A stretch of DNA of 64,000 bases from Bolinopsis microptera. Taxonomy: Eukaryota > Ctenophora > Tentaculata > Lobata > Bolinopsidae. The position numbers and the translations under genes were made by a program. The notes under the pieces are model-generated. The model was given only the letters and a program-made list of their open reading frames with translations, had not been told where the DNA came from and did not search any database. Positions within the stretch are counted from its first letter, which is position 1. Every line of letters begins with the position of its first letter. Positions 1 through 64,000 of the stretch are shown here, one piece after another. Location: contig NC_087076.1 of the NCBI RefSeq assembly GCF_026151205.1, positions 15,956,419 to 16,020,418 of the forward strand. The letters are read 5' to 3'.

Positions 1-183
1 TGCAATTGCAAAGTTAATAAAGTAATATTTCATAGCACGCAAGAAAAAATTGTGATACCATCTATTTTCAAGTCTTTCATTGATGGCTGCTACTCTAATA
101 ATGATAGCATCAGAATAACGTCCTAATCAAAGAATAAGCGCTTCAACTAACTTTCGAGAGAAGATCTTTTAGCTTACAATATT

Positions 184-1486
184 TTAAATTTCTGCAATAT
201 TTGAGATCATGATGGATGCCAACAATACCACAAAATATACACCCCTATACACACAGGTGTTTTGAGCAGCGCCGTTCTTGTTGAAGCCATGCCCCTTCGT
301 ACTACTGACTGCCATCAACAACTCCCCGTCTCTAGCCATCTGGCTCATCCGTAACGCGTTCTCCAGAGTAGTCTTAGCTTCCAGTATGTACGGGGAAGGT
401 TCTCTCTGGTATGGCAGCTGTGGGTTCATCATCTGGCCAGGCTCTGTAAATGGCCTCACAAACCCTGAATCGTAGCTAACACCTGCTCGTGAACCAGTCC
501 AGCAGCTGGTGGTCGAGTCTTTGGAGAGAGAGCAGGGAAGCTCATCAGGGCTGGAGAGTATCCCGGAGAGACCCTTGTTAACTGAGTACATTCTAGGGTG
601 CTTGTTCAGATAGTTCCCACTGTCTTTGTAGCCTCCGGAGAACGGGTTCCTCCGCACGCAATCAATAGTGTCTGTTGTCATGACTTGTTTTATGAAGAAG
701 ATTATCTTAGAGAGATCTCCATACCTAGATATCATCATAAACTTAAGCTCCAAATGCTGCCTGTCCATAACCTTTAGCAGCTCTTCATAAAGAGCAATGA
801 TACTGGTGACATCAGCAAAACAGCCCCTAACAGTGTTCATACAAGTACTGTGACAGGTCCTAGCAGCGGCTGTTTCATCGTTACAAACCGGGCACATTAC
901 ATTCCCCAGCTCCCGATCTACTGGGATCCCATTCTGTATCACCTTCTCGTAGCACTGGTTTGTTATGTTGTGGAACCTCACCGCTTGCAGAGACTCGTAT
1001 ATAGCATCCAGGTTGGATTGGAGTGCGTAGAAATTGTTTGTTATGTTTTTGACGTGGGGAAGTGATCTATCTGCGATTTTCTGAATTTGTTCATCGTCCA
1101 GACAGTTCCCAGGGTCGTCCACGACCAGTCTGATTATTCCATACAGTACATCAGTGTAGGAAATCTCAGTCATCTTCTTGTCAGAGTACATAAACTCACT
1201 CACCTTTGGTATAAAGAAGAGCGGCATCATGGTGTGATTCTCGAACATCACCAGATACTGGTCTAGGTTAGAGTAAACCAGGTCAGGGAATCCCCAGGCA
1301 TTTTTAATCATGGCCTGTTCAGGTGGCAGAGGAGCAGCAGGAAACCTCGCCCGGACAGAGGGAGGGCCAGAACACGTGGTGCTGAACAGAGTAGGAGGCA
1401 AAGGGGTAGGCTTGCTGGGCTCGGTAGCAGGTGTTAGCAGAGTGGAGAGGAGGAGAGATGTAGAGAAGGAAAAGGAGGAGGATCAT
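184..1486 (-). CDS. Glypican-like GPI-anchored heparan sulfate proteoglycan core protein (one frameshift)
   Basis: Glypicans are cell-surface proteoglycans that modulate Wnt, Hedgehog, BMP and FGF ligands. The best start is the ATG at 1486, which opens a signal peptide (MILLLFLLYISPPLHSA) followed by CYRAQQAY and the glypican-type N-terminal LCPGEVSCCSS. The frame then breaks near 1321, where one extra base follows GCCACC. From there the next frame runs unbroken to the stop at 184. That part carries a Cys cluster resembling the glypican signature (CPVC, then ARTCHSTCMNTVRGC), later Cys residues, Ser-Gly sites (SGG, DSGNY) that could take glycosaminoglycan, and a hydrophobic C-terminus (VYFVVLLASIMISNIAEI) that fits GPI attachment. 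About 435 residues is short for the family. It seems to be a single exon and is divergent to the Ig gene. The frameshift may be an assembly error or a real lesion. Confidence 0.72.
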
Positions 1487-4400
1487 TGTTAAATGTCCTG
1501 TAAGTGTAAACGGCTAAATTCTGGTGTTATCTACATTTCAACCAGTTCTCATCAACCCTAATCTGAAAATATGATTGTGAACGTTTATCAATTATTTTAA
1601 AGTTGTGATTGTGAACGTACCACTAGAAAAATCGGGACTATCAACTAGACAACAGATATCACAGAGCAGTCGTGAAGTAGCAAGTTCACAGGTCCAAGTG
1701 TAATTAACAGCACGTCCCCGGCACACTTCTCTAATTAGCACCGGTGACTGTGTGAACCGGGGCTGACCAGTGACCGACTCAGTTACTTTCTAACACTTCT
1801 CGACTGTCCTCCCGTGGTCCGGCATCGGTCGTGTGGAATCAATATTGACCATTGAATTTTAGTTTGAGTTGGAGTGATACAAAAATGGGTTTTTTCAAGG
1901 AAACTATGTTGCTGTGTTGCATTGATTTTAAAATAGCGCTGTGAACTTTCAAACAAAAATTAAAGACAATTAAACTTTAGAGAATGACGTGCAGTAGTAA
2001 TCAGTATACAATATAAAAGTTAAAGTCCCCGCGCTGTAGCCGATAGTTTGCTGTAATTACCGAATAAACTAATAAAGGAAAATAATCATCGAAAAGCAAA
2101 AGAAAACCAAATGAAGTGACGAAAATACATAAATTGTAAAATAATTACAGCCTTAATTCACTAGCTAATGTAAGTTTTTATGGATTCGTTTCTCTGGGAA
2201 AATCAATTTAGAGAAGTTAAATTAGCCTCATACGTGGACTACTCAATTAATAGCAATAGAAGTGTGAAACCTGGAATTAACGAAGAAGATTCACAGGAAG
2301 ACAGAAATAGGTGTTCCCACAACATCAGTAATATTTTAAACGTGTTTACAGCATAAAACTAAACAGTGTGAAAAGAGCTGTCGTCCTGGTGACAAACCTA
2401 ATGCTATGTGGTGCAGGTTTATATCCTGCGCACGGCTCCTCTGTCAATATGCTAATTAGATTACTGTTTGTGTTTGTATTTACAAACTGGGCCCTGCATT
2501 CTGGTGGGTTGAAGAGGACTGACTGCTTGTACGCTGTCAAGAAAGATACAAAAGTTATAGTTGGACAGACAACTTGATATGGAACGGTAAATTTTAACGA
2601 TTTTCAAATGTATTGACCTACTAATTTATGAATCAGCTACATTGTTGAATATCTCGCCTATGTAGCTTGAGAAACAGCGTACTCTACCTTTGTTGACAGC
2701 TAATGTGGGAAAACTCCACCTAAATACGTTCAATGTTACATCCCATCTATTTGTAACATAAGAGTAAGAAAAATGGCTACTTAAACACAGAAGTAAAATG
2801 TACCGAGCGGAATTGCAGCCCTTCTTGAAGTTGAAAAGCCAATAGATTCTCGATCTCATCAACTCATCAAGAATTTACATTTAGAAGAGGAATGAATTGT
2901 AATTGTTTCTATCTTTCTGTTCTGTGAATCTGTGGTAATGAGAAATGGATACAATCAGCATAATCACATTAGCATCGTAATGGTTTCCATTGTATAGATC
3001 AGCATATCATAATGATAATGAAGTGATGATTATGATTTTGACTCACACAAATGTGGGGATGGCAGAGGAAATGTGAATGCGATATTGAATGGAGAGTCAG
3101 TGTCTCAGAGAAGATATGCAGGTCTGGAGGGTTAGGACTGCCAGAGAACATGTGTAAATCTGTTTTCTCTTCAGGCAACAGTACTGTCCAAAAAGCCAGA
3201 CCAGCGGAATTCCGCGCGAATCTCTCGAAGTGGAATGTGGTTGGGACTTGGGGCTTCCAGTTAGAGTTAGGGTTATGGTATTGGTTATGGTTGTGCTCAG
3301 GGTTAGGGTTCACTGTACTCGGAACTCCGCTGGTCGGGCTTATTGGATACTGCCTAGACAACTTTATTGCGGTTTGATTCTAGATTTAAAAAGATGATAT
3401 ATTCAAAACTTGTTTAAATTCTACTCTCTCCAAAAATTAAATAGGATCATCATCCCCGGAGAGCTTTACAAACTGATCTTGTGGAGGAAATTTATTACCA
3501 GAGAATGTTCTACAAATCCCTTTTTGTGATACAGGTAAGTGGCAGTTGAATTGTAGCAGCAGAAGTAGTGGCGTAGCTTTACAATTAGTCGCATCCAAGC
3601 TGCAGTTGTAGTATTCACATACTGTGCTACTAAGCAGTAAGCTATGCCATCATGACCGTTAACACTCTCATTTTAAAGGAGGTGCTTGCATGTGTTTCAA
3701 CTTCAGTAAAAAGGACATTAAGAGCTGCACATGATACAACCTTAAATGGCCCAAGAGTGAAGAGGTTGCTCATCACATACATTTTTGAGATAGTCTCTGA
3801 CAACAGAAAAAAAATCCTATTCATCAGGAACACAAACAATTGATTAATTTTTAGGTTTTTGCTTTTCTGGGATCATTTATGTTCGTTGTCTGATCAGCTT
3901 CAGCAGATTTTATTACAGCTAATCTTCTATTGATGCTATTAATCAGGTGGATGATATGGATGATGGATGACCTCAGTTCGTAGATCGATCAAGAGACTGA
4001 TTAATGTTCGGCAGCTGCCAGAGATCGTGACGTTTTTCAACAAGCTGCTTGAGATGTTCATCATTGCTGTGATGTTTCATACGAGCCTTGTAAACCTTTA
4101 CAGCATCTCGGCGACATAAGATTTTGAAGATCTGTGATAGGGTGAATCACTAGGGCCGGATATGTTTATGTAGCACCTCCTTGTTACTTTATGATATGTT
4201 CATAAGATTAAGAAAACTATTTATATTTAAAAATGTGGTATTTTGTTTGTTAATAGGAAACCAAATATAAAAACAAACGTTAATTTCACGACTTTGATCA
4301 GTTAAGTGAAAATTATGTAAAATATGGATATATCTGAGTTTTATCACGTCCGCCAACAACATCATGATTTTAAAAAGTTATTAAAATTACGTCTGTGGAT

Positions 4401-6937
4401 GTTTTTATTTTTTATGGCAGACGTCACAGACTGGTCGTCATATAGATAGGGTTTTCTCATTGAACAGCTTGACTTGCATGAATATGTAAATGTTTTATTT
4501 CACGTGTTATGGATGATGATTTACCTCATAAAGTTAAAAAATTATGATTAAATTAACTTGGTTCGTTTTCATGTGGTGACATCCTTTGATTTTAAACATT
4601 ATCATTTCCCGCTGTTTTTATTTTGTTATGCTTAAATTGACGATTACCCAGTCAAATGGTTCAGCCGAGCCTAAAAATGATTACAATTACATCGTAATTA
4701 GTTTTAATAATCATAATTTATGCACCTCTCCACATGTATCAATATCTTTTACGATCTCCCACCGTATGATGTGCGTTTTCAATACAGGTGTGTGACCTCC
4801 CTCTGAAAACAAGCACATCATTGCTTCATCTCAAGCTAGAACACAATGCGACAATACGCTCTACTAACTCAACTCTCTTTTGACGAGCTAGCCAAACTAC
4901 TAACGTAAGCGATCGAGGCTGCTTGCTTGTTTGGACGGTGAATATATCGCGTTTTATACTATTGATAGTTGAAGTTATAGCTATTTTTCTCAGGAGCAGC
5001 ATCAGTATCGTTACTTGACATTGTTATTGTGCAACTGCTTGTCGTGCGGGTGTTGGTGTGCATTTCATTGTTAACAACTACTGAGATGGTAACTCGCTTG
5101 CCGCACACTCTCCGTACGTGCAGGTTCGTAAGCTCTGTCATCGTATTAGGGTCTGCCCACACTACGCCTCTATTAGACCCTAATACTATTAGTACACCTA
5201 TATTCTCAATCGTTTTATCTTATCTTGTCCTATTTGCCCTCACTCGAGTCGATCATATGACCATGTCACAGTTCACTGATTACGCTGAGAACTTGATACG
5301 TGTACTCAGTGCAGTCTATTAGATCTCAACATGTAGACAAGTAGCCGTGAATAGGACGTGAAGTGGAAACGATAAAAAATCAATTTGATTGGAATTTTAT
5401 AGAGTACATAACGTGAATTGCATCGCACGGAAGAAAGAGCAGGTGCATTAAGCTAACAGTGATATTATAGTTCAGTGCGTGTTATAGGGGTGAGAATTTT
5501 TAGGAACGTGAAGAGGACTGCATAGACAGTGATGGTGGCCGCTGATATGTTACCGTGGACCTATCACACACTCAGCACCGCATTACATTTAAGCTTTGTT
5601 GTCATGGCCGTACTTTAACATAACGACGCTTAACTGATATCACGTGACTCGACGCCGTGACTCGCGTTAGGCTTGAGAAAAAAGCGCGCTCCAGGAATGT
5701 ATACATTTAGCGAGCGTGAAGTTGTTTATTGTATAAAATGGTATCTTAGATAGATAAGCGATTTCGTAGATCCCACTCACTACTATACCGCTAGTCCTAA
5801 TTTTTCATTTCTGCTTGTTTGCGCCCGTTTTTGTCCATGTTTTACTTCATACAAGCTGTCTCGGTTCTCTGGACAAGGTGAAGCGCGATGCCATCTGAAG
5901 CATTACTGGTAACTGATGAGTGATGTCAGGGACTATGATAGCTATCTAGGTCAAATTAATATGCAATCGTAAGAAGTCGAAGTTTAAAACCAAAATAGAA
6001 ACGCTTTATTGAACAAGGCAGACACTCTTTTTTAGAGCTCAGCGCATGCACACATCTTCTAATTTCATAAAAGCATTACTACACTTGCAGACAGGGACTA
6101 GAAGAGCCTAAAAGCACGTCCAGTTCTACAGTTAGGTAGTACTACAGTGAAGTCACTATTTTTTTCAATAATTCCTAATGCACTTCTCATATCGATCGCA
6201 TTCTTGGATTAATATTTGTATAGCGGCATGATGATAAACGTTTAAAATACTTTCAACACCGCTGCATAACAAATAATTTAAGTACAATTGTAATGATCCT
6301 CTTACTTCATATTGCTTTATTGCTCATATACCCTGTATCTTAGTACGTTCTGAAATACACTGAACCGTTTATAGAGCTCGGTACACCCGAGACCTTCACC
6401 AGAGAGATGTATCTTGCTTAAAAACTTTGCTTAAAAACTTTGAACCAATCACAGCATGATCTATGGGTTATAGATTCAGCGGTATGAAGTGCACGAGGTT
6501 GCCAAACCCTGGTTAACCGCCAATGTTGTTAGCTCCGATAATATTTATAGTGTCGCACTTTTGCTTTCCGGATTTTGCTTGATATTCTACATGCTTGCTG
6601 CTTGATGATAGCTGATTAGGTTTGACATTAAACTTATAACGATCGCGCCAGTATAAGGATTGAAGCTTGTTATTTTCAACGGCGTTTTTTTGCTGCTTGT
6701 CATTAAATTGAAAGTTAGAAACATTTGCTGCTTTCTACAACCTTTGGACAGATCTTTACTTTTTAGTCCCAGCTTTACCTATATTGCACTCTTGCTGTTT
6801 CTCCATCGTTAGTTACTTTATATTAAACTATAATTATATTATTAACATTTAATATATTATCACTTTATTAACACTTTCCTACTTAATGTGTTAGGTGTTG
6901 ACCTAATATCAAACAACGTGTTTGCATCATTAAACGT
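1487..6937. other. Intergenic region between divergent glypican-like and Ig genes
   Basis: I see no supported gene in this 5.4 kb. Short open frames occur on both strands, but none has Cys patterns, domain motifs or splice structure that persuade me. A degenerate telomere-like GGTTAG tract lies at 3261-3310. Both neighbours are transcribed outward, so both promoters, and any untranslated first exon of the Ig gene, should lie here. The last 150 bases before the Ig start are strongly AT-rich. Confidence 0.6.
3261..3310. repeat. Short degenerate telomere-like GGTTAG tract
   Basis: About 50 bases contain imperfect repeats of the form TTAGGG, TTAGAG and TTATGG, including two clean GGGTTAGGGTT-type stretches at the right end. 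Interstitial telomeric sequence and ordinary simple repeat are both possible. Confidence 0.4.
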
Positions 6938-6980
6938 ATGAGAGTATTACAGTGGTTTTCTGTGGTACTTTTACTAAATG
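6938..6980 (+). CDS. Exon 1: signal peptide of the Ig gene
   Basis: The ATG opens a 14-codon exon encoding MRVLQWFSVVLLLN, with the hydrophobic core of a signal peptide. It ends AAT G before a good donor (gtaag), which sets the phase-1 pattern kept by later domain boundaries. I chose this start because the upstream sequence has no in-frame extension with signal-peptide character. Confidence 0.7.
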
Positions 6981-9900
6981 GTAAGATCCATTTTAATTTT
7001 AATCATGTTCCATTTTCCAATTTATGAATGAAAATTGAAAACATTATTAACGCTTGACAGAGCAGCCTAGTTCATATATATACATCATTTAAATATGATT
7101 AAACCAGTATAAAAACTTAGTGAAACGTACCAACACCCACAAAAGATAGACAATCTAAGGCCTAAGCTAATAATGTGCTCACCCAGGAGTCACCAGTGAC
7201 TTTAGTCTGGACGGAGGGGACCCGTCGAGTGAAAACGAGGCTGTGATCTGTGGAGAAGGACAGGTCGCATCGTCTGATGGGACTACGTGTGGTATGTGCA
7301 TCAATTCACCTGTAGATCTATAGTAGTTGATACGTTTAACCTTTGAAAAAATTAACTGCAGAATACTTAATACATTTTTATCGTGACCATTCAAGGTATT
7401 TGATTTAAAATTTCATCTTTGAGCGGCACTTATTTGCTATTGCAAAACAATTAACTATAAAAAACATTAAATAAATAAGAGATTCTAATCTTGAACCTCC
7501 TTTACAGTGGCATGCGCCACGGGTACGTACGCATTAGAGGACAGTTGTGTGGATTGTGCTCGAGGCACATATTCAGACAGAGAGGGTGCTACTGAATGCA
7601 CCCCTTGTGGCACAGGACTCAGCACTATTAACACTGCTTCCACCTCTGCCTCACTTTGCATCGGTTTGTAGGATTCAAAATTTAGGACTGTTTGGCCATG
7701 ATATGTATGGTAATCTGGTCAATTTTAGTAATTTTACAAAACTTTAAAAAGCCTTCCTTCACACCAAAAATCAGGATTTCGGTTTTGCATAATTTTCATC
7801 TGATGAAGCATTAATAACAGTTATGATTTTGCAGTGATATGCACGGTGCCGACAGTGTTTGCCGGTACACCCAGCCCGCAATCCGGTACGTTTGTAGCGC
7901 AGAACGGGGCAGTGGTTGTTAACTGTAACACAGGTTACTCTTCCAACAACCAGAACATTGTCAGCTACGAGTGTGAGAAGATCGTCTCATGTTCAAGTTA
8001 GTTTACTTTCAATTATTTGAGATGAATGGGGTTGTTTTGATATTTCTTTAGCTTGCATGTTCTTTTTATACTTGTGTAGAATATATTATTCATAATAAAC
8101 TTAAAGATTCACTCTGCTTTCAATCTTTTAGTATGATATTTTTAAAAAATTTCAGAGGTGGAGGCGACAACTCAGTACACTCAAATAGTGAAGGGATACG
8201 ACGCAACGATCACATGTGAAGTTTCTTCAGGTTAGTGTTTTCCCTTGTTCATTATTAGGCATTTAATTGAATGTTTTCTAAAAAGACCTGAAAAATAAAT
8301 CCAAGGTGGAGACTGGAGATGTACGCTAGGCCTAAAGTTTCCCTTTTATCTACTATCAGGCTGCTGGTCAAACAGCTATCGTATAAATAAGTGCTAAAGG
8401 TGAAAGTGAAAGTGAAAGTGCCAAAGGTGAAAATAAAAACTGACCACACGATATCTCCCTCAGAGTACACACCAAGTAACTGTGTCTGGAACAAAGACGG
8501 CAATGTAGTGGTGTCTGGTGGTACATTCACCAGCAGCAACAACGTCCACACATGCACCTACAGTCTTGCGTGAGTCAATTTAAGCTTTCTTTAACCTTTT
8601 AAAGCCCGTTTTTAGCTATTTTTAAGGCCGTAAAGAAGTTAAACCATTGCAACATTGGCTGTTTACCTCCTGTCCCCCTTTACAGGAGTTTCAGTACATC
8701 TAACGAAGGAGTGTACACGTGCAGCGCGTCCATCAACAGTGTAACTACCCCCTCCACATCCATCTCTCTCTTTCTACTAGAATCTGTGTTCAACACCAGT
8801 CCTGTGTATGTGATAGGAGGAAGTCAGATCATACTGACGTGTGGAGCTGACGCTCCTTCTCAACTCAACTACCTTCCTACTATTGCTTGGGCTGATGGTC
8901 AGTAACAGCTCCTGTTTTTCTTCCTAATATATTGTCAGCTCGTCCTCCTCTCGTTAAAAAAAATACTTTTCAAACTTTACAGAGTACAGCAATTATAACG
9001 TATAAAATAAACTCAAATAAATTATTGCTCCCGTCTGTAAAATCTGACGGGAGACCGAACACCGGAACACGGTATTGCACAGATATTTACAACAGATATT
9101 TTCATACTAGTTATGATAACCTTTACCCAACCTCTAACCTCTAACCAAACCCCCCTCTCAGACGAAGGAAACACTGGATACAGCGAGTTTGTAACTTACA
9201 GTACTTCTAACAACATCCGGTACAGTTACCTGACCCTGACCCCCACTGCTCTGGTGGACTCCTACATTTGTACAGTATCCTACAGCGACTTTTCTGATAA
9301 CCTTCTAGTCAGCTCCGTTTCTGTGTCCACTATCAGTGAGTCATCTTCATTAACTGTACTTTTCTGTTAGTGTACCTATCTTCGCTCCTTTGCCAACTAC
9401 CATCAAATGAGATTTAAAAACGTTTAACCTCAATATTTTCCAATTTTACTCCCTTAAAATAACGAGAGAACCCCACATCAGCGATGTACGATGCACCGGA
9501 ATCAAAAACAATCGTGACGGGGAGGTCAGTAACCCTGACCTGTGTAGCATCCTCAGCTCAACAGGCCACCATCACTTGGAGCACCACCCTGGACTCTGAT
9601 ATCTCTGGAGCCGCCGTTTCCTTCAACTCTGTTAGGTATTGATGGTTGAAAATCTTAATTTTATATTTCACCCTTCAACTACATGTCTCTTCCACAGTGT
9701 GACTGTGGAAGTACTGGGAGCGCTATCTCGTTCAAATGAAGAGTTAGGTCGTACTATTTAGATACTATTTAGATAAGTAGATATTCTTCTGCGAACCGTT
9801 TCGCTAGCATTTCAAAAACAATATAGTTTCTTGTACTGAATTTAATGTGGTGAATTCTATAAAAACTTTGTAAGCAGTTGTTCTGTGGCCCAGCCATGAA

Positions 9901-12900
9901 GTGGCCCCTGTGATATGCAGAGAGGAATAAAAACTTTCTTGAATGTTCTAGTATCACTTTTAAGAACCGCTGCATGTACATGCTTGCTCACAGAAATGTG
10001 CAGAAATAAGAAATTACACGAAGTCGAGAGTGGCCTGTTTCTTGTAAAGTTGAATTATTTTCACATATCAAAACACAAGAAAGACATGTGCAAAACACAG
10101 AATGTTCTGCGGAGGATTGAGGATTATTAACTATCTAATGTTTCAGTAAACACACAACCTCTACACTGACTATCGGATCTGTTAATTCTGATACACCTTA
10201 CACGTGCACTGCACTGTATAACGGGGTAAAGGTCACCGGAGTTGCTTCCATTACTGTCCAATGTGAGTACAATCTATGGAATACAACTGTAAAACATAGT
10301 TTAGAGAACAGGGCGGTAGAAATGGTTTACAGACCATTGACCAGAGATGCCAAAGTGCTTTAATTATATACTCTACTATCAACGAAACGAACGTCATATT
10401 TCCATCAATATATGAAGTAAGCTATATCAACTGAATCATTTTACGACTCCTCTAACCCTCTCTCTCTCCATCTCTAGCAATAGGAATAGACACCCCACCC
10501 ACTTCCCAAACTGTAAATGTGGGAGTCACAGTAACGATGTCCTGTACAGTACTTTCTCCCTCGATCAACCTAGTAACCCATATTCGCTGGTATAAGGGGG
10601 ATACTGATGTGGAGCTAACAGAGGGAGTCACCACTTTCCTTGGTAAGATAACTGAGATAATGTTTATCATATTTCAGCTTTATCCATCAGTTATGGAGTA
10701 TTTTTCATTACCTAGAGCATATTTTTTCATTAAAGCCCTGATTTAGATCAATAGAGCAACGTAAGACTTCCTATGAAACAGAAAGTATGACAATTAAATT
10801 TCTGAACATGTGATTCTAATGAAGTATTATTTTTTATCTTATCATATATATTCCCAGGCGACCCAACAGGCACTTCCAAGTTTATCCAAATGACAGTACA
10901 GACAAGCTCTGAAGGAGGGTTCTACTGCAAAGCAACTTACGCTGATAACACTGTTATCAGTAGCGCTAATGCTTACCTTCTTGTTTACGGTAAAGATCAA
11001 GCTATATCTATCTTTTCCCCCCTTAGATATGATAGATCAGATAAATATGGTAGATAGTAGGGTTTGCAGAATGCAGATACTGGTCTGTGTAGGAAATATT
11101 GCGATATCCTTAATTGCTACTCAATGGTGGCCCTTAGTCTCCTCTCCACAATCTACCACTAACCCCGATCACCTCAGGCATCAAAACAAGTCCGGGCACA
11201 GTGGTAGGAGTTTTGGACAATGAGGCCACTCTGACCTGTGTCATCAGTGGTCCGGTGCCAAGCACTGTTCAGTGGTATCACGAGTCTTCAGAGGTATCAG
11301 ACTCTTCCAAGCACACCAAGCGTGTGGAGATTGTCGAGGGTGAGACTCGGGGAACTTGGCCATCACCTCGCTCGAACTTGCTGATAAGGGGAATTACAAC
11401 TGTAAGGTGACTTATGATAGTGGTACTGTGGTGGACAGTGTTACTGGGAATCTTGAGATATACTGTGAGTCTTTTTTATTTTCCCTTGTGTTAGGTTGTG
11501 AACTTTGAGACATGATTGTGTGCCTTCATCAATTTTTCTTCCCTTACCCCTCTATAATTTAACCGTTTTAAATGAATCACGTACGGTCGAGCAGAACCCC
11601 GAGATGTGACAAGACTTGGGTGGGAACACCAGCGTTCCCAACCAAGTCGTGTCAAATGTTCTATCACCAAAAACCTCGACTTCATACTCTTAGCTTTAGA
11701 TTCGCTGATGGTTGTTGGACAAAGTTTTGTCGGTGGAACCACGACGCTCACCTGTAAGATCTACGCTGGGGAGCAGCCTAACTTGGTAAGTACTTTAATA
11801 GTTAGATGTACAGTTTACACTCATGATCAATCAATTCTATAAATTTTAGTGGAATCTGTCGACTGTCACCCACAAATACTCTGGCGCTATCTAGATATAA
11901 TAGATTACCAGTTCTTTATGCTCATAAATTCTTGTAATATCTGAATACTAATCAGTAATTTCTTCTCGTTAGTGTAACATTCCGAGGCTTTTATTTCTTA
12001 ACTATTTCCACTCCAGGTTAACTTCTTAAGAGAGAAAGACCTGGTGAACGTGGTGTCTACTGACACATTTGATCTGGAATCAGGTCTCACCACCAGCACT
12101 CTGGTGCTAGAGAATCTCCAGGAGTCGGACTTCACACTGTACTCGTGTGATGCTTTCTGGACAAATATACTTCACGCTGTATCAACTCAAATAACCCTCG
12201 CAGATATGGTACGGTCTTGATAAAACTTATTTCTTCATCAACCGACAAAAGCATACCACAATTTTAGAAAGAAAATTCTTTTCTAAGTTAGGAGATTTTA
12301 AATAATTTGTACCTTGTTTCAGCGTTCATCACTCTACCGGAGACGACAACCCAAGTTAACGCTAACACCGAAGTAAAAGTAACCTGCAGTATCAACTACT
12401 CTAACTCGCCGCCTACCATAGTTTGGTACAAGGGCGCTGATCTCGCAACTCAGAGTGCCACCCAGAGTAACGACGATGACAATCTAGTGTTAGTAGAAAT
12501 AATACGGTGTTGTCTTATTGTAATTTAAACAATCTGGCTCTTACCCTGACAAGTGCTTATTTGTTTTATCCTCATGGTGGATTGTTTACAAGTCACATTG
12601 GACATTACTGCTGGTTACAAACAATCTTTGTACTTGACAGTCATCTAATTTGTTAACATCCATCTAATTTGTTAACATCCATCTAATTTGTTAACATCCA
12701 TCTAATTAGTGAACATCGATCTAATAAGTTAACATTCATCTAATTAGTTAACATTCATCTAATTAGATAACATTTATCTAATTAGTTAACATCCATCTAA
12801 TTAGTTAACATCCTTTTAATTAGTTAACATCGATATAATTAGTTGAAATCCATCTAATTAGATAACATTCATCTAATTAGTTAACATTCATTTAATTAGT

Positions 12901-15900
12901 TACCATATAATTAGTTAACATCCTCCCTCAGATCAACGAGTACGTTAGTGTTCAGCTCAGTAGTGTTTGCTGACGAGGGCCAGTACAAGTGCCAGGCCAC
13001 ATACTCTGGACTTACTGGAAACCTCCAATCTACCGAATTCGAACTTTTTGTCAGAGGTGAGAATTGAACAGTTTTTTTGCCATGTAATGATTCAAGATCG
13101 TTCGATTGTTAACGATGTAATGTCTTTACTTAACTTTCAAGTACCGGTAGTTGTATGTGGCTATTTTTTAATTTAAAAGAAATACAATTGTCTATTCTGA
13201 CGTCCATGATCAATTTGGCATTTAAAGTTTTGATACAATGGCTTTACTTCACCTGCATGAAATTTAATAAATTTGCTCGTTTCGGCAGCAATCAGTCGAC
13301 CGTACATGCTAGAGGAGCAATTGTTTTAAATATTATTAGTAAAACTCATAATTGCATGCCTTCTTGGAATCAAATTTGCTTACCAAGAAAAACAAAGACC
13401 GAATAAAATTAAAAGTAATGAACAACTGTGTTTGCTGCAAGCTTGACGATGACGATAGTGTGTCGTCGAGCATGATAAAACGTCACAAGATTGGGATTTT
13501 AACTCAGTATTTGGTATTTTTTGACAATTTTATTGTCTATGTAACCTCGTACGGTCTGGCAAATATAAGCGGTTTTAATTAGTGGAATGAACGATGTCAT
13601 CGGTAATAATAGCTCTTGTTATATGCAGACAAGGAGAGTGTCACATACCGTTATTGATCACGAGGAGGGGATTAAAATCGGGCTAATATTTATAGGTTTT
13701 AAGTCGCCTGATCCCCATATTTATCATAGGATAATCGTAAGCGCATATGATAAAATGAACAAGGTGAAAAAGTGATAATGAATTAAATGAAATCTCTATT
13801 TGACCACACAATTTCCTCCACCAGTAAAGCAAATCATCAACATTGTTCATTTTCAGGAGTATTCACCAATCCGAGGGATCTGAACGCGGTAAAGGACAAT
13901 GATGCTAAGTTGACTTGTGTTTATAAAAACGAAGTTCAGACAGCCGTCACGTAAGTACCTCAGTATTTTACTATAAAAAGATACTGATAGGTTGTAAGCA
14001 ACATAAAATAATAGAATAGAACTTGCGAACTGTGCTATTTAATCTGATAAGAAACATTTTCCCCAATTATAGTGGTAGTTGCTATATAAATATATTTATC
14101 TGATAACATCAAAATAGTTGCACATCGATTTATCTCCGTCTTATGACAAGTTTAACTAACATACACACACAGGTGGTACAAGAACAACGTTGCATTGACA
14201 GCTGGAGGCTCCACCGTGAACGAGAACCAAAACACCCTGACCTTCTCCAACTTTCTGACAACCAGTGTGCTCTCCCTGTCCCAAGTAACCGCTAGTGATG
14301 ATCAGGCCCAACTGTTTTGCAGAGCTACACTGGGAGGGGTCACTGTGGATTCTAGTACTGTTACCATGACTGTTTACCGTAAGTGTTAGGCATATTGCTG
14401 ATTTACATTGTGATCAATATTCTTGGGATCTTCAACGAAAATTTTGTTACCTCGGCTTTTATAAATTGTGGGAAAGCTTGATTTTTCAAGAGGAGATATT
14501 GAAACCCCACCACCACTAACTCTCACTAGATTTATAATCATGATAATTATCGAAGTTAAAGTTAAAGAGTTAAAGTGATTATTCAGTGGGTCACGGGGCT
14601 TAAAAGGTTATGGACCATGCAGATATGCTTTCGTATCTTGTTTAAAAAAGCTGCTGTTGATTTTTGTTATTATCAAAGTTTTTAAAACTGTGCCCATTAA
14701 TCATTATGTATACATTATGCTTTTGTATTGTCAAATCTACCAATTAAAGGATTATTATTGGCGCAAACTGAGCCAGATAGTGCAAGATAAATCATCGTCA
14801 TCGACAATTTCGTGGCAAACGTCCTTATATTTATAATTATCGTACTCGATTCTGATTGGCCGATAAGATGTCACGTGGTTATCCAACTCGATACTGATCG
14901 GGAACCTTCCCGTACGACGGAGTTTATCTCCTATAAGATAAGAAATCATAACAAAAGATAAGCAGCACGCGAATCGTGTGATTGGTAGGCCTAGCGTCAC
15001 GTGACAGGAGGAACATCACGTGATTGGTCAGCTTATCACGTGATCGAAGCCCCTACCAGTTTTGTAAAATAGCAAAGTCCCATTTCCGTTTTTATCCCTT
15101 GGCAATATGCTCTTCCTTTCTGTTCTGTTTATCAGCGTCTGTGCTTTAAACTCTGATTTAACTTATTTTATCTCTTCCGTTTACAGAAAAACAAACTGGT
15201 TGTCGGCTTCAGTATCCTTACTTTTTGCGTTTTTCCCTTCTATTATGCTTAGTTGATAGTCCGAAAGTTTGAGCCACTGAGTCGAAAAAGTTAGCCAGTG
15301 GACCGAGACTTACAGAAAGTAAGCCAATAAGCCACTAATTCGAGCTATTCGTCTGAATCGGTGAGCCTGGATTGCGTTTATGAATTCCTAATTTTTGACT
15401 CACTCGAAGTCAGTCTCGGATTATGAGTATCTACTCGAGTATATAATTACTTTTATGAATGACCTCTAATGATATTAGGTTGTCATCTTATCTTGCTTTT
15501 GATTGGCTCTCAGGGCCGCCACGTGTTTGAACAGTAAATTTATCAGAGCCATTCAGAAGAAAAAAATAACTATTCTTTATTCACCTATAATATAGATTAT
15601 CTTGTTACATGTTTTTAAATTCCTGAATTTTAATGTGTCAGTGTGGAAATGAATGCAATGCTGTTTAACTCGGCAAAAAAAAAACAACCAGCCGCATTGC
15701 CCGCGATTAGTATTTTACTCACTTTTAACATATTATCGTTTCAGAGCCTACCGCCTTACCCTCTATTTCCGTGGAGCTGGGATCTTCAATCTCTCTGGCT
15801 GGTTCAGCTCCTGTTTCCACTGGGGAGACAATCACTATCAACTGGTTCAAGTCCTTCACTCAGGTCAGTAACGTAAAGTTAGTGTACGACAAGGTGTAAA

Positions 15901-18900
15901 GTTTACAAATCATGCACAATGTATACAGTATCATACTGTCTGTAGATCCTGCTTCTTGTAAAGTTGAAGCAGGAATGTAGGGTAGGGCAAGCATGGGAGG
16001 TTATGTATGTTTACTCTAGATTTTCAGAGTTACGTGTTTAAAAACGTGTGTCGCCGGCCAACTCCATGCTAACGTTTACGTGCTGTTAACCAATGTTAGC
16101 ACTAGATGACGTGCTGTTAACCAATGTTAGCACTAGATTACGTGCTGTTAACCAATGTTAGCACTAGATTACATGCTGTTAACCAATGTTAGCACTAGAT
16201 TACGTGCTGTTAACCAATGTTAGCACTAGATTACGTGCTGTTAACCAATGTTAGCACTAGATTACGTGCTGTTAACCAATGTTAGCACTAGATTACCCAC
16301 GAACACCTCTCCAACAGGTAACCGACAACATAGTTACAACCACTGTAGGAAACCTCTACCAGTCCACCATGACTGTGCCTGTAATAGCGTTCGGAGATGC
16401 GGGTAACTACTTCTACGAAGTAACCTACGGGGCTAGTGACAACTTCCTGGGTGGATCTTTGGAGACAGAGTACACTCAGGTTACTGTGTATGGTGAGTTC
16501 GAGAAACCAGATATTATAGCTTTGGCTGAAATCGAAACGTTTGATTCCATTGAAGTATTTTTTTTCCTGAAATCAGTTTTTGAGTAGTAATTTTATGGGA
16601 TATGAATTATCAAGCATAACTTTTCGGAACCTCTCAGTTTATATGCATTGTGCAAGGATATGCGATGAGGACTGCTTCAAAAACTTTTATTAATTTAACA
16701 ATATGAACCGAAATATCTCACCAGGATTCTCTGTCAACCCCGTGTCTACTCTGGGAATTGTGGATAAGAGCATGACACTGACCTGTGTCGCTAGAGCAGA
16801 TTCTCAGCCATCCTCCCTGAGTTGGTTGAAGGATGACCAGCTTTATACTACCAGTGTTACCAGTCCGTCTTACGATAGGTTTGTCATGGATCTTTCAAAC
16901 TTTGCTAAACTTTGCTACCTTTCACAGATTTAGTCGATTAAAATAGATGCTGTTTTATTTTATTTTTCTTTACTCTGAGGAGTACTTCAGTTAAAGTTAA
17001 TCAACATTGGATCCTGTTCTATTAAAAGTTACTTTTTGCTCAGTGAAACGAAGAAGACGACATCAACAGCGGTGTTCTCCAGTGTCCAAGTAAACGACGC
17101 TGGGAGCTACAAATGTAGAGCAATCTGGAGTGATGTCGAGACTTATTACTCAACTGTCTCCACTATCACCACCTCCAGTTAGTTAATGAAATCATCATAA
17201 TCTAATTGTAAAACCGTGATAGTAAGAATAAGATTTTTGGAATACAATGATTAATGGTGCATTCGCTCGAAAATAAGCTGTATACTGTCACGTGGGAGTA
17301 ACATCAGCACAATTATGTAAACTTCAAATGGATTTATTCTTTTCACACAATCTTAACACATACTATCACAGGTCTGGGCTTGATTCAGCACCCTGCTGAT
17401 GTTTACGTGACAGCCGCAGGAACAGTGACATTCACCTGCAAAACCTCGACCAGCAGCCAACTGAGCCAAATCTCGTGGATCACGGAGAAGGTACAAAAAA
17501 CCCATTATTTCGTATTAAACAAAGACTATATCTATATTTGGCATCGTTACCTTCCTATAAATAAAACTAAATTTGGGTTGTTTAACTTCTTGCGTTATTG
17601 TACTCTATATAAAATGGTGTGATCTAACTCAGTAATCTCCTTGTCAGATACCCCTATCAAGCAACAGTCCCGTCACCACTACAGCATCTGTTGGCTCCGG
17701 TGGTGAGGACCGCACCCACACCTTCACCTACACTTCTACTTCCTCTGTGGAGAACCTGCAGGTCTACTGTCAAATAGACTATCAGACTGGGGAGTCCTTC
17801 ACCAGTGACAAGGCTGATCTCTTCTATCGAGGTGAGGACATTTCTTTGGGTTTATAATTGATAGGGATATCTTGAACTATGGTATCGTTGTAATACTTTT
17901 GATTGAATTTTACGGAGCTATTTGGGAAACGTTATGTTGTTATTATGTTAACTGCAATACTTAACCATTTGATTGCCAGGATTCATGACGGAACCCGAGG
18001 CTGTAGCAGTAAGGACAGGAGAGGGACTGACTTTGACCTGTGTGGTGTCCGGTGATGAACCTGACTCCATCACCTGGTTCAAGGACGATGCTTTGGTGGT
18101 TTCTGCTTCTGCTGTATTTGAGATTCAATCAAATTATGATCCATTAACTTTCACAAAGGTACAATTTGATTGTTCAACATCATATTTGTTATGGCCAACT
18201 TTATTTGATTTCGCTGTCAAAAAAAACATAGTCCACCAGTCCACATCACTTTGAAAACAAAATTATCCTCCCACAGCAATCTCTGCTGGTAGTGGAGTAC
18301 GTGACTAGCTTCTCTAAAGGCAGCTATGTGTGTAAAGCCAAGTTCTCTGATAACTCAGAAAAAGAAACAGACCCTGTTCTCGTCCAACCTATAGGTAACG
18401 TATTATTATATTGGAAATTGTGGTATACCTTATGAAACTGTAGAAACAGAGTATGATGAAGATTAAATATAAGATGTTTTCTGTAACGTATTGAGCAAAT
18501 ATGAAATAGCTGTCAACCCAAAACCTTTGTTAGAGTTGGGCGTTAGAACGTCAAAAAACGAATAAATATTCTTCTCGATTCACTCTAAAACTTTACTGAT
18601 ATATGATTTGTTTCAAAAGATTAATTCTAAAATAAAGAAACATAAACACCTCTTCTCTTCAGAGGTGTCCTTGTCGGATATCTACTACACATCCAACGCA
18701 GCAACAGTAACTTTGACGTGCGTTTTGTCCTCTAAGCCCAGCACAAACTCTGCAACTTTTACTTACCTGGACTCTGGTGGTTCCTCTACAAGTAAATACC
18801 AAAATGAATATGTTATCACTTGTAAATTGTAATTCATCTAACTAAAACTTGATTATTAAAATTCTCTTGTTTAAAAAGACAGACAAACCTCATTTGGAGG

Positions 18901-21900
18901 GGGTCTGTTCAAAACATATAAACATATAAGTGATACGAAATATTTATAAGCAGGAGCTTTCAAAATACTTGTGTAAATCGTCTTCTTCTTCTTCCTCACT
19001 CACCACTCTCCCACCCACAGCTATAGAAACGACCACGCTATCAGAGATCTCCAGCTCCGAGTACCAGGCCACTACCACCTACTCAGTCTCTCTGCTGACC
19101 GGGAAAACCTTCCTCTGTCAGGCTGACTTCTCCAGCATTGGTGCTGGAGTCTTGAAGGCAGACGCTAAATCTCCTAATCTACTCCGTACGTTGCATGATT
19201 TATCTTTTACTAATTTAAAAATCCTAACACCCCCGTCCCTTAACTTAGGAATCAAGAAAATTGCAAGTGTTTACAGGTGGATATATTTTTTGTAGAAAAT
19301 GTATTCAATCTAGTTACATTGTTATTAACAATTTCATTTGCAGAGGTGCTGACACAGCCAGTGACGTCCATCGGTTTCTCCGGAGATGCTCTAACCCTGA
19401 CCTGTGGAGCGAGCTACTACTCCTCCCTCCCCACCACCTTTACCTGGATCAATGCTGCTGGTACTACTTTCTCAGGTTACTCATAATACATGTTATAGAG
19501 ATTAATGTTTTTTTTTCAGATTCAAACGTAGCACATTTCAACAAGGTTCGTAATTCACTGTTATAGAAGTATAAATGTCAGACGTCTTGGCAACTATTCG
19601 TATTGGAACAGTCATATAATAATAACATCCCTACAGCTGGCACTACAAGTGGAATCACAGTAACAAACACAAACGGAGCCAGTACCCTGACTATAGGATC
19701 TCTGTCCTACAATACGGTTACCAACACACAGGTATTTTTAGATAATTTCCTTTATTTTTGGTATGTTTACTGAATTTGGTTAAATAATATTCATTTAAAA
19801 CTTCAGTTTTGATCTGATACATGTGTTAAATTATTAAGATATTTCTAACTTCTAAACACACAGGACCAGTACCAGTGCAGTGTCGCGTACACCGGGGTCG
19901 GAACTCTCCAGTCTAACTTCGCTGATGTTTACGTCAGAGGTGAGGGTCTGCACTGACCTGAGAGAGTTGTTGAGCCACTTTAGTCTTTACTTAACCATTC
20001 AGTGTTTTTTTATGAACATTTTTTGTTTATCACCATATATCATGATTAAAGCGTTGAGTACGCTAGACTTAGAATTTAAGAAGAGGCTTCTCATATTACA
20101 TAATGATGAAAGAAATTAATAACCAATGTTATCCCAGAAATCATCAATTACTCGACGGTTACCAACAATGAGTTTGCTGGAGCTGCTTTCACCCTCTCCT
20201 GTAGCTACATGTCTAACCAGGCTGTCACCGTTTCTTGGAAACAAGTTCGTCACAAGAAGCTGTGCTTCTGTATTATTAATTACAATTTGAAGCCTGTTGA
20301 GTTTAATTTGATTTTTCGCTATCATATTATTTTTTCAACCGACACTACCTCTTTTTGCTCTCAATTCGATATCCCTATTCATATTCAGTATTAAAATTCA
20401 CTACTATAACAATAACTAATCTCCAGGGAAACGACGTGATAACCACGGGAACAACAACTCACCTTGGAAACGGGAAGAATCTAGGAACTCTAGTGTTCGC
20501 CTCCCTGACAGTAGCAGATGCCGGAGATTACAAGTGTACTGCTACTGAGGACAGCAGAGAGGTGCTGTCTTCTGGGACTGTTACTCTCACTGTGCTAGGT
20601 ACATGTGTTCGGGCTGTTAATCAGTTAATGTTGCTTAAGTTACTTGCAGTTACTTACAGTTAGTCACTGTTAATATTGGTCTCAGTTCTATGTGTTATTA
20701 AGTGGATTTTGTGTAAAGAATTGGTAATAGAGCCGGAAAAGGTTACAATCACCAAAATCATAATGACCATTATAGTGACACGCGAATAATCTATATGAAA
20801 TAATCACGATGGCATCACAGTTCGAGACATCGCTATCGAGTATTGTAATTAGTATCAAATTTAAGTTTTAAGGTTTAAATATTGAATCGCTTCGCGTCAT
20901 CGATCGCTTATCGCTGTAATTTTCAAATACCTGATTTACCGTTTATGATTCATCTCACCGTTATAGCTGTCTAGTCAGCATGTTAGTGCCTAATCGTCGA
21001 GTCCGATCTACAGTCTCAATCTGCCGTGTGTTAACTACACAATAAATGTGGAAAATTTCTAATGCTTTGTTCTGTGACCATTAATAACGTTCAAACGAAT
21101 ATCTGTCATTAAAAAACCCTTCCTAGAGAAATTAAAAATGAGAAATGACGGTGAAAAGTAAAATGCATAGCATTGTTAGTTTATACTCATTATGTCATCT
21201 GTTAATAGCAGTTGATTATCTCGGTCAGTGTAGCCAGACCATTTAGTATCGACTTGACAAGACAATTTAGACGAGATTTAAATCGGGTTTTCTCCCTTTC
21301 TTCTCAAATGTTATTTGTTCGTCCTCCAGTCCTTTCACATTAATAGAGGAGTTGAGTTTCGCTTTTGAAAAAAGTATCTCTTCGTTCAAATCGGGTGATG
21401 CCGATAATAATGATTCTTATAGTGGAAATTTAGCGAAGTACGTCATCCGATCATGTGAGAATATTCCAGCTTAATCTCTCACTCAGCTCTCCGTTATTAT
21501 TACTTTATTAATGTGGTTGGCATGCCACACTCATGGATATAATTCATTTAGTTAAGTTTTATGATGAGAATAAGGGGCATAAGGAGAATCTAAGGTTTGG
21601 TTTTCGTACTTTATTTCTACCTCACCTTGCTTACTTTTATTTATTCAACCACATATCATACGCTTATTAATATCATTTTGCTTAATTTGTCAAATAAGTA
21701 TTGACAATGTGACTCTGCTTGTCAGTGATATGGACTATGTTATTATGGATTAAACTGGGGCTGACAAATTTAGAACAGTTTCAAGTATCACAACATAACT
21801 AATTGTAGTCCATCCTTAACTGAAATTGTGCTCGCTACGGATATACCAGATAGAAGAGCATCTGTTGTTGACCAGCCCATAAGTTAAAAAATTATGAGAT

Positions 21901-24900
21901 TGTTTTTACTATTTACTTATTTACAGTATTCATTTTCTATTCGTAATCATTGTTTTCTTTGCATTGCAAAATGGCTTCAGTCGCTTCATTCGTTGTGTGC
22001 AGTTTGCAGTTTAATTTTTACACATGTATCAGACCAACTTGTCAAGGAATTTAGCAAAGTATGCATGAGCAGCTGCCAGGACGTGACGTGTCCTGTAACC
22101 CTTGTGGTTTTGTAACGTCGTTTTGTGGTCCCGTTACGGTGTTAGCTTGGGATTCGGTAAACAGTTGTATGCTCAATTCCATAACGTTTGTAAAACTAAA
22201 AGCCACCACCCTGGGTCCTTGGGGCTGCTCTTCATGTAATGTCACATAATTATCATTACCTTATTGTTCGACAAATTGGGGATATCACTGCTGATTACTA
22301 CTTTAAGTTTTCTAACAACATTGACAAATAAAGCAATATGTAGCTATGCTGGGTGACTAATATTAATAATACTTTGCGTGGAGTTCTATGGAGTTGCGAA
22401 CGGTATGATTTATATCTTTGACCTTGGCGCAATTGGATTTCTCCGAAATTATATACTCGAATAAGGCTACGGTAATGAGGTTTTTTCAATTACTGTTGTT
22501 CAGATCAGTTAAAATATTTGGGCCAAGGCTAGCTGTCTCTACTGAGATCATTTTTCAAATTCGCTTCAAAGCGTTATCGGATTTCGGGGTTCAGGGGTTT
22601 GCCAAATGAAAGGGTGGGAATAAGATTGTAGGAATAAGTAAAGGAAGATCTGGAATCGTTCAATAGTTTTAGACATAAATCATTTTGCTAAAGTGCAAGC
22701 TCTGAAGCATGAGTTAAATGTCGTAAACATTGGCAGCAGAGTGCTCGTTGTCAAGCTGTAGTCAAATAGTCTCACGACACTTTGTTGTGGTTCAGCTCTC
22801 AAATCTGAAAAGTGAAAAGTAGTTTGATTGTTGCTGACAGATAAAATAATGAGCTCATTAGACCGCCCTTGGAATTTTGCTAAAGCTAAATTTGGCAAAA
22901 TTATCCTGATGTCGACATATTTGGCAGTTTAAGCCGCGCTCGTTATCTCAAATATTTATGAAATCATGCCTTTGTGTCCAACCTGCAGTCAAATTCAAAT
23001 CGGCCTACCATAAATGTGAAAGCGTACCACGTGGTATTTATTATAGGTGGGTAATAATAGGACAGGACGGACGGAACTTTGATGTTTTCTGGTATGAGAT
23101 TTCTACCGCAACCCAAAAGTTCACTCTTTTGTAAATGTCTGTTCAGGGTTCAGGGAAGCCTGTTCACTGACTTAAGACTTAAGTCGGCTTCTTGGTCCGA
23201 GCAACTACAATTCCTCGCCACACGTCGCGGTCAAGCATAACAGATCTTATCTCTTCAACACAGGAAAGGCTGGTGTCCTTCTTTAGCATGTCCAGAAACG
23301 TAAGGTGGGGCCTCCCCGGTCTCCTGTATCCATGCTGAGGGTCCCAGAACAGAAGTTGGTTTGCCAGAAGGTCGTCATGCCTGGCTACATGTCCAGCCAG
23401 TCTCATTCTTCTGGAGGCTATCATCGCTGATGGCTTGGGGATGTTGCCGTATAAATCACTGTTGTTGATGATTTGTGGCCAACGTATGTTCAAGGCCATC
23501 CGGAGCATTCTAGTGTAGCATCCATTGATCCGCTTAGTCATGGATTGGCTTATCGTCCAAGCTTCAGAGCCGTACAAGAGTACGGGCTCAACCGTTGCTC
23601 GAAAGACACGGATCTTTAAGTCCCTGCGCATTCCAGACTTCCAGGTTGTCTTTAACTGATGACAGGCCCCCCATGCCTTTGCTTTCCTAACATCAAAGTC
23701 CTTTTCCGCACTCATTATTCTGCTTCCAAGGTAGACAAAGTCATCTACTTGCTCTATCTCCTGCCCACTTGCTGCTTTAATGACGGTAGAGTCAGACTCA
23801 GAGAGATTGACTCTGATGTACTTCGTCTCACTCTCGTTGAGGTGAAGTCCAACGGAGTTAGCAAGACATGTTAATGTTATTATGTTTTCTCTCATTAACT
23901 ACGGTCCTAAAATTAGCTCATTATATATCTTCATCGGTATGCAGTTTAGAATATTATACATGTAGGTTCAAATTCCGCGTATGCGCTACAAGTACAATAT
24001 TGCTATTTGTGATTTTTAAATTTAGTTCCTGTTTCCATATTGATTTATCTAATCGGTTTTGCCCTTCTTTCAGGTTTACCTTTCGTTCGGATTACCTTTC
24101 GTTCAGTGAAACTTTCTGTTTCAGTAATTACTTATTCATTGTTATTAGTGTGTTGTAAATGCTAAATATAAGCTGACGTAAGAACTCAAATACTGTGGTC
24201 GTTTCCATTTAATTATCAGATCAAAATTACCATTTTCCTCAAACGTTTGGATTTACTAATCTTGGTATGCACTATGCCTGACTTTTATAGTCTTATACCA
24301 GATACCTGAAGCTAATGTTATAAATAACTGTTTAATAAAGTGATCACTCGGGTAAGGTGTGGTTCACGTAGCTGGAAGTTCATCTAATTTGTCTATGTAA
24401 TAGAATTGCTAAGTTTTAGATAACAAAATCAGGTTATGTAAAAATATGTTGTCTGTCTTTACTTCGATTGCATAAAAACCTGAGACGGAATGTTTTACAT
24501 TCACGATTCAGCACGTTTATTATCTTCGTATTAACGATTTCACATGCATTTCACGGTCTACAACTCTCCAGCGAGACATATAATAGAGTTATTTCTTAAT
24601 TCTTTTTACAATTTTTGATAGCTCCATATAAGTAAGTAATATTTTATTACTGTTGTTTTATTAATAATCTCCCGTTATTTTGCTTTTTGCATATTGCTTC
24701 GCCCGTTTTGCTGGAGTACTTTTTTTTTTGTTTGTTTGAAAACCAGTTTTTGCTGGTACCCATAAGGGCTTTGGAACCAATATATAATAAATTGTATGAA
24801 TAAATCAAATCCCCGTGGGGCACGCGACATTCAAGATCTAGTTGCAAGCACATGTTATAAAACATTGTAAAATAGCCTCAAGACCAGAACTGCATATTGC

Positions 24901-27900
24901 TTGGGCTTCCAGCCCAGTTTGCTCAACAGTTCGTGGCCTACTTACCTAACTTAAAACCTTAGTGCAATGCTTGCAACAACTAAAATCCTATTCTATAACT
25001 AAGTTACCCTATTACGTATAATCTAGAAGAGTGATGCAAAAAGTCAACTGATAACGCAACACAGTCTAATCATACTCTTATCAGTAGTTCCTCTAACCTC
25101 TGTTCTCAGTTATACAAAAAGTATTAAACTCCATGAAATTAACGTCACACACATACACAAATGCTTGACTTTCTCAAATAATTAGTCACTCAGCGACACA
25201 AACTTTGTTGTTTTTTATGTAATATTTCTTGCTCGGGTCCTTCTTGATTCCCTCTTTCATTTCCTGTACGAGCTTTTGGCGAGAGATTCGCTCATCCTGC
25301 GACCTGTCTGGAGATAAGTAGAGTTTGTTGTAGTTGAAATTGTAGTCTGCCACATCAACCGATTTCAAGACTTTTGCTCTGCTCAGAAATTCACGTACAA
25401 TTTCAGGATCTCGCAAAGTAACTTTTATCGGCCGTGATCGAGGGCTGTCAGACTTCTTTACTCCCACTCTCTCAATGTTTGTTATAGTCGGCCTTCCAAT
25501 GAACTTCATAAAACCCCAAATATCACCCACGAGATCCCGTTCGTTCATTTCTTGCTCTTCACATTCGAGCTGTTCTGGGGCCCCGAAGATGATAAAGTTT
25601 TTCGACCGATCATCTTCTGTAATCGCCGATTTCACAGCCATTTTGATTTTAGCTGGAGAGATATCAGAAGCTACGCTGTTATTCTTTACAACATCTGTAA
25701 ACAGTTTCATTTCTGTTTTCACTGTCTCCTTCACTGAAGCTAGTTTACCAGATTTGCATTGGATGAGCTCGTTCTGAGTTTTTATCTGTTCTGATTTCTG
25801 TTGGTCAAGCGTCTCTGCTGCTGATCTCAAAACATTTCTCGATTTACATATCATAGACCCCATCTTCAAAACTATTTCGGTTATTACATCCTTTGTAACG
25901 CCTTTTGGCTTGAACAAGTCATGAGTGAGGTCCTCTAGTTTCCTGCAATTAAGATTCGCTAAAACCGAGTCTGATAAGTCCTCAATCTGTTTCTCCAGTT
26001 CGTGAAGAGTACTGACCGAAAATTCCATATTGTGTATACTTCGTGTATAGCAAAGCTGCACAGTAAAAGGCAGTGCAATTACCTATTTACTGATAAGAGA
26101 CAACTGATATCAACTCACAAGCGAAAAGATTGATTGCACACTCAGCGAAAAGATTGATTGCACACTGAATGTGCACACTCCATGTTATTAAGTGTTATGT
26201 AAAGATGAAATGAGATAAGGTTACAAATACCTATAAAATATGTTTACCGATTATTAAAATGTACAAATTAAAGTTTCCCTGAATAAAGATTTGCATGATA
26301 GCCGCTGGATAATGCATGTCAGCTTTTTCTGGAAGTATACATGATGTAGCGAATGGGATCTCAAATATACAAATTATTGACGAATATATGCAATGTTTCA
26401 TATACCGGTACTTAGTGTTAAATTCGTTTTTGTTTCTAAATTGCCGCGAAATTAATTTAGCACGCATTATAAAAGTACAGGTAGCCTTGCTTATAATTCC
26501 TAAATCGAGTTCGCATTTCAGTTGTTATCGATCGTAATGAGTTATTAGTATCAAATTATGTCCATCCTTCATCATTTTCCACAGCTGTACCTAGTAAACT
26601 TGATGAGACTACCCACTACACGGGGAATGTAAAGATAAACAATGACCATACCAATGACTCGTGCTCATGATGTCACCGCGCGGTCAACATTGTCTCTTAA
26701 TTGGAGCCCTAGTCAGTAGTCACTAGTGTAAACACACTCGTGTGTGCGTGTAGCTGTGTAGGTGCAAACAATCATTAATTCATTAAGTTGCTCTCCGAAT
26801 ATCTTCTATGTGTATCTTTCAGTATCTATCAGTTTGATTGTTTATGTTCGATACCTATCAGTTATTCTGCTACTAATAACGCGAATTAAAAAGTAACCGC
26901 ACCCGTATTCTCAAGTTTTCTTACCAAGCATGAACCTATAACCGGATGAACTTTTGTTTTCGTGACCGCCCTCTTTTCCAATGAAGCTCAGTGTAATGTT
27001 CATGCTATCTGCAGTGGTCTTACATGATGTTTTTCTTAAACAAAGCACATTTTTACACAACCACATTCTAGAACGAGGCACTGGGTCAGTTTAGCTTCAG
27101 TATGCAGTATTAAGTTACGATTTATATGCTCTTGCATCATATGTGTGTATTATATGTGCTCTAGTATGCATATTATGTACATTTCCTTGTTTGAGTTTCA
27201 AGCCTGCAGTCACCTGATTGAACTGAGTAAAGACTGATTTGTGAAGGTTTTTTGTAGTAATCCTATCTTGTGAAGTTACCTCACAGAGTACAAACTAGCT
27301 CAGCTTCAGTAACATGTTTTAAAGTGCTGTAATGTATATGAATTGAAATCATCTGAGTCGAGTCATACATTCATTTCCGATGAGCCTTATTTCTTTTTCA
27401 GCTGTTAACCTGATCGTCAATGATATGGTCTGATTTCTGAAGTACTATACCGAGTGTAGGAGCATATTTGAACAGAATAACTAATATCGTTTCGAAACTG
27501 TGCCCGTAATCTTCCCTTTTAGGGATGTTATTAACTTTCTGTCACGGTTTAGTCCGTTGACAGTCACCATGCACCTTACTTAGTTGTGTTGCGTACCTAC
27601 CACTGCTGCTTCCAAAGTGTAATGATATTTATTCCAACTAAATTATTAAAATAACGTCGTATCGGTACCCATTATTGATCAGGAGTCCATTATTACACTC
27701 AGCCACATCCCTCTTTGATCATGCCTCAACGAGTTTGTCCCATCTATTTTTCAGTGTTTTGTAACTATGATACTTTAATAGTGTTAGTTCACAAAGTTAC
27801 CCTTAATTAGTTTAGTATAATAGTGTTAATCAAGTTGTCATGTTTCAGCTTGTTACGTACTCGCATATTATGTATTATTTTATTTATGATTACGTAATAT

Positions 27901-30900
27901 TCTCTTTACAAGGCGGGCTTATAGATATAACGTAATTTAAATAACATTAGGTGCTGTTATACAATATACATTATACAATATACATACTTTATACATCCTT
28001 AAAGCTTTATGAATTTGAGCACTAAGCAATTTAAGACGGCGAATATTGGTTTTATCTCGGTATTATCCTCAAAATCGTACAAAAGATTGTCACCAAATTG
28101 TAATCATATTATTCCAACTTGACTTACATCTGGAGTTGGAAAATGATTTTATCAAAATCATAATTCAACCCACATGAACCGTCGAAATATCCCACGAGAA
28201 CAGGCTCCACTTCTCAGCGTTTATCTTAATTTCTGGATTATTTTTCATTTCGATCTAGATTAAACGTCAAATCTAATAAAATATGCAAAGAATGTTTAAT
28301 CATCCCCATCTCTATCAGATGCAATGTAATGACCCGATCCCTCATCCTAATAATAACGTTATTCGGCTCTGGGCTCACCATCTTTTGCCACCAATGTAGA
28401 AGAGAAACCCTCCTTGACCCTGAAAGTCCTAAGTCATACTCCTACTATAATTTGGAGCATGAAGAGCTTGGATCGTCTTGCCTCGAGAAACCCCAGCCTT
28501 GTGAAGAGGATGACGACTATGGAATGCATAACTGCACCTCGGTAACAATGGGTCCAGATCATTCTATAACAGATGGGGTTGAGTCTGTTGAAGTGTTCTT
28601 CTGCATGTACTTTTGATAACAATAGTATCGAGAACGAGGTAGAGATGGAGATATGTGCTCACGAGGGTGCGGAGGAGGGACTGGATTGTAACGTGACGGC
28701 CAACTGCGGGGAAGTTGGCTGTAATTACCCGACCACTCCAACCACACCCCCACCTCATGTCTGTTCTACGTGTAAGTTACCAATTAGTGATATCTGTGAT
28801 CAGGATTCTAGTAACATTGAGTCCTGTGAGCTAGTGAACTGTACCGCTGGTGTTAGCCAGTGTTTTACCAAGGTCGACTCCTGCAATATCAGTTATGGTT
28901 GTAAAACCCCGGAAATTACCGATTGCGAGGAAGATTCTGACAATTGTTCTGTTTGTGAAGATGAAGAGTGTGCTCTGGATACAACCCCCCTCTGTGTACC
29001 AGGCGGAGGATGTATAGAGCAACCTCCTCATGTCTGTAGCACCTGTACCCACCAAGCTTGTGGTAGTGACGTTACGGATACCTGTCAAGACTTCCAGGAC
29101 TGTCCTTCCGGGGTGAGGGAGTGCTATTCCCAGTTTGATGCTTGTGAAATAACCCAGGGATGTAAACCTCCAGAACTAGCATGTGAAGAAGGGTCTACAA
29201 CGTGTTCGGTATGTGAGGATAAAGAGTGTAATCTTGATTCAGATTCTCTATGTAAAGAGGCTGGTAACTGTGTGGAGCCGGTTGTTTGTAATGTTTGTGT
29301 TATAGACCTGGCAGAGTTTGATTCTTGTTCCACCGACGATAATGAATGGAAAAACTTTGCCGAAAAACATTGCGACAAGAAGGAAACTTGCAAAAGTGAT
29401 GTTCAAGAATGTGCCATCATTACGGATAAGTGCACAGCTACAGTTGGATGCAATGAAAATCTTGCGAAGGGAAGCGAACCTTTAACATTTTTTTCGTTTC
29501 TAGACTTGATCAATGCGTTAACAACAACGTATAAAGAACGATATAATATCATGAAGGATTGTCCTGTCTTTTCCAAAACTAGGAGTGCTGAAGACTGCGC
29601 TAGTACAGAAACCATTACAGACAACACAACTGGAACTGGCACTTCTGTTAGCATTTGCATGTGGCTTTTAGTTTTCTTGAATTTTGTATGTTGCACTACA
29701 TGTTTGTATTGATAAAATAATTTTACCTGTTACTTTTTATGAACTTATATCATATTGTGTTCAACATCAAACAAAATAACTTTTACTATAATCTGAGTGT
29801 GCTGCTATCTTTCAAAATCGTCGGAAAATCTGTATCACTAAAATGAAATAAGGTATTCACATCCCGGTCAAATTAATTAAAGAACTTTTGATTGTAAACA
29901 CTCACAATACATCAAAATCAATTATTTATATGAGCACGATACATAATCTAAGGGAAAATTATATTTTTAGAAGGTGCTCTAGAATTGTAGTGGCACTTGG
30001 GAGCGCGACCCAAGCAATGATAGACGAACAATAATGGCGGAAATATAAGTTGATTATATCCTTGCTAATGCTAAGTTGCTCCAAGATTCAAATTTTGGAC
30101 AAATTGTGCGTCGATTGAACATGGGAGGGAACGATAACATATAACCACGATAACCATGCAAACGCCAGATAATTATTTTTGTAATTATATCGAAAATACA
30201 TTTTGAAATTAATCACAATTTGGAATGTGACTAAATCGAGCCTTCCGCTTCCCTCAAATTTAAAATATGTCGTCATCAACCAGCTCTTACCAACAACATC
30301 AAGTTTGATTCCTGTGTACCCAGTAATTCTAAGCTTTAGATCCAATAATCTTTTATTTATTATTGTTTTTGCCTGCACACCCATTTCCAATCTGACTCGC
30401 TAGCTTTCTCGCAGGTTTCACAACAGACCCTCAGTTCTTCAAAGGGCTGGCTGCAGCCTCCACCACGCTGTCTTGTATCCTGGCGTCATCCCAGTGGTCT
30501 GCCACACTTATCTGGACAAAAGACAACCAACAGGTTTGTATTGAACAGTGGTTGTGAAATGTGGTCGTAATACTCTAGTAGCAGGGAATAGTTGAGTGTG
30601 CACTTCGATGTACACGATTTCTGACAACACAGGGTTGTTTGTTAGATCATTCTTAACCAAAATCGATTAGGTACGCAATTTGTGTCGCTAGACATAACCC
30701 TACAGGGCAAATTTTCTAAATTACCCTCAGTCGCGTATACGGGATTTTTGTATTTCAGCTCCTAAAGGTCATAGAGACTTAAACTTTAGCTTAAAATTAC
30801 CGCAATGGCCACATTTATATACAAGTTATGAAGCAACATAAGGTCTCCAGTGCTTCGTTTTATAGATATTGACAAAAAACTGTTTTTTGGCTCAGCGAAC

Positions 30901-33900
30901 CAAAAATGGCACTGAATTTTGGTAACTTGAACTAGGAAGGTCGTAGAGACTTGAATTTTAGCTTAAAATGACCGCAAACATCATATTTATATACAACTTA
31001 TAAAGCAATATAAGCCCTTTAATGCTTATTTGTTAAGATATTGACAAAAATCAGTCATTTTGGCTACACGTGTTAGGAAAAATACCAAATTGGGCAACTA
31101 CTTTGGTCTTTTTTTTGACAAGTTTTGTGCTCAAGTTATTAAAATGTGCTTTGCAGTTGTATATCGGGTGTTTTCTTCTAACATGGGTTTCGGTATAAAT
31201 CCGGAAGCACCCGGTTCATGGTTGATAAGGGCTAAAAACCCTGAAATGTCAGGCGATGGGCGAGACAATTGTCTGAATTTGGTTATAAAATCACTCTTTG
31301 CTAGGGTTTGCTTTTTTCCGCTACATCGATCCGCTTTCTTACTACTAATCATCCCCCTCTACATCATTCACTTTTAGATACATGATTTCTATAAGTTCTT
31401 GAAGGTACATCCGGCATGATGTAAAGTCTATATCAAAGCATTTTAATGTGGTTTCAACAAGTTGCAAGATATTCAAGTTCACAAATAAAACAAAGATTGT
31501 AGGTTATCCTTCTATTACATATTGAGTAATTTTGGCTACACATGTGAGGAAAGATACCAAATTGGTTTACCAAACAAAGACTGTAGGTTACCTATTATTC
31601 TTTACGTGATTATTTACGAAACTTCATAGTCAAACCTGTATTCTTTTTAATATTTAATATTTATCCACATTTTCTATAAGAATATTATTGGGAGTCATTG
31701 TTGTGGTTACAATTCGATTAAATCAGTATTTCCAAGCAAAAAAACTGTCCCAAATATCTCCTCCGAATATGGTCCGCTAGTTCGAAATTTTAGCGCTTAT
31801 AAACGTTATTGTTAGACATTACATTAGTGTAATACCACTGAGACCAGATGTAGTGATCTATTCAGATAAAGCGAAGAAGGTGCATCTGAATGAGGAGAAC
31901 TTTGCTGATCAAGAGAAAAGAATATGAAGAGATATCAGCAGCTGACAGAAGAGATAGAAGCCAACGGATGGGCTTGCAAGCTCCAGACAGTAGGAGTGGG
32001 AGCTCGAGGCATTTACAACTGCAGCCTCCAAACCTTTATGAACCACCTGAGTGTAAACTTAAGAGAAAAAGGCCTGCATGAAGATCACTGAAATTAGCAT
32101 GAGGGCATCATACACCATCTATCTGTCCAGAAACACCATTATATGGACAGATGATTGGGCCCATAAAACATGTTTGATACCGCTATGAACCCGTTATAAG
32201 CCGGGGACTACCATGGAAGTGATATTGCTGTGTCGCTGAAAGACCCTACTACCATTCAAAGATGTACCCTATCACGCCAAACAGTTATGCTTGTAGGTGA
32301 ATACTGAATATGCAATTATATAGTTGAACTACTGTATGATACTCCATTCAAAATAGATTTAAGATGACGCTAATGTACACTGTACAACATCTGCATCCAC
32401 AACGTTTATCTGTAATCAAAAAGTTACGCTTTGATTTCCCGATTCAAAATGTTTAATACTGTCAACCCGAATAATTTGATAATAACTAAAAATGTACCTT
32501 TGAAGGTTAGTATTACCTTGGAAATAATTATTTTTACAAACTACCGTTCAAAACTTATAGAACAGTAGTTAGATTGGCTACCCACAATTATATTACAACG
32601 TCGTGGCCCGTGGGGTCAGTCGATATTGTTGCTACAAATCAGGAGCAAGCGTCTTGAAACAGGATACCATAAATCTGTATAAGTTTTAAGTAGTTTCATT
32701 CTACTTTTAATATTATTATTGGGTCGTTTACGTTTAAATTATATTTGGCCATTTTATAGCCTCCCCCCTCAAAAAGCCCACAATTACTCAATATGTAATA
32801 GAAGGATAACCTACAATCTTTGTTTTATTTGTGAACTTGAATATCTTGCAACTTGTTAAAACCACATTAAAATGCTTTGATATAGACTTTACATCATGAC
32901 AATGGCCAAAGTCCTAACTCCAGACGGAGAAACTGAATTGTTCGAGATACTTGCAGGTGTGTTACAGGGTGATACCTTAGCACCTTACCTCTTTGCAATA
33001 GTCATCGACTACTGTATGAGGCAAGCCATAGGCGATGATGCGGAGCGACTTGGACTCACCCTCGAACGTAGAAAAAGCAGAAGAGTGGGGCCCAAGATCA
33101 TCACCGATGTGGACTTTGCAGATGATATAGCACTTATATCTGAGGACATGGACAAGGCTAACGAGTTCCTGCTCAGAGTAGAATCGGCGGCAGCAAGCGT
33201 GGGACTACACATAAACGAAGGCAAGACCAAGGTCATGACACTGAATATGGAGGATCGATCTAGCGACCTACAAAGTCGATCCGGGGAAGCCATAGAAAAT
33301 GTAGATGATTTCATCTACTTAGGCTCCTGGATTGAGAGCACAGATAGGGAGATAAGGGTTAGAAAGGGAAAAGCGTGGGGTGCCCTACATAGACTGAAGG
33401 ATATCTGGAAATCCAAACTCTCAAAGAGCCTAAAGATTAGATTGTTCATAGCGGCTTGTGAATCAGTACTGCTCTACGGATCAGAAACCTGGACACTGAC
33501 AAAGGCTCAAGAGAAAAGTTTGGACGGGACATACACAAAGATGTTGCGTATGGTGCTGGGTATCTCATGGAAGGACAAGGTCAGCAATATAACTTTGTAT
33601 GGTAGCCTCCCAAGGCTGTCAAACAAGTTACGAAGCAGGAGATTAAAAATGGCGGGACACTGCATCCGACATCCTGAGCTACTTGCCAGTGATTTAGTCT
33701 TATGGGAACCTACGCACGGTAGAGCACAGCAAGGCCGACCAAGACAAAGCTACTTGTCTATGTTACTGAAGGAAGTTGGGACAAACTCTAAAGAGGAACT
33801 GCGAACCCTGATGCGGGACAGGGATATATGGAGGGGGTTTTCTGGCGTAGATCGGACTTAGCTCCGACATAGTAGTAGTAGTAGTAGTAGTTTACATCAT

Positions 33901-36900
33901 GCCGGATGTACCTTCAAGAACTTATAGAAATCATGTATCTAAAAGTGAATGATGTAGAGGGGGATGATTAGTAGTAAGAAAGCGGATCGATGTAGCGGAA
34001 AAAAAGCAAACCCTAGCAAAGAGTTTGACATACGTTGCATGCCACTTTTCGCGCGCGAAGCGCGCGCCGCCGAAGGCATATTATCCGCCGAAGGCCGCCG
34101 AAGGCATATTATCTCTGATATTGGGATACGAAACATGTATCAACAAAGAGTGATTTTATAACCAAATTCAGACAATTGTCTCGCCCATCGCCTGACATTT
34201 CAGGGTTTTTAGCCCTTATCAACCATGAACCGGGTGCTTCCGGATTTATACCGAAACCCATATTGGAAGAAAACACCCGATATACAACTGCAAAGCACAT
34301 TTTAATAACTTGAGCACAAAACTTGTCAAAAAAAGACCAAAGTAGTTGCCCAATTTGGTATTTTTCCTAACACGTGTAGCCAAAATGACTGATTTTTGTC
34401 AATATCTTAACAAATAAGCATTAAAGGGCTTATATTGCTTTATAAGTTGTATATAAATATGATGTTTGCGGTCATTTTAAGCTAAAATTCAAGTCTCTAC
34501 GACCTTCCTAGTTCAAGTTACCAAAATTCAGTGCCATTTTTGGTTCGCTGAGCCAAAAAACAGTTTTTTGTCAATATCTATAAAACGAAGCACTGGAGAC
34601 CTTATGTTGCTTCATAACTTGTATATAAATGTGGCCATTGCGGTAATTTTAAGCTAAAGTTTAAGTCTCTATGACCTTTAGGAGCTGAAATACAAAAATC
34701 CCGTATACGCGACTGAGGGTAATTTAGAAAATTTGCCCTGTAGGGTTATGTCTAGCGACACAAATTGCGTACCTAATCGATTTTGGTTAAGAATGATCTA
34801 ACAAACAACCCTGTGTTGTCAGAAATCGTGTACATCGAAGTGCACACTCAACTATTCCCTGCTACTGGAGTATAACTTGTTCATTAATATTTTTGATATG
34901 CAAGTGAGTTTTGGCCCTATTACTATTATGAATTATCAGCGGAACTTTAAACTGGTTCATGTCTCATCGTCCGGGTTATTGATATTTACCATCAGCTGAT
35001 GGTAAATATTCATGGCACAAGAAACGAGCGAACAAAGTGCGGTTATCTGACCCGCGTTCTGCACCCGCGCCAAATAAGATACGACTTATACGTGTTGAAA
35101 GAGCAAGGCTGTATGCTAATGCTATTGATGTTTCGAGCAGTTACTCCCTCAATTTTAAACGAGCCCTATGATCCCTCATGTGCTAAACAAGTAAACAGTA
35201 TCTCTGACCCATCAGTCACTCCCCCAGGTTGGTAACACAGAATCAGTAGCAGCTAACCAGCTCTACACCTCCACATACCCCGTAACACTGTCCCTGAGCA
35301 CCGCCGGAGTGTACAAGTGTGCTGCTACTTACCCGACCCAGACGGTCGGAAGTCAGACCTTGTCTCAGGGCACTGTGTTCAGTGGAGAGGCTGAGATCGT
35401 TGTGTTCGGTGAGTTCGCTTGTGATTTATATTTTTAATTTTACGTGTATTTTGTAAACACGTAAAATAGCTGATGCGGTTTAAAGCTGATCATGACTTGA
35501 CAGTTGACATGGACATTTTGAAGCTTACTAGCGAAAGATGGTATGTGATACTGGCATCATATCGACATCCAGTATTGTTCAAATCGTATTCTTCACAATT
35601 ACACTCCCAACAGATGTCATCCCAATCGAAAAAGAAGTAGAAACAGGCACGGACGCCACCCTGTCTTGTGTAGCCAGTGGTATCACCAAGCAACTGAACG
35701 CAGTCTCCTGGAAGAAGGACGGTAGTGACGTCACATCTCTCTCCAATATTAACTACGTAGTTAGCACGGGGGTTATAGTCTCCTCCACCCAGACCACAAC
35801 TCTAACGGTTAAAGCTGCCCTTAACACGGCTGATTCCACCTACACTTGTGTTATTTCTTCTGATGAGTACGGGATTACGGACAGAGAGACGACTGTTAAT
35901 CTGAACGTATTCAGTGAGTTTCAAATACAAGACGACTTCAGTTTGTTTTTAGATCGAATCCCTAGAATTTGGTGGTTTAAGTTATCAACTACTCTAGAAT
36001 ATGGATCAAAATATAAAATATGCCAGCTGAACTGAATGTAAATTATCTAACAATAAAAATCCCCTAAAAAACATGAAAATAACCCTCAACATTTTCAGCC
36101 ATAACTGTAAATGATAAGTCAGTGGTTCCACTTGCTGCCCAGACAATTATCACTTGCACTATCACTGGACTATCACAAGACACCACTATAGCCTGGCTTG
36201 GTCCTGATAACAACGAGATATCTACTTCTGATACCAACAACTATGTTGTTAATCAAGGCTCTTATTCCGCTGGAAGCAAAGCGTCAACTCTGACTATATT
36301 CAAAGCAAAATTAGGGACCCTCTCTTCGGATGTGAACTACTCCTGCAAACTGAAATCAGCTTTGTACTCAGATTCACCAGAGGTCATTAAAGCAATGACA
36401 CTTACCATCCTCGAATTTGGTAAGTTCTTGTTGTTCGTAACATAATTTGATCAGGAAAATTCTTGCGATTGTTCATAAATCCTGTGTATCCCATCTTGGA
36501 TTGGTAAACACTCTAGTGCCTCTGAATGATATGATGAAGTTATTACTTGATATATGTCAACATATCACACAATCCCTCAGGAGTCCGGCCTGCTAACATT
36601 GAAGTACTAGCCGGAGCTGATGCTACGCTCTCGTGCGTCATTACCGGCATTACTCAGCAGCTGAACACGGTTGTCTGGAAGAAAGTTGGCACGGATGTTA
36701 CAACTTTGTCAGGAAGCAACTATGTTGTATCTGCAGGGACTTACGGTTCCAACTCTCAAACTACAACGCTAACCGTAAAAGCTGCTGCTAACACAGCTGA
36801 CTCAATTTATACTTGTGCAGTCTCTTCCACTGAATGGGAGATAACAAACAGGGAGACGAGTGTTGCTCTGAACGTGTTCGGTAAATATTTACTGATCACG

Positions 36901-39900
36901 CAAGATACAAATTTCACTATGATTAAAAAAACATTGCCACATGACCAGCAATAACTGCTAAATCTGAAAACACTTCTTATACTATAACATAAACCTCTAT
37001 ATATATACTCTGTTATGACAACTAATTATTATTTCAGCGGTAACATTTGTCGACAGATCCGTAGTGACATCTTCAGATCAGGAGCTAACCTGCACCATCT
37101 CCGGCCTTTCTGCAGAGACCAGCGTCACCTGGGTGGACAATGATAACTTGTCAATCCTCGACACTGACACTGATAACTATATCATAGATCAAGGGACCTA
37201 CGCCTTTGGCAGCAAAGCTTCCATTCTGACGATCAAGAAAGCAAAGCTTGATACGTTTAATGCCGGACAGACTTATAATTACAAATGCAAACTGAAGTCT
37301 GCCCAGTATCCTGACGACTCTCCTTTCGTTGTGAACATGATGGTTCTCACTCTTCTTGAACTAAGTAAGATAGTTTCCCCGTCTTTTTGTTATATTAGTG
37401 TACTTTCTCATTGTTTATTGGAATTCAAAATATTGGAACTGAATATTGAATAAGTTAGAATGCTAACGAGCTTTATTTTTCAGGTGTTCAACCGATTAAC
37501 AAGGAGGTCCAATCTGGAACTGATGCAACAGTTTCATGTGTGATTACCGGAATCACCCAACAATTGACAACTGTCGTTTGGAAGAAAGATAGCACTGATG
37601 TTACAGCTTTGCCAGGAAGCAACTATGTTGTATCTGCAGGAACTTACGGTTCCAACTCTCAAACTACAATCCTTGCTGTTAAAGCTGCTGTTAATTCTGG
37701 TGACTCGACCTACACTTGTGCTATCACTTCCAACGAATGGCTTGTAACTGATCAGCAGACGTCTGTAACTCTCAACACATTCGGTTCGTATAATTTATCA
37801 TCGAAATGATTCAGGAATCTATAAAAACTAATTGTAAGCATCATCAGATCAGACTAAAATATCCAATACTGGGTATAACACCCAATCAAAACTTTAATCG
37901 AAACCATACACTTGAGCAGAAGGAAATTGATTCTGCCACTCTGAATTACATATCTTTCAGCGATTAATTTCCCTGACAAGACTGTGGTCGCTAACTCCGA
38001 TCAAGTCCTCACGTGTGCTGTAACCGGCTTGTCTGCTGACACTACCGTCACCTGGGTAGACCCAAACAACAACGAAATATCCGACTCCGACACCAACAAC
38101 TACGTCCTCAACCAAGGCAACTACATCGACGGAAGCAAAGAGTTCTTCCTCACCATCAAGAAGGTTGTGATGCAGTCCTTGGCCGAGACCACGGTGTATA
38201 AATGTAAAGTAAAGTCCGCGGTTTACCCGGTTTACTCGCCTGAATCTATCAATGAAATGACTCTCACAGCTCTTACTCTTGGTATGTTATCAATATTAAA
38301 GCCACCGGCCACTGATGTATAAATCTGTCATAATTTGAGGTTCAAAGAGGTTTCAGGCTTTCACTAACCGATTCTTTCTGAAATTGTAATTTACGATACT
38401 CCATTCCTTAATCCTGAAGCATTGCTTACCAAAAGTACTGTGTTGAACCAGTTTCATCAATAATTTTTGTTAATTGCAGAGGTGCAGCCAACTGACAAAG
38501 AAGTGGAATCTGGTACCGACGTAACCTTATCTTGCATCGTGACCGGAATCGGGGAGCAGCTGACAGCTGTTGATTGGAGGAAAGATGGAACCGATGTAAC
38601 AACTTTGTCAGAAGACAACTATGATGTATCAGCAGGGACTTGGGGTTCCAACTCTCAAACTACAACACTTGTTGTAAAGGCTGCTGCTAATACCGCTGAC
38701 ACAACCTACACTTGTTCTATCACGTCTTTTGAGTGGCTGGAACAAAACAAAGAGACGACTGTGTCTCTAAATGTTTTCAGTAAGACACGCTGATTTACCT
38801 AATTTCTGGATTAGTAGATTGAACATGAACAACATTTACACCCAGTTTAGATTTTTGAAGTATAACAAAATTTAGTTGTTAAAAAAACACATTTGCGGGA
38901 AAATGCCATAAATAAAATCTAATCTCTTCTAGGTGCTACCTTTGAAGACAGATCGATTGTTACGGTGACAGATCAAACGATTACATGTTCGATCTCTGGA
39001 TTATCACTGGACACTCCTATTACCTGGATAGATCCTGACAACAGCGAAATATCCAACACAGACACTAATAACTACGACATAAATCAAGGAACATTTATAA
39101 CGGGAAGCAAAACTTCAACTTTGACCATCAAAACAGCCAAAATATCCGGATTAACATCCGCAGACACATTCAAGTGTAAACTAAAGTCTGCTCTGTATCC
39201 TACATATTCCTCTGACGTGAATAAAGAAATGGCTCTGACATTACTTGTGTTAGGTAAGTTGAAGAAGACACATTTTTATGAGATATTATTTATTCAATTA
39301 TTAACCGGGTAGTGATGCAAAAATTCAACTCGTTGTCTACATTTCTGTACGGAAAAAGGACACTGAAGAACCCCGAGAGTAAAATGTTTTACTAAATTCA
39401 TTTCAGATGTCCAGTCTACAAACAAAGAAGTGGAATCTGGAACAGATACAACGATATCGTGTGTTATCTCTGGTATCACCCAACAACTGAACACTATCAT
39501 TTGGAGAAAAGATGGAACGGATGTTACAACTTTGTCAGGAAGCAACTATGATGTATCTGCAGGAACTTACGGTTCTAACTCTCAAACTACAACACTTACT
39601 GTAAAGGCTGCTGCTAATACAGCCAACTCTACCTACACTTGTGCTATTGCATCCAATGAATGGCTTGTGTCAAATAGGGAGACGACTGTGGTTCTGAACG
39701 TATTCTGTAAGGATTCTATAGTACACTAAAAATTGCTGAAATGAACACAAAAAAACGTTATCATTCGAGTACTAACACTTCATTTTGTTAATCCTTTTTT
39801 ATATTTATATTGCATAACCAACTTTCGATTTTCAGCTGTTGCATTTGAAAACAGAGCTGTTACCACTGCAACTGATCAAGATCTTTTCTGTACGATAAGT

Positions 39901-42900
39901 GGATTGTCACAGGACACCCCTGTTACCTGGATAGACCCTGACAATAACGAAATATCCGATTCTGACACCAACAACTATGTCATTGCTCAAGGCACTTATA
40001 TTTTCGGAAGCAAGGCATCAACTCTGACCATCAAAGCAGCCAAGTTTGCTTCTCTATCTTCAGGAGATATGTTCAAATGTAAACTGAAATCTGCTCTCTA
40101 TCCTACTGACTCTCCGGAGGTGGTGAATGAAATGACCCTGACCCTGCTAACACTGGGTGAGCAAGAAGCATATAATTTGCAACATCATCTTTTTATAAAT
40201 CATTCTTATTGCTTTATTGAATTCAGAGTAATAGGCTTCCACAGATACTTTTTTTATTGATCAAATGTTTAAACTTCAATTTCTCTTTCAGGCGTTCAGG
40301 CAATCAACAAAGAAGTTGATATTGGCACAGAGACTACCATCTCTTGTGTAATTACTGGTATCACGAAACAGCTCGACGCTGTTGTTTGGAAGAAGTTTGG
40401 CACCGACGTCACTACTTTGTCTGGAAGCAACTATGATGTCTCTGAAGGAACTTACGGTTCCAGCTCTCAAACTTCTGTACTGACTGTAAAGGCTGCTGCT
40501 AATTTAGCTGACTCAACCTACGCTTGTGCTATCACATCCGATGAATGGCTTGTGACTGACTCACAGACCAATGTCATTCTCAACGTATTCGGTAAGAATA
40601 TTAGCAGCTTTTTTTTCTACATCTTTAACCAACTGTTAACAGATTCAAACGATTGAAAAAGTTTTGTCAATTACTCGTGTAATGAATTATGTCCCTCGCA
40701 GTTTTGTAATTATTTAATTACATAATTTATAATTTTTGTATTTATTTCAGCCGTTACGTTTGAGGACCAATCTGTCACTACTGCTGCAGCTCAAACTATA
40801 ACCTGTGGTATTACTGGATTGTCAGCCGAACCCCCCATCACTTGGATAGGACCTGATGATAATGAGATATCTAGCTCTGACACTAGCAACTACGTCATCA
40901 GTCAAAGTGCATACCAACTCGGTAGCAAGTCATCATTTTTGGCCATCAAAACAGGAAAACTCTCCACCCTAAGCGCTGCTTCAGTTTTCAAATGTAAACT
41001 GAAGTCTGCAGCTTATCCTACTGATTCACCAGAAGTTGTAAAGGAAATGACTCTTACTCTGCTTGCTTTGGGTATGTTATTGGTCGGAGGCAAAACTTCT
41101 TCAGATACTGATTACAATTGTGTTTTTCTGTTGAGGGAAGTTTTATAACATAAAGGTGGTGGTATCGAGATTTATGAGCGTTAATGCTTTGAGTGAATAT
41201 AATTTTTCCTTTTTTCAGAGGTCACACCTACAAACAAAGAGGTGGAGACTAGTACTGATGCCACTGTCTCTTGTGTTATTACGGGTATCACCCAACAACT
41301 GGACAGTATTGTGTGGAGGAAAAGTGGAACAGATGTAACGACTTTGTCAGGAAGCAACTATGTTGTATCTGCAGGAACTTACAGTTCAAACTCTCAAACT
41401 ACAACACTCACTGTAAAGGCTGCTGCTAATACAGCTGATTCAACATATACTTGTGCTATCACATCTGATGAGTGGCTTGAAACAAATAGAGAGACAACTG
41501 TGGTTCTGAACTTATTCTGTAAGGATTTTAAAAACCATTAAGGAGTTCTCAATATCATAGTGAAACATATACAATAAACAATATACATACTTTAAAAAAG
41601 ATTTAATGACCATTACTTTGTTGACATTATATAACAAACTTTTATTTTCAGCTGTTGTATTGGAGGACAGAGTCGTTTCAACTGCTACAGATCAGCTACT
41701 GACCTGCACTATCAGTGGACTAGCACAAAGCACTCCTGTAACCTGGATAGATCCTGACAACAACGAAATATCTGACTCTGACACCAACAACTATGTCATT
41801 GCTCAAGGCACTTTTATCTTTGGAAGCAAGGCCTCAACTCTGACCATCAAGACCGCCAAGTTTGCTTCTCTATCTACAGAAGATGTGTTCAAATGTAAAC
41901 TGAAGTCTGCTCTCTATCCTACTGACTCCCCGGAGGTGGTGAATGAGATGACTCTGACTTTATTATCATTGGGTAAGTGTGACTTAATACGGATGAGTAA
42001 GAAGTAATGTTCCTTTATAAAATGTTGCCATGAAAAGTTGCTGTTCCACAGTTTGTTTTCTTGGAGGACTGTTTTTAATGATAACTATCCTTTCAGGTGT
42101 TCAGCCTATCAACAAAGAAGTCGAGTCGGGTACAGACACGACTATTTCGTGCGTTATCACCGGTATCACTCAGCAACTGAACGCTGTTGCTTGGAAGAAA
42201 GCTGGAACCGATGTTACATCTTTGTCTGGAAGCAACTACGTTGTATCTGCAGGACTTACGGTTCCAACTCTCAAACAACAACTCTTACTGTAAAAGCTGC
42301 TGCGAACACAGCTGACTCAACCTACACTTGTGCTATCGCATCAGATGAGTGGCTTCAAACGAACAAGGAAACGGCCGTATCACTTAACGTTTTCGGTAAA
42401 AAATCTTATAAATTCGAATTTCGGAGTTCAAACTGTTCAATCAATTTGTCCTTGTATGGGTTCATTGCAAGAGTAATCGTTTGACTTTTTATTGTTTACA
42501 TGTATTTACACTATCTATTTTACATCGTAACTGAATGATTGATATATCGTATGATTCATTTTCAGCTGTTGCATTCGATAACAAAGCTGTCACAACTGCA
42601 TCCGATCAAAATATTATTTGTACGATCAGTGGATTGTCGCTGGAAACACCTGTTACTTGGATAGATCCTGATAACAACGAGATATCAGACTCTGACACCA
42701 ACAACTATGTCATTGCTCAAGGCAGTTTTATCTTTGGAAGCAAAGCCTCAACCTTGACCATCAAAACAGCCAAGTTTGCTTTTCTATCTTCAGGAGATGT
42801 GTTCAAATGTAAACTGAAGTCTGCTCTCTATCCTACTGACTCCCCGGAGGTGGTGAATGAGATGACTCTGACTTTACTGTCTCTAGGTGAGTGCATTATG

Positions 42901-45900
42901 AATATTTCTGCAGTAAATCTTCATTTCGAACTTTTCTTGTCCTATTTATTAAGTCTTGGTGTCTGCTGCTTATAGTTTGTAACTTCTAACTGTCATGTCC
43001 ATACACTGCAAATGCTATATCACTTTTCTAACGCAACACATATATTAGCTGTTCATTATAAACAGTCAATGCTGTCGGGAGCAGTGACTCAAAAATACAT
43101 ACAGTAAAACCCCGATTTTCTGCGGTGTTTGAGAGAAAGCATGAAGCCGCGGTAAATCGGGGTTTGCGGTAAATCGGGGTTTTGCTTGTTTACATTATCT
43201 ATGTTAAGCTCTATTTGGGGGAAGGAAATAGCCGCGGTAAAGCGGGGTTTGCGGTTAATTGGGGAGCGGTGAATCGGGGTTTTACTGTACATTAATAAAG
43301 TGAAGACGATATTAATTTCTATCATCTGGACTTGTTCCTCCCTTCTATTAAATGTCTTAACATTACGTTTTTTCTCTCAGATGTCCAGGTCATCAGCAAG
43401 GAAGTTGACATTGGAACAGAAAATACCATTTCCTGCGTCATCACTGGTATCACGAGACAACTGGACGCTGTTGTTTGGAAAATGTCTGGCAGCGATGTAA
43501 CAACTTTGTCAGGAAGCAACTATGCTGTATCTGCAGGAACTTACGATTCCAACTCTCAGACTACAACACTTACTGTAAAAGCTGTTGCCAATACAGCTGA
43601 CACAACCTACACTTGTGCTATTACATCTGATGAGTGGCTTGTTACTGATAGGGAGAGTAATGTTCGCCTGAACGTGTTTGGTAAGGAATTGGAAACTTAA
43701 TTTGGATGCCTTTCGCTGAAAAATTGATGTTTCATCCTTTTTTGGATTCGTTCGATCATTGCTATGAATTCATATGTTAACTAATCATCAATATTTCAGC
43801 CGTAACATTTGTTGACCGATCCTTCATAACCGCTACTGATCAAACTATAACCTGTGCTATTACTGGATTGTCAGCAGAAACTCCTGTCACTTGGATAGGA
43901 CCTGATGATAACGAGATATCTAGCTCCGACACTAGTAACTATGTCATCAGTCAGGGTTCATATTCAGTTGGGAGCAAGTCATCATCTTTAACCATAACAA
44001 CAGGAAAAATGTTATCCCTCAGTAGTACTTCAGTTTTCAAATGTAAACTGAGGTCTTCAGTCTATCCAACTCATTCGCCCGATGTTGTAAAGGAAATGAC
44101 TCTTACTTTACTTACATTGGGTAAGTTCGAACAACCGTGCATTGATGTTTCTTTATAGATTTGTGACATTTTCATTTCAATTTTAAGTTTATCCATCCAT
44201 TCGAACCTTGAGTTGACAGCAAGTTTTAATGAATTTTAACGAAGTTTCTTTTTACAGATGTTCAGCCTATCAGCAAGGAAGTTGAATCAGGGACAGACAC
44301 GACTATTTCGTGTGTTATCACCGGTATTACTCAAGCACTGAATGGTGTTGTTTGGAGAAAAGTGGAACCGATGTAACGACTTTGTCAGGAAGCAACTATG
44401 CTGTATCTGCAGGAACTTATGGTTCCAACTCTCAAACAACAACACTTAGTGTTAAAGCTGCTGCTAATACAGCTGATACAACCTACACTTGTGCTATCAC
44501 ATCTGATGAGTGGCTTCAAACGAACAAGGAAACTTCCGTATTGCTCAATGTTTTCGGTAAGATATATATTTATTAACATTTTGAAAAGCATTTAAAAATA
44601 GATCTGTTGAAGGACAATCATATCTTGTTACACGTGTTTTGAATATGATACCTTATCAAGGTTTACAAGGTTTACAAGGTTTACAAGAATTGTTAATTCT
44701 GTTTTTTTTTCAAAATTGTTCTATTTTCAAGTGATGTCGTTGGAGAACAGATTGGTTACTACGGCAACAGACCAGACGATCACATGTTCGATCTCTGGAT
44801 TATCACAAGACTCCTCTGTTACCTGGATAGATCCTGACAATAATGAAATATCCAATACTGACACCAGCAACTATGTGATTTCTCAAGGCATTTTCATCTT
44901 TGGAAGCAAAGCCCCAACTTTGACAATTACAACAGCCAGAATAGCCGCCCTAACATCTGGAGACATATTCAAGTGTGAACTAAGATCTGCTTTGTACTCT
45001 GTACACTCTCCTGATGTTGTCAAAAGTATGGCCCTCTCCTTCCTCGCTCTGGGTAAGTGTTTTATCTGAACAACATGTAGATTGCAGAATGCAGGGCTCT
45101 TCAGTCATTAAAAACATTTGATGTTTCACTTTATAATATTTGCCGCAAAACAATTGATAGTTAACTCATACTGAACTGGTATGAAACTCTTCTGAATATA
45201 GCATTAACTAACTCAGTTATCTTTTATCAAAGTTGATACTCTTCATGTTTTAAATGTGCATTATATCTAGCTTGCGTTATCAGTTATGCTTATTCAGCGT
45301 TTTATGGTCCCTGGCTTGCAACTAGTTAACTAGGGAACGATTAGAGATTGTTATCATGTACTATTGGCTTGTCTGGAAACAATTTGTTAGAATAAAATTG
45401 AGTAACCGCTCTTGCTTCAGATGTTCAGCCCATAGACAAAGAAGTAAAAAGTGGCACTGATGCAACTGTTTCGTGTGTGATTTCCGGTATCACCCAACAA
45501 CTTGATGCTGTTGTTTGGAGGAAAAGTGGAACCGATGTTACATCTTTGTCAGGAAGCAACTATGTTGTTTCTGAAGGAACTTACGGTTCCAATTCTCAAA
45601 CTACAACACTCACTGTAAAGGCTGCTGCTAACACAGCTGACTCAACCTACACGTGTGCTATCACATCCAATGAGTGGCTTCAGACCAACAAGCAGACCGA
45701 TGTTATCCTGAACGTTTTCTGTAAGTATTGCTCCCTTCTATAATATTAACTTAGTTGCTCTTTTAAAGCTTAGACAGAAAAATTTCCCTCTTCTATGTCA
45801 GTTTCACCATTTGTTATCGCAACCAAATCTTTCAGCTATTGTGTTTGAAGACAAATCTGTCACGACTGCAACCAATCAAGATCTTATCTGCACGATCAGT

Positions 45901-48900
45901 GGATTGTCACAGGACACACCTGTTACTTGGATAGATCCTGATAACAATGAAATATCAGACTCTGACACCAACAACTATGTCATTGCTCATGACAATTTCA
46001 TCTTTGGAAGCAAAGCCTCAACTCTGACCATCAAGACAGCCAAGTTTGCTTCTCTTTCTTCAGGAGATGTGTTCAAATGTAAACTGAAGTCTGCTCTCTA
46101 TCCTACTGACTCCCCGGAGGTGGTGAATGAGATGACCCTGACGTTATTATCATTGGGTAAGTCATTGAATAAATTTAATTTAGTAGGTAGTATGGCTATA
46201 CTACGTATAACGCTTTGGTTCCTCTTTCAGTCTTTTGTCATGTGATTTTTTTAATTGATGCTAATCAGTTTTTCGTGTTTGCGGACCGTTTCTTATGATT
46301 ATTTCCCTTTCAGGTGTTCAACCTGTTAATAAGGAAGTTGAAGCTGCAACAGATGCGGTCGTTTCTTGCGTAGTCACCGGTATCACTCAACAACTTGACG
46401 CTGTTGTTTGGAGGAAAGGTGGAAATGATGTAACGACTTTGTCAGGAAGCAACTATGTTGTATCTGCAGGAACTTACAGTTCCAATTCTCAAACTACAAC
46501 ACTTACTGTAAAGGCTGCTGCTAATACAGCTGACTCAATCTATACCTGTTTTTTCACATCCAACGAGTGGCTTATCACTGATAGGCAGACAAATGTGATA
46601 TTGAATGTGTTCTGTGAGTAACGTTTTGATTCTACCTCATATTCTCGATTGATTTTTCAGTACTGTTACCAATAATAGATCTCATTAATTATGTCTCATT
46701 AAACTGATTATGATGATTGTTTCAGTGGCCACATTTGATGATCGATCCGTAACAACTGCTACTGATCAAACTATAACCTGTGCTATCACCGGATTGTCAG
46801 CAGAAACTCCTGTCACTTGGATAGGACCTGATGATAACGAGATATCTAGCTCCGACACTAGCAACTATGTCATTAATCAAGGATCTTATTTGTCTGGTAG
46901 TAAATCATCTTTACTGACCATCACAACAGCCAAGTTGGCTTCCCTGACATCAGGAGTGCTATACAAGTGCAAACTCACATCCTCGCAGTATCCTGATGAG
47001 TCACCAGCTGTTGTGAAGCAGATGGTATTGACTCTTCTCACCCTGGGTAAGTGAATTTGTATAATTATGTGAATCATATACAAATGCATATACTTCTTTG
47101 GAATACATGCTACAACATTATCGATCTTCATTAATTCCACGTGACGTTGACACGAATGTACAGTATTAATTACCTTGTTACTGATTCTTTTAGTCTTTAT
47201 GGCAGATTAAGAACTTAAACATTACTATTTTCAAAGGCTAGCTCCTTTGCATTTTCTATAAGTTTAGTAAAATTTGTTTATCAACAACAGTACATGTAAC
47301 CAAATATGCTTTCCTTAGATGTTGAACCTACGAACAAAGAAGTGGAATCAGGGACAGAAACAACAGTATCCTGCGTCATTTCTGGTATAACTCAACAAAT
47401 TGACACTATTGTTTGGAGAAAGGACGGCAACGATGTTACGACTTTGTCAGGAAGCAACTATGTTGTATCTGCAGGAACTTATGGTTCCAATTCTCAAACT
47501 ACAACACTCACTGTAAAAGCCGCTGCTAATACAGCTGACTCAACCTACACTTGTGCTATCACATCTGATGAGTGGCTTGTGTCGAATAGGGAGACAACTG
47601 TGGTTCTGAACGTATTTGGTAGGTCACTTCTGGAAACTAATACCTAATATGTTTTAAAGACTTCACATTCATTTTTTATTTAATCTTTCACTCTGCAAAT
47701 TATCAATAATTTTATATTTAAATTTTTAGATGTTTTAGTTTTTAATAAAATTATTATTTTTAGTACTGTCACTGGTGGACAGAACTGTCTCAACTGCAAC
47801 GGATCAGACGATTACATGTTCCATCACTGGACTATCACAAGACTCCTCTGTCACATGGATAGATCCTGACAACAGCCAAATTTCTGTACTCGACACCCCC
47901 AATTATGTTATTGATCAAGCCACTTATGTCTTTGGGAACAAACAACCAACATTAACCATCACGGCATCCAAATTAAGCAGTCTTACATCCGGAGATAGAT
48001 TCAAGTGCCAACTCAGATCCTCTCTGTTTTCTCTGTATTCTCCTGATGTGACGAACGAGATGGTTCTTACTTTCTTGAATCTAGGTACATCCAGTCATAT
48101 TGCTTTGTCAAAAACCTTGCAGCCCAAACAATGATTATTTTTTGTTTCCGTATTTCTAGTCACCTTCAAATGATAATTGATGCAGAATACCACTGCAGGT
48201 AAGCATTTTCTTTAACGTCTTTCCTCAGATGTCGAATCTAAGAACAAAGAAGTAGAATCGGGAACAGATGCTACGATTTCTTGTGTCATTTCTGGTATAA
48301 CTCAACAACTTGATGCTGTTGTCTGGAGGAAGGATGGCACCGATGTAACAACTTTGTCAGGAAGCAACTATGATGTATCTGCAGGAACTTATGGTTCCAA
48401 TTCTCAAACTACTACACTTAGTGTAAAAGCTGCTGCTAATACAGCTGACTCAACCTACACTTGTGCTATCACATCTAATGAGTGGCTTCAGACCAACAAG
48501 CAGACCGATGTTATCCTGAACGTTTTCTGTAAGTATTCTCTCTTCTATAATATTAACGTAGTTACTCTTTTAAAGCTTAATAGACAGAAATATTTTCCTC
48601 TTCCATGTCAGTTTCACCATTTATTATCGCAACCATATCTTTCAGCTGTTGTTTTTGAAGACAAATCTGTCACGACTGCAACCAATCAAGATCTTATCTG
48701 CACGATCAGTGGATTGTCACAGGACACCCCTGTTACTTGGATAGATCCTGATAACAATGAAATATCAGACTCTGACACCAATAACTATGTCATTGCTCAA
48801 GGCAATCTCATCTTTGGAAGCAAAGCCTCAACTCTGACCATCAAGACAGCCAAGTTTGCTTCTCTATCTTCAGGAGAAGTGTTCAAATGTAAACTGAAGT

Positions 48901-51900
48901 CTGCTATCTATCCTACTGACTCCCCGGAGGTGGTGAATGAGATGACTCTGACCCTGCTAACACTGGGTGAGTTACGTGTAATAGTTTGAAATATATACAT
49001 ATATCTTTTGAAATCTTTAAATATCGAAAAGATTTCATATTGATTTCATATGGAACTGTTCATTGATATTTGACTATATTAATTTCAGATGTTTTGCCAA
49101 CCGATAAAGAAGTAGAGACAGGAACAGATACAACCATTTCTTGTGTGATTACCGGCATCAGCCAACAATTGGATGCTTTTGTTTGGAGAAAAGATGGTAC
49201 CGACGTTACAACTTTGTCTGGAAGCAACTATGTTGTATCTGCTGGGACTTACGGTTCCAACTCTCAAACTACAACACTTACAGTGAAAGCTGCTGCTGAT
49301 ACAGCTGACTCAACCTACACTTGTACTATCACATCTAATGAATGGCTGGTGACAAATAGAGAGACAAATGTCATCCTGAACGTATTTGGTTAGTAACAGA
49401 TATAAGACAAAAATAGATCGAGCGACTTTCCCTCTGGATGACATGCATTTAAATAGCTTAATTTATAGCGATCTTGATAAATTGTGAAACAAAATTCAGG
49501 ATTAATCTGAAGAAATTTTGATCAGATTTTTATCAATTCTCTATTTTCAGCGGTCACATTTGAGGACAGATCAATAACAACTGCTACTGATCAAGCTATA
49601 ACCTGTGGTATTACTGGTTTGTCAGCAGAAACTCCTGTCACTTGGATAGGACCTGATGATAACGAGATATCTATCTCCGAGACCAACAATTACGTTATTG
49701 ATCAGGGGGCTTATGTCCTGGGAAGCAAATCATCATCGTTGACCATCACGACATCAAAAATAGGCTCGCTCACATCTGGAGATAAATTCAAGTGTAAACT
49801 GAAATCTAGTCAGTATGCCACGTACTCTCCCGATGTTGTTAATGAGATGACCCTTACTTTACTGACGCTAGGTAATGTCGAACTTGATGGGTAAAGTTAT
49901 GTTCTGCACTAGGTCCTAAATAATTTTATCTTGCAGAAATCTCTTCATTTAAAAGTATATTTAGGTTTTAATTAATTCAATATATCCTCAGATGTCGAAC
50001 CCAAGGATAAGGAAGTTGAATCAGCAACTGATGCGACCATCTCTTGTGTTATTTCTGGTATCACCCGACAACTTGACGCTGTAGTTTGGAGAAAAAGTGG
50101 AACCGATGTTACATCTTTGCCAGGAAGCAACTATGTTGTATCTGCAGGGTCTTACGGATTCAACTCTCAAACTACAACACTCACTGTAAAGGCTGCTGTT
50201 AATACAGCTGACTCTACCTATACTTGTGATATCACATCCAATGAGTGGCTTCAGACCAACAAGCAGACAGATGTAATTTTGAACGTATTCGGTAAGCAAT
50301 TGAATTTCTTTCCAGCATTTTATTCTTCGTGTTTCAGTACGCTCAGTAAGTCAAATACTGGTGATTCTCTAAGACTTTAAAGTTATTCTGCAAAACGATT
50401 ATTATTCGTGATACATAAACCGAATATTTTCAGCTGTCCAGTTTGACGATGTTTCCCTCCCTCCTCCAACCGAACTATCAATTTCGTGCATAATAACTGA
50501 ACTTTCACAAAACACACCGATCACATGGATAGGACCTGATGATATCGAAATATCCGACTCTGACACCAACAACTACGTTATAAATCAAGGAACTTATGTC
50601 TTTGGCAATAAAGCTTCTACTTTGAATATCAAAGAAGCCAAACTGTCAACTCTAACAACAGAGTCCGTATTCAAGTGTAAACTAAAGTCCGCGCTCTACC
50701 CCACTATATCTCCTGAAGTAGTAAAGGAGATGACTCTCACGTTTTTGGAACTAGGTTGGTGTAAGAAATGATAACCCTGTATAACATTATTTGTCGGCAT
50801 TTTCACGTCTTAATTCGAAATTTGAAGTATTATAAAATATTTAATATAATTCTGGTATTTCTGATGAAAATTTTTGATAATTCCGTACATGCGACAAAGG
50901 GAAAATGCTCTCTTCAGATAAAAGACAATGTGACTCATAAATTATGTTCCAATCCGGGTTCCGGATATTAAATAATGTAATTGTGTTTTATAAATTCGTT
51001 TCAACTGCTCGTTTATGACTCGCAAATGATACCTTTTTGTAAACTTAACCTTTTGCAGCCATTGAGCCCACGGACAAGGAAGTAGAGACCGGAACAGATG
51101 CTACTTTATCCTGTATAGTTACTGGAACTACTAAACAACTAGAAGCTGTTGTTTGGAGGAAAAGTGGAACCGATGTAACAACTTTGTCAGAAGACAACTA
51201 TGATGTATCAGCAGGAACTTATGGTTCCAACTCTCAAACTACAACACTCACTGTAAAGGCTGCTGGTAATACAGCTGACTCTACCTACACTTGTGTTATT
51301 ACTTCCAACGAGTACCAAGAAACGAACAAAGAAACTTTAGTGACTTTAAATGTGTTCGGTAAGACCATTCATCCTTTGACAACATTAACTTGTGATTCTC
51401 CGAGTCTAATATGAGTTTTGGTAAAATGGATCGCATCTACACGTATGTTACCAGTTATATAACGTTTCAGGCATGACATTTGATGATAAGGCTATGACAA
51501 CTGCAACCGATCAAGATCTTACCTGCACTATCAGTGGACTATCACAAAACACTCCAATCACTTGGATAGATCCTGACAATAATGAGATATCTGACTCTGA
51601 CACCAACAACTATGTCATTGATCAAGGCAATCTTGTTTTTGGAAGCAAAGCCTCAACACTAACCATCAAACAAACAAAGTTAGCGACACTCGCTACTGGA
51701 TCTGTGTACAAATGTACATTGAAATCTTCTCTTTATCCAACCTATTCTCCTGATGTGGTGAAGGAGTCGACTCTTACCTTTTTGGGTCTAAGTAAGTCAA
51801 ATCTGGTATACGTAATCAATTTTGTCTCTTTACTTTAATCTTTGATTTCGTTCGTATGATATGTTAATTATTGACTTTGTGATATTTTAATGCGTAAATC

Positions 51901-54900
51901 AGAAAGAAGACAATTTGCTGAATTATGGTTTTTGATTTTGAGTATAATTTTAACATTTTCAGACATTCAACCAACTAACAAGGAAATCGAAACCGGAACT
52001 GAGACAACAATATCTTGCATCGTTACCGGAATAACCAGTAAACTTGACGCTATTGTTTGGAGGAAAGATGGTACCGATGTTACAACTTTGTCAGGAAGCA
52101 ACTATGTTGTATCTGCAGGGACTTACGGTTCCAACTCTCAGACCACGACTCTAAACGTAAAAGCTGCTGTCAATACAGCTGACTCAACCTACACTTGTGC
52201 TATTACATCTGATGAGCATCGGGAGACGGACAAGGGGACTGTTGTGACATTGAACGTGTTCTGTGAGTATCTTTCAGGAGATCTTTTTAAAAAAGTATGT
52301 ACTTAGATGTTACTCCAGTAGTAGGTAGAACATCCTGAATCTAAGAATGAATCTCAAGATCGAGTTTAAATTATTCGTTTAAATTATTTTTCACTTTCAG
52401 CTGTGTCATTGGAGGACAGAACTGTTACAACTGCCACGGACCAGACGATAACATGTACTTTGAGTGGATTGTCACAGGACACATCTGTCACATGGATAGA
52501 TCCTGACAATAACGATATCACCGACACTGATACCAACAACTACGTCATCAATCAGGGAAAACTTATATTCGGAAGCAAAGCTGCAACCCTGACAATTACA
52601 ACTGCCAAAATTGCAACGTTGACCTCCGGAGATAGGTTTAGGTGTAGAGTGAAGTCTAGTCTGTACGCTACTTATTCTTCTGATGTAGTCAAGGAAATGA
52701 CACTCTCCTTCCTTACTCTTGGTAATATATTGTGCCTTATTTCTTTTCTTGTTTTGTCGCATTATTAGTATAACTATTAAGGGCCTGATAAATTCCATAT
52801 AGAGAAGTTATGGCGAATGAATCGACGATAATTTTCCAGGCGATGTAACAATCATTTTCTTTCAGATGTTCAACCAACAAACAAAGAAATAGAATCTGGG
52901 ACCGATGCTACTGTGTCATGCATCATCACCGGCGTCAGTCGACAGCTTGATACTGTTGTTTGGAGAAAGGACGGCACCGACGTAACGACTTTGTCAGGAA
53001 TCAACTATGTTGTGTCTGCAGGAACTTACGGTTCCAACTCTCAAACTACAACACTGACTGTAAAAGCTGCTGCTAATACAGCTGACTCAACCTACGCTTG
53101 TGCTATCACATCTGATGAGTGGCTTGTGACCAATCAACAGACGAGTGTGATATTGAACGTTTTCGGTAATGACTATTCATCAGTTGTTTGGTTATTCTTT
53201 TTATATTAAATAAAGCAAACATATACATATACTCACGCTGGTTTAGTAAGATTAGCATATAAATTTTCAAATTATAGAGCTGAAAATAAGGGTAAAATAG
53301 AGTCAGAATAGCTGTCGGGTCTTTCTTGCAGGGAAAACAAGATACCCTTGTGGCTTTGTGTCTTTGCAGTTGATTTCATGCCATTATAATTTCAGTCGTT
53401 ACATTTGAGGATCAATCTATCACTACTGCTACTAATCAAGCTATAACCTGTGGTATTACTGGTTTGTCAGCAGAAACTCCTGTCACTTGGATAGGACCTG
53501 ATGATAACGAGATATCTATCTCTGACACCAACAATTACGTTATTGATCAGGGGGCTTATGTCCTGGGAAGCAAATCATCTTCGTTGACCATCACGACATC
53601 AAAAATAGGCTCGCTTACATCTGGGGATAAATTCAAGTGTAGACTGAAATCTAGTCAGTATGCCACGTACTCTCCCGATGTTGTCAATGAGATGACCCTT
53701 ACTTTACTGACGCTAGGTACGGAAAACTTTACTATTTTTATTAAATAGTAAATATCTCATTTATCGAAACTACAAATTTTTGTTTAATTGGTTCACGTAT
53801 AAGCAAAGTTTTACTCCTGCGATAGAAAAATATTTAAACCGCTTATTTTTTCAGAGGTTCTTCCAATCAACAAAGAACAAGAATCTGGAACCGATGCTGT
53901 AATTTCATGCGTTGTTACTGGAATTAATAATCAACTAAACGCTGTTATTTGGAGGAAGAGTGGCACCGATGTTACAACTTTGTCAGAAAGCGACTATGTT
54001 GTATCTGCAGAGACTTACGGTTCCAACTCTCAAACTACAACACTGACTGTAAAAGCTGCTGCTAATACAGCTGACTCAACCTACACTTGTGCTATCACAT
54101 CTGATGAGTGGTTGCAGAGCAACAAAGAAACCACCGTGATATTAAATGTCTTTAGTAAGTTTTAGTTTGAGTGTTATAGATATGCAGAAGGTTCAGCACT
54201 TAACCCAAAGTTGCTTGATACCAGTGTAATTGGAAGCAAATGCATCGTAGATGATGTAAATTTTTTAATGCAAAGATGATGTTTTTCTCCTTCAATCGCT
54301 GATATGTACATAATTCCTACCGTTCCTATCATTTAATTGACTTTTGATTTTCAGCTGTTGTATTGGAGGACAGAGTCGTTTCAACTGCTACAGATCAGCT
54401 ACTGACCTGCACTATCAGTGGACTAGCACAAAGCACTCCTGTAACCTGGATAGATCCTGACAACAACGAAATATCTGACTCTGATACCAACAACTATGTC
54501 ATAGCTCAAGGCAGTTTCATTTTTGGAAGCAAAGCCCCAACTTTGACCATCAAGACCGCCAAGTTTGGTTCTCTATCTTCAGGAGATGTGTTTAAATGTA
54601 AACTGAAGTCTGCTCTCTATCCTACTGACTCCCCGGATGTGGTGAATGAGATGACACTGACGTTACTGTCATTGGGTAAGTGGGAATATATATATAAATG
54701 AGGAGTACTGACTACTGATACGCTTAACGATTTGATTATAAATTCTCTGAAAGTGTTAGTATGTGGTTCTACAAATTGCTGCTGAGTCTGTCTTAATAGA
54801 CTGCTTATGACAATTATATTTTCCACTCAGGAGTTCAACCTATTAACAAGGAAGTCCTAACTGCCACTGACGCCACCATCTCCTGCGTGATTACCGGCAT

Positions 54901-57900
54901 CACCCAACAAGTCGATGCTGTTGTTTGGAGGAAAAGTGGAACCGACGTTACAACTTTGTCTGGAAGCAACTATGTTGTATCTGCAGGAACTTACGGTTCC
55001 AACTCTCAAACTACAACACTAGCTGTTAAAGCTGCTGCTAATACAGCCGACTCAACTTACACTTGTGCTATCACATCTAATGAGTGGCTTCAGACTAATA
55101 AGGAAACGAATGTGATCCTAAGTGTTTTCGGTAAAGATTATCCCTTTGCTTACTTGGAAACTCAATCAATATTTATCAACTGTAAGAACTATTTTACCTT
55201 TCAGACCATTTTTTAACAATTTTTCAATATTCTAACCCGATTTTATTTTCAGCCGTACAATTTGTCGACAGAGCTGTCACCTCAAAAATAGATCAAGCTC
55301 TTACATGCACTATCAGTGGACTGTTGCAAACCACTCCTGTTACTTGGATAGGACCTGACAACAACGAAATATCTGTATCCGACACAAGCAATTATGTGAT
55401 TAACCAAGGAATATTTATTACTTCTAGCAAGGCCTCTACCTTGACTATAAAGCCGTCGGTTCTTAAATCTCTTCCCTCTACCTCTGTCTACAAATGTAAA
55501 CTCAAGTCCGCTGCTTATCCTGACTTTTCACCTGAAGTTGTGAACGAGATGACCCTTACTATACTGGAACTCGGTAATTTAGCGAAGATATTTTGTTTAA
55601 ATCGCTTCTTATTGACTGACGATTGGCGACCCATAACGTTTTGTATTGTTTCAACTACTGCCTCCATTCGTTAATATCTATTTTTCTTAAGGTGTTGAAG
55701 CAATCGGCAAAGAGGTCGAATCAGGAACAGATGCCACAATTTCTTGTATCGTTACTGGAATCACTCAACAACTTGATGCTATTGTCTGGAGAAAGGATGG
55801 CACCGATGTGACATCTTTGTCAGGAAGCAACTATGTTGTATCTGCAGGAACTTATGGTTCAAATTCTCAAACTACAACACTTACTGTAACAGCTGCTGCT
55901 AATACCGTTGACTCAATATACACATGTTTCATTTCTTCAGATGAGCATTTGGAGTCTGACAAGCCTACCCCTGTTACTTTGAATGTGTTTGGTAAGAACA
56001 TTTTTATACGAAAATTTATTACTTTAGATTAGGGGTTTAAGACGATTTAACGTTTATTTGTTATACTTCTTCTCATTTCCACATCATCTGTTTTTGTTGA
56101 CGATTTTACATTTGCAGAGGTAACTCTTGAGGACCGAACAGTTGTACCTGCCACGGATCAGACTATCACATGTTCGGTGTCTGGGTTATCACAGAACACA
56201 CCTGTAACATGGATTGGTCCTGATGATAACGAGATATCAGAGTCTGACACGAACAACTACTTGATCAGTCAAGGCAACTTTATTTTCACAAACAAAGCTG
56301 CCACTCTCACCATAACAGCAGCTAAGATGAGTTCCCTGTCCTCGGGAGCAGTTTTCAAATGTAAACTGAGGTCGTCTCTTTATCCAACTCACTCGCCTGA
56401 TGTAGTAAAGGAAATGGAACTTTCTTTCTTCACACTAGGTACATTTAACATAATCCTTTATTTATGATCGCTACATTTTATTAATCAATAATATGGTCAC
56501 TTTTAATTTTCAAAATCATAAGAACAACATTTAAAAATACGGTTTTTATAAAAGCGTAATATTCTGTCAAGCTTCCAATTTGAATATGCTCATTTCACAC
56601 TTGTTTGAGCTTTGGGTAATTATTTCTTGTTCAGATGTTCAAACGATTAACAAAGAAGTTGAATCTGGAACTGATGCAACCATCTCTTGTGTCATCACTG
56701 GTATAACAAAGAAGCTGGACTCGGTCATCTGGAGGAAATCTGGTACCGATGTTACATCTTTGTCAGGAAGCAACTATGTTGTATCTGCAGGAACTTACGG
56801 TTCCAACTCTCAAACTACAACACTTAGCGTTAAAGCTGCTGCTAATTCTGCTGACTCAACATACACTTGCGTCATAACATCAAATGAGTGGCTGCAATCT
56901 AACAAAGAAAGCACAGTGACACTGAACGTGTTTTGTAAGTTTAAATATCACAAGGGTTCCGAATGTTTGATTAATCAAAAATTTGTTAAAATTCAGCCTG
57001 GCATCTTAACTGTGTTTTTATATCAAATCACTTTTCAGCCGTTACCTTTGAAGATAAGACTGTTACTACTGCAACTGATCAAGATCTTATCTGTACGATC
57101 AGTGGATTGTCACAGGACACTCCTGTTACTTGGATAGATCCTGATAACAACGAGATATCAGACTCTGACACCAACAACTATGTCATTGCTCAAGGCAGTT
57201 TTATTTTTGGAAGCAAAGCCTCAACCTTGACCATCAAGACCGCGAAGTTCCCTTCTCTTTCTTCAGGAGATGTGTTCAAATGTAAACTAAAGTCTGCTCT
57301 CTATCCTACTGACTCCCCGGAGGTGGTGACTGAGATGACTTTGACTTTACTGTCTCTAGGTGAGTGATCAAACCAAACAAGGTTCAAAGGAAACGAAAAA
57401 TGAAGAGATATTTTAGTTTGTGGATCTTTATATGCTTTATTAAGCTTTGCTAAGCATGTTTATATGCTTTGAAACAAGTTAATTTACTGCATTAATTTTT
57501 AGATGTTCAACCAACAAACAAAGAAGTCGAGGAAGAAACTGATGCAACTATTTCGTGTGTTATCACCGGTATCACTCAACAACTTGATGCTGTTGTTTGG
57601 AGAAAGGATGGAACCGATGTAACATCTTTGTCTGGAAGCAACTATGTTGTATCTGCAGGGACTTACGGTTACAACACTCAAACTACAACACTTACTGTAA
57701 AAGCTGCTGCTAATACAGCTGACTCTACCTATACTTGTTCTATCACATCTGATGAGTGGCTTCAGACCAACAAGCAGACAGATGTGATCTTGAACGTCTT
57801 CGGTAAATAATATCCCCTTGCTTACTCTATTTATTAATTAACTTATCTTACTACAGAAAAATAATATACGGAATTTTGCACATTACTATTAAAAAATTTA

Positions 57901-60900
57901 TCAACGGAAACAATCACATTGTATTTTTAATTTATAATGCAATAATTATCCAATATATTAATTGAAACATTTTTCAGCCGTACAATTTAATGACGAATAT
58001 TTCTCCGCATCTGTTTTCTCAAAGAGAGACCACATTCTGACCTGCACCATCAGTGGACTATCCCAAGATAGTCCTGTAACATGGACTGATGATAGTAACA
58101 ATGTACTTGGCAATAGAGAAAATATCATTGATGACAATTATGCGGTAGATCAAGGATCATTCGTGTTTGGAAGCAAAGCCTCCACTTTGACGATCAGTAA
58201 TTCGTTATTTAAAATCGATCCTACATTCGACCCCACTGTTTTCAAATGTAAACTCAAGTCCGCTGCTTATCCTGACTTTTCACCTGAAGTTGTGAACGAG
58301 ATGACCCTTACCATATTGGAACTCGGTAAGATTAACATTTCGATTACATTTACCTATCACATACTAGATTTTGGGAATGCTCTTTTTTCACTAAATGTAA
58401 ATTTATTATATTATTCAACAAGCGAGTGCTTTTCTTCATCAGGCTATGTTTGTTCTTACAAATCTACTGTTAATGACTATAATAATCAATAGTAATAATG
58501 ATTTAATAGTCAACTATCATGACTTTTAATCAATTATCTAACTAATGCTCTAACTACTTTAAAGGTGTTGAAGCAATCAGTAAGGAAGTAGAGACTGGAA
58601 TAGATGCAACTATTTCTTGTATAGTTACTGGAATCTCCCAACAATTGGACGCTGTTGTTTGGAGTAAAGACGGCACCGATGTTACATCTTTGTCAGGAAG
58701 CAACTATGCTGTATCTGCAGGGCCTTACGGTTCCAACTCTCAAACTACAACACTCACTGTAAAGGCCGCTGCTAATACAGTGGATTCGACATATACTTGT
58801 GCTATCACTTCAAATGAGCATGAGGAATCTGACAAACCTACCTCTGTTACTTTGAATGTGTTTGGTAAGAATATTTTAATATACAACGTTTCTGAGATAT
58901 CATTCACTATCAACATAGTGATATTAGAAGGCGAAATTTGAAGATAAAATTAACAAACGTTTTAGAATCTGCGATTTTAGTCAAATAAAGAAAACGAAGC
59001 AATTTTTCCAGGTACTTTTACTCCCTTCTTAATTATTTCTTTACGATTGTAACTTTCTAACATTTGCAGAGGTGACTCTTGAGGACCGAACAGTTGTTCC
59101 TGCCACTGATCAGGCTATCACATGTTCGGTATCTGGGTTATCACAGAACACACCCGTAACATGGATTGGTCCTGATGATAACGAGATATCAGAGTCTGAC
59201 ACGAACAACTACTTGATCAGTCAAGGCAACTTTATTTTCACAAACAAAGCTGCCACTCTCACCATAACAGCAGCTAAGATGAGTTCCCTGACGTCTGGAG
59301 CAGTTTTCAAATGTAAACTGAGGTCGTCGCTTTATCCAACTCATTCACCTGATGTAGTAAAGGAAATGGAACTTTCTTTCTTCACACTAGGTAGATAGAT
59401 GACCCTTTAATTGATCGCTACATTTTATTATTCAATAATATGGTCATTTGATTAAGGGGGGGGGGGGGGGCCAATGGGTATTTTTTTGTGAAACTTGATT
59501 TCGAGATAGCAGTTGACCAACAAACTATTACCAGTGACCGAACTTTTGAGGGGGTCCCGGACCCCAACCGCCAAACGGTGCGCGCAGGGCAGCCACGCCC
59601 ATATTTGGTCCAAATTAGGCCCAATTTAGCCAAATACCCTGTACATGCCAACGTTTATGTTACTACTTTACTAGATAATCTACGAATTTTCGTTATATGA
59701 AAAATTTATCAAGGAAACAATAATCATTTTAATTATGATGCAAAAACCATATATAATTGGACATTTACAGCCACAATTTTGACGATTTTCTCCCATCATT
59801 TTTTCTCAAATAACCATATTTGTCAATTCAATAGTTGTAACATACTTATATGAAATGGTACTAATAAAAAATATCTTGTAATTTATAGCTTTAAATCATT
59901 CGTGTTTGGAAGCAAGGTCACTATGACGAAAATAATTCGTATTCAAAATGATCTAATTGCCCATTTTTCAAGTCGAATCTGCGCTATATCCGACTTTTCA
60001 CCTAATTGTAACAGAACCCTCTATATTAAATGTTTGACTTTTGAACATTTTTGAAATCAGATTCGTAATGCGCTTTCACTAGAAATTATTTTTTAAAAAA
60101 CGGATTTTTGATTTAGGCTCTTAAAAAATTAATGGCGCAAATTCAAAATTATATAATAAATGATTTCAGCAATTCTTTGGCTAAATCAATAACCCTACTA
60201 ATTTAAGTACTTAAAGGATGTTGAAGTCAATCAAAGAATGTAGAAAATTGAAAACAACTATTTTGAGTTATGATTACAATTGGACGTGGTATTGGAGTAA
60301 CGCGCAACCGAGTAATCATTTCAGACTATTTTTGCGGGGTTTTTCTCTACACACTATGTAACCGCTCTTAAACAGTATTCAACAAACTTACATTACAGAG
60401 ATGAAATATGTATTTAGGTTTGTACCAATTTTCAATATACAACGTTAAGATCATTCACATATCAAAATATTGATATTAAGGGGAATTTAAAGATAAATTC
60501 AAAAACTTAATTTTCGAATCATAGGAACAACATTTCGAAATACGTGATCTATCGAGATTTTAATTTGAATGTGCTCATGCTTGTTTGAGATTTGGGTAAT
60601 TATTTCTTTGCCAGGTGTTCAAGCGATTAACAAAGAAGTTGAATCTGGAACTGATGCAACCATCTCTTGTGTCATCACTGGTATAACCAACGACCTGGAC
60701 TCAGTCATCTGGAGGAAATCTGGTACCGATGTAACAACTTTGTCAGGAAGCAACTACGTTGTATCAGCAGGAACTTACGGTTCCAACTCTCAAACTACAA
60801 CACTCACTGTAAAAGCTGCTGTTAATACAGCTGACTCTACCTACACTTGTGCTATCACATCTAATGAGTGGCTGGAAACAAATAAAGAAACCTCTGTGGC

Positions 60901-63900
60901 ACTTAATGTCTTATGTAAGTTTTAGTTTATATTTTGCACCGTGATATTTAACGTGTTTTACAAGTTTAGATATTATATAAGGGTTACATATTATGTTCGG
61001 TTTAGCAAAAAATTCAGCCCGACATCTTTAGTGTGTCTTATATCAAAACTATTTTCAGCCGTTGGTTTGGAAGACAAGACTGTTACTACTGCAACTGATC
61101 AAGATATTATCTGCACGATCAGTGGATTGTCACAGGACACGCCTGTTACTTGGATAGATCCTGATAACAACGAAATATCAGACTCTGACACCAACAGCTA
61201 TGTCATTGCTCAAGGCAGTTTTATCTTTGGAAGGAAAGCATCAACCCTGACCATCAAGACCGCAAAGTTTGCTTCTCTATCTTCAGGAGATGTGTTCAAA
61301 TGTAAACTGAAGTCTGCTCTCTATCCTACTGACTCCCCGGAGGTGGTCAATGAGATGAGTCTGACTTTACTGTCTCTAGGTTAGTGATCAATATAAACTA
61401 TGCTCAAATCAAATTAGATTATCTATGTTAGCTGCGCAGGTATGCTTAAAGAGGTCATTTTTTATAATTGTTTTAAGAAAACCATATCAATTTGATATGT
61501 TTGAAATTAGTCTATTGATTGCATTGATTTTCAGAGGTTCAACCAAAAAACAAAGAAGTCGAGGAAGAAACCGATGCAACTATTTCGTGTGTTATCACCG
61601 GTATCACTCGACAACTTGATGCTGTTGTTTGGAGAAAGGATGGCACCGATGTAACATCTTTGTCAGGAAGCAACTATGTTGTATCTGCAGGAACTTACGG
61701 TTCCAACTCTCAAACTACTACACTTAGTGTAAAAGCTGCTGCTAATACAGTAGATTCAACCTACACTTGTGCTATCACATCAAATGAATGGCTTCAGACT
61801 AATAAAGAGACAAATGTCATCCTAAACGTTTTCGGTAAATATTATTCTTTTGTTTCCATATTTACAGTGGAAATTTGATAAATAAGATAGAAAGAAGTAT
61901 TTTTCTTTTGAGTTTGTTTTCCAGCAATTTTCTAATATCCTAACTTCTTCTTCAGCCGTACAATTCATCGATAGATCTGTCACACCAAAAATAGACCAAA
62001 CTCTTACTTGCACTATCAGTGGACTGTCCCAAAATACTCCGATTACATGGATAGGACCTGACAACAACGAAATTTCTGAATCCGACACCAGCGACTATGT
62101 GATTAATCAAGAAACATTTGTGTTTTCTAGCAAGGCCTCCACCTTGACTATAACGCCATCGGTTCTTGAATCTCTTCCCTCTACCTCTGTCTACAAATGT
62201 AAACTCAAGTCCGCTGCTTATCCTGACTTTTCACCTGAAGTTGTGAACGAGATGACCCTTACTATATTGGAACTCGGTAAAAATCATTAAAAGATGTGTT
62301 AGATAACCTTACAGTTGATCTCATAGTTATCAGGCAGTCTTTAATTCGTTTTAAAAGAGGGTGTTTCCCATGATTGTATTTTTGCCCAAAAGTCATATCT
62401 GCCCTTTTAACAATGATATAACACATCTCCTCTAAAGGTGTTGAGCCTACCAACAAAGAGGTGGAAAGTGGAACAGATACTACAGTTTCATGTTTCATTT
62501 CGGGTATCACCCGACAACTTGACGCTGTTGTTTGGAGAAAGGACGGCACCGATGTAACGACTTTGTCAGGAAGCAACTATGTTGTATCTGCAGGGCCTTA
62601 TGGTTCCAACTCTCAAACTACAACACTTACTGTAAAAGCTGCTGCTAATACAGCTGATTCCACTTTTACGTGTGCCATCACTTCTAACGAACACCTAGAG
62701 ACCAATAAAGAAACCTTTGTTACTTTGAACGTGTTTGGTAAGACATCTTATTGTATCAGATTAGTAGAAGCAATTAATTGTATAATTCTATCGAGTTTAT
62801 AACAAATAACACCTTGGCTTAGTTTCGTGCCCAACGATCACTCCGGTGAAGCGTCGGGAATTATTGCGCTTAGCACTCAACAACCAAGGAATTATTTTAT
62901 TATATTTACAACAAGCCATGCATGTTTCAGCCTTCCAACTCTTTTTCATAGTAGTGAATATTGTTCGTTATGATTATTATACTATTACTTATCATTTTCA
63001 TGCTATTACAGATGCGTCGTTGGATGACCGAACAGTTGTGCCTGCCACGGATCAGACTATCATATGTTCGGTGTCTGGGTTATCACAGAACACACCTGTA
63101 ACATGGATTGGTCCTGATGATAACGAGATATCAGAGTCTGACTCAAACAACTACTTGATCAGTCAAGGCAGTTTTATTTTCGGAAGCAAAGCTGCCACTC
63201 TGACCATAAAAGCAGCTAAGATGAGTTCCCTGACGTCTGGAGCAGTTTTCAAATGTAAACTGAGGTCGTCTCTTTATCCAACTCATTCGCCTGATGTAGT
63301 AAAAGAAATGGAACTTTCTTTTTATACCCTAGGTATACAGACTTTTTAAATGTACTTCCAATTTGTATGTTGATAAGAATTCGATTACTACCATTTGAAT
63401 ATGATTTTAGGATAATTTTGAATCTTTGATTTGACACGTTTATTCCACTTTTCTCACAACACTCATGATGGTAAATACTTAACCTGTTCTTATCTAAATT
63501 GCTTTTTCAGCGGTTCAAACTGTAAACAAGGAAGTACAATCTGGAGCTGATGCAACCATATCTTGTGTCATCACTGGTATTACCAAAAACCTGGACTCGG
63601 TCATCTGGAGGAAATCTGGTACCGATGTAACAACTTTGTCAGGAAGCAACTACGTTGTATCTGCAGGGACTTACGGTTCCAACTCTCAAACTACAACACT
63701 TACAGTAAAGGCTGCTGCTAATACTGCTGACTCTACCTACACTTGTGCTATCACATCTGATGAGTGGCTGGAAACAAATAAAGAAACCACCTGTGATATT
63801 AAACGTGTTTTGTGAGTCGAACTTTTGATTCAAGACATATATTTTCTAATGGCAAAAATAATTTGTAGCAAAAACAATTAATACTGCTGATACTGATATT

Positions 63901-64000
63901 ATTACATTATTTTCAGCCGTTACTTTTGAAGATAAGGTTGTCACCACTACGTCCGATCAAAATCTTATCTGCACGATCAGTGGGTTAGCACAGAACACCC
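6938..64000 (+). CDS. Giant multi-exon Ig-superfamily gene: signal peptide, GCC2/GCC3, Sushi, 16 split Ig domains, then 29 A-B Ig exon pairs (3' end outside window)
   Basis: A chain of 94 exons can be joined with matching phases from the signal-peptide ATG at 6938 to the window edge. All canonical domain boundaries fall in phase 1. The array A domains carry the motifs EVESGTD, SCVITGITQQLDAVVW, SGSNYVVSAGTYGSNSQ and STYTCAI. The B domains carry TATDQ, CTISGL, PVTWIDPDNNEIS and FKCKLKSA. Both keep the two disulfide Cys and the core Trp. B exons fall into sub-families used in later entries: B-I (ALYPTDSPEVVNEM), B-II (WIGPDDNEISSSD), B-III (TITCSISGLSQDSSVTW or close), B-IV (AAYPDFSPEVVNEM) and B-V (VVPATDQ with NEISESD). 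No membrane segment or stop is visible, so membrane-bound versus secreted is undecided. A cell-surface or matrix recognition role is inferred from domains only. Two genes, split at the 9.8 kb intron, are an alternative reading, but phases fit across it. Confidence 0.7.
7187..7291 (+). CDS. Exon 2: small Cys-containing linker module
   Basis: A 105-nt phase 1-1 exon encodes an acidic, Ser/Gly-rich segment ending VICGEGQVASSDGTTC. I do not recognise the fold. Its last Cys may pair with the GCC2/GCC3 module of the next exon. Acceptor (cccag) and donor (gtatg) are good. Confidence 0.6.
7508..7663 (+). CDS. Exon 3: GCC2/GCC3 (ephrin-receptor-like) Cys-rich module
   Basis: The exon encodes the pattern CATGTYALEDSCVDCARGTY, then SDREGATECTPCGTG, and ends TSASLCI. 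The C-x2-C-x2-GTYSD and GATECTPCGTG motifs are diagnostic of the GCC2/GCC3 repeat found in large extracellular proteins such as SVEP1/polydom and sushi-containing receptors. Phase 1-1, one domain in one exon. Confidence 0.8.
7835..7996 (+). CDS. Exon 4: Sushi (CCP)-like module
   Basis: A 162-nt phase 1-1 exon encodes about 54 residues with four Cys, a Gly-Thr-Phe centre, VVNCNTGYSS and SYECEKIVSCS. Spacing and the C-x-x-GY motif fit a Sushi/CCP domain. The usual Trp before the last Cys is absent, so the call is weaker than for exon 3. Confidence 0.6.
8156..9335 (+). CDS. Ig domains 1 and 2 (exons 8156-8230, 8464-8569, 8686-8897, 9162-9335)
   Basis: Ig1 is spread over three exons: the B-strand Cys lies in ATITCEVSS, the core Trp in CVWNKDG and the F-strand Cys in GVYTCSAS. 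The third exon reads straight from the end of Ig1 into the first half of Ig2 (ILTCGADAPS, TIAWADG), so two domains share one exon. Ig2 ends in 9162-9335 with DSYICTVSYSD. Junction phases are 1, 2 and 1, and all join in frame. Confidence 0.72.
9482..10262 (+). CDS. Ig domain 3 (exons 9482-9635, 10147-10262)
   Basis: The first exon carries SVTLTCVASSAQQATITW. The second has TPYTCTALYNGVKVTG. The internal intron is phase 2 and the outer boundaries are phase 1. Confidence 0.72.
10478..10989 (+). CDS. Ig domain 4 (exons 10478-10642, 10858-10989)
   Basis: The first half encodes VTMSCTVLSPS and HIRWYKGD. The second half encodes EGGFYCKATYADN and ends AYLLVY. The intron inside the domain is phase 1. 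Confidence 0.72.
11178..11464 (+). CDS. Ig domain 5, single exon with a 1-nt frameshift
   Basis: The exon starts ATLTCVISGPVPSTVQWYHE and continues to KRVEIVEG. The expected C-terminal half (LAITSLELADKGNYNCKV) is one frame off. The exon is 287 nt, where a phase 1-1 exon needs 288 or another multiple of three, so one base is missing near 11341-11352. Followed literally, the frame stops at 11410. Outer splice sites are intact, and skipping the exon would keep the frame. It is the only one-exon domain in the 5' part of the gene. Confidence 0.6.
11694..12203 (+). CDS. Ig domain 6 (exons 11694-11785, 12017-12203), altered final donor
   Basis: The first exon encodes TTTLTCKIYAGEQPNL and ends in phase 0. 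The second encodes TLVLENLQESDFTLYSCDAF and ends TQITLA. The phase-1 boundary needed by the next exon falls at CTCGCAG followed by ATATGG. There the expected donor GT is AT, apparently a G-to-A change from GTATGG. A GT four bases further on would put the join out of frame. Confidence 0.58.
12323..13056 (+). CDS. Ig domain 7 (exons 12323-12488, 12932-13056)
   Basis: The first half carries VKVTCSINYSNSPPTIVWYK. The second has FADEGQYKCQATYSG and ends FELFVR. The internal intron is phase 2 and contains an AT-rich minisatellite. Confidence 0.72.
12643..12924. repeat. Intronic minisatellite, about 19-20 bp unit
   Basis: About fourteen degenerate copies of a unit like CATCTAATTAGTTAACATC run in tandem inside the Ig7 intron. 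Early copies have TTTG where later ones have TTAG, so the array has diverged in blocks. Confidence 0.9.
13857..14378 (+). CDS. Ig domain 8 (exons 13857-13950, 14173-14378)
   Basis: The short first exon holds DAKLTCVYKNEVQTAV and splits the Thr codon before WYKNN (phase 2). The second exon holds AQLFCRATLGG and ends VTMTVY. The preceding 800-bp intron shows nothing I can identify. Confidence 0.72.
14379..15744. promoter_or_regulatory. 1.37 kb intron with a cluster of CACGTG boxes, ATTGG and GATAAG motifs
   Basis: Four CACGTG cores lie within 173 bases (14871-15043). One is a perfect GTCACGTGAC palindrome at 14996-15005, the consensus of MiT/TFE (CLEAR) factors. Three ATTGG motifs (inverted CCAAT) lie next to them, and several GATAAG motifs are nearby. 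This could be an intronic enhancer. It could also be a repeat, since the ATTGG/TCACGTGA combination recurs in tandem. No coding exon is visible here. Confidence 0.4.
15745..16492 (+). CDS. Ig domain 9 lacking both canonical cysteines (exons 15745-15863, 16318-16492)
   Basis: The domain aligns with its neighbours (SISVELGSSISL, then TITINWFKS, then GDAGNYFYEVTYG). However, the B-strand Cys is Ala (SLAGS) and the F-strand Cys is Tyr (YFYEV). The core Trp is kept. Both exons are open with matching phase-0 splice sites, so this looks like a working domain without a disulfide. Confidence 0.7.
16078..16294. repeat. 31-bp minisatellite, seven copies
   Basis: Seven near-identical copies of a 31-bp unit containing CTGTTAACCAATGTTAGCAC lie in the Ig9 intron and end just upstream of the acceptor of exon 16318. 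High identity between copies implies recent expansion, so copy number is probably polymorphic. Confidence 0.92.
16725..17177 (+). CDS. Ig domain 10 (exons 16725-16878, 17044-17177)
   Basis: The first exon has SMTLTCVARADSQPSSLSW. The second has VNDAGSYKCRAIWSDVET. The internal intron is phase 2. Confidence 0.72.
17372..17831 (+). CDS. Ig domain 11 (exons 17372-17490, 17648-17831)
   Basis: The first exon has TVTFTCKTSTSSQLSQISW and a phase-0 end. The second has NLQVYCQIDYQTG and ends ADLFYR. Confidence 0.72.
17980..18394 (+). CDS. Ig domain 12 (exons 17980-18158, 18277-18394)
   Basis: The first exon has GLTLTCVVSGDEPDSITWFK. The second has FSKGSYVCKAKFSDN. The internal intron is phase 0. Confidence 0.74.
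18663..19185 (+). CDS. Ig domain 13 (exons 18663-18791, 19021-19185)
   Basis: The first exon has TVTLTCVLSSKPSTNSATFT. The core Trp position reads TYLDSGG, so Trp is replaced by Tyr or Leu. The second exon has LTGKTFLCQADFSS. The internal intron is phase 1. Confidence 0.68.
19344..19939 (+). CDS. Ig domain 14 in three exons (19344-19475, 19637-19731, 19864-19939)
   Basis: The exons carry in turn ALTLTCGASYYSSLPTTFTW, then ASTLTIGSLSYNTVTNTQ, then DQYQCSVAYTG ending FADVYVR. Internal introns are phase 1 and phase 0. Confidence 0.7.
20138..20598 (+). CDS. Ig domain 15 (exons 20138-20244, 20427-20598)
   Basis: The first exon has AFTLSCSYMSNQAVTVSWKQ. The second has VADAGDYKCTATEDSREV and ends VTLTVL. 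It closes in phase 1 at a gtacat donor, which joins in phase to the exon at 30415, 9.8 kb away. Confidence 0.7.
20599..23178. other. First part of the 9.8 kb intron, no recognised gene
   Basis: AT-rich sequence between the Ig15 donor and a retrotransposon fragment. Short open frames exist on both strands but show no domain or composition support. Confidence 0.55.
23179..23895 (-). pseudogene. 5'-truncated non-LTR retrotransposon reverse transcriptase fragment
   Basis: The 238-codon frame matches the C-terminal part of LINE reverse transcriptases: GLHLNESETKY, then DDFVYLGS, then the thumb-like VEPVLLYGSEAWT, RMRLAGHVARH and GRPHLTFLDM. It lacks the catalytic palm motifs, so it is a dead 5'-truncated copy on the minus strand inside the Ig-gene intron. 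The ATG at 23895 is not a real start. It is a different sub-family from the copy at 32899. I could not identify target duplications. Confidence 0.8.
23896..25185. other. Intronic stretch without recognised gene
   Basis: AT-rich DNA containing a short T-rich run near 24720. I see no conserved frame or RNA gene. Confidence 0.5.
25186..26028 (-). CDS. Intact retrotransposon ORF1-like RNA-binding protein
   Basis: The 280-residue frame starts at the ATG at 26028 (MEFSVSTLHELEKQIEDLSD) and ends at 25186. The N-terminal third is helical and probably a coiled coil. The middle has KNFIIFGAPE and TNIERVGVKKSD, and the end has SRPIKVTLRD, REFLSRAKVLK, YLSPDRSQDERISR and KKYYIKNNKVC. This layout matches the RRM-type ORF1 proteins of LINEs widespread in cnidarians and molluscs. 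No partner reverse transcriptase lies beside it. The open frame suggests a recent insertion or a retained single-exon gene. It sits antisense in the intron. Confidence 0.6.
   Translation of the reverse strand: MEFSVSTLHELEKQIEDLSDSVLANLNCRKLEDLTHDLFKPKGVTKDVITEIVLKMGSMICKSRNVLRSAAETLDQQKSEQIKTQNELIQCKSGKLASVKETVKTEMKLFTDVVKNNSVASDISPAKIKMAVKSAITEDDRSKNFIIFGAPEQLECEEQEMNERDLVGDIWGFMKFIGRPTITNIERVGVKKSDSPRSRPIKVTLRDPEIVREFLSRAKVLKSVDVADYNFNYNKLYLSPDRSQDERISRQKLVQEMKEGIKKDPSKKYYIKNNKVCVAE
26121..26167. repeat. Two-copy 24-bp tandem repeat
   Basis: GCGAAAAGATTGATTGCACA plus four bases is repeated twice just upstream of the ORF1-like frame. It is too short to class. Confidence 0.7.
26168..28328. 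other. Intronic stretch upstream of the nested gene
   Basis: About 2.2 kb of AT-rich DNA with no supported exon. It must contain the promoter of the nested gene at 28329 if that gene is transcribed on its own. Confidence 0.5.
28329..29712 (+). CDS. Secreted or GPI-anchored Cys-rich protein with three repeats, nested in the Ig-gene intron (one frameshift)
   Basis: The ATG at 28329 opens a signal peptide (MTRSLILIITLFGSGLTIFC) and a first Cys-rich segment (CHQCRRE, CLEKPQPC, MHNCTS). The frame breaks between about 28573 and 28612, where VEVFFC in one frame should continue into ACTFDNN in the next. It then runs to the stop at 29712. Three roughly 85-residue repeats follow, each opening with a C-x2-C (HVCSTC, HVCSTC, VVCNVC) and containing DxCxxxxGC. 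Two of them also contain CSVCEDxEC. The C-terminus (SICMWLLVFLNFVCCTTCLY) is hydrophobic after a Thr/Gly-rich spacer, which suits a GPI signal or a single membrane anchor. I do not recognise the family. A Ly6-like origin for the first segment is possible. Confidence 0.65.
29713..30414. other. Downstream region of the nested gene to the next Ig exon
   Basis: AT-rich sequence. No clear AATAAA signal is visible directly after the nested gene's stop. It ends at the acceptor (ctcgcag) of the first Ig16 exon. Confidence 0.5.
30415..35408 (+). CDS. Ig domain 16 (exons 30415-30533 and 35228-35408) split by a transposon-filled intron
   Basis: The first exon has TTLSCILASSQWSATLIW and ends in phase 0. 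The second has LSTAGVYKCAATYPTQ and ends EAEIVVF in phase 1. The 4.7 kb intron between them is mostly the inverted-repeat element. It is the last split Ig domain before the single-exon array. Confidence 0.72.
31830..32090 (+). pseudogene. Decayed retroelement C-terminal fragment inside the inverted-repeat element
   Basis: Reading across two frame changes and a stop gives RPDVVIYSDKAKKVHLNE, a broken basic segment, then EIEANGWACKLQTVGVGARG and a leucine-rich end. This resembles the RPDIV...WEE...GW...VEVGCRGF region found downstream of reverse transcriptase in some LINE-derived sequences of aquatic animals. It is clearly dead. Confidence 0.42.
32899..33890 (+). mobile_element. 5'-truncated LINE with AGT-repeat tail inserted in the right arm
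   Basis: The insertion is bounded by an 11-bp target duplication TTTACATCATG at 32888-32898 and 33891-33901, and ends in an (AGT)n tail. Its frame (to the stop at 33861) carries RT motif GVLQGDTLAPYLF, the catalytic FADD, GLHINEGKTK, DDFIYLGSW, LLYGSETWTL and RRLKMAGHCIRH. The ATG that seems to open it at 32896 belongs to the target duplication, so it is fortuitous. Confidence 0.9.
34025..34143. mobile_element. 119-bp hAT-like miniature element with GC-rich hairpin core
   Basis: The left arm of the large element lacks this segment. It is flanked by the 8-bp direct repeat CAAAGAGT (34017-34024 and 34144-34151). Its ends TTGACATACGTTGC and TTGATACATGTTTC (reverse complement of the right end) match at 10 of 14 positions. 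The core is very GC-rich, with a GCGCGC-GAA-GCGCGC palindrome and three copies of CCGCCGAAGGC, unlike everything around it. Confidence 0.65.
35614..36419 (+). CDS. Array pair 1: A1 35614-35913, B1 36099-36419
   Basis: First single-exon pair. A1 (DVIPIEKEVETGTDATLSC) is the most divergent A in its second half, where VVSTGVIVSSTQ replaces the near-invariant SAGTYGSNSQ. B1 reads TIITCTITGLSQDTTIAWLG. Confidence 0.78.
36581..37364 (+). CDS. Array pair 2: A2 36581-36880, B2 37038-37364
   Basis: A2 is the first with the standard SAGTYGSNSQ segment. B2 is 327 nt, two codons longer, with an insertion around FNAGQTYNYKCKLKSAQYPD. Confidence 0.78.
37484..38281 (+). CDS. Array pair 3: A3 37484-37783, B3 37961-38281
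   Basis: A3 begins GVQPINKEVQSGTDATVSC. B3 is an unassigned B (VLTCAVTGLSADTTVTWVDP) with AVYPVYSPESINEMTLTAL. Confidence 0.8.
38480..39253 (+). CDS. Array pair 4: A4 38480-38779, B4 38933-39253 (B-III)
   Basis: A4 has SEDNYDVSAGTWGSNSQ and FEWLEQNKETTVSLNVF. B4 (TITCSISGLSLDTPITWIDP) is the first of the B-III type. Confidence 0.8.
39407..40156 (+). CDS. Array pair 5: A5 39407-39706, B5 39836-40156 (B-I)
   Basis: A5 begins DVQSTNKEVESGTDTTISC. B5 is the first B-I exon, with ALYPTDSPEVVNEMTLTLL. Confidence 0.82.
40292..41071 (+). CDS. Array pair 6: A6 40292-40591, B6 40751-41071 (B-II)
   Basis: A6 has SEGTYGSSSQTSVLTVKAAA, a variant of the common A segment. B6 is the first B-II exon (ITCGITGLSAEPPITWIGPD). 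Confidence 0.82.
41219..41972 (+). CDS. Array pair 7: A7 41219-41518, B7 41652-41972 (B-I)
   Basis: A7 begins EVTPTNKEVETSTDATVSC. The 5' part of B7 (VVLEDRVVSTATDQLLTC) is nearly identical at nucleotide level to B20, 12.7 kb away, which implies recent copying or conversion. Confidence 0.82.
42097..42886 (+). CDS. Array pair 8: A8 42097-42395 (frameshifted), B8 42566-42886 (B-I)
   Basis: A8 is 299 nt. One base is missing at about 42252-42254, where siblings read CTGCAGGAACTTAC and A8 reads CTGCAGGACTTAC. Everything before and after matches the family and both splice sites are intact. B8 is intact. Confidence 0.75.
43102..43287. mobile_element. 186-bp miniature inverted-repeat element (MITE) with TA duplication
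   Basis: Ends CAGTAAAACCCCGATT and its reverse complement are flanked by TA (43100-43101, 43288-43289), as for Tc1/mariner/pogo-derived MITEs. Internally the CGGTAAATCGGGG-like motif recurs four or five times. It sits in the intron between B8 and A9 and codes for nothing. Confidence 0.85.
43381..44120 (+). CDS. Array pair 9: A9 43381-43680, B9 43800-44120 (B-II)
   Basis: A9 has GTYDSNSQTTTLTVKAVANT, a variant of the common segment. B9 reads FVDRSFITATDQTITCAITG. Confidence 0.82.
44258..45052 (+). CDS. Array pair 10: A10 44258-44556 (frameshifted), B10 44732-45052 (B-III)
   Basis: A10 is 299 nt. One base is lost at about 44355-44361, just after the core Trp (TTTGGAGAAAAGTGGAACC against TTTGGAGGAAAAGTGGAACC in siblings). 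B10 starts at a TTTTCAAG acceptor, where most array exons use CAG. Confidence 0.74.
45421..46156 (+). CDS. Array pair 11: A11 45421-45720, B11 45836-46156 (B-I)
   Basis: The A11-B11 intron is nearly identical to the A14-B14 intron 2.8 kb downstream, which shows that the duplication unit included introns. B11 has AHDNFIFGSK in place of AQGxFIFGSK. Confidence 0.82.
46314..47046 (+). CDS. Array pair 12: A12 46314-46613, B12 46726-47046 (B-II)
   Basis: A12 begins GVQPVNKEVEAATDAVVSC and has FFTSNEW at its F-G end. B12 has LYKCKLTSSQYPDESPAVVK. Confidence 0.82.
47319..48084 (+). CDS. Array pair 13: A13 47319-47618, B13 47764-48084 (B-III)
   Basis: A13 begins DVEPTNKEVESGTETTVSC. B13 has ISVLDTPNYVIDQATYVFGN, a more divergent C-D region. 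Confidence 0.82.
48229..48966 (+). CDS. Array pair 14: A14 48229-48528, B14 48646-48966 (B-I)
   Basis: Recent sister of pair 11 in exons and intron. A14 begins DVESKNKEVESGTDATISC. B14 has AQGNLIFGSK and AIYPTDSPEVV. Confidence 0.83.
49089..49871 (+). CDS. Array pair 15: A15 49089-49388, B15 49551-49871 (B-II)
   Basis: A15 begins DVLPTDKEVETGTDTTISC. B15 shares ISTSK-like TITTSKIGSLTSGDKFKCKL with B19, so those two are close sisters. Confidence 0.82.
49992..50754 (+). CDS. Array pair 16: A16 49992-50291, B16 50434-50754
   Basis: A16 has SAGSYGFNSQ. B16 is an unassigned, divergent B: its first part reads VQFDDVSLPPPTELSISC, so TATDQ is replaced by a Pro-rich stretch. The rest (WIGPDDIEISDSD, FKCKLKSALYPT) is standard. 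Confidence 0.78.
51059..51791 (+). CDS. Array pair 17: A17 51059-51358, B17 51471-51791
   Basis: A17 has SEDNYDVSAGTYGSNSQ like A4, and ends NEYQETNKETLVTLNVF. B17 begins MTFDDKAMTTATDQDLTC and has VYKCTLKSSLYPTYSPDVV. Confidence 0.8.
51963..52721 (+). CDS. Array pair 18: A18 51963-52262, B18 52401-52721 (B-III)
   Basis: A18 begins DIQPTNKEIETGTETTISC. B18 has NDITDTDTNNYVINQGKLIF and FRCRVKSSLYATYSS. Confidence 0.82.
52866..53716 (+). CDS. Array pair 19: A19 52866-53165, B19 53396-53716 (B-II)
   Basis: A19 begins DVQPTNKEIESGTDATVSC and has SGINYVVSAG. The A-B intron is 230 bp, longer than most. Confidence 0.82.
53855..54675 (+). CDS. Array pair 20: A20 53855-54154, B20 54355-54675 (B-I)
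   Basis: Start of the three-pair higher-order repeat. A20 begins EVLPINKEQESGTDAVISC and has SESDYVVSAETYGSNSQ. The 5' half of B20 nearly duplicates B7. Confidence 0.82.
54831..55573 (+). CDS. Array pair 21: A21 54831-55130, B21 55253-55573 (B-IV)
   Basis: A21 begins GVQPINKEVLTATDATISC. B21 is the first B-IV exon (VQFVDRAVTSKIDQALTC, with AAYPDFSPEVVNEM). Confidence 0.82.
55692..56438 (+). CDS. Array pair 22: A22 55692-55991, B22 56118-56438 (B-V)
   Basis: A22 uses a TTAAG acceptor and begins GVEAIGKEVESGTDATISC. It ends DEHLESDKPTPVTLNVF, a terminus shared with A25. B22 is the first B-V exon. Confidence 0.82.
56635..57359 (+). CDS. Array pair 23: A23 56635-56934, B23 57039-57359 (B-I)
   Basis: A23 has LDSVIWRKSG, shared with A26 and A29. 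B23 has KTAKFPSLSS and PEVVTEM, small changes from the B-I norm. Confidence 0.83.
57503..58325 (+). CDS. Array pair 24: A24 57503-57802, B24 57978-58325 (B-IV, longer)
   Basis: A24 begins DVQPTNKEVEEETDATISC, and the EVEEETD variant recurs in A27. B24 is 348 nt, nine codons longer than the norm. Changes lie in the N-terminal strand (NDEYFSASVFSKRDHILTC) and the C-D region (DSNNVLGNRENIIDDNYAVD). Confidence 0.8.
58565..59390 (+). CDS. Array pair 25: A25 58565-58864, B25 59070-59390 (B-V)
   Basis: A25 uses a TTTAAAG acceptor and begins GVEAISKEVETGIDATISC. B25 is nearly identical to B22, with the same SESDTNNYLISQGNFIFTNK. Confidence 0.82.
59456..59700. repeat. Poly-G run and GC-rich insert
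   Basis: Fifteen G residues (59456-59470) are followed by a GC-rich stretch with no match to the array introns. It marks the left edge of a ~1 kb insertion into the B25-A26 intron, compared with the sister B22-A23 intron. Confidence 0.6.
59771..60030 (+). pseudogene. Decayed type-B Ig exon, relic of B24
   Basis: The acceptor TTTACAG is followed by sequence aligning with B24 (CACAATTTTGACGATTTTCTCC, then TCGTGTTTGGAAGCAAG, then TATCCGACTTTTCACCT), but with many deletions and frame breaks. The upstream intron also aligns with the A24-B24 intron (AAATTTATCAAGGAAACAAT). Confidence 0.8.
60217..60421 (+). pseudogene. Decayed type-A Ig exon, relic of A25
   Basis: TTAAAGGATGTTGAAGTCAA aligns with the A25 acceptor and start. 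Further matches are AACAACTATTTTGAGTTA and GGAGTAACGCGCAACCG. The following intron aligns with the A25-B25 intron (AATATACAACGTT). All frames are broken. Confidence 0.75.
60615..61379 (+). CDS. Array pair 26: A26 60615-60914, B26 61059-61379 (B-I)
   Basis: Sister of pair 23: the sequence upstream of A26 (GCTTGTTTGAGATTTGGGTA) matches that upstream of A23. A26 begins GVQAINKEVESGTDATISC. B26 has TNSYVIAQGSFIFGRK. Confidence 0.83.
61535..62276 (+). CDS. Array pair 27: A27 61535-61834, B27 61956-62276 (B-IV)
   Basis: A27 shares EVEEETDATISC with A24. B27 shares LPSTSVYKCKLKSAAYPDFS with B21, rather than the longer B24, so B24 gained its extra codons afterwards or B27 was replaced from B21. Confidence 0.83.
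62438..63332 (+). CDS. Array pair 28: A28 62438-62737, B28 63012-63332 (B-V)
   Basis: A28 uses a CTAAAG acceptor, as in A22 and A25, and begins GVEPTNKEVESGTDTTVSC. The A-B intron is 274 bp, the longest A-to-B intron in the array. B28 has SQGSFIFGSKAATLTIKAAK. Confidence 0.82.
63511..64000 (+). CDS. Array pair 29: A29 63511-63811 (frameshifted), B29 63917-64000 (partial, window edge)
   Basis: A29 is 301 nt. An extra T at about 63792 (ACCACCTGTGATATT against ACCACCGTGATATT in A20) shifts the last few codons. B29 begins VTFEDKVVTTTSDQNLIC and is B-I-like, so the I-IV-V order seems to start a fourth round at the edge. Confidence 0.75.

What the first reader, a model, noticed from the sequence alone, without database searches (positions are those of the whole stretch)
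35614..64000. Tandem array of 29 alternating A-B single-exon Ig pairs in one gene
From 35.6 kb to the window edge, two distinct Ig domain types alternate without exception, at about 1.0 kb per pair. A exons are 300 nt (three have a 1-nt indel). B exons are 321 nt (B2 327, B24 348). With the 16 upstream domains this gives about 74 Ig domains, and the gene is not finished. Seen directly: exon limits, phases, Cys and Trp conservation. Inference: a large, fast-evolving recognition or matrix protein. I know no described family with this exact A-B alternation plus a GCC2/GCC3-Sushi N-terminus, but I cannot search.
Basis: partly seen in the sequence, partly recalled or inferred. Interest (0 to 1): 0.88.

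Follow-up and report, generated by a model that had tools for sequence, protein, structure and literature searches.

The report
Giant ctenophore receptor with 111-domain array
A comb-jelly gene carries a chain of 111 alternating immunoglobulin-type domains that most likely forms the outer part of a giant cell-surface receptor ending in a phosphatase-like signalling domain that appears to have lost its catalytic arginine.

Summary
The array runs past the window: 111 single-exon Ig domains (56 A, 55 B, strict alternation) from 35614 to 90838. All 111 have AG/GT splice sites; 104 are in frame and 7 carry a 1-nt indel. The genome matches Bolinopsis microptera, a ctenophore. The unit is not unique: 20 loci of this genome show tandem A- and/or B-type hits, both kinds at 12 of them.

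At C9:3.64 Mb a predicted exon chain runs from an A-B array through Ig domains and a transmembrane helix to two tyrosine phosphatase domains. In the window's gene, a possible start exon lies at 6938, and one strong TM helix plus phosphatase exon about 87 kb beyond the window. Its CX5R arginine is tryptophan in 8 of 8 sequences compared. A relative of that exon comes from a 207,750-bp contig, the same length as one carrying A/B exons.

I read the array as the ectodomain rod of a giant receptor-phosphatase-like protein. dN/dS is about 0.16-0.29, so 'fast-evolving' is not supported. One-gene continuity over 145 kb and splicing need RNA evidence.

The parts
6938..6980 (+). possible first exon with start codon and short hydrophobic stretch (MRVLQWFSVVLLLN), followed by a GT donor
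   Evidence: read directly; chosen by gene finder as first exon; hydrophobicity 1.82, at background level
7508..7663 (+). GCC2/GCC3 (Ephrin_rec_like, PF07699) exon
   Evidence: Pfam 35.4 bits, frame residues 508-553; similar cassettes at 108 and 150 kb
7835..7972 (+). Sushi-like exon
   Evidence: similarity of the GCC2-Sushi pair to the cassette at 108 kb, 40% over 100 aa; no Pfam Sushi hit here
8156..20598 (+). Ig domains split over two exons each (exon limits approximate)
   Evidence: Pfam Ig_3/I-set/V-set stretches; gene finder
28329..29712 (+). separate-looking small gene lying between the upstream Ig part and the array (hydrophobic start, Cys-rich, hydrophobic C-end); probably nested in an intron
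   Evidence: ORFs, no Pfam hit, gene finder exons 28319-28541 and 28594-29646
32881..33861 (+). reverse-transcriptase fragment (retroelement) in the presumed intron
   Evidence: RVT_1 E=2.4e-10
35228..35408 (+). probable second half of a split Ig domain directly before A1
   Evidence: gene finder exon, YKC motif
35614..63811 (+). A1-B1 ... B28-A29: 57 complete alternating single-exon Ig domains of the 111-domain array (array ends at 90838, outside the window)
   Evidence: exon table, splice and core check, Pfam I-set 30.4 bits for A2, Ig_3 21 bits (below cut-off) for B2, AlphaFold2 pLDDT 88.0 (A) and 86.1 (B)
42097..42395 (+). A8, 1 nt shorter (299 nt)
   Evidence: indel context
44258..44556 (+). 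A10, 1 nt shorter (299 nt)
   Evidence: indel context
63511..63811 (+). A29, 1 nt longer (301 nt)
   Evidence: indel context
63917..64000 (+). start of B29 (63917-64236, 320 nt), cut by the window edge

Best explanation
The array is the central rod of the ectodomain of a giant receptor-type tyrosine-phosphatase-like protein of the ctenophore Bolinopsis microptera. Shown from DNA: a dimeric module (A domain + B domain, one exon each, all introns phase 1) repeated to A(BA)55, with super-repeats of 6 domains (B1-B36, A21-A36) and of 4 domains (pairs 37 to the end), so it grew by duplicating blocks of exon pairs; copies are under purifying selection. Inferred: all exons are spliced into one protein; with single-residue junctions between domains the array would form a semi-rigid rod of roughly 0.4-0.5 micrometre (assuming about 4 nm per Ig domain, recalled). 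It is preceded by GCC2, Sushi-like and split-exon Ig modules, and followed by more Ig, GCC2 and Sushi-like modules, one TM helix and one cytoplasmic PTP domain. Because the catalytic arginine of the PTP signature is tryptophan in all relatives compared, the cytoplasmic domain most likely works without catalysis. It would bind or sequester phosphotyrosine-pathway partners when the rod engages a ligand or an identical rod on a neighbouring cell; a sister gene (C9:3.64 Mb) couples the same kind of array to two PTP domains with the signature intact. Ligand binding and this signalling model are inference.
For: Array and phases. Super-repeats: for B37-B55 mean DNA identity is 0.84 at lag 2 against 0.68 at lags 1 and 3; for B21-B36 0.745 at lag 3 against 0.63 at lags 1 and 2 (A1-A20 show no clear period). 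dN/dS; pN/pS by region. Array-RPTP link: (1) C9:3.636-3.686 Mb, one predicted chain of 12 A and 11 B alternating (the first A weak, 27 bits), then Ig and Cys-rich modules, TM and two PTP domains with HCSAGVGRTG and HCSAGIGRTA (PTP by Pfam, 479 bits). (2) 3 of 20 array loci have a PTP within 120 kb downstream on the same strand, 0 on the wrong side or strand; random placement gives 0.09 on average, P = 0.00015. (3) P0122, 84% identical to our PTP exon, lies on a contig of 207,750 bp; nine A/B exon proteins of the top-120 list come from a contig of the same length. Window gene: one strong TM helix (mean 3.95; next highest 1.91 in the predicted pieces up to the PTP exon) with the PTP in the same exon, best PDB match PTPRS; the same GCC2-Sushi cassette at 6.9, 108 and 150 kb (6.9 to 108: 40%; 108 to 150: 40%; 6.9 to 150: 29%; over 100-105 aa). 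Trp for Arg in 8 of 8. NCBI model P0242 of B. microptera splices three B and three A domains alternately, as predicted here.
Against: No transcript or cDNA spanning the array was found. The gene finder is crude; without a high gene-end penalty it broke the region into several genes (3051-23518, 23659-36000, 90633-116483, 117022-128596, 129027-143628, 144953-156007), and it predicts obviously spurious exons. Signal-peptide screening cannot settle gene starts: the exon at 6938 scores 1.82, and such ORFs are as common on the reverse strand (cut 1.7: forward 14, 47, 13, 27 against reverse 16, 34, 8, 33 in four stretches from 20.6 to 150.5 kb); a stronger one lies at 107416 (2.98). 7 of 111 exons are frame-shifted, which would truncate a constitutively spliced protein unless they are assembly errors or are skipped. 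17 of 20 array loci have no PTP within 120 kb. The third array-PTP pair (C9:9.745 and 9.835 Mb, 85 kb apart) rests on proximity alone and has a B-like hit on the opposite strand between them. Pfam called no Sushi in the C9 piece and only sub-threshold Sushi in the C5 part (17 bits; 12.1 bits).
Confidence: 0.65

Rival explanations
1. The array belongs to a separate gene for a giant secreted or matrix protein (as hemicentin is), and the PTP receptor downstream is a neighbour or a tandem relative.
For: Unforced gene prediction breaks the 145 kb into several pieces. No strong TM segment before the PTP exon was found outside the array, so an array gene ending earlier would be secreted. Internal starts cannot be excluded. 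17 of 20 array loci lack a nearby PTP. The NCBI model P0242 is named 'secreted form-like' and shows no PTP, but it begins in mid-domain and looks incomplete.
Against: The C9:3.64 Mb chain joins array, TM and PTP. Array-PTP linkage exceeds chance and seems to recur on a 207,750-bp contig of another assembly. Ig exons continue after A56 at once (91008-91214 onward).
Confidence: 0.22
2. The exon array is a reservoir for alternative splicing: symmetric phase 1-1 exons are included or skipped in different cells, giving many isoforms (Dscam-like in effect).
For: All exons have phase 1 limits, so any in-frame one can be skipped without frame change; the 7 frame-shifted exons would be tolerable if skipped.
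Against: Symmetric exons are usual for tandem Ig proteins (recalled). No sign of diversifying selection, pN/pS of all regions below 0.4. No stop codons in the 104 in-frame exons. 3 of the 7 indels (A8, A30, B29), perhaps also A29, lie in short homopolymers, as assembly errors would.
Confidence: 0.08
3. The A-B receptor family is a polymorphic self/non-self or immune recognition system whose arrays change by unequal crossing-over between individuals.
For: Many loci (20 listed). Some arrays are almost homogeneous (C4:3.526-3.552 Mb at 950-bp spacing, C9:10.55-10.56 Mb mostly at 1040-bp spacing). In the more distant contigs 0 of 33 listed exon proteins have a counterpart of 89% or more. RPTP outputs would fit signalling.
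Against: No polymorphism data. Purifying selection in every region. In the closer contigs 14 of 18 listed exon proteins have a counterpart of at least 89% identity, so the C5 array is fairly stable over that time.
Confidence: 0.15
4. The frame-shifted exons show that the array is decaying and only partly functional.
For: 7 of 111 exons have 1-nt indels, 4 of them between 63.5 and 66.4 kb.
Against: No nonsense codon in the other 104 exons and strong purifying selection. 3 of the 7 indels clearly lie in runs of identical bases.
Confidence: 0.05

Closest known systems
Receptor-type protein tyrosine phosphatases (LAR/PTPRS type IIa; PTPRK/PTPRM R2B)
   Same: Ig-containing ectodomain, one TM, cytoplasmic PTP domain; the best solved relatives of the PTP exon are PTPRS and LAR. 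The C9 gene has two PTP domains, as most human RPTPs have (abstract of PMC7320164).
   Different: Human RPTPs have few Ig domains (recalled); here 111 in the array alone, with GCC2 and Sushi-like modules; the window's gene has a single PTP domain with Trp for the CX5R Arg.
PTPRU, a receptor pseudophosphatase
   Same: RPTP with a non-catalytic membrane-proximal domain proposed to act by binding substrates (abstract and passages of PMC7320164 seen).
   Different: PTPRU lost activity by loop rearrangements and has Glu in the WPD loop (passages); here the signature Arg is Trp while WPD, KNRY and the Gln loop are kept (motif names recalled).
Titin (I-band tandem Ig; A-band super-repeats)
   Same: Long tandem Ig rods and higher-order super-repeats; titin has roughly 105 I-band Ig domains and super-repeats of 7 or 11 FnIII and Ig domains (passages of PMC3859903).
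   Different: Titin is an intracellular muscle protein with FnIII and kinase domains (recalled in part); here probably extracellular, Ig only in the array, super-repeats of 4 and 6.
Hemicentin
   Same: Extracellular, dozens of tandem Ig domains (recalled).
   Different: No VWA was found in 6-26 kb; GCC2 is found instead; the downstream end has TM and PTP.
Dscam
   Same: Many Ig exons in one gene.
   Different: Dscam variable exons are alternative cassettes (recalled); here each exon is a whole, conserved Ig domain and no evidence of choice exists.

Membership tests
Receptor-type PTP | cytoplasmic classical PTP domain | tested here: met
   PF00102 254.8 bits, residues 199-426 of the exon; PTPRS best PDB match
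Receptor-type PTP | TM helix between ectodomain and PTP | tested here: met
   hydrophobic 19-residue windows (mean up to 3.95) just before the PTP in the same exon
Receptor-type PTP | signal peptide at the start of the gene | tested here: inconclusive
   exon at 6938 has hydrophobicity 1.82, no better than background ORFs
Receptor-type PTP | catalytic signature CX5R | tested here: not met
   HCSAG[AS]GWTG in 8 of 8 sequences for the window's gene; met in both domains of the C9 gene
Receptor-type PTP | array and PTP in one transcript | tested here: inconclusive
   predicted chain and linkage only; no RNA
Receptor-type PTP | phosphatase activity | not testable with these tools
   bench assay needed
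Hemicentin | N-terminal VWA domain | tested here: not met
   Pfam scan of 6-26 kb, three forward frames at E up to 1: no VWA; GCC2 instead; a domain split over short exons could be missed
Titin | intracellular Ig/FnIII giant with kinase | tested here: not met
   GCC2 and PTP instead; no kinase searched for in the whole region
Dscam-type diversified receptor | mutually exclusive exon choice | not testable with these tools
   no transcripts available
Polymorphic allorecognition locus | high polymorphism between individuals | not testable with these tools
   one genome only
Ig superfamily | two Cys and core Trp in a beta-sandwich | tested here: met
   104 of 104 in-frame exons; AlphaFold2 strands at mean pLDDT 88.0 and 86.1

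The most novel reading that the evidence does not exclude
Ctenophores, a lineage near the root of animals, evolved their own large family of recognition receptors. Tandem A-B Ig rods of very different length at 20 or more loci are joined to active or inactive tyrosine phosphatase domains, and rod length and sequence, changed by duplication of exon pairs, set the specificity or spacing of cell contacts.
Probability: 0.2. Interest if true: 0.9.

Novelty: new variant of a known kind. Interest (0 to 1): 0.7.

Why it matters
[quoted passage not shown] It also shows a pseudophosphatase end kept through divergence down to 57% identity, and a genome-wide family of tandem A/B Ig arrays that gene annotation seems to break up: the one NCBI model with alternating A and B domains that I saw is a 670-aa piece called 'Ig heavy chain C region, secreted form-like'. 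It gives a concrete entry to how ctenophores handle adhesion and recognition. The sequon depletion (14 seen against about 163 expected in the array) is a testable clue that the rods pack or bind through bare protein surfaces.

Tried and rejected
Tried and rejected: (1) A-type Ig in phages. P0246 pairs half an A domain with a phage structural region; the 80 listed viral loci (of 120) cover it only from residue 33 or later, mostly 43-286, and a one-pattern profile scan for A domains in viral contigs confirmed none of 22 stretches, so I take it for a chimeric contig. P0243 (A domain in a PTASPT-rich protein, JGI) was not resolved. (2) Diversifying selection: not seen. (3) Chance or reverse-strand reading: 0 hits. 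(4) Spliced transcripts by protein search: 8 hits; P0242 is an NCBI model with a spliced A/B chain and P0245 an NCBI model with two Ig domains and weak similarity; the other six are unspliced genomic reading frames or other proteins. (5) Ancestor-based site tests could not run. (6) The family search with PF07699 did not complete. (7) Fold comparison: switched off. (8) Signal-peptide screens as a guide to gene starts: at background.

Papers: PMC11797021 passages and part 1 of section 6; PMC7320164 (abstract and passages), PMC3859903, PMC2638020, PMC7959691, PMC12221973 and PMC11184263 passages only; all others from search listings. Nothing on alternating Ig arrays or receptor phosphatases of ctenophores was seen in the listings of searches; these cover open-licence PMC only, and each showed at most 20 of up to 957 papers.
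Full report
OBSERVATION. The window is C5:15956419-16020418 of a 264.65-Mb genome. I fetched the next 120 kb and numbered on in window coordinates. The alternating array runs from 35614 to 90838 with 111 exons, A1 to A56 and B1 to B55, never breaking alternation. All 111 exons have AG before and GT after. 104 have a length divisible by three, no stop and the Cys-Trp-Tyr-x-Cys core (104 of 104). Seven have a 1-nt indel: A8, A10, A29, B29, A30, B31, B38. The median A-B unit is 927 bp and the median intron 148 nt. Profiles of A and B find 59 open frames on the + strand of the array part of the window, none on the - strand and none in 20 resampled sequences.

ORGANISM. Of two glutamate-receptor genes of this genome compared with the PDB, one has ML032222a as its best match (that this is a Mnemiopsis receptor is recalled); the other matches vertebrate kainate receptors best. 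Two database proteins named Bolinopsis microptera lie on contigs of 17,428,893 and 26,206,493 bp, exactly the lengths of C9 and C1 here. The size of 265 Mb and 13 chromosomes agree with a published table, which however lists 346 scaffolds against 232 contigs here. It is a lobate ctenophore.

THE UNIT. A and B are each one complete Ig domain (AlphaFold2 mean pLDDT 88.0 and 86.1, 27 sequences each; Pfam I-set for A2 and sub-threshold Ig_3 for B2). Mean pairwise protein identity is 0.75 among A, 0.64 among B and 0.24 between A and B (51 A and 51 B, dropping nine exons that needed manual limits). Exon junctions add a single residue between domains. Identity by lag shows super-repeats: period 3 pairs in B1-B36 and A21-A36 (not clear in A1-A20), period 2 pairs from pair 37 on. 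Median dN/dS is 0.17 (A) and 0.158 (B) over the pairs with defined values (1326 pairs each, 52 exons each), and 0.29 and 0.225 for the 5 and 17 closest pairs. By structural region pN/pS stays between 0.04 and 0.39 (106 A and 119 B pairs above 82% DNA identity). Single positions are more variable (A93, A10, A79, A95), but no region looks hypervariable.

GENOME-WIDE. Protein searches of the own genome with A and B found, besides this array, many tandem series at about 0.9-1.05 kb spacing. I grouped them by hand into 20 loci, this one included, and dropped isolated hits. Both A and B were seen at 12 of the 20 (by hits, or in the fetched pieces for C1:1.16 Mb and C9:10.55 Mb); the other eight show only one kind in the lists, which score the best 150 candidates of 897 and 563. 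Pieces of five other loci (C9:10.55, C4:3.53, C1:16.75, C1:1.17 and C9:3.64 Mb) show the same alternation by separate A and B profiles. At C9:10.55 Mb, C4:3.53 Mb and C1:16.75 Mb most neighbouring units are near-identical.

THE GENE. Upstream: a possible start exon at 6938-6980, GCC2 at 7508-7663, a Sushi-like exon, then Ig domains split over two exons to about 20.6 kb. A gap follows with a small cysteine-rich gene (28329-29712) and retroelement pieces, and then a probable half Ig exon (35228-35408) just before A1. Downstream of A56 the split-exon Ig domains go on (91008-91214 onward). GCC2 lies at 100.6 and 108.5 kb by Pfam and at about 139 and 150 kb by similarity, with Sushi-like modules that Pfam scores at most below its cut-off. 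A last large exon holds one TM helix and a PTP domain (about 150.5-151.9 kb). The GCC2-Sushi cassette of the N-terminus is 40% identical over 100 aa to that at 108 kb, which is 40% identical to that beside the PTP. My gene finder is home-made, trained on glutamate-receptor ORFs, some array exons and array splice sites; left free it splits the region into several genes, and only with a high gene-end penalty gives long chains, 6938-36000 and 90633-151859 (the array between was not run in one piece). Signal-peptide-like ORFs are as common on the reverse strand, and the exon at 6938 is no stronger than they are, so gene starts cannot be settled that way.

LINK TO RECEPTOR PHOSPHATASES. The PTP exon of this gene is the best PTP match in the genome. 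At C9:3.636-3.686 Mb the gene finder gave one chain with 12 A and 11 B alternating, more Ig, Cys-rich modules that look Sushi-like to me though Pfam called none, one TM and two PTP domains; that chain also carries an upstream retroelement ORF with one stop and some small exons, which I take as spurious. Of 20 array loci, 3 have a PTP within 120 kb downstream on the same strand and none on the wrong side or strand (random mean 0.09, P 0.00015, 20,000 draws; nine chromosome lengths were approximated). 17 have none, so other C-terminal ends must exist or genes are longer. P0122, 84% identical to the PTP exon, comes from a contig of 207,750 bp, and nine listed A/B exon proteins come from a contig of the same length; that they are one contig is inferred from the length.

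PSEUDOPHOSPHATASE SIGNATURE. In our exon and the 7 closest relatives (57-85% identical; the seven best of 2534 hits, the next listed hit being 40% identical) the signature reads HCSAG[AS]GWTG, Trp where the catalytic Arg of CX5R stands; the WPD, KNRY and Gln-loop motifs are kept (CX5R as core motif, passage of PMC7959691). The conservation makes an error in one assembly very unlikely. Loss of activity is inferred. Receptor pseudophosphatases that bind substrates are known, PTPRU for one (PMC7320164, abstract and passages).

STABILITY. Among the 120 listed homologues of one A-B pair (240 found), those from contigs of 203,454 and 397,380 bp match exons of our array closely: 14 of 18 at 89% or more; in 6 of those 14 the next-best-scoring exon is at least 5 points lower (A2 93.9 against 76.8), in the others it is nearly as close. 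Those from four other long contigs match none that well (0 of 33). So exon identity is partly kept in a close relative and blurred in more distant ones, as expected if blocks are occasionally duplicated and lost.

GLYCAN POVERTY. N-glycosylation sequons are strongly depleted: 3 seen, 93 expected in A; 11 seen, 70 expected in B; 0 against 22.6 and 3 against 11.5 in distinct A and B copies of other loci; 4 against 21 and 12 against 61 in the upstream and downstream parts of the same region as predicted by the gene finder. In the first halves of 8 glutamate-receptor-like ORFs the numbers were near expectation (1 to 5 against 2.2 to 4.3). Copies are related, so these are not independent counts. 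It may mean that the rods pack or bind over bare surfaces.

HOW IT MAY WORK. Best reading: a long semi-rigid rod that reaches far from the membrane, touches a ligand, matrix or another rod, and passes clustering to a cytoplasmic PTP fold. In this gene the fold acts as a scaffold or decoy, in the C9 gene as an enzyme. The steps from sequence to rod, and from rod to signal, are inference. Titin is the precedent for rods of this length and for super-repeats (passages of PMC3859903), RPTPs for the membrane and cytoplasmic end.

VERDICT. Real, far from chance, larger than reported; most likely a new variant of receptor phosphatase built on an A-B Ig dimer family so far seen by me only in ctenophore or unnamed marine sequence.

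Noticed in passing
C4:3526409-3552326 and C9:10551748-10563632 of the same genome (L029-L032): A-B arrays whose units are near-identical at 950 or (mostly) 1040 bp spacing, unlike the diverged C5 array; likely recent amplification or strong homogenisation.
   Followed up: partly
window 28329-29712: Small + strand gene with hydrophobic start, cysteine-rich repeats and hydrophobic C-end (GPI-like by eye), without Pfam hit, inside the presumed intron of the giant gene.
   Followed up: partly
window 23179-23898 (-), 25186-26082 (-), 32881-33861 (+): Retroelement-like pieces; the stretch around 25.2-26.1 kb recurs nearly identically (98.6% over 143 aa) beside the array at C1:1.17 Mb (L034).
   Followed up: no
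window 184-1482 (-): Glypican-like ORF (PF01153 19 bits, below cut-off) upstream of the gene start.
   Followed up: no
P0243 (JGI, 293 aa): A-type Ig domain (50% identical) inside a protein with PTASPT-like repeats, as in some protists (recalled). Transfer, chimera or unknown lineage.
   Followed up: no
P0246 (ENA, 286 aa): Half an A domain joined to a marine phage structural region; the listed viral relatives start at residue 33 or later, mostly 43, so probably a chimeric contig.
   Followed up: yes
A93, A95, A10, A79 within A exons: A few positions of the G strand, F strand and N-terminal part carry much of the amino-acid variation while many neighbours are nearly fixed.
   Followed up: partly
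array and predicted flanks, 6.9-150 kb: N-glycosylation sequons are depleted about 5- to 30-fold against shuffles, not so in glutamate receptors of the same genome.
   Followed up: partly
P0242 (NCBI, B. microptera): NCBI names a piece of an A-B array 'Ig heavy chain C region, secreted form-like', a misleading label for a ctenophore Ig array.
   Followed up: partly
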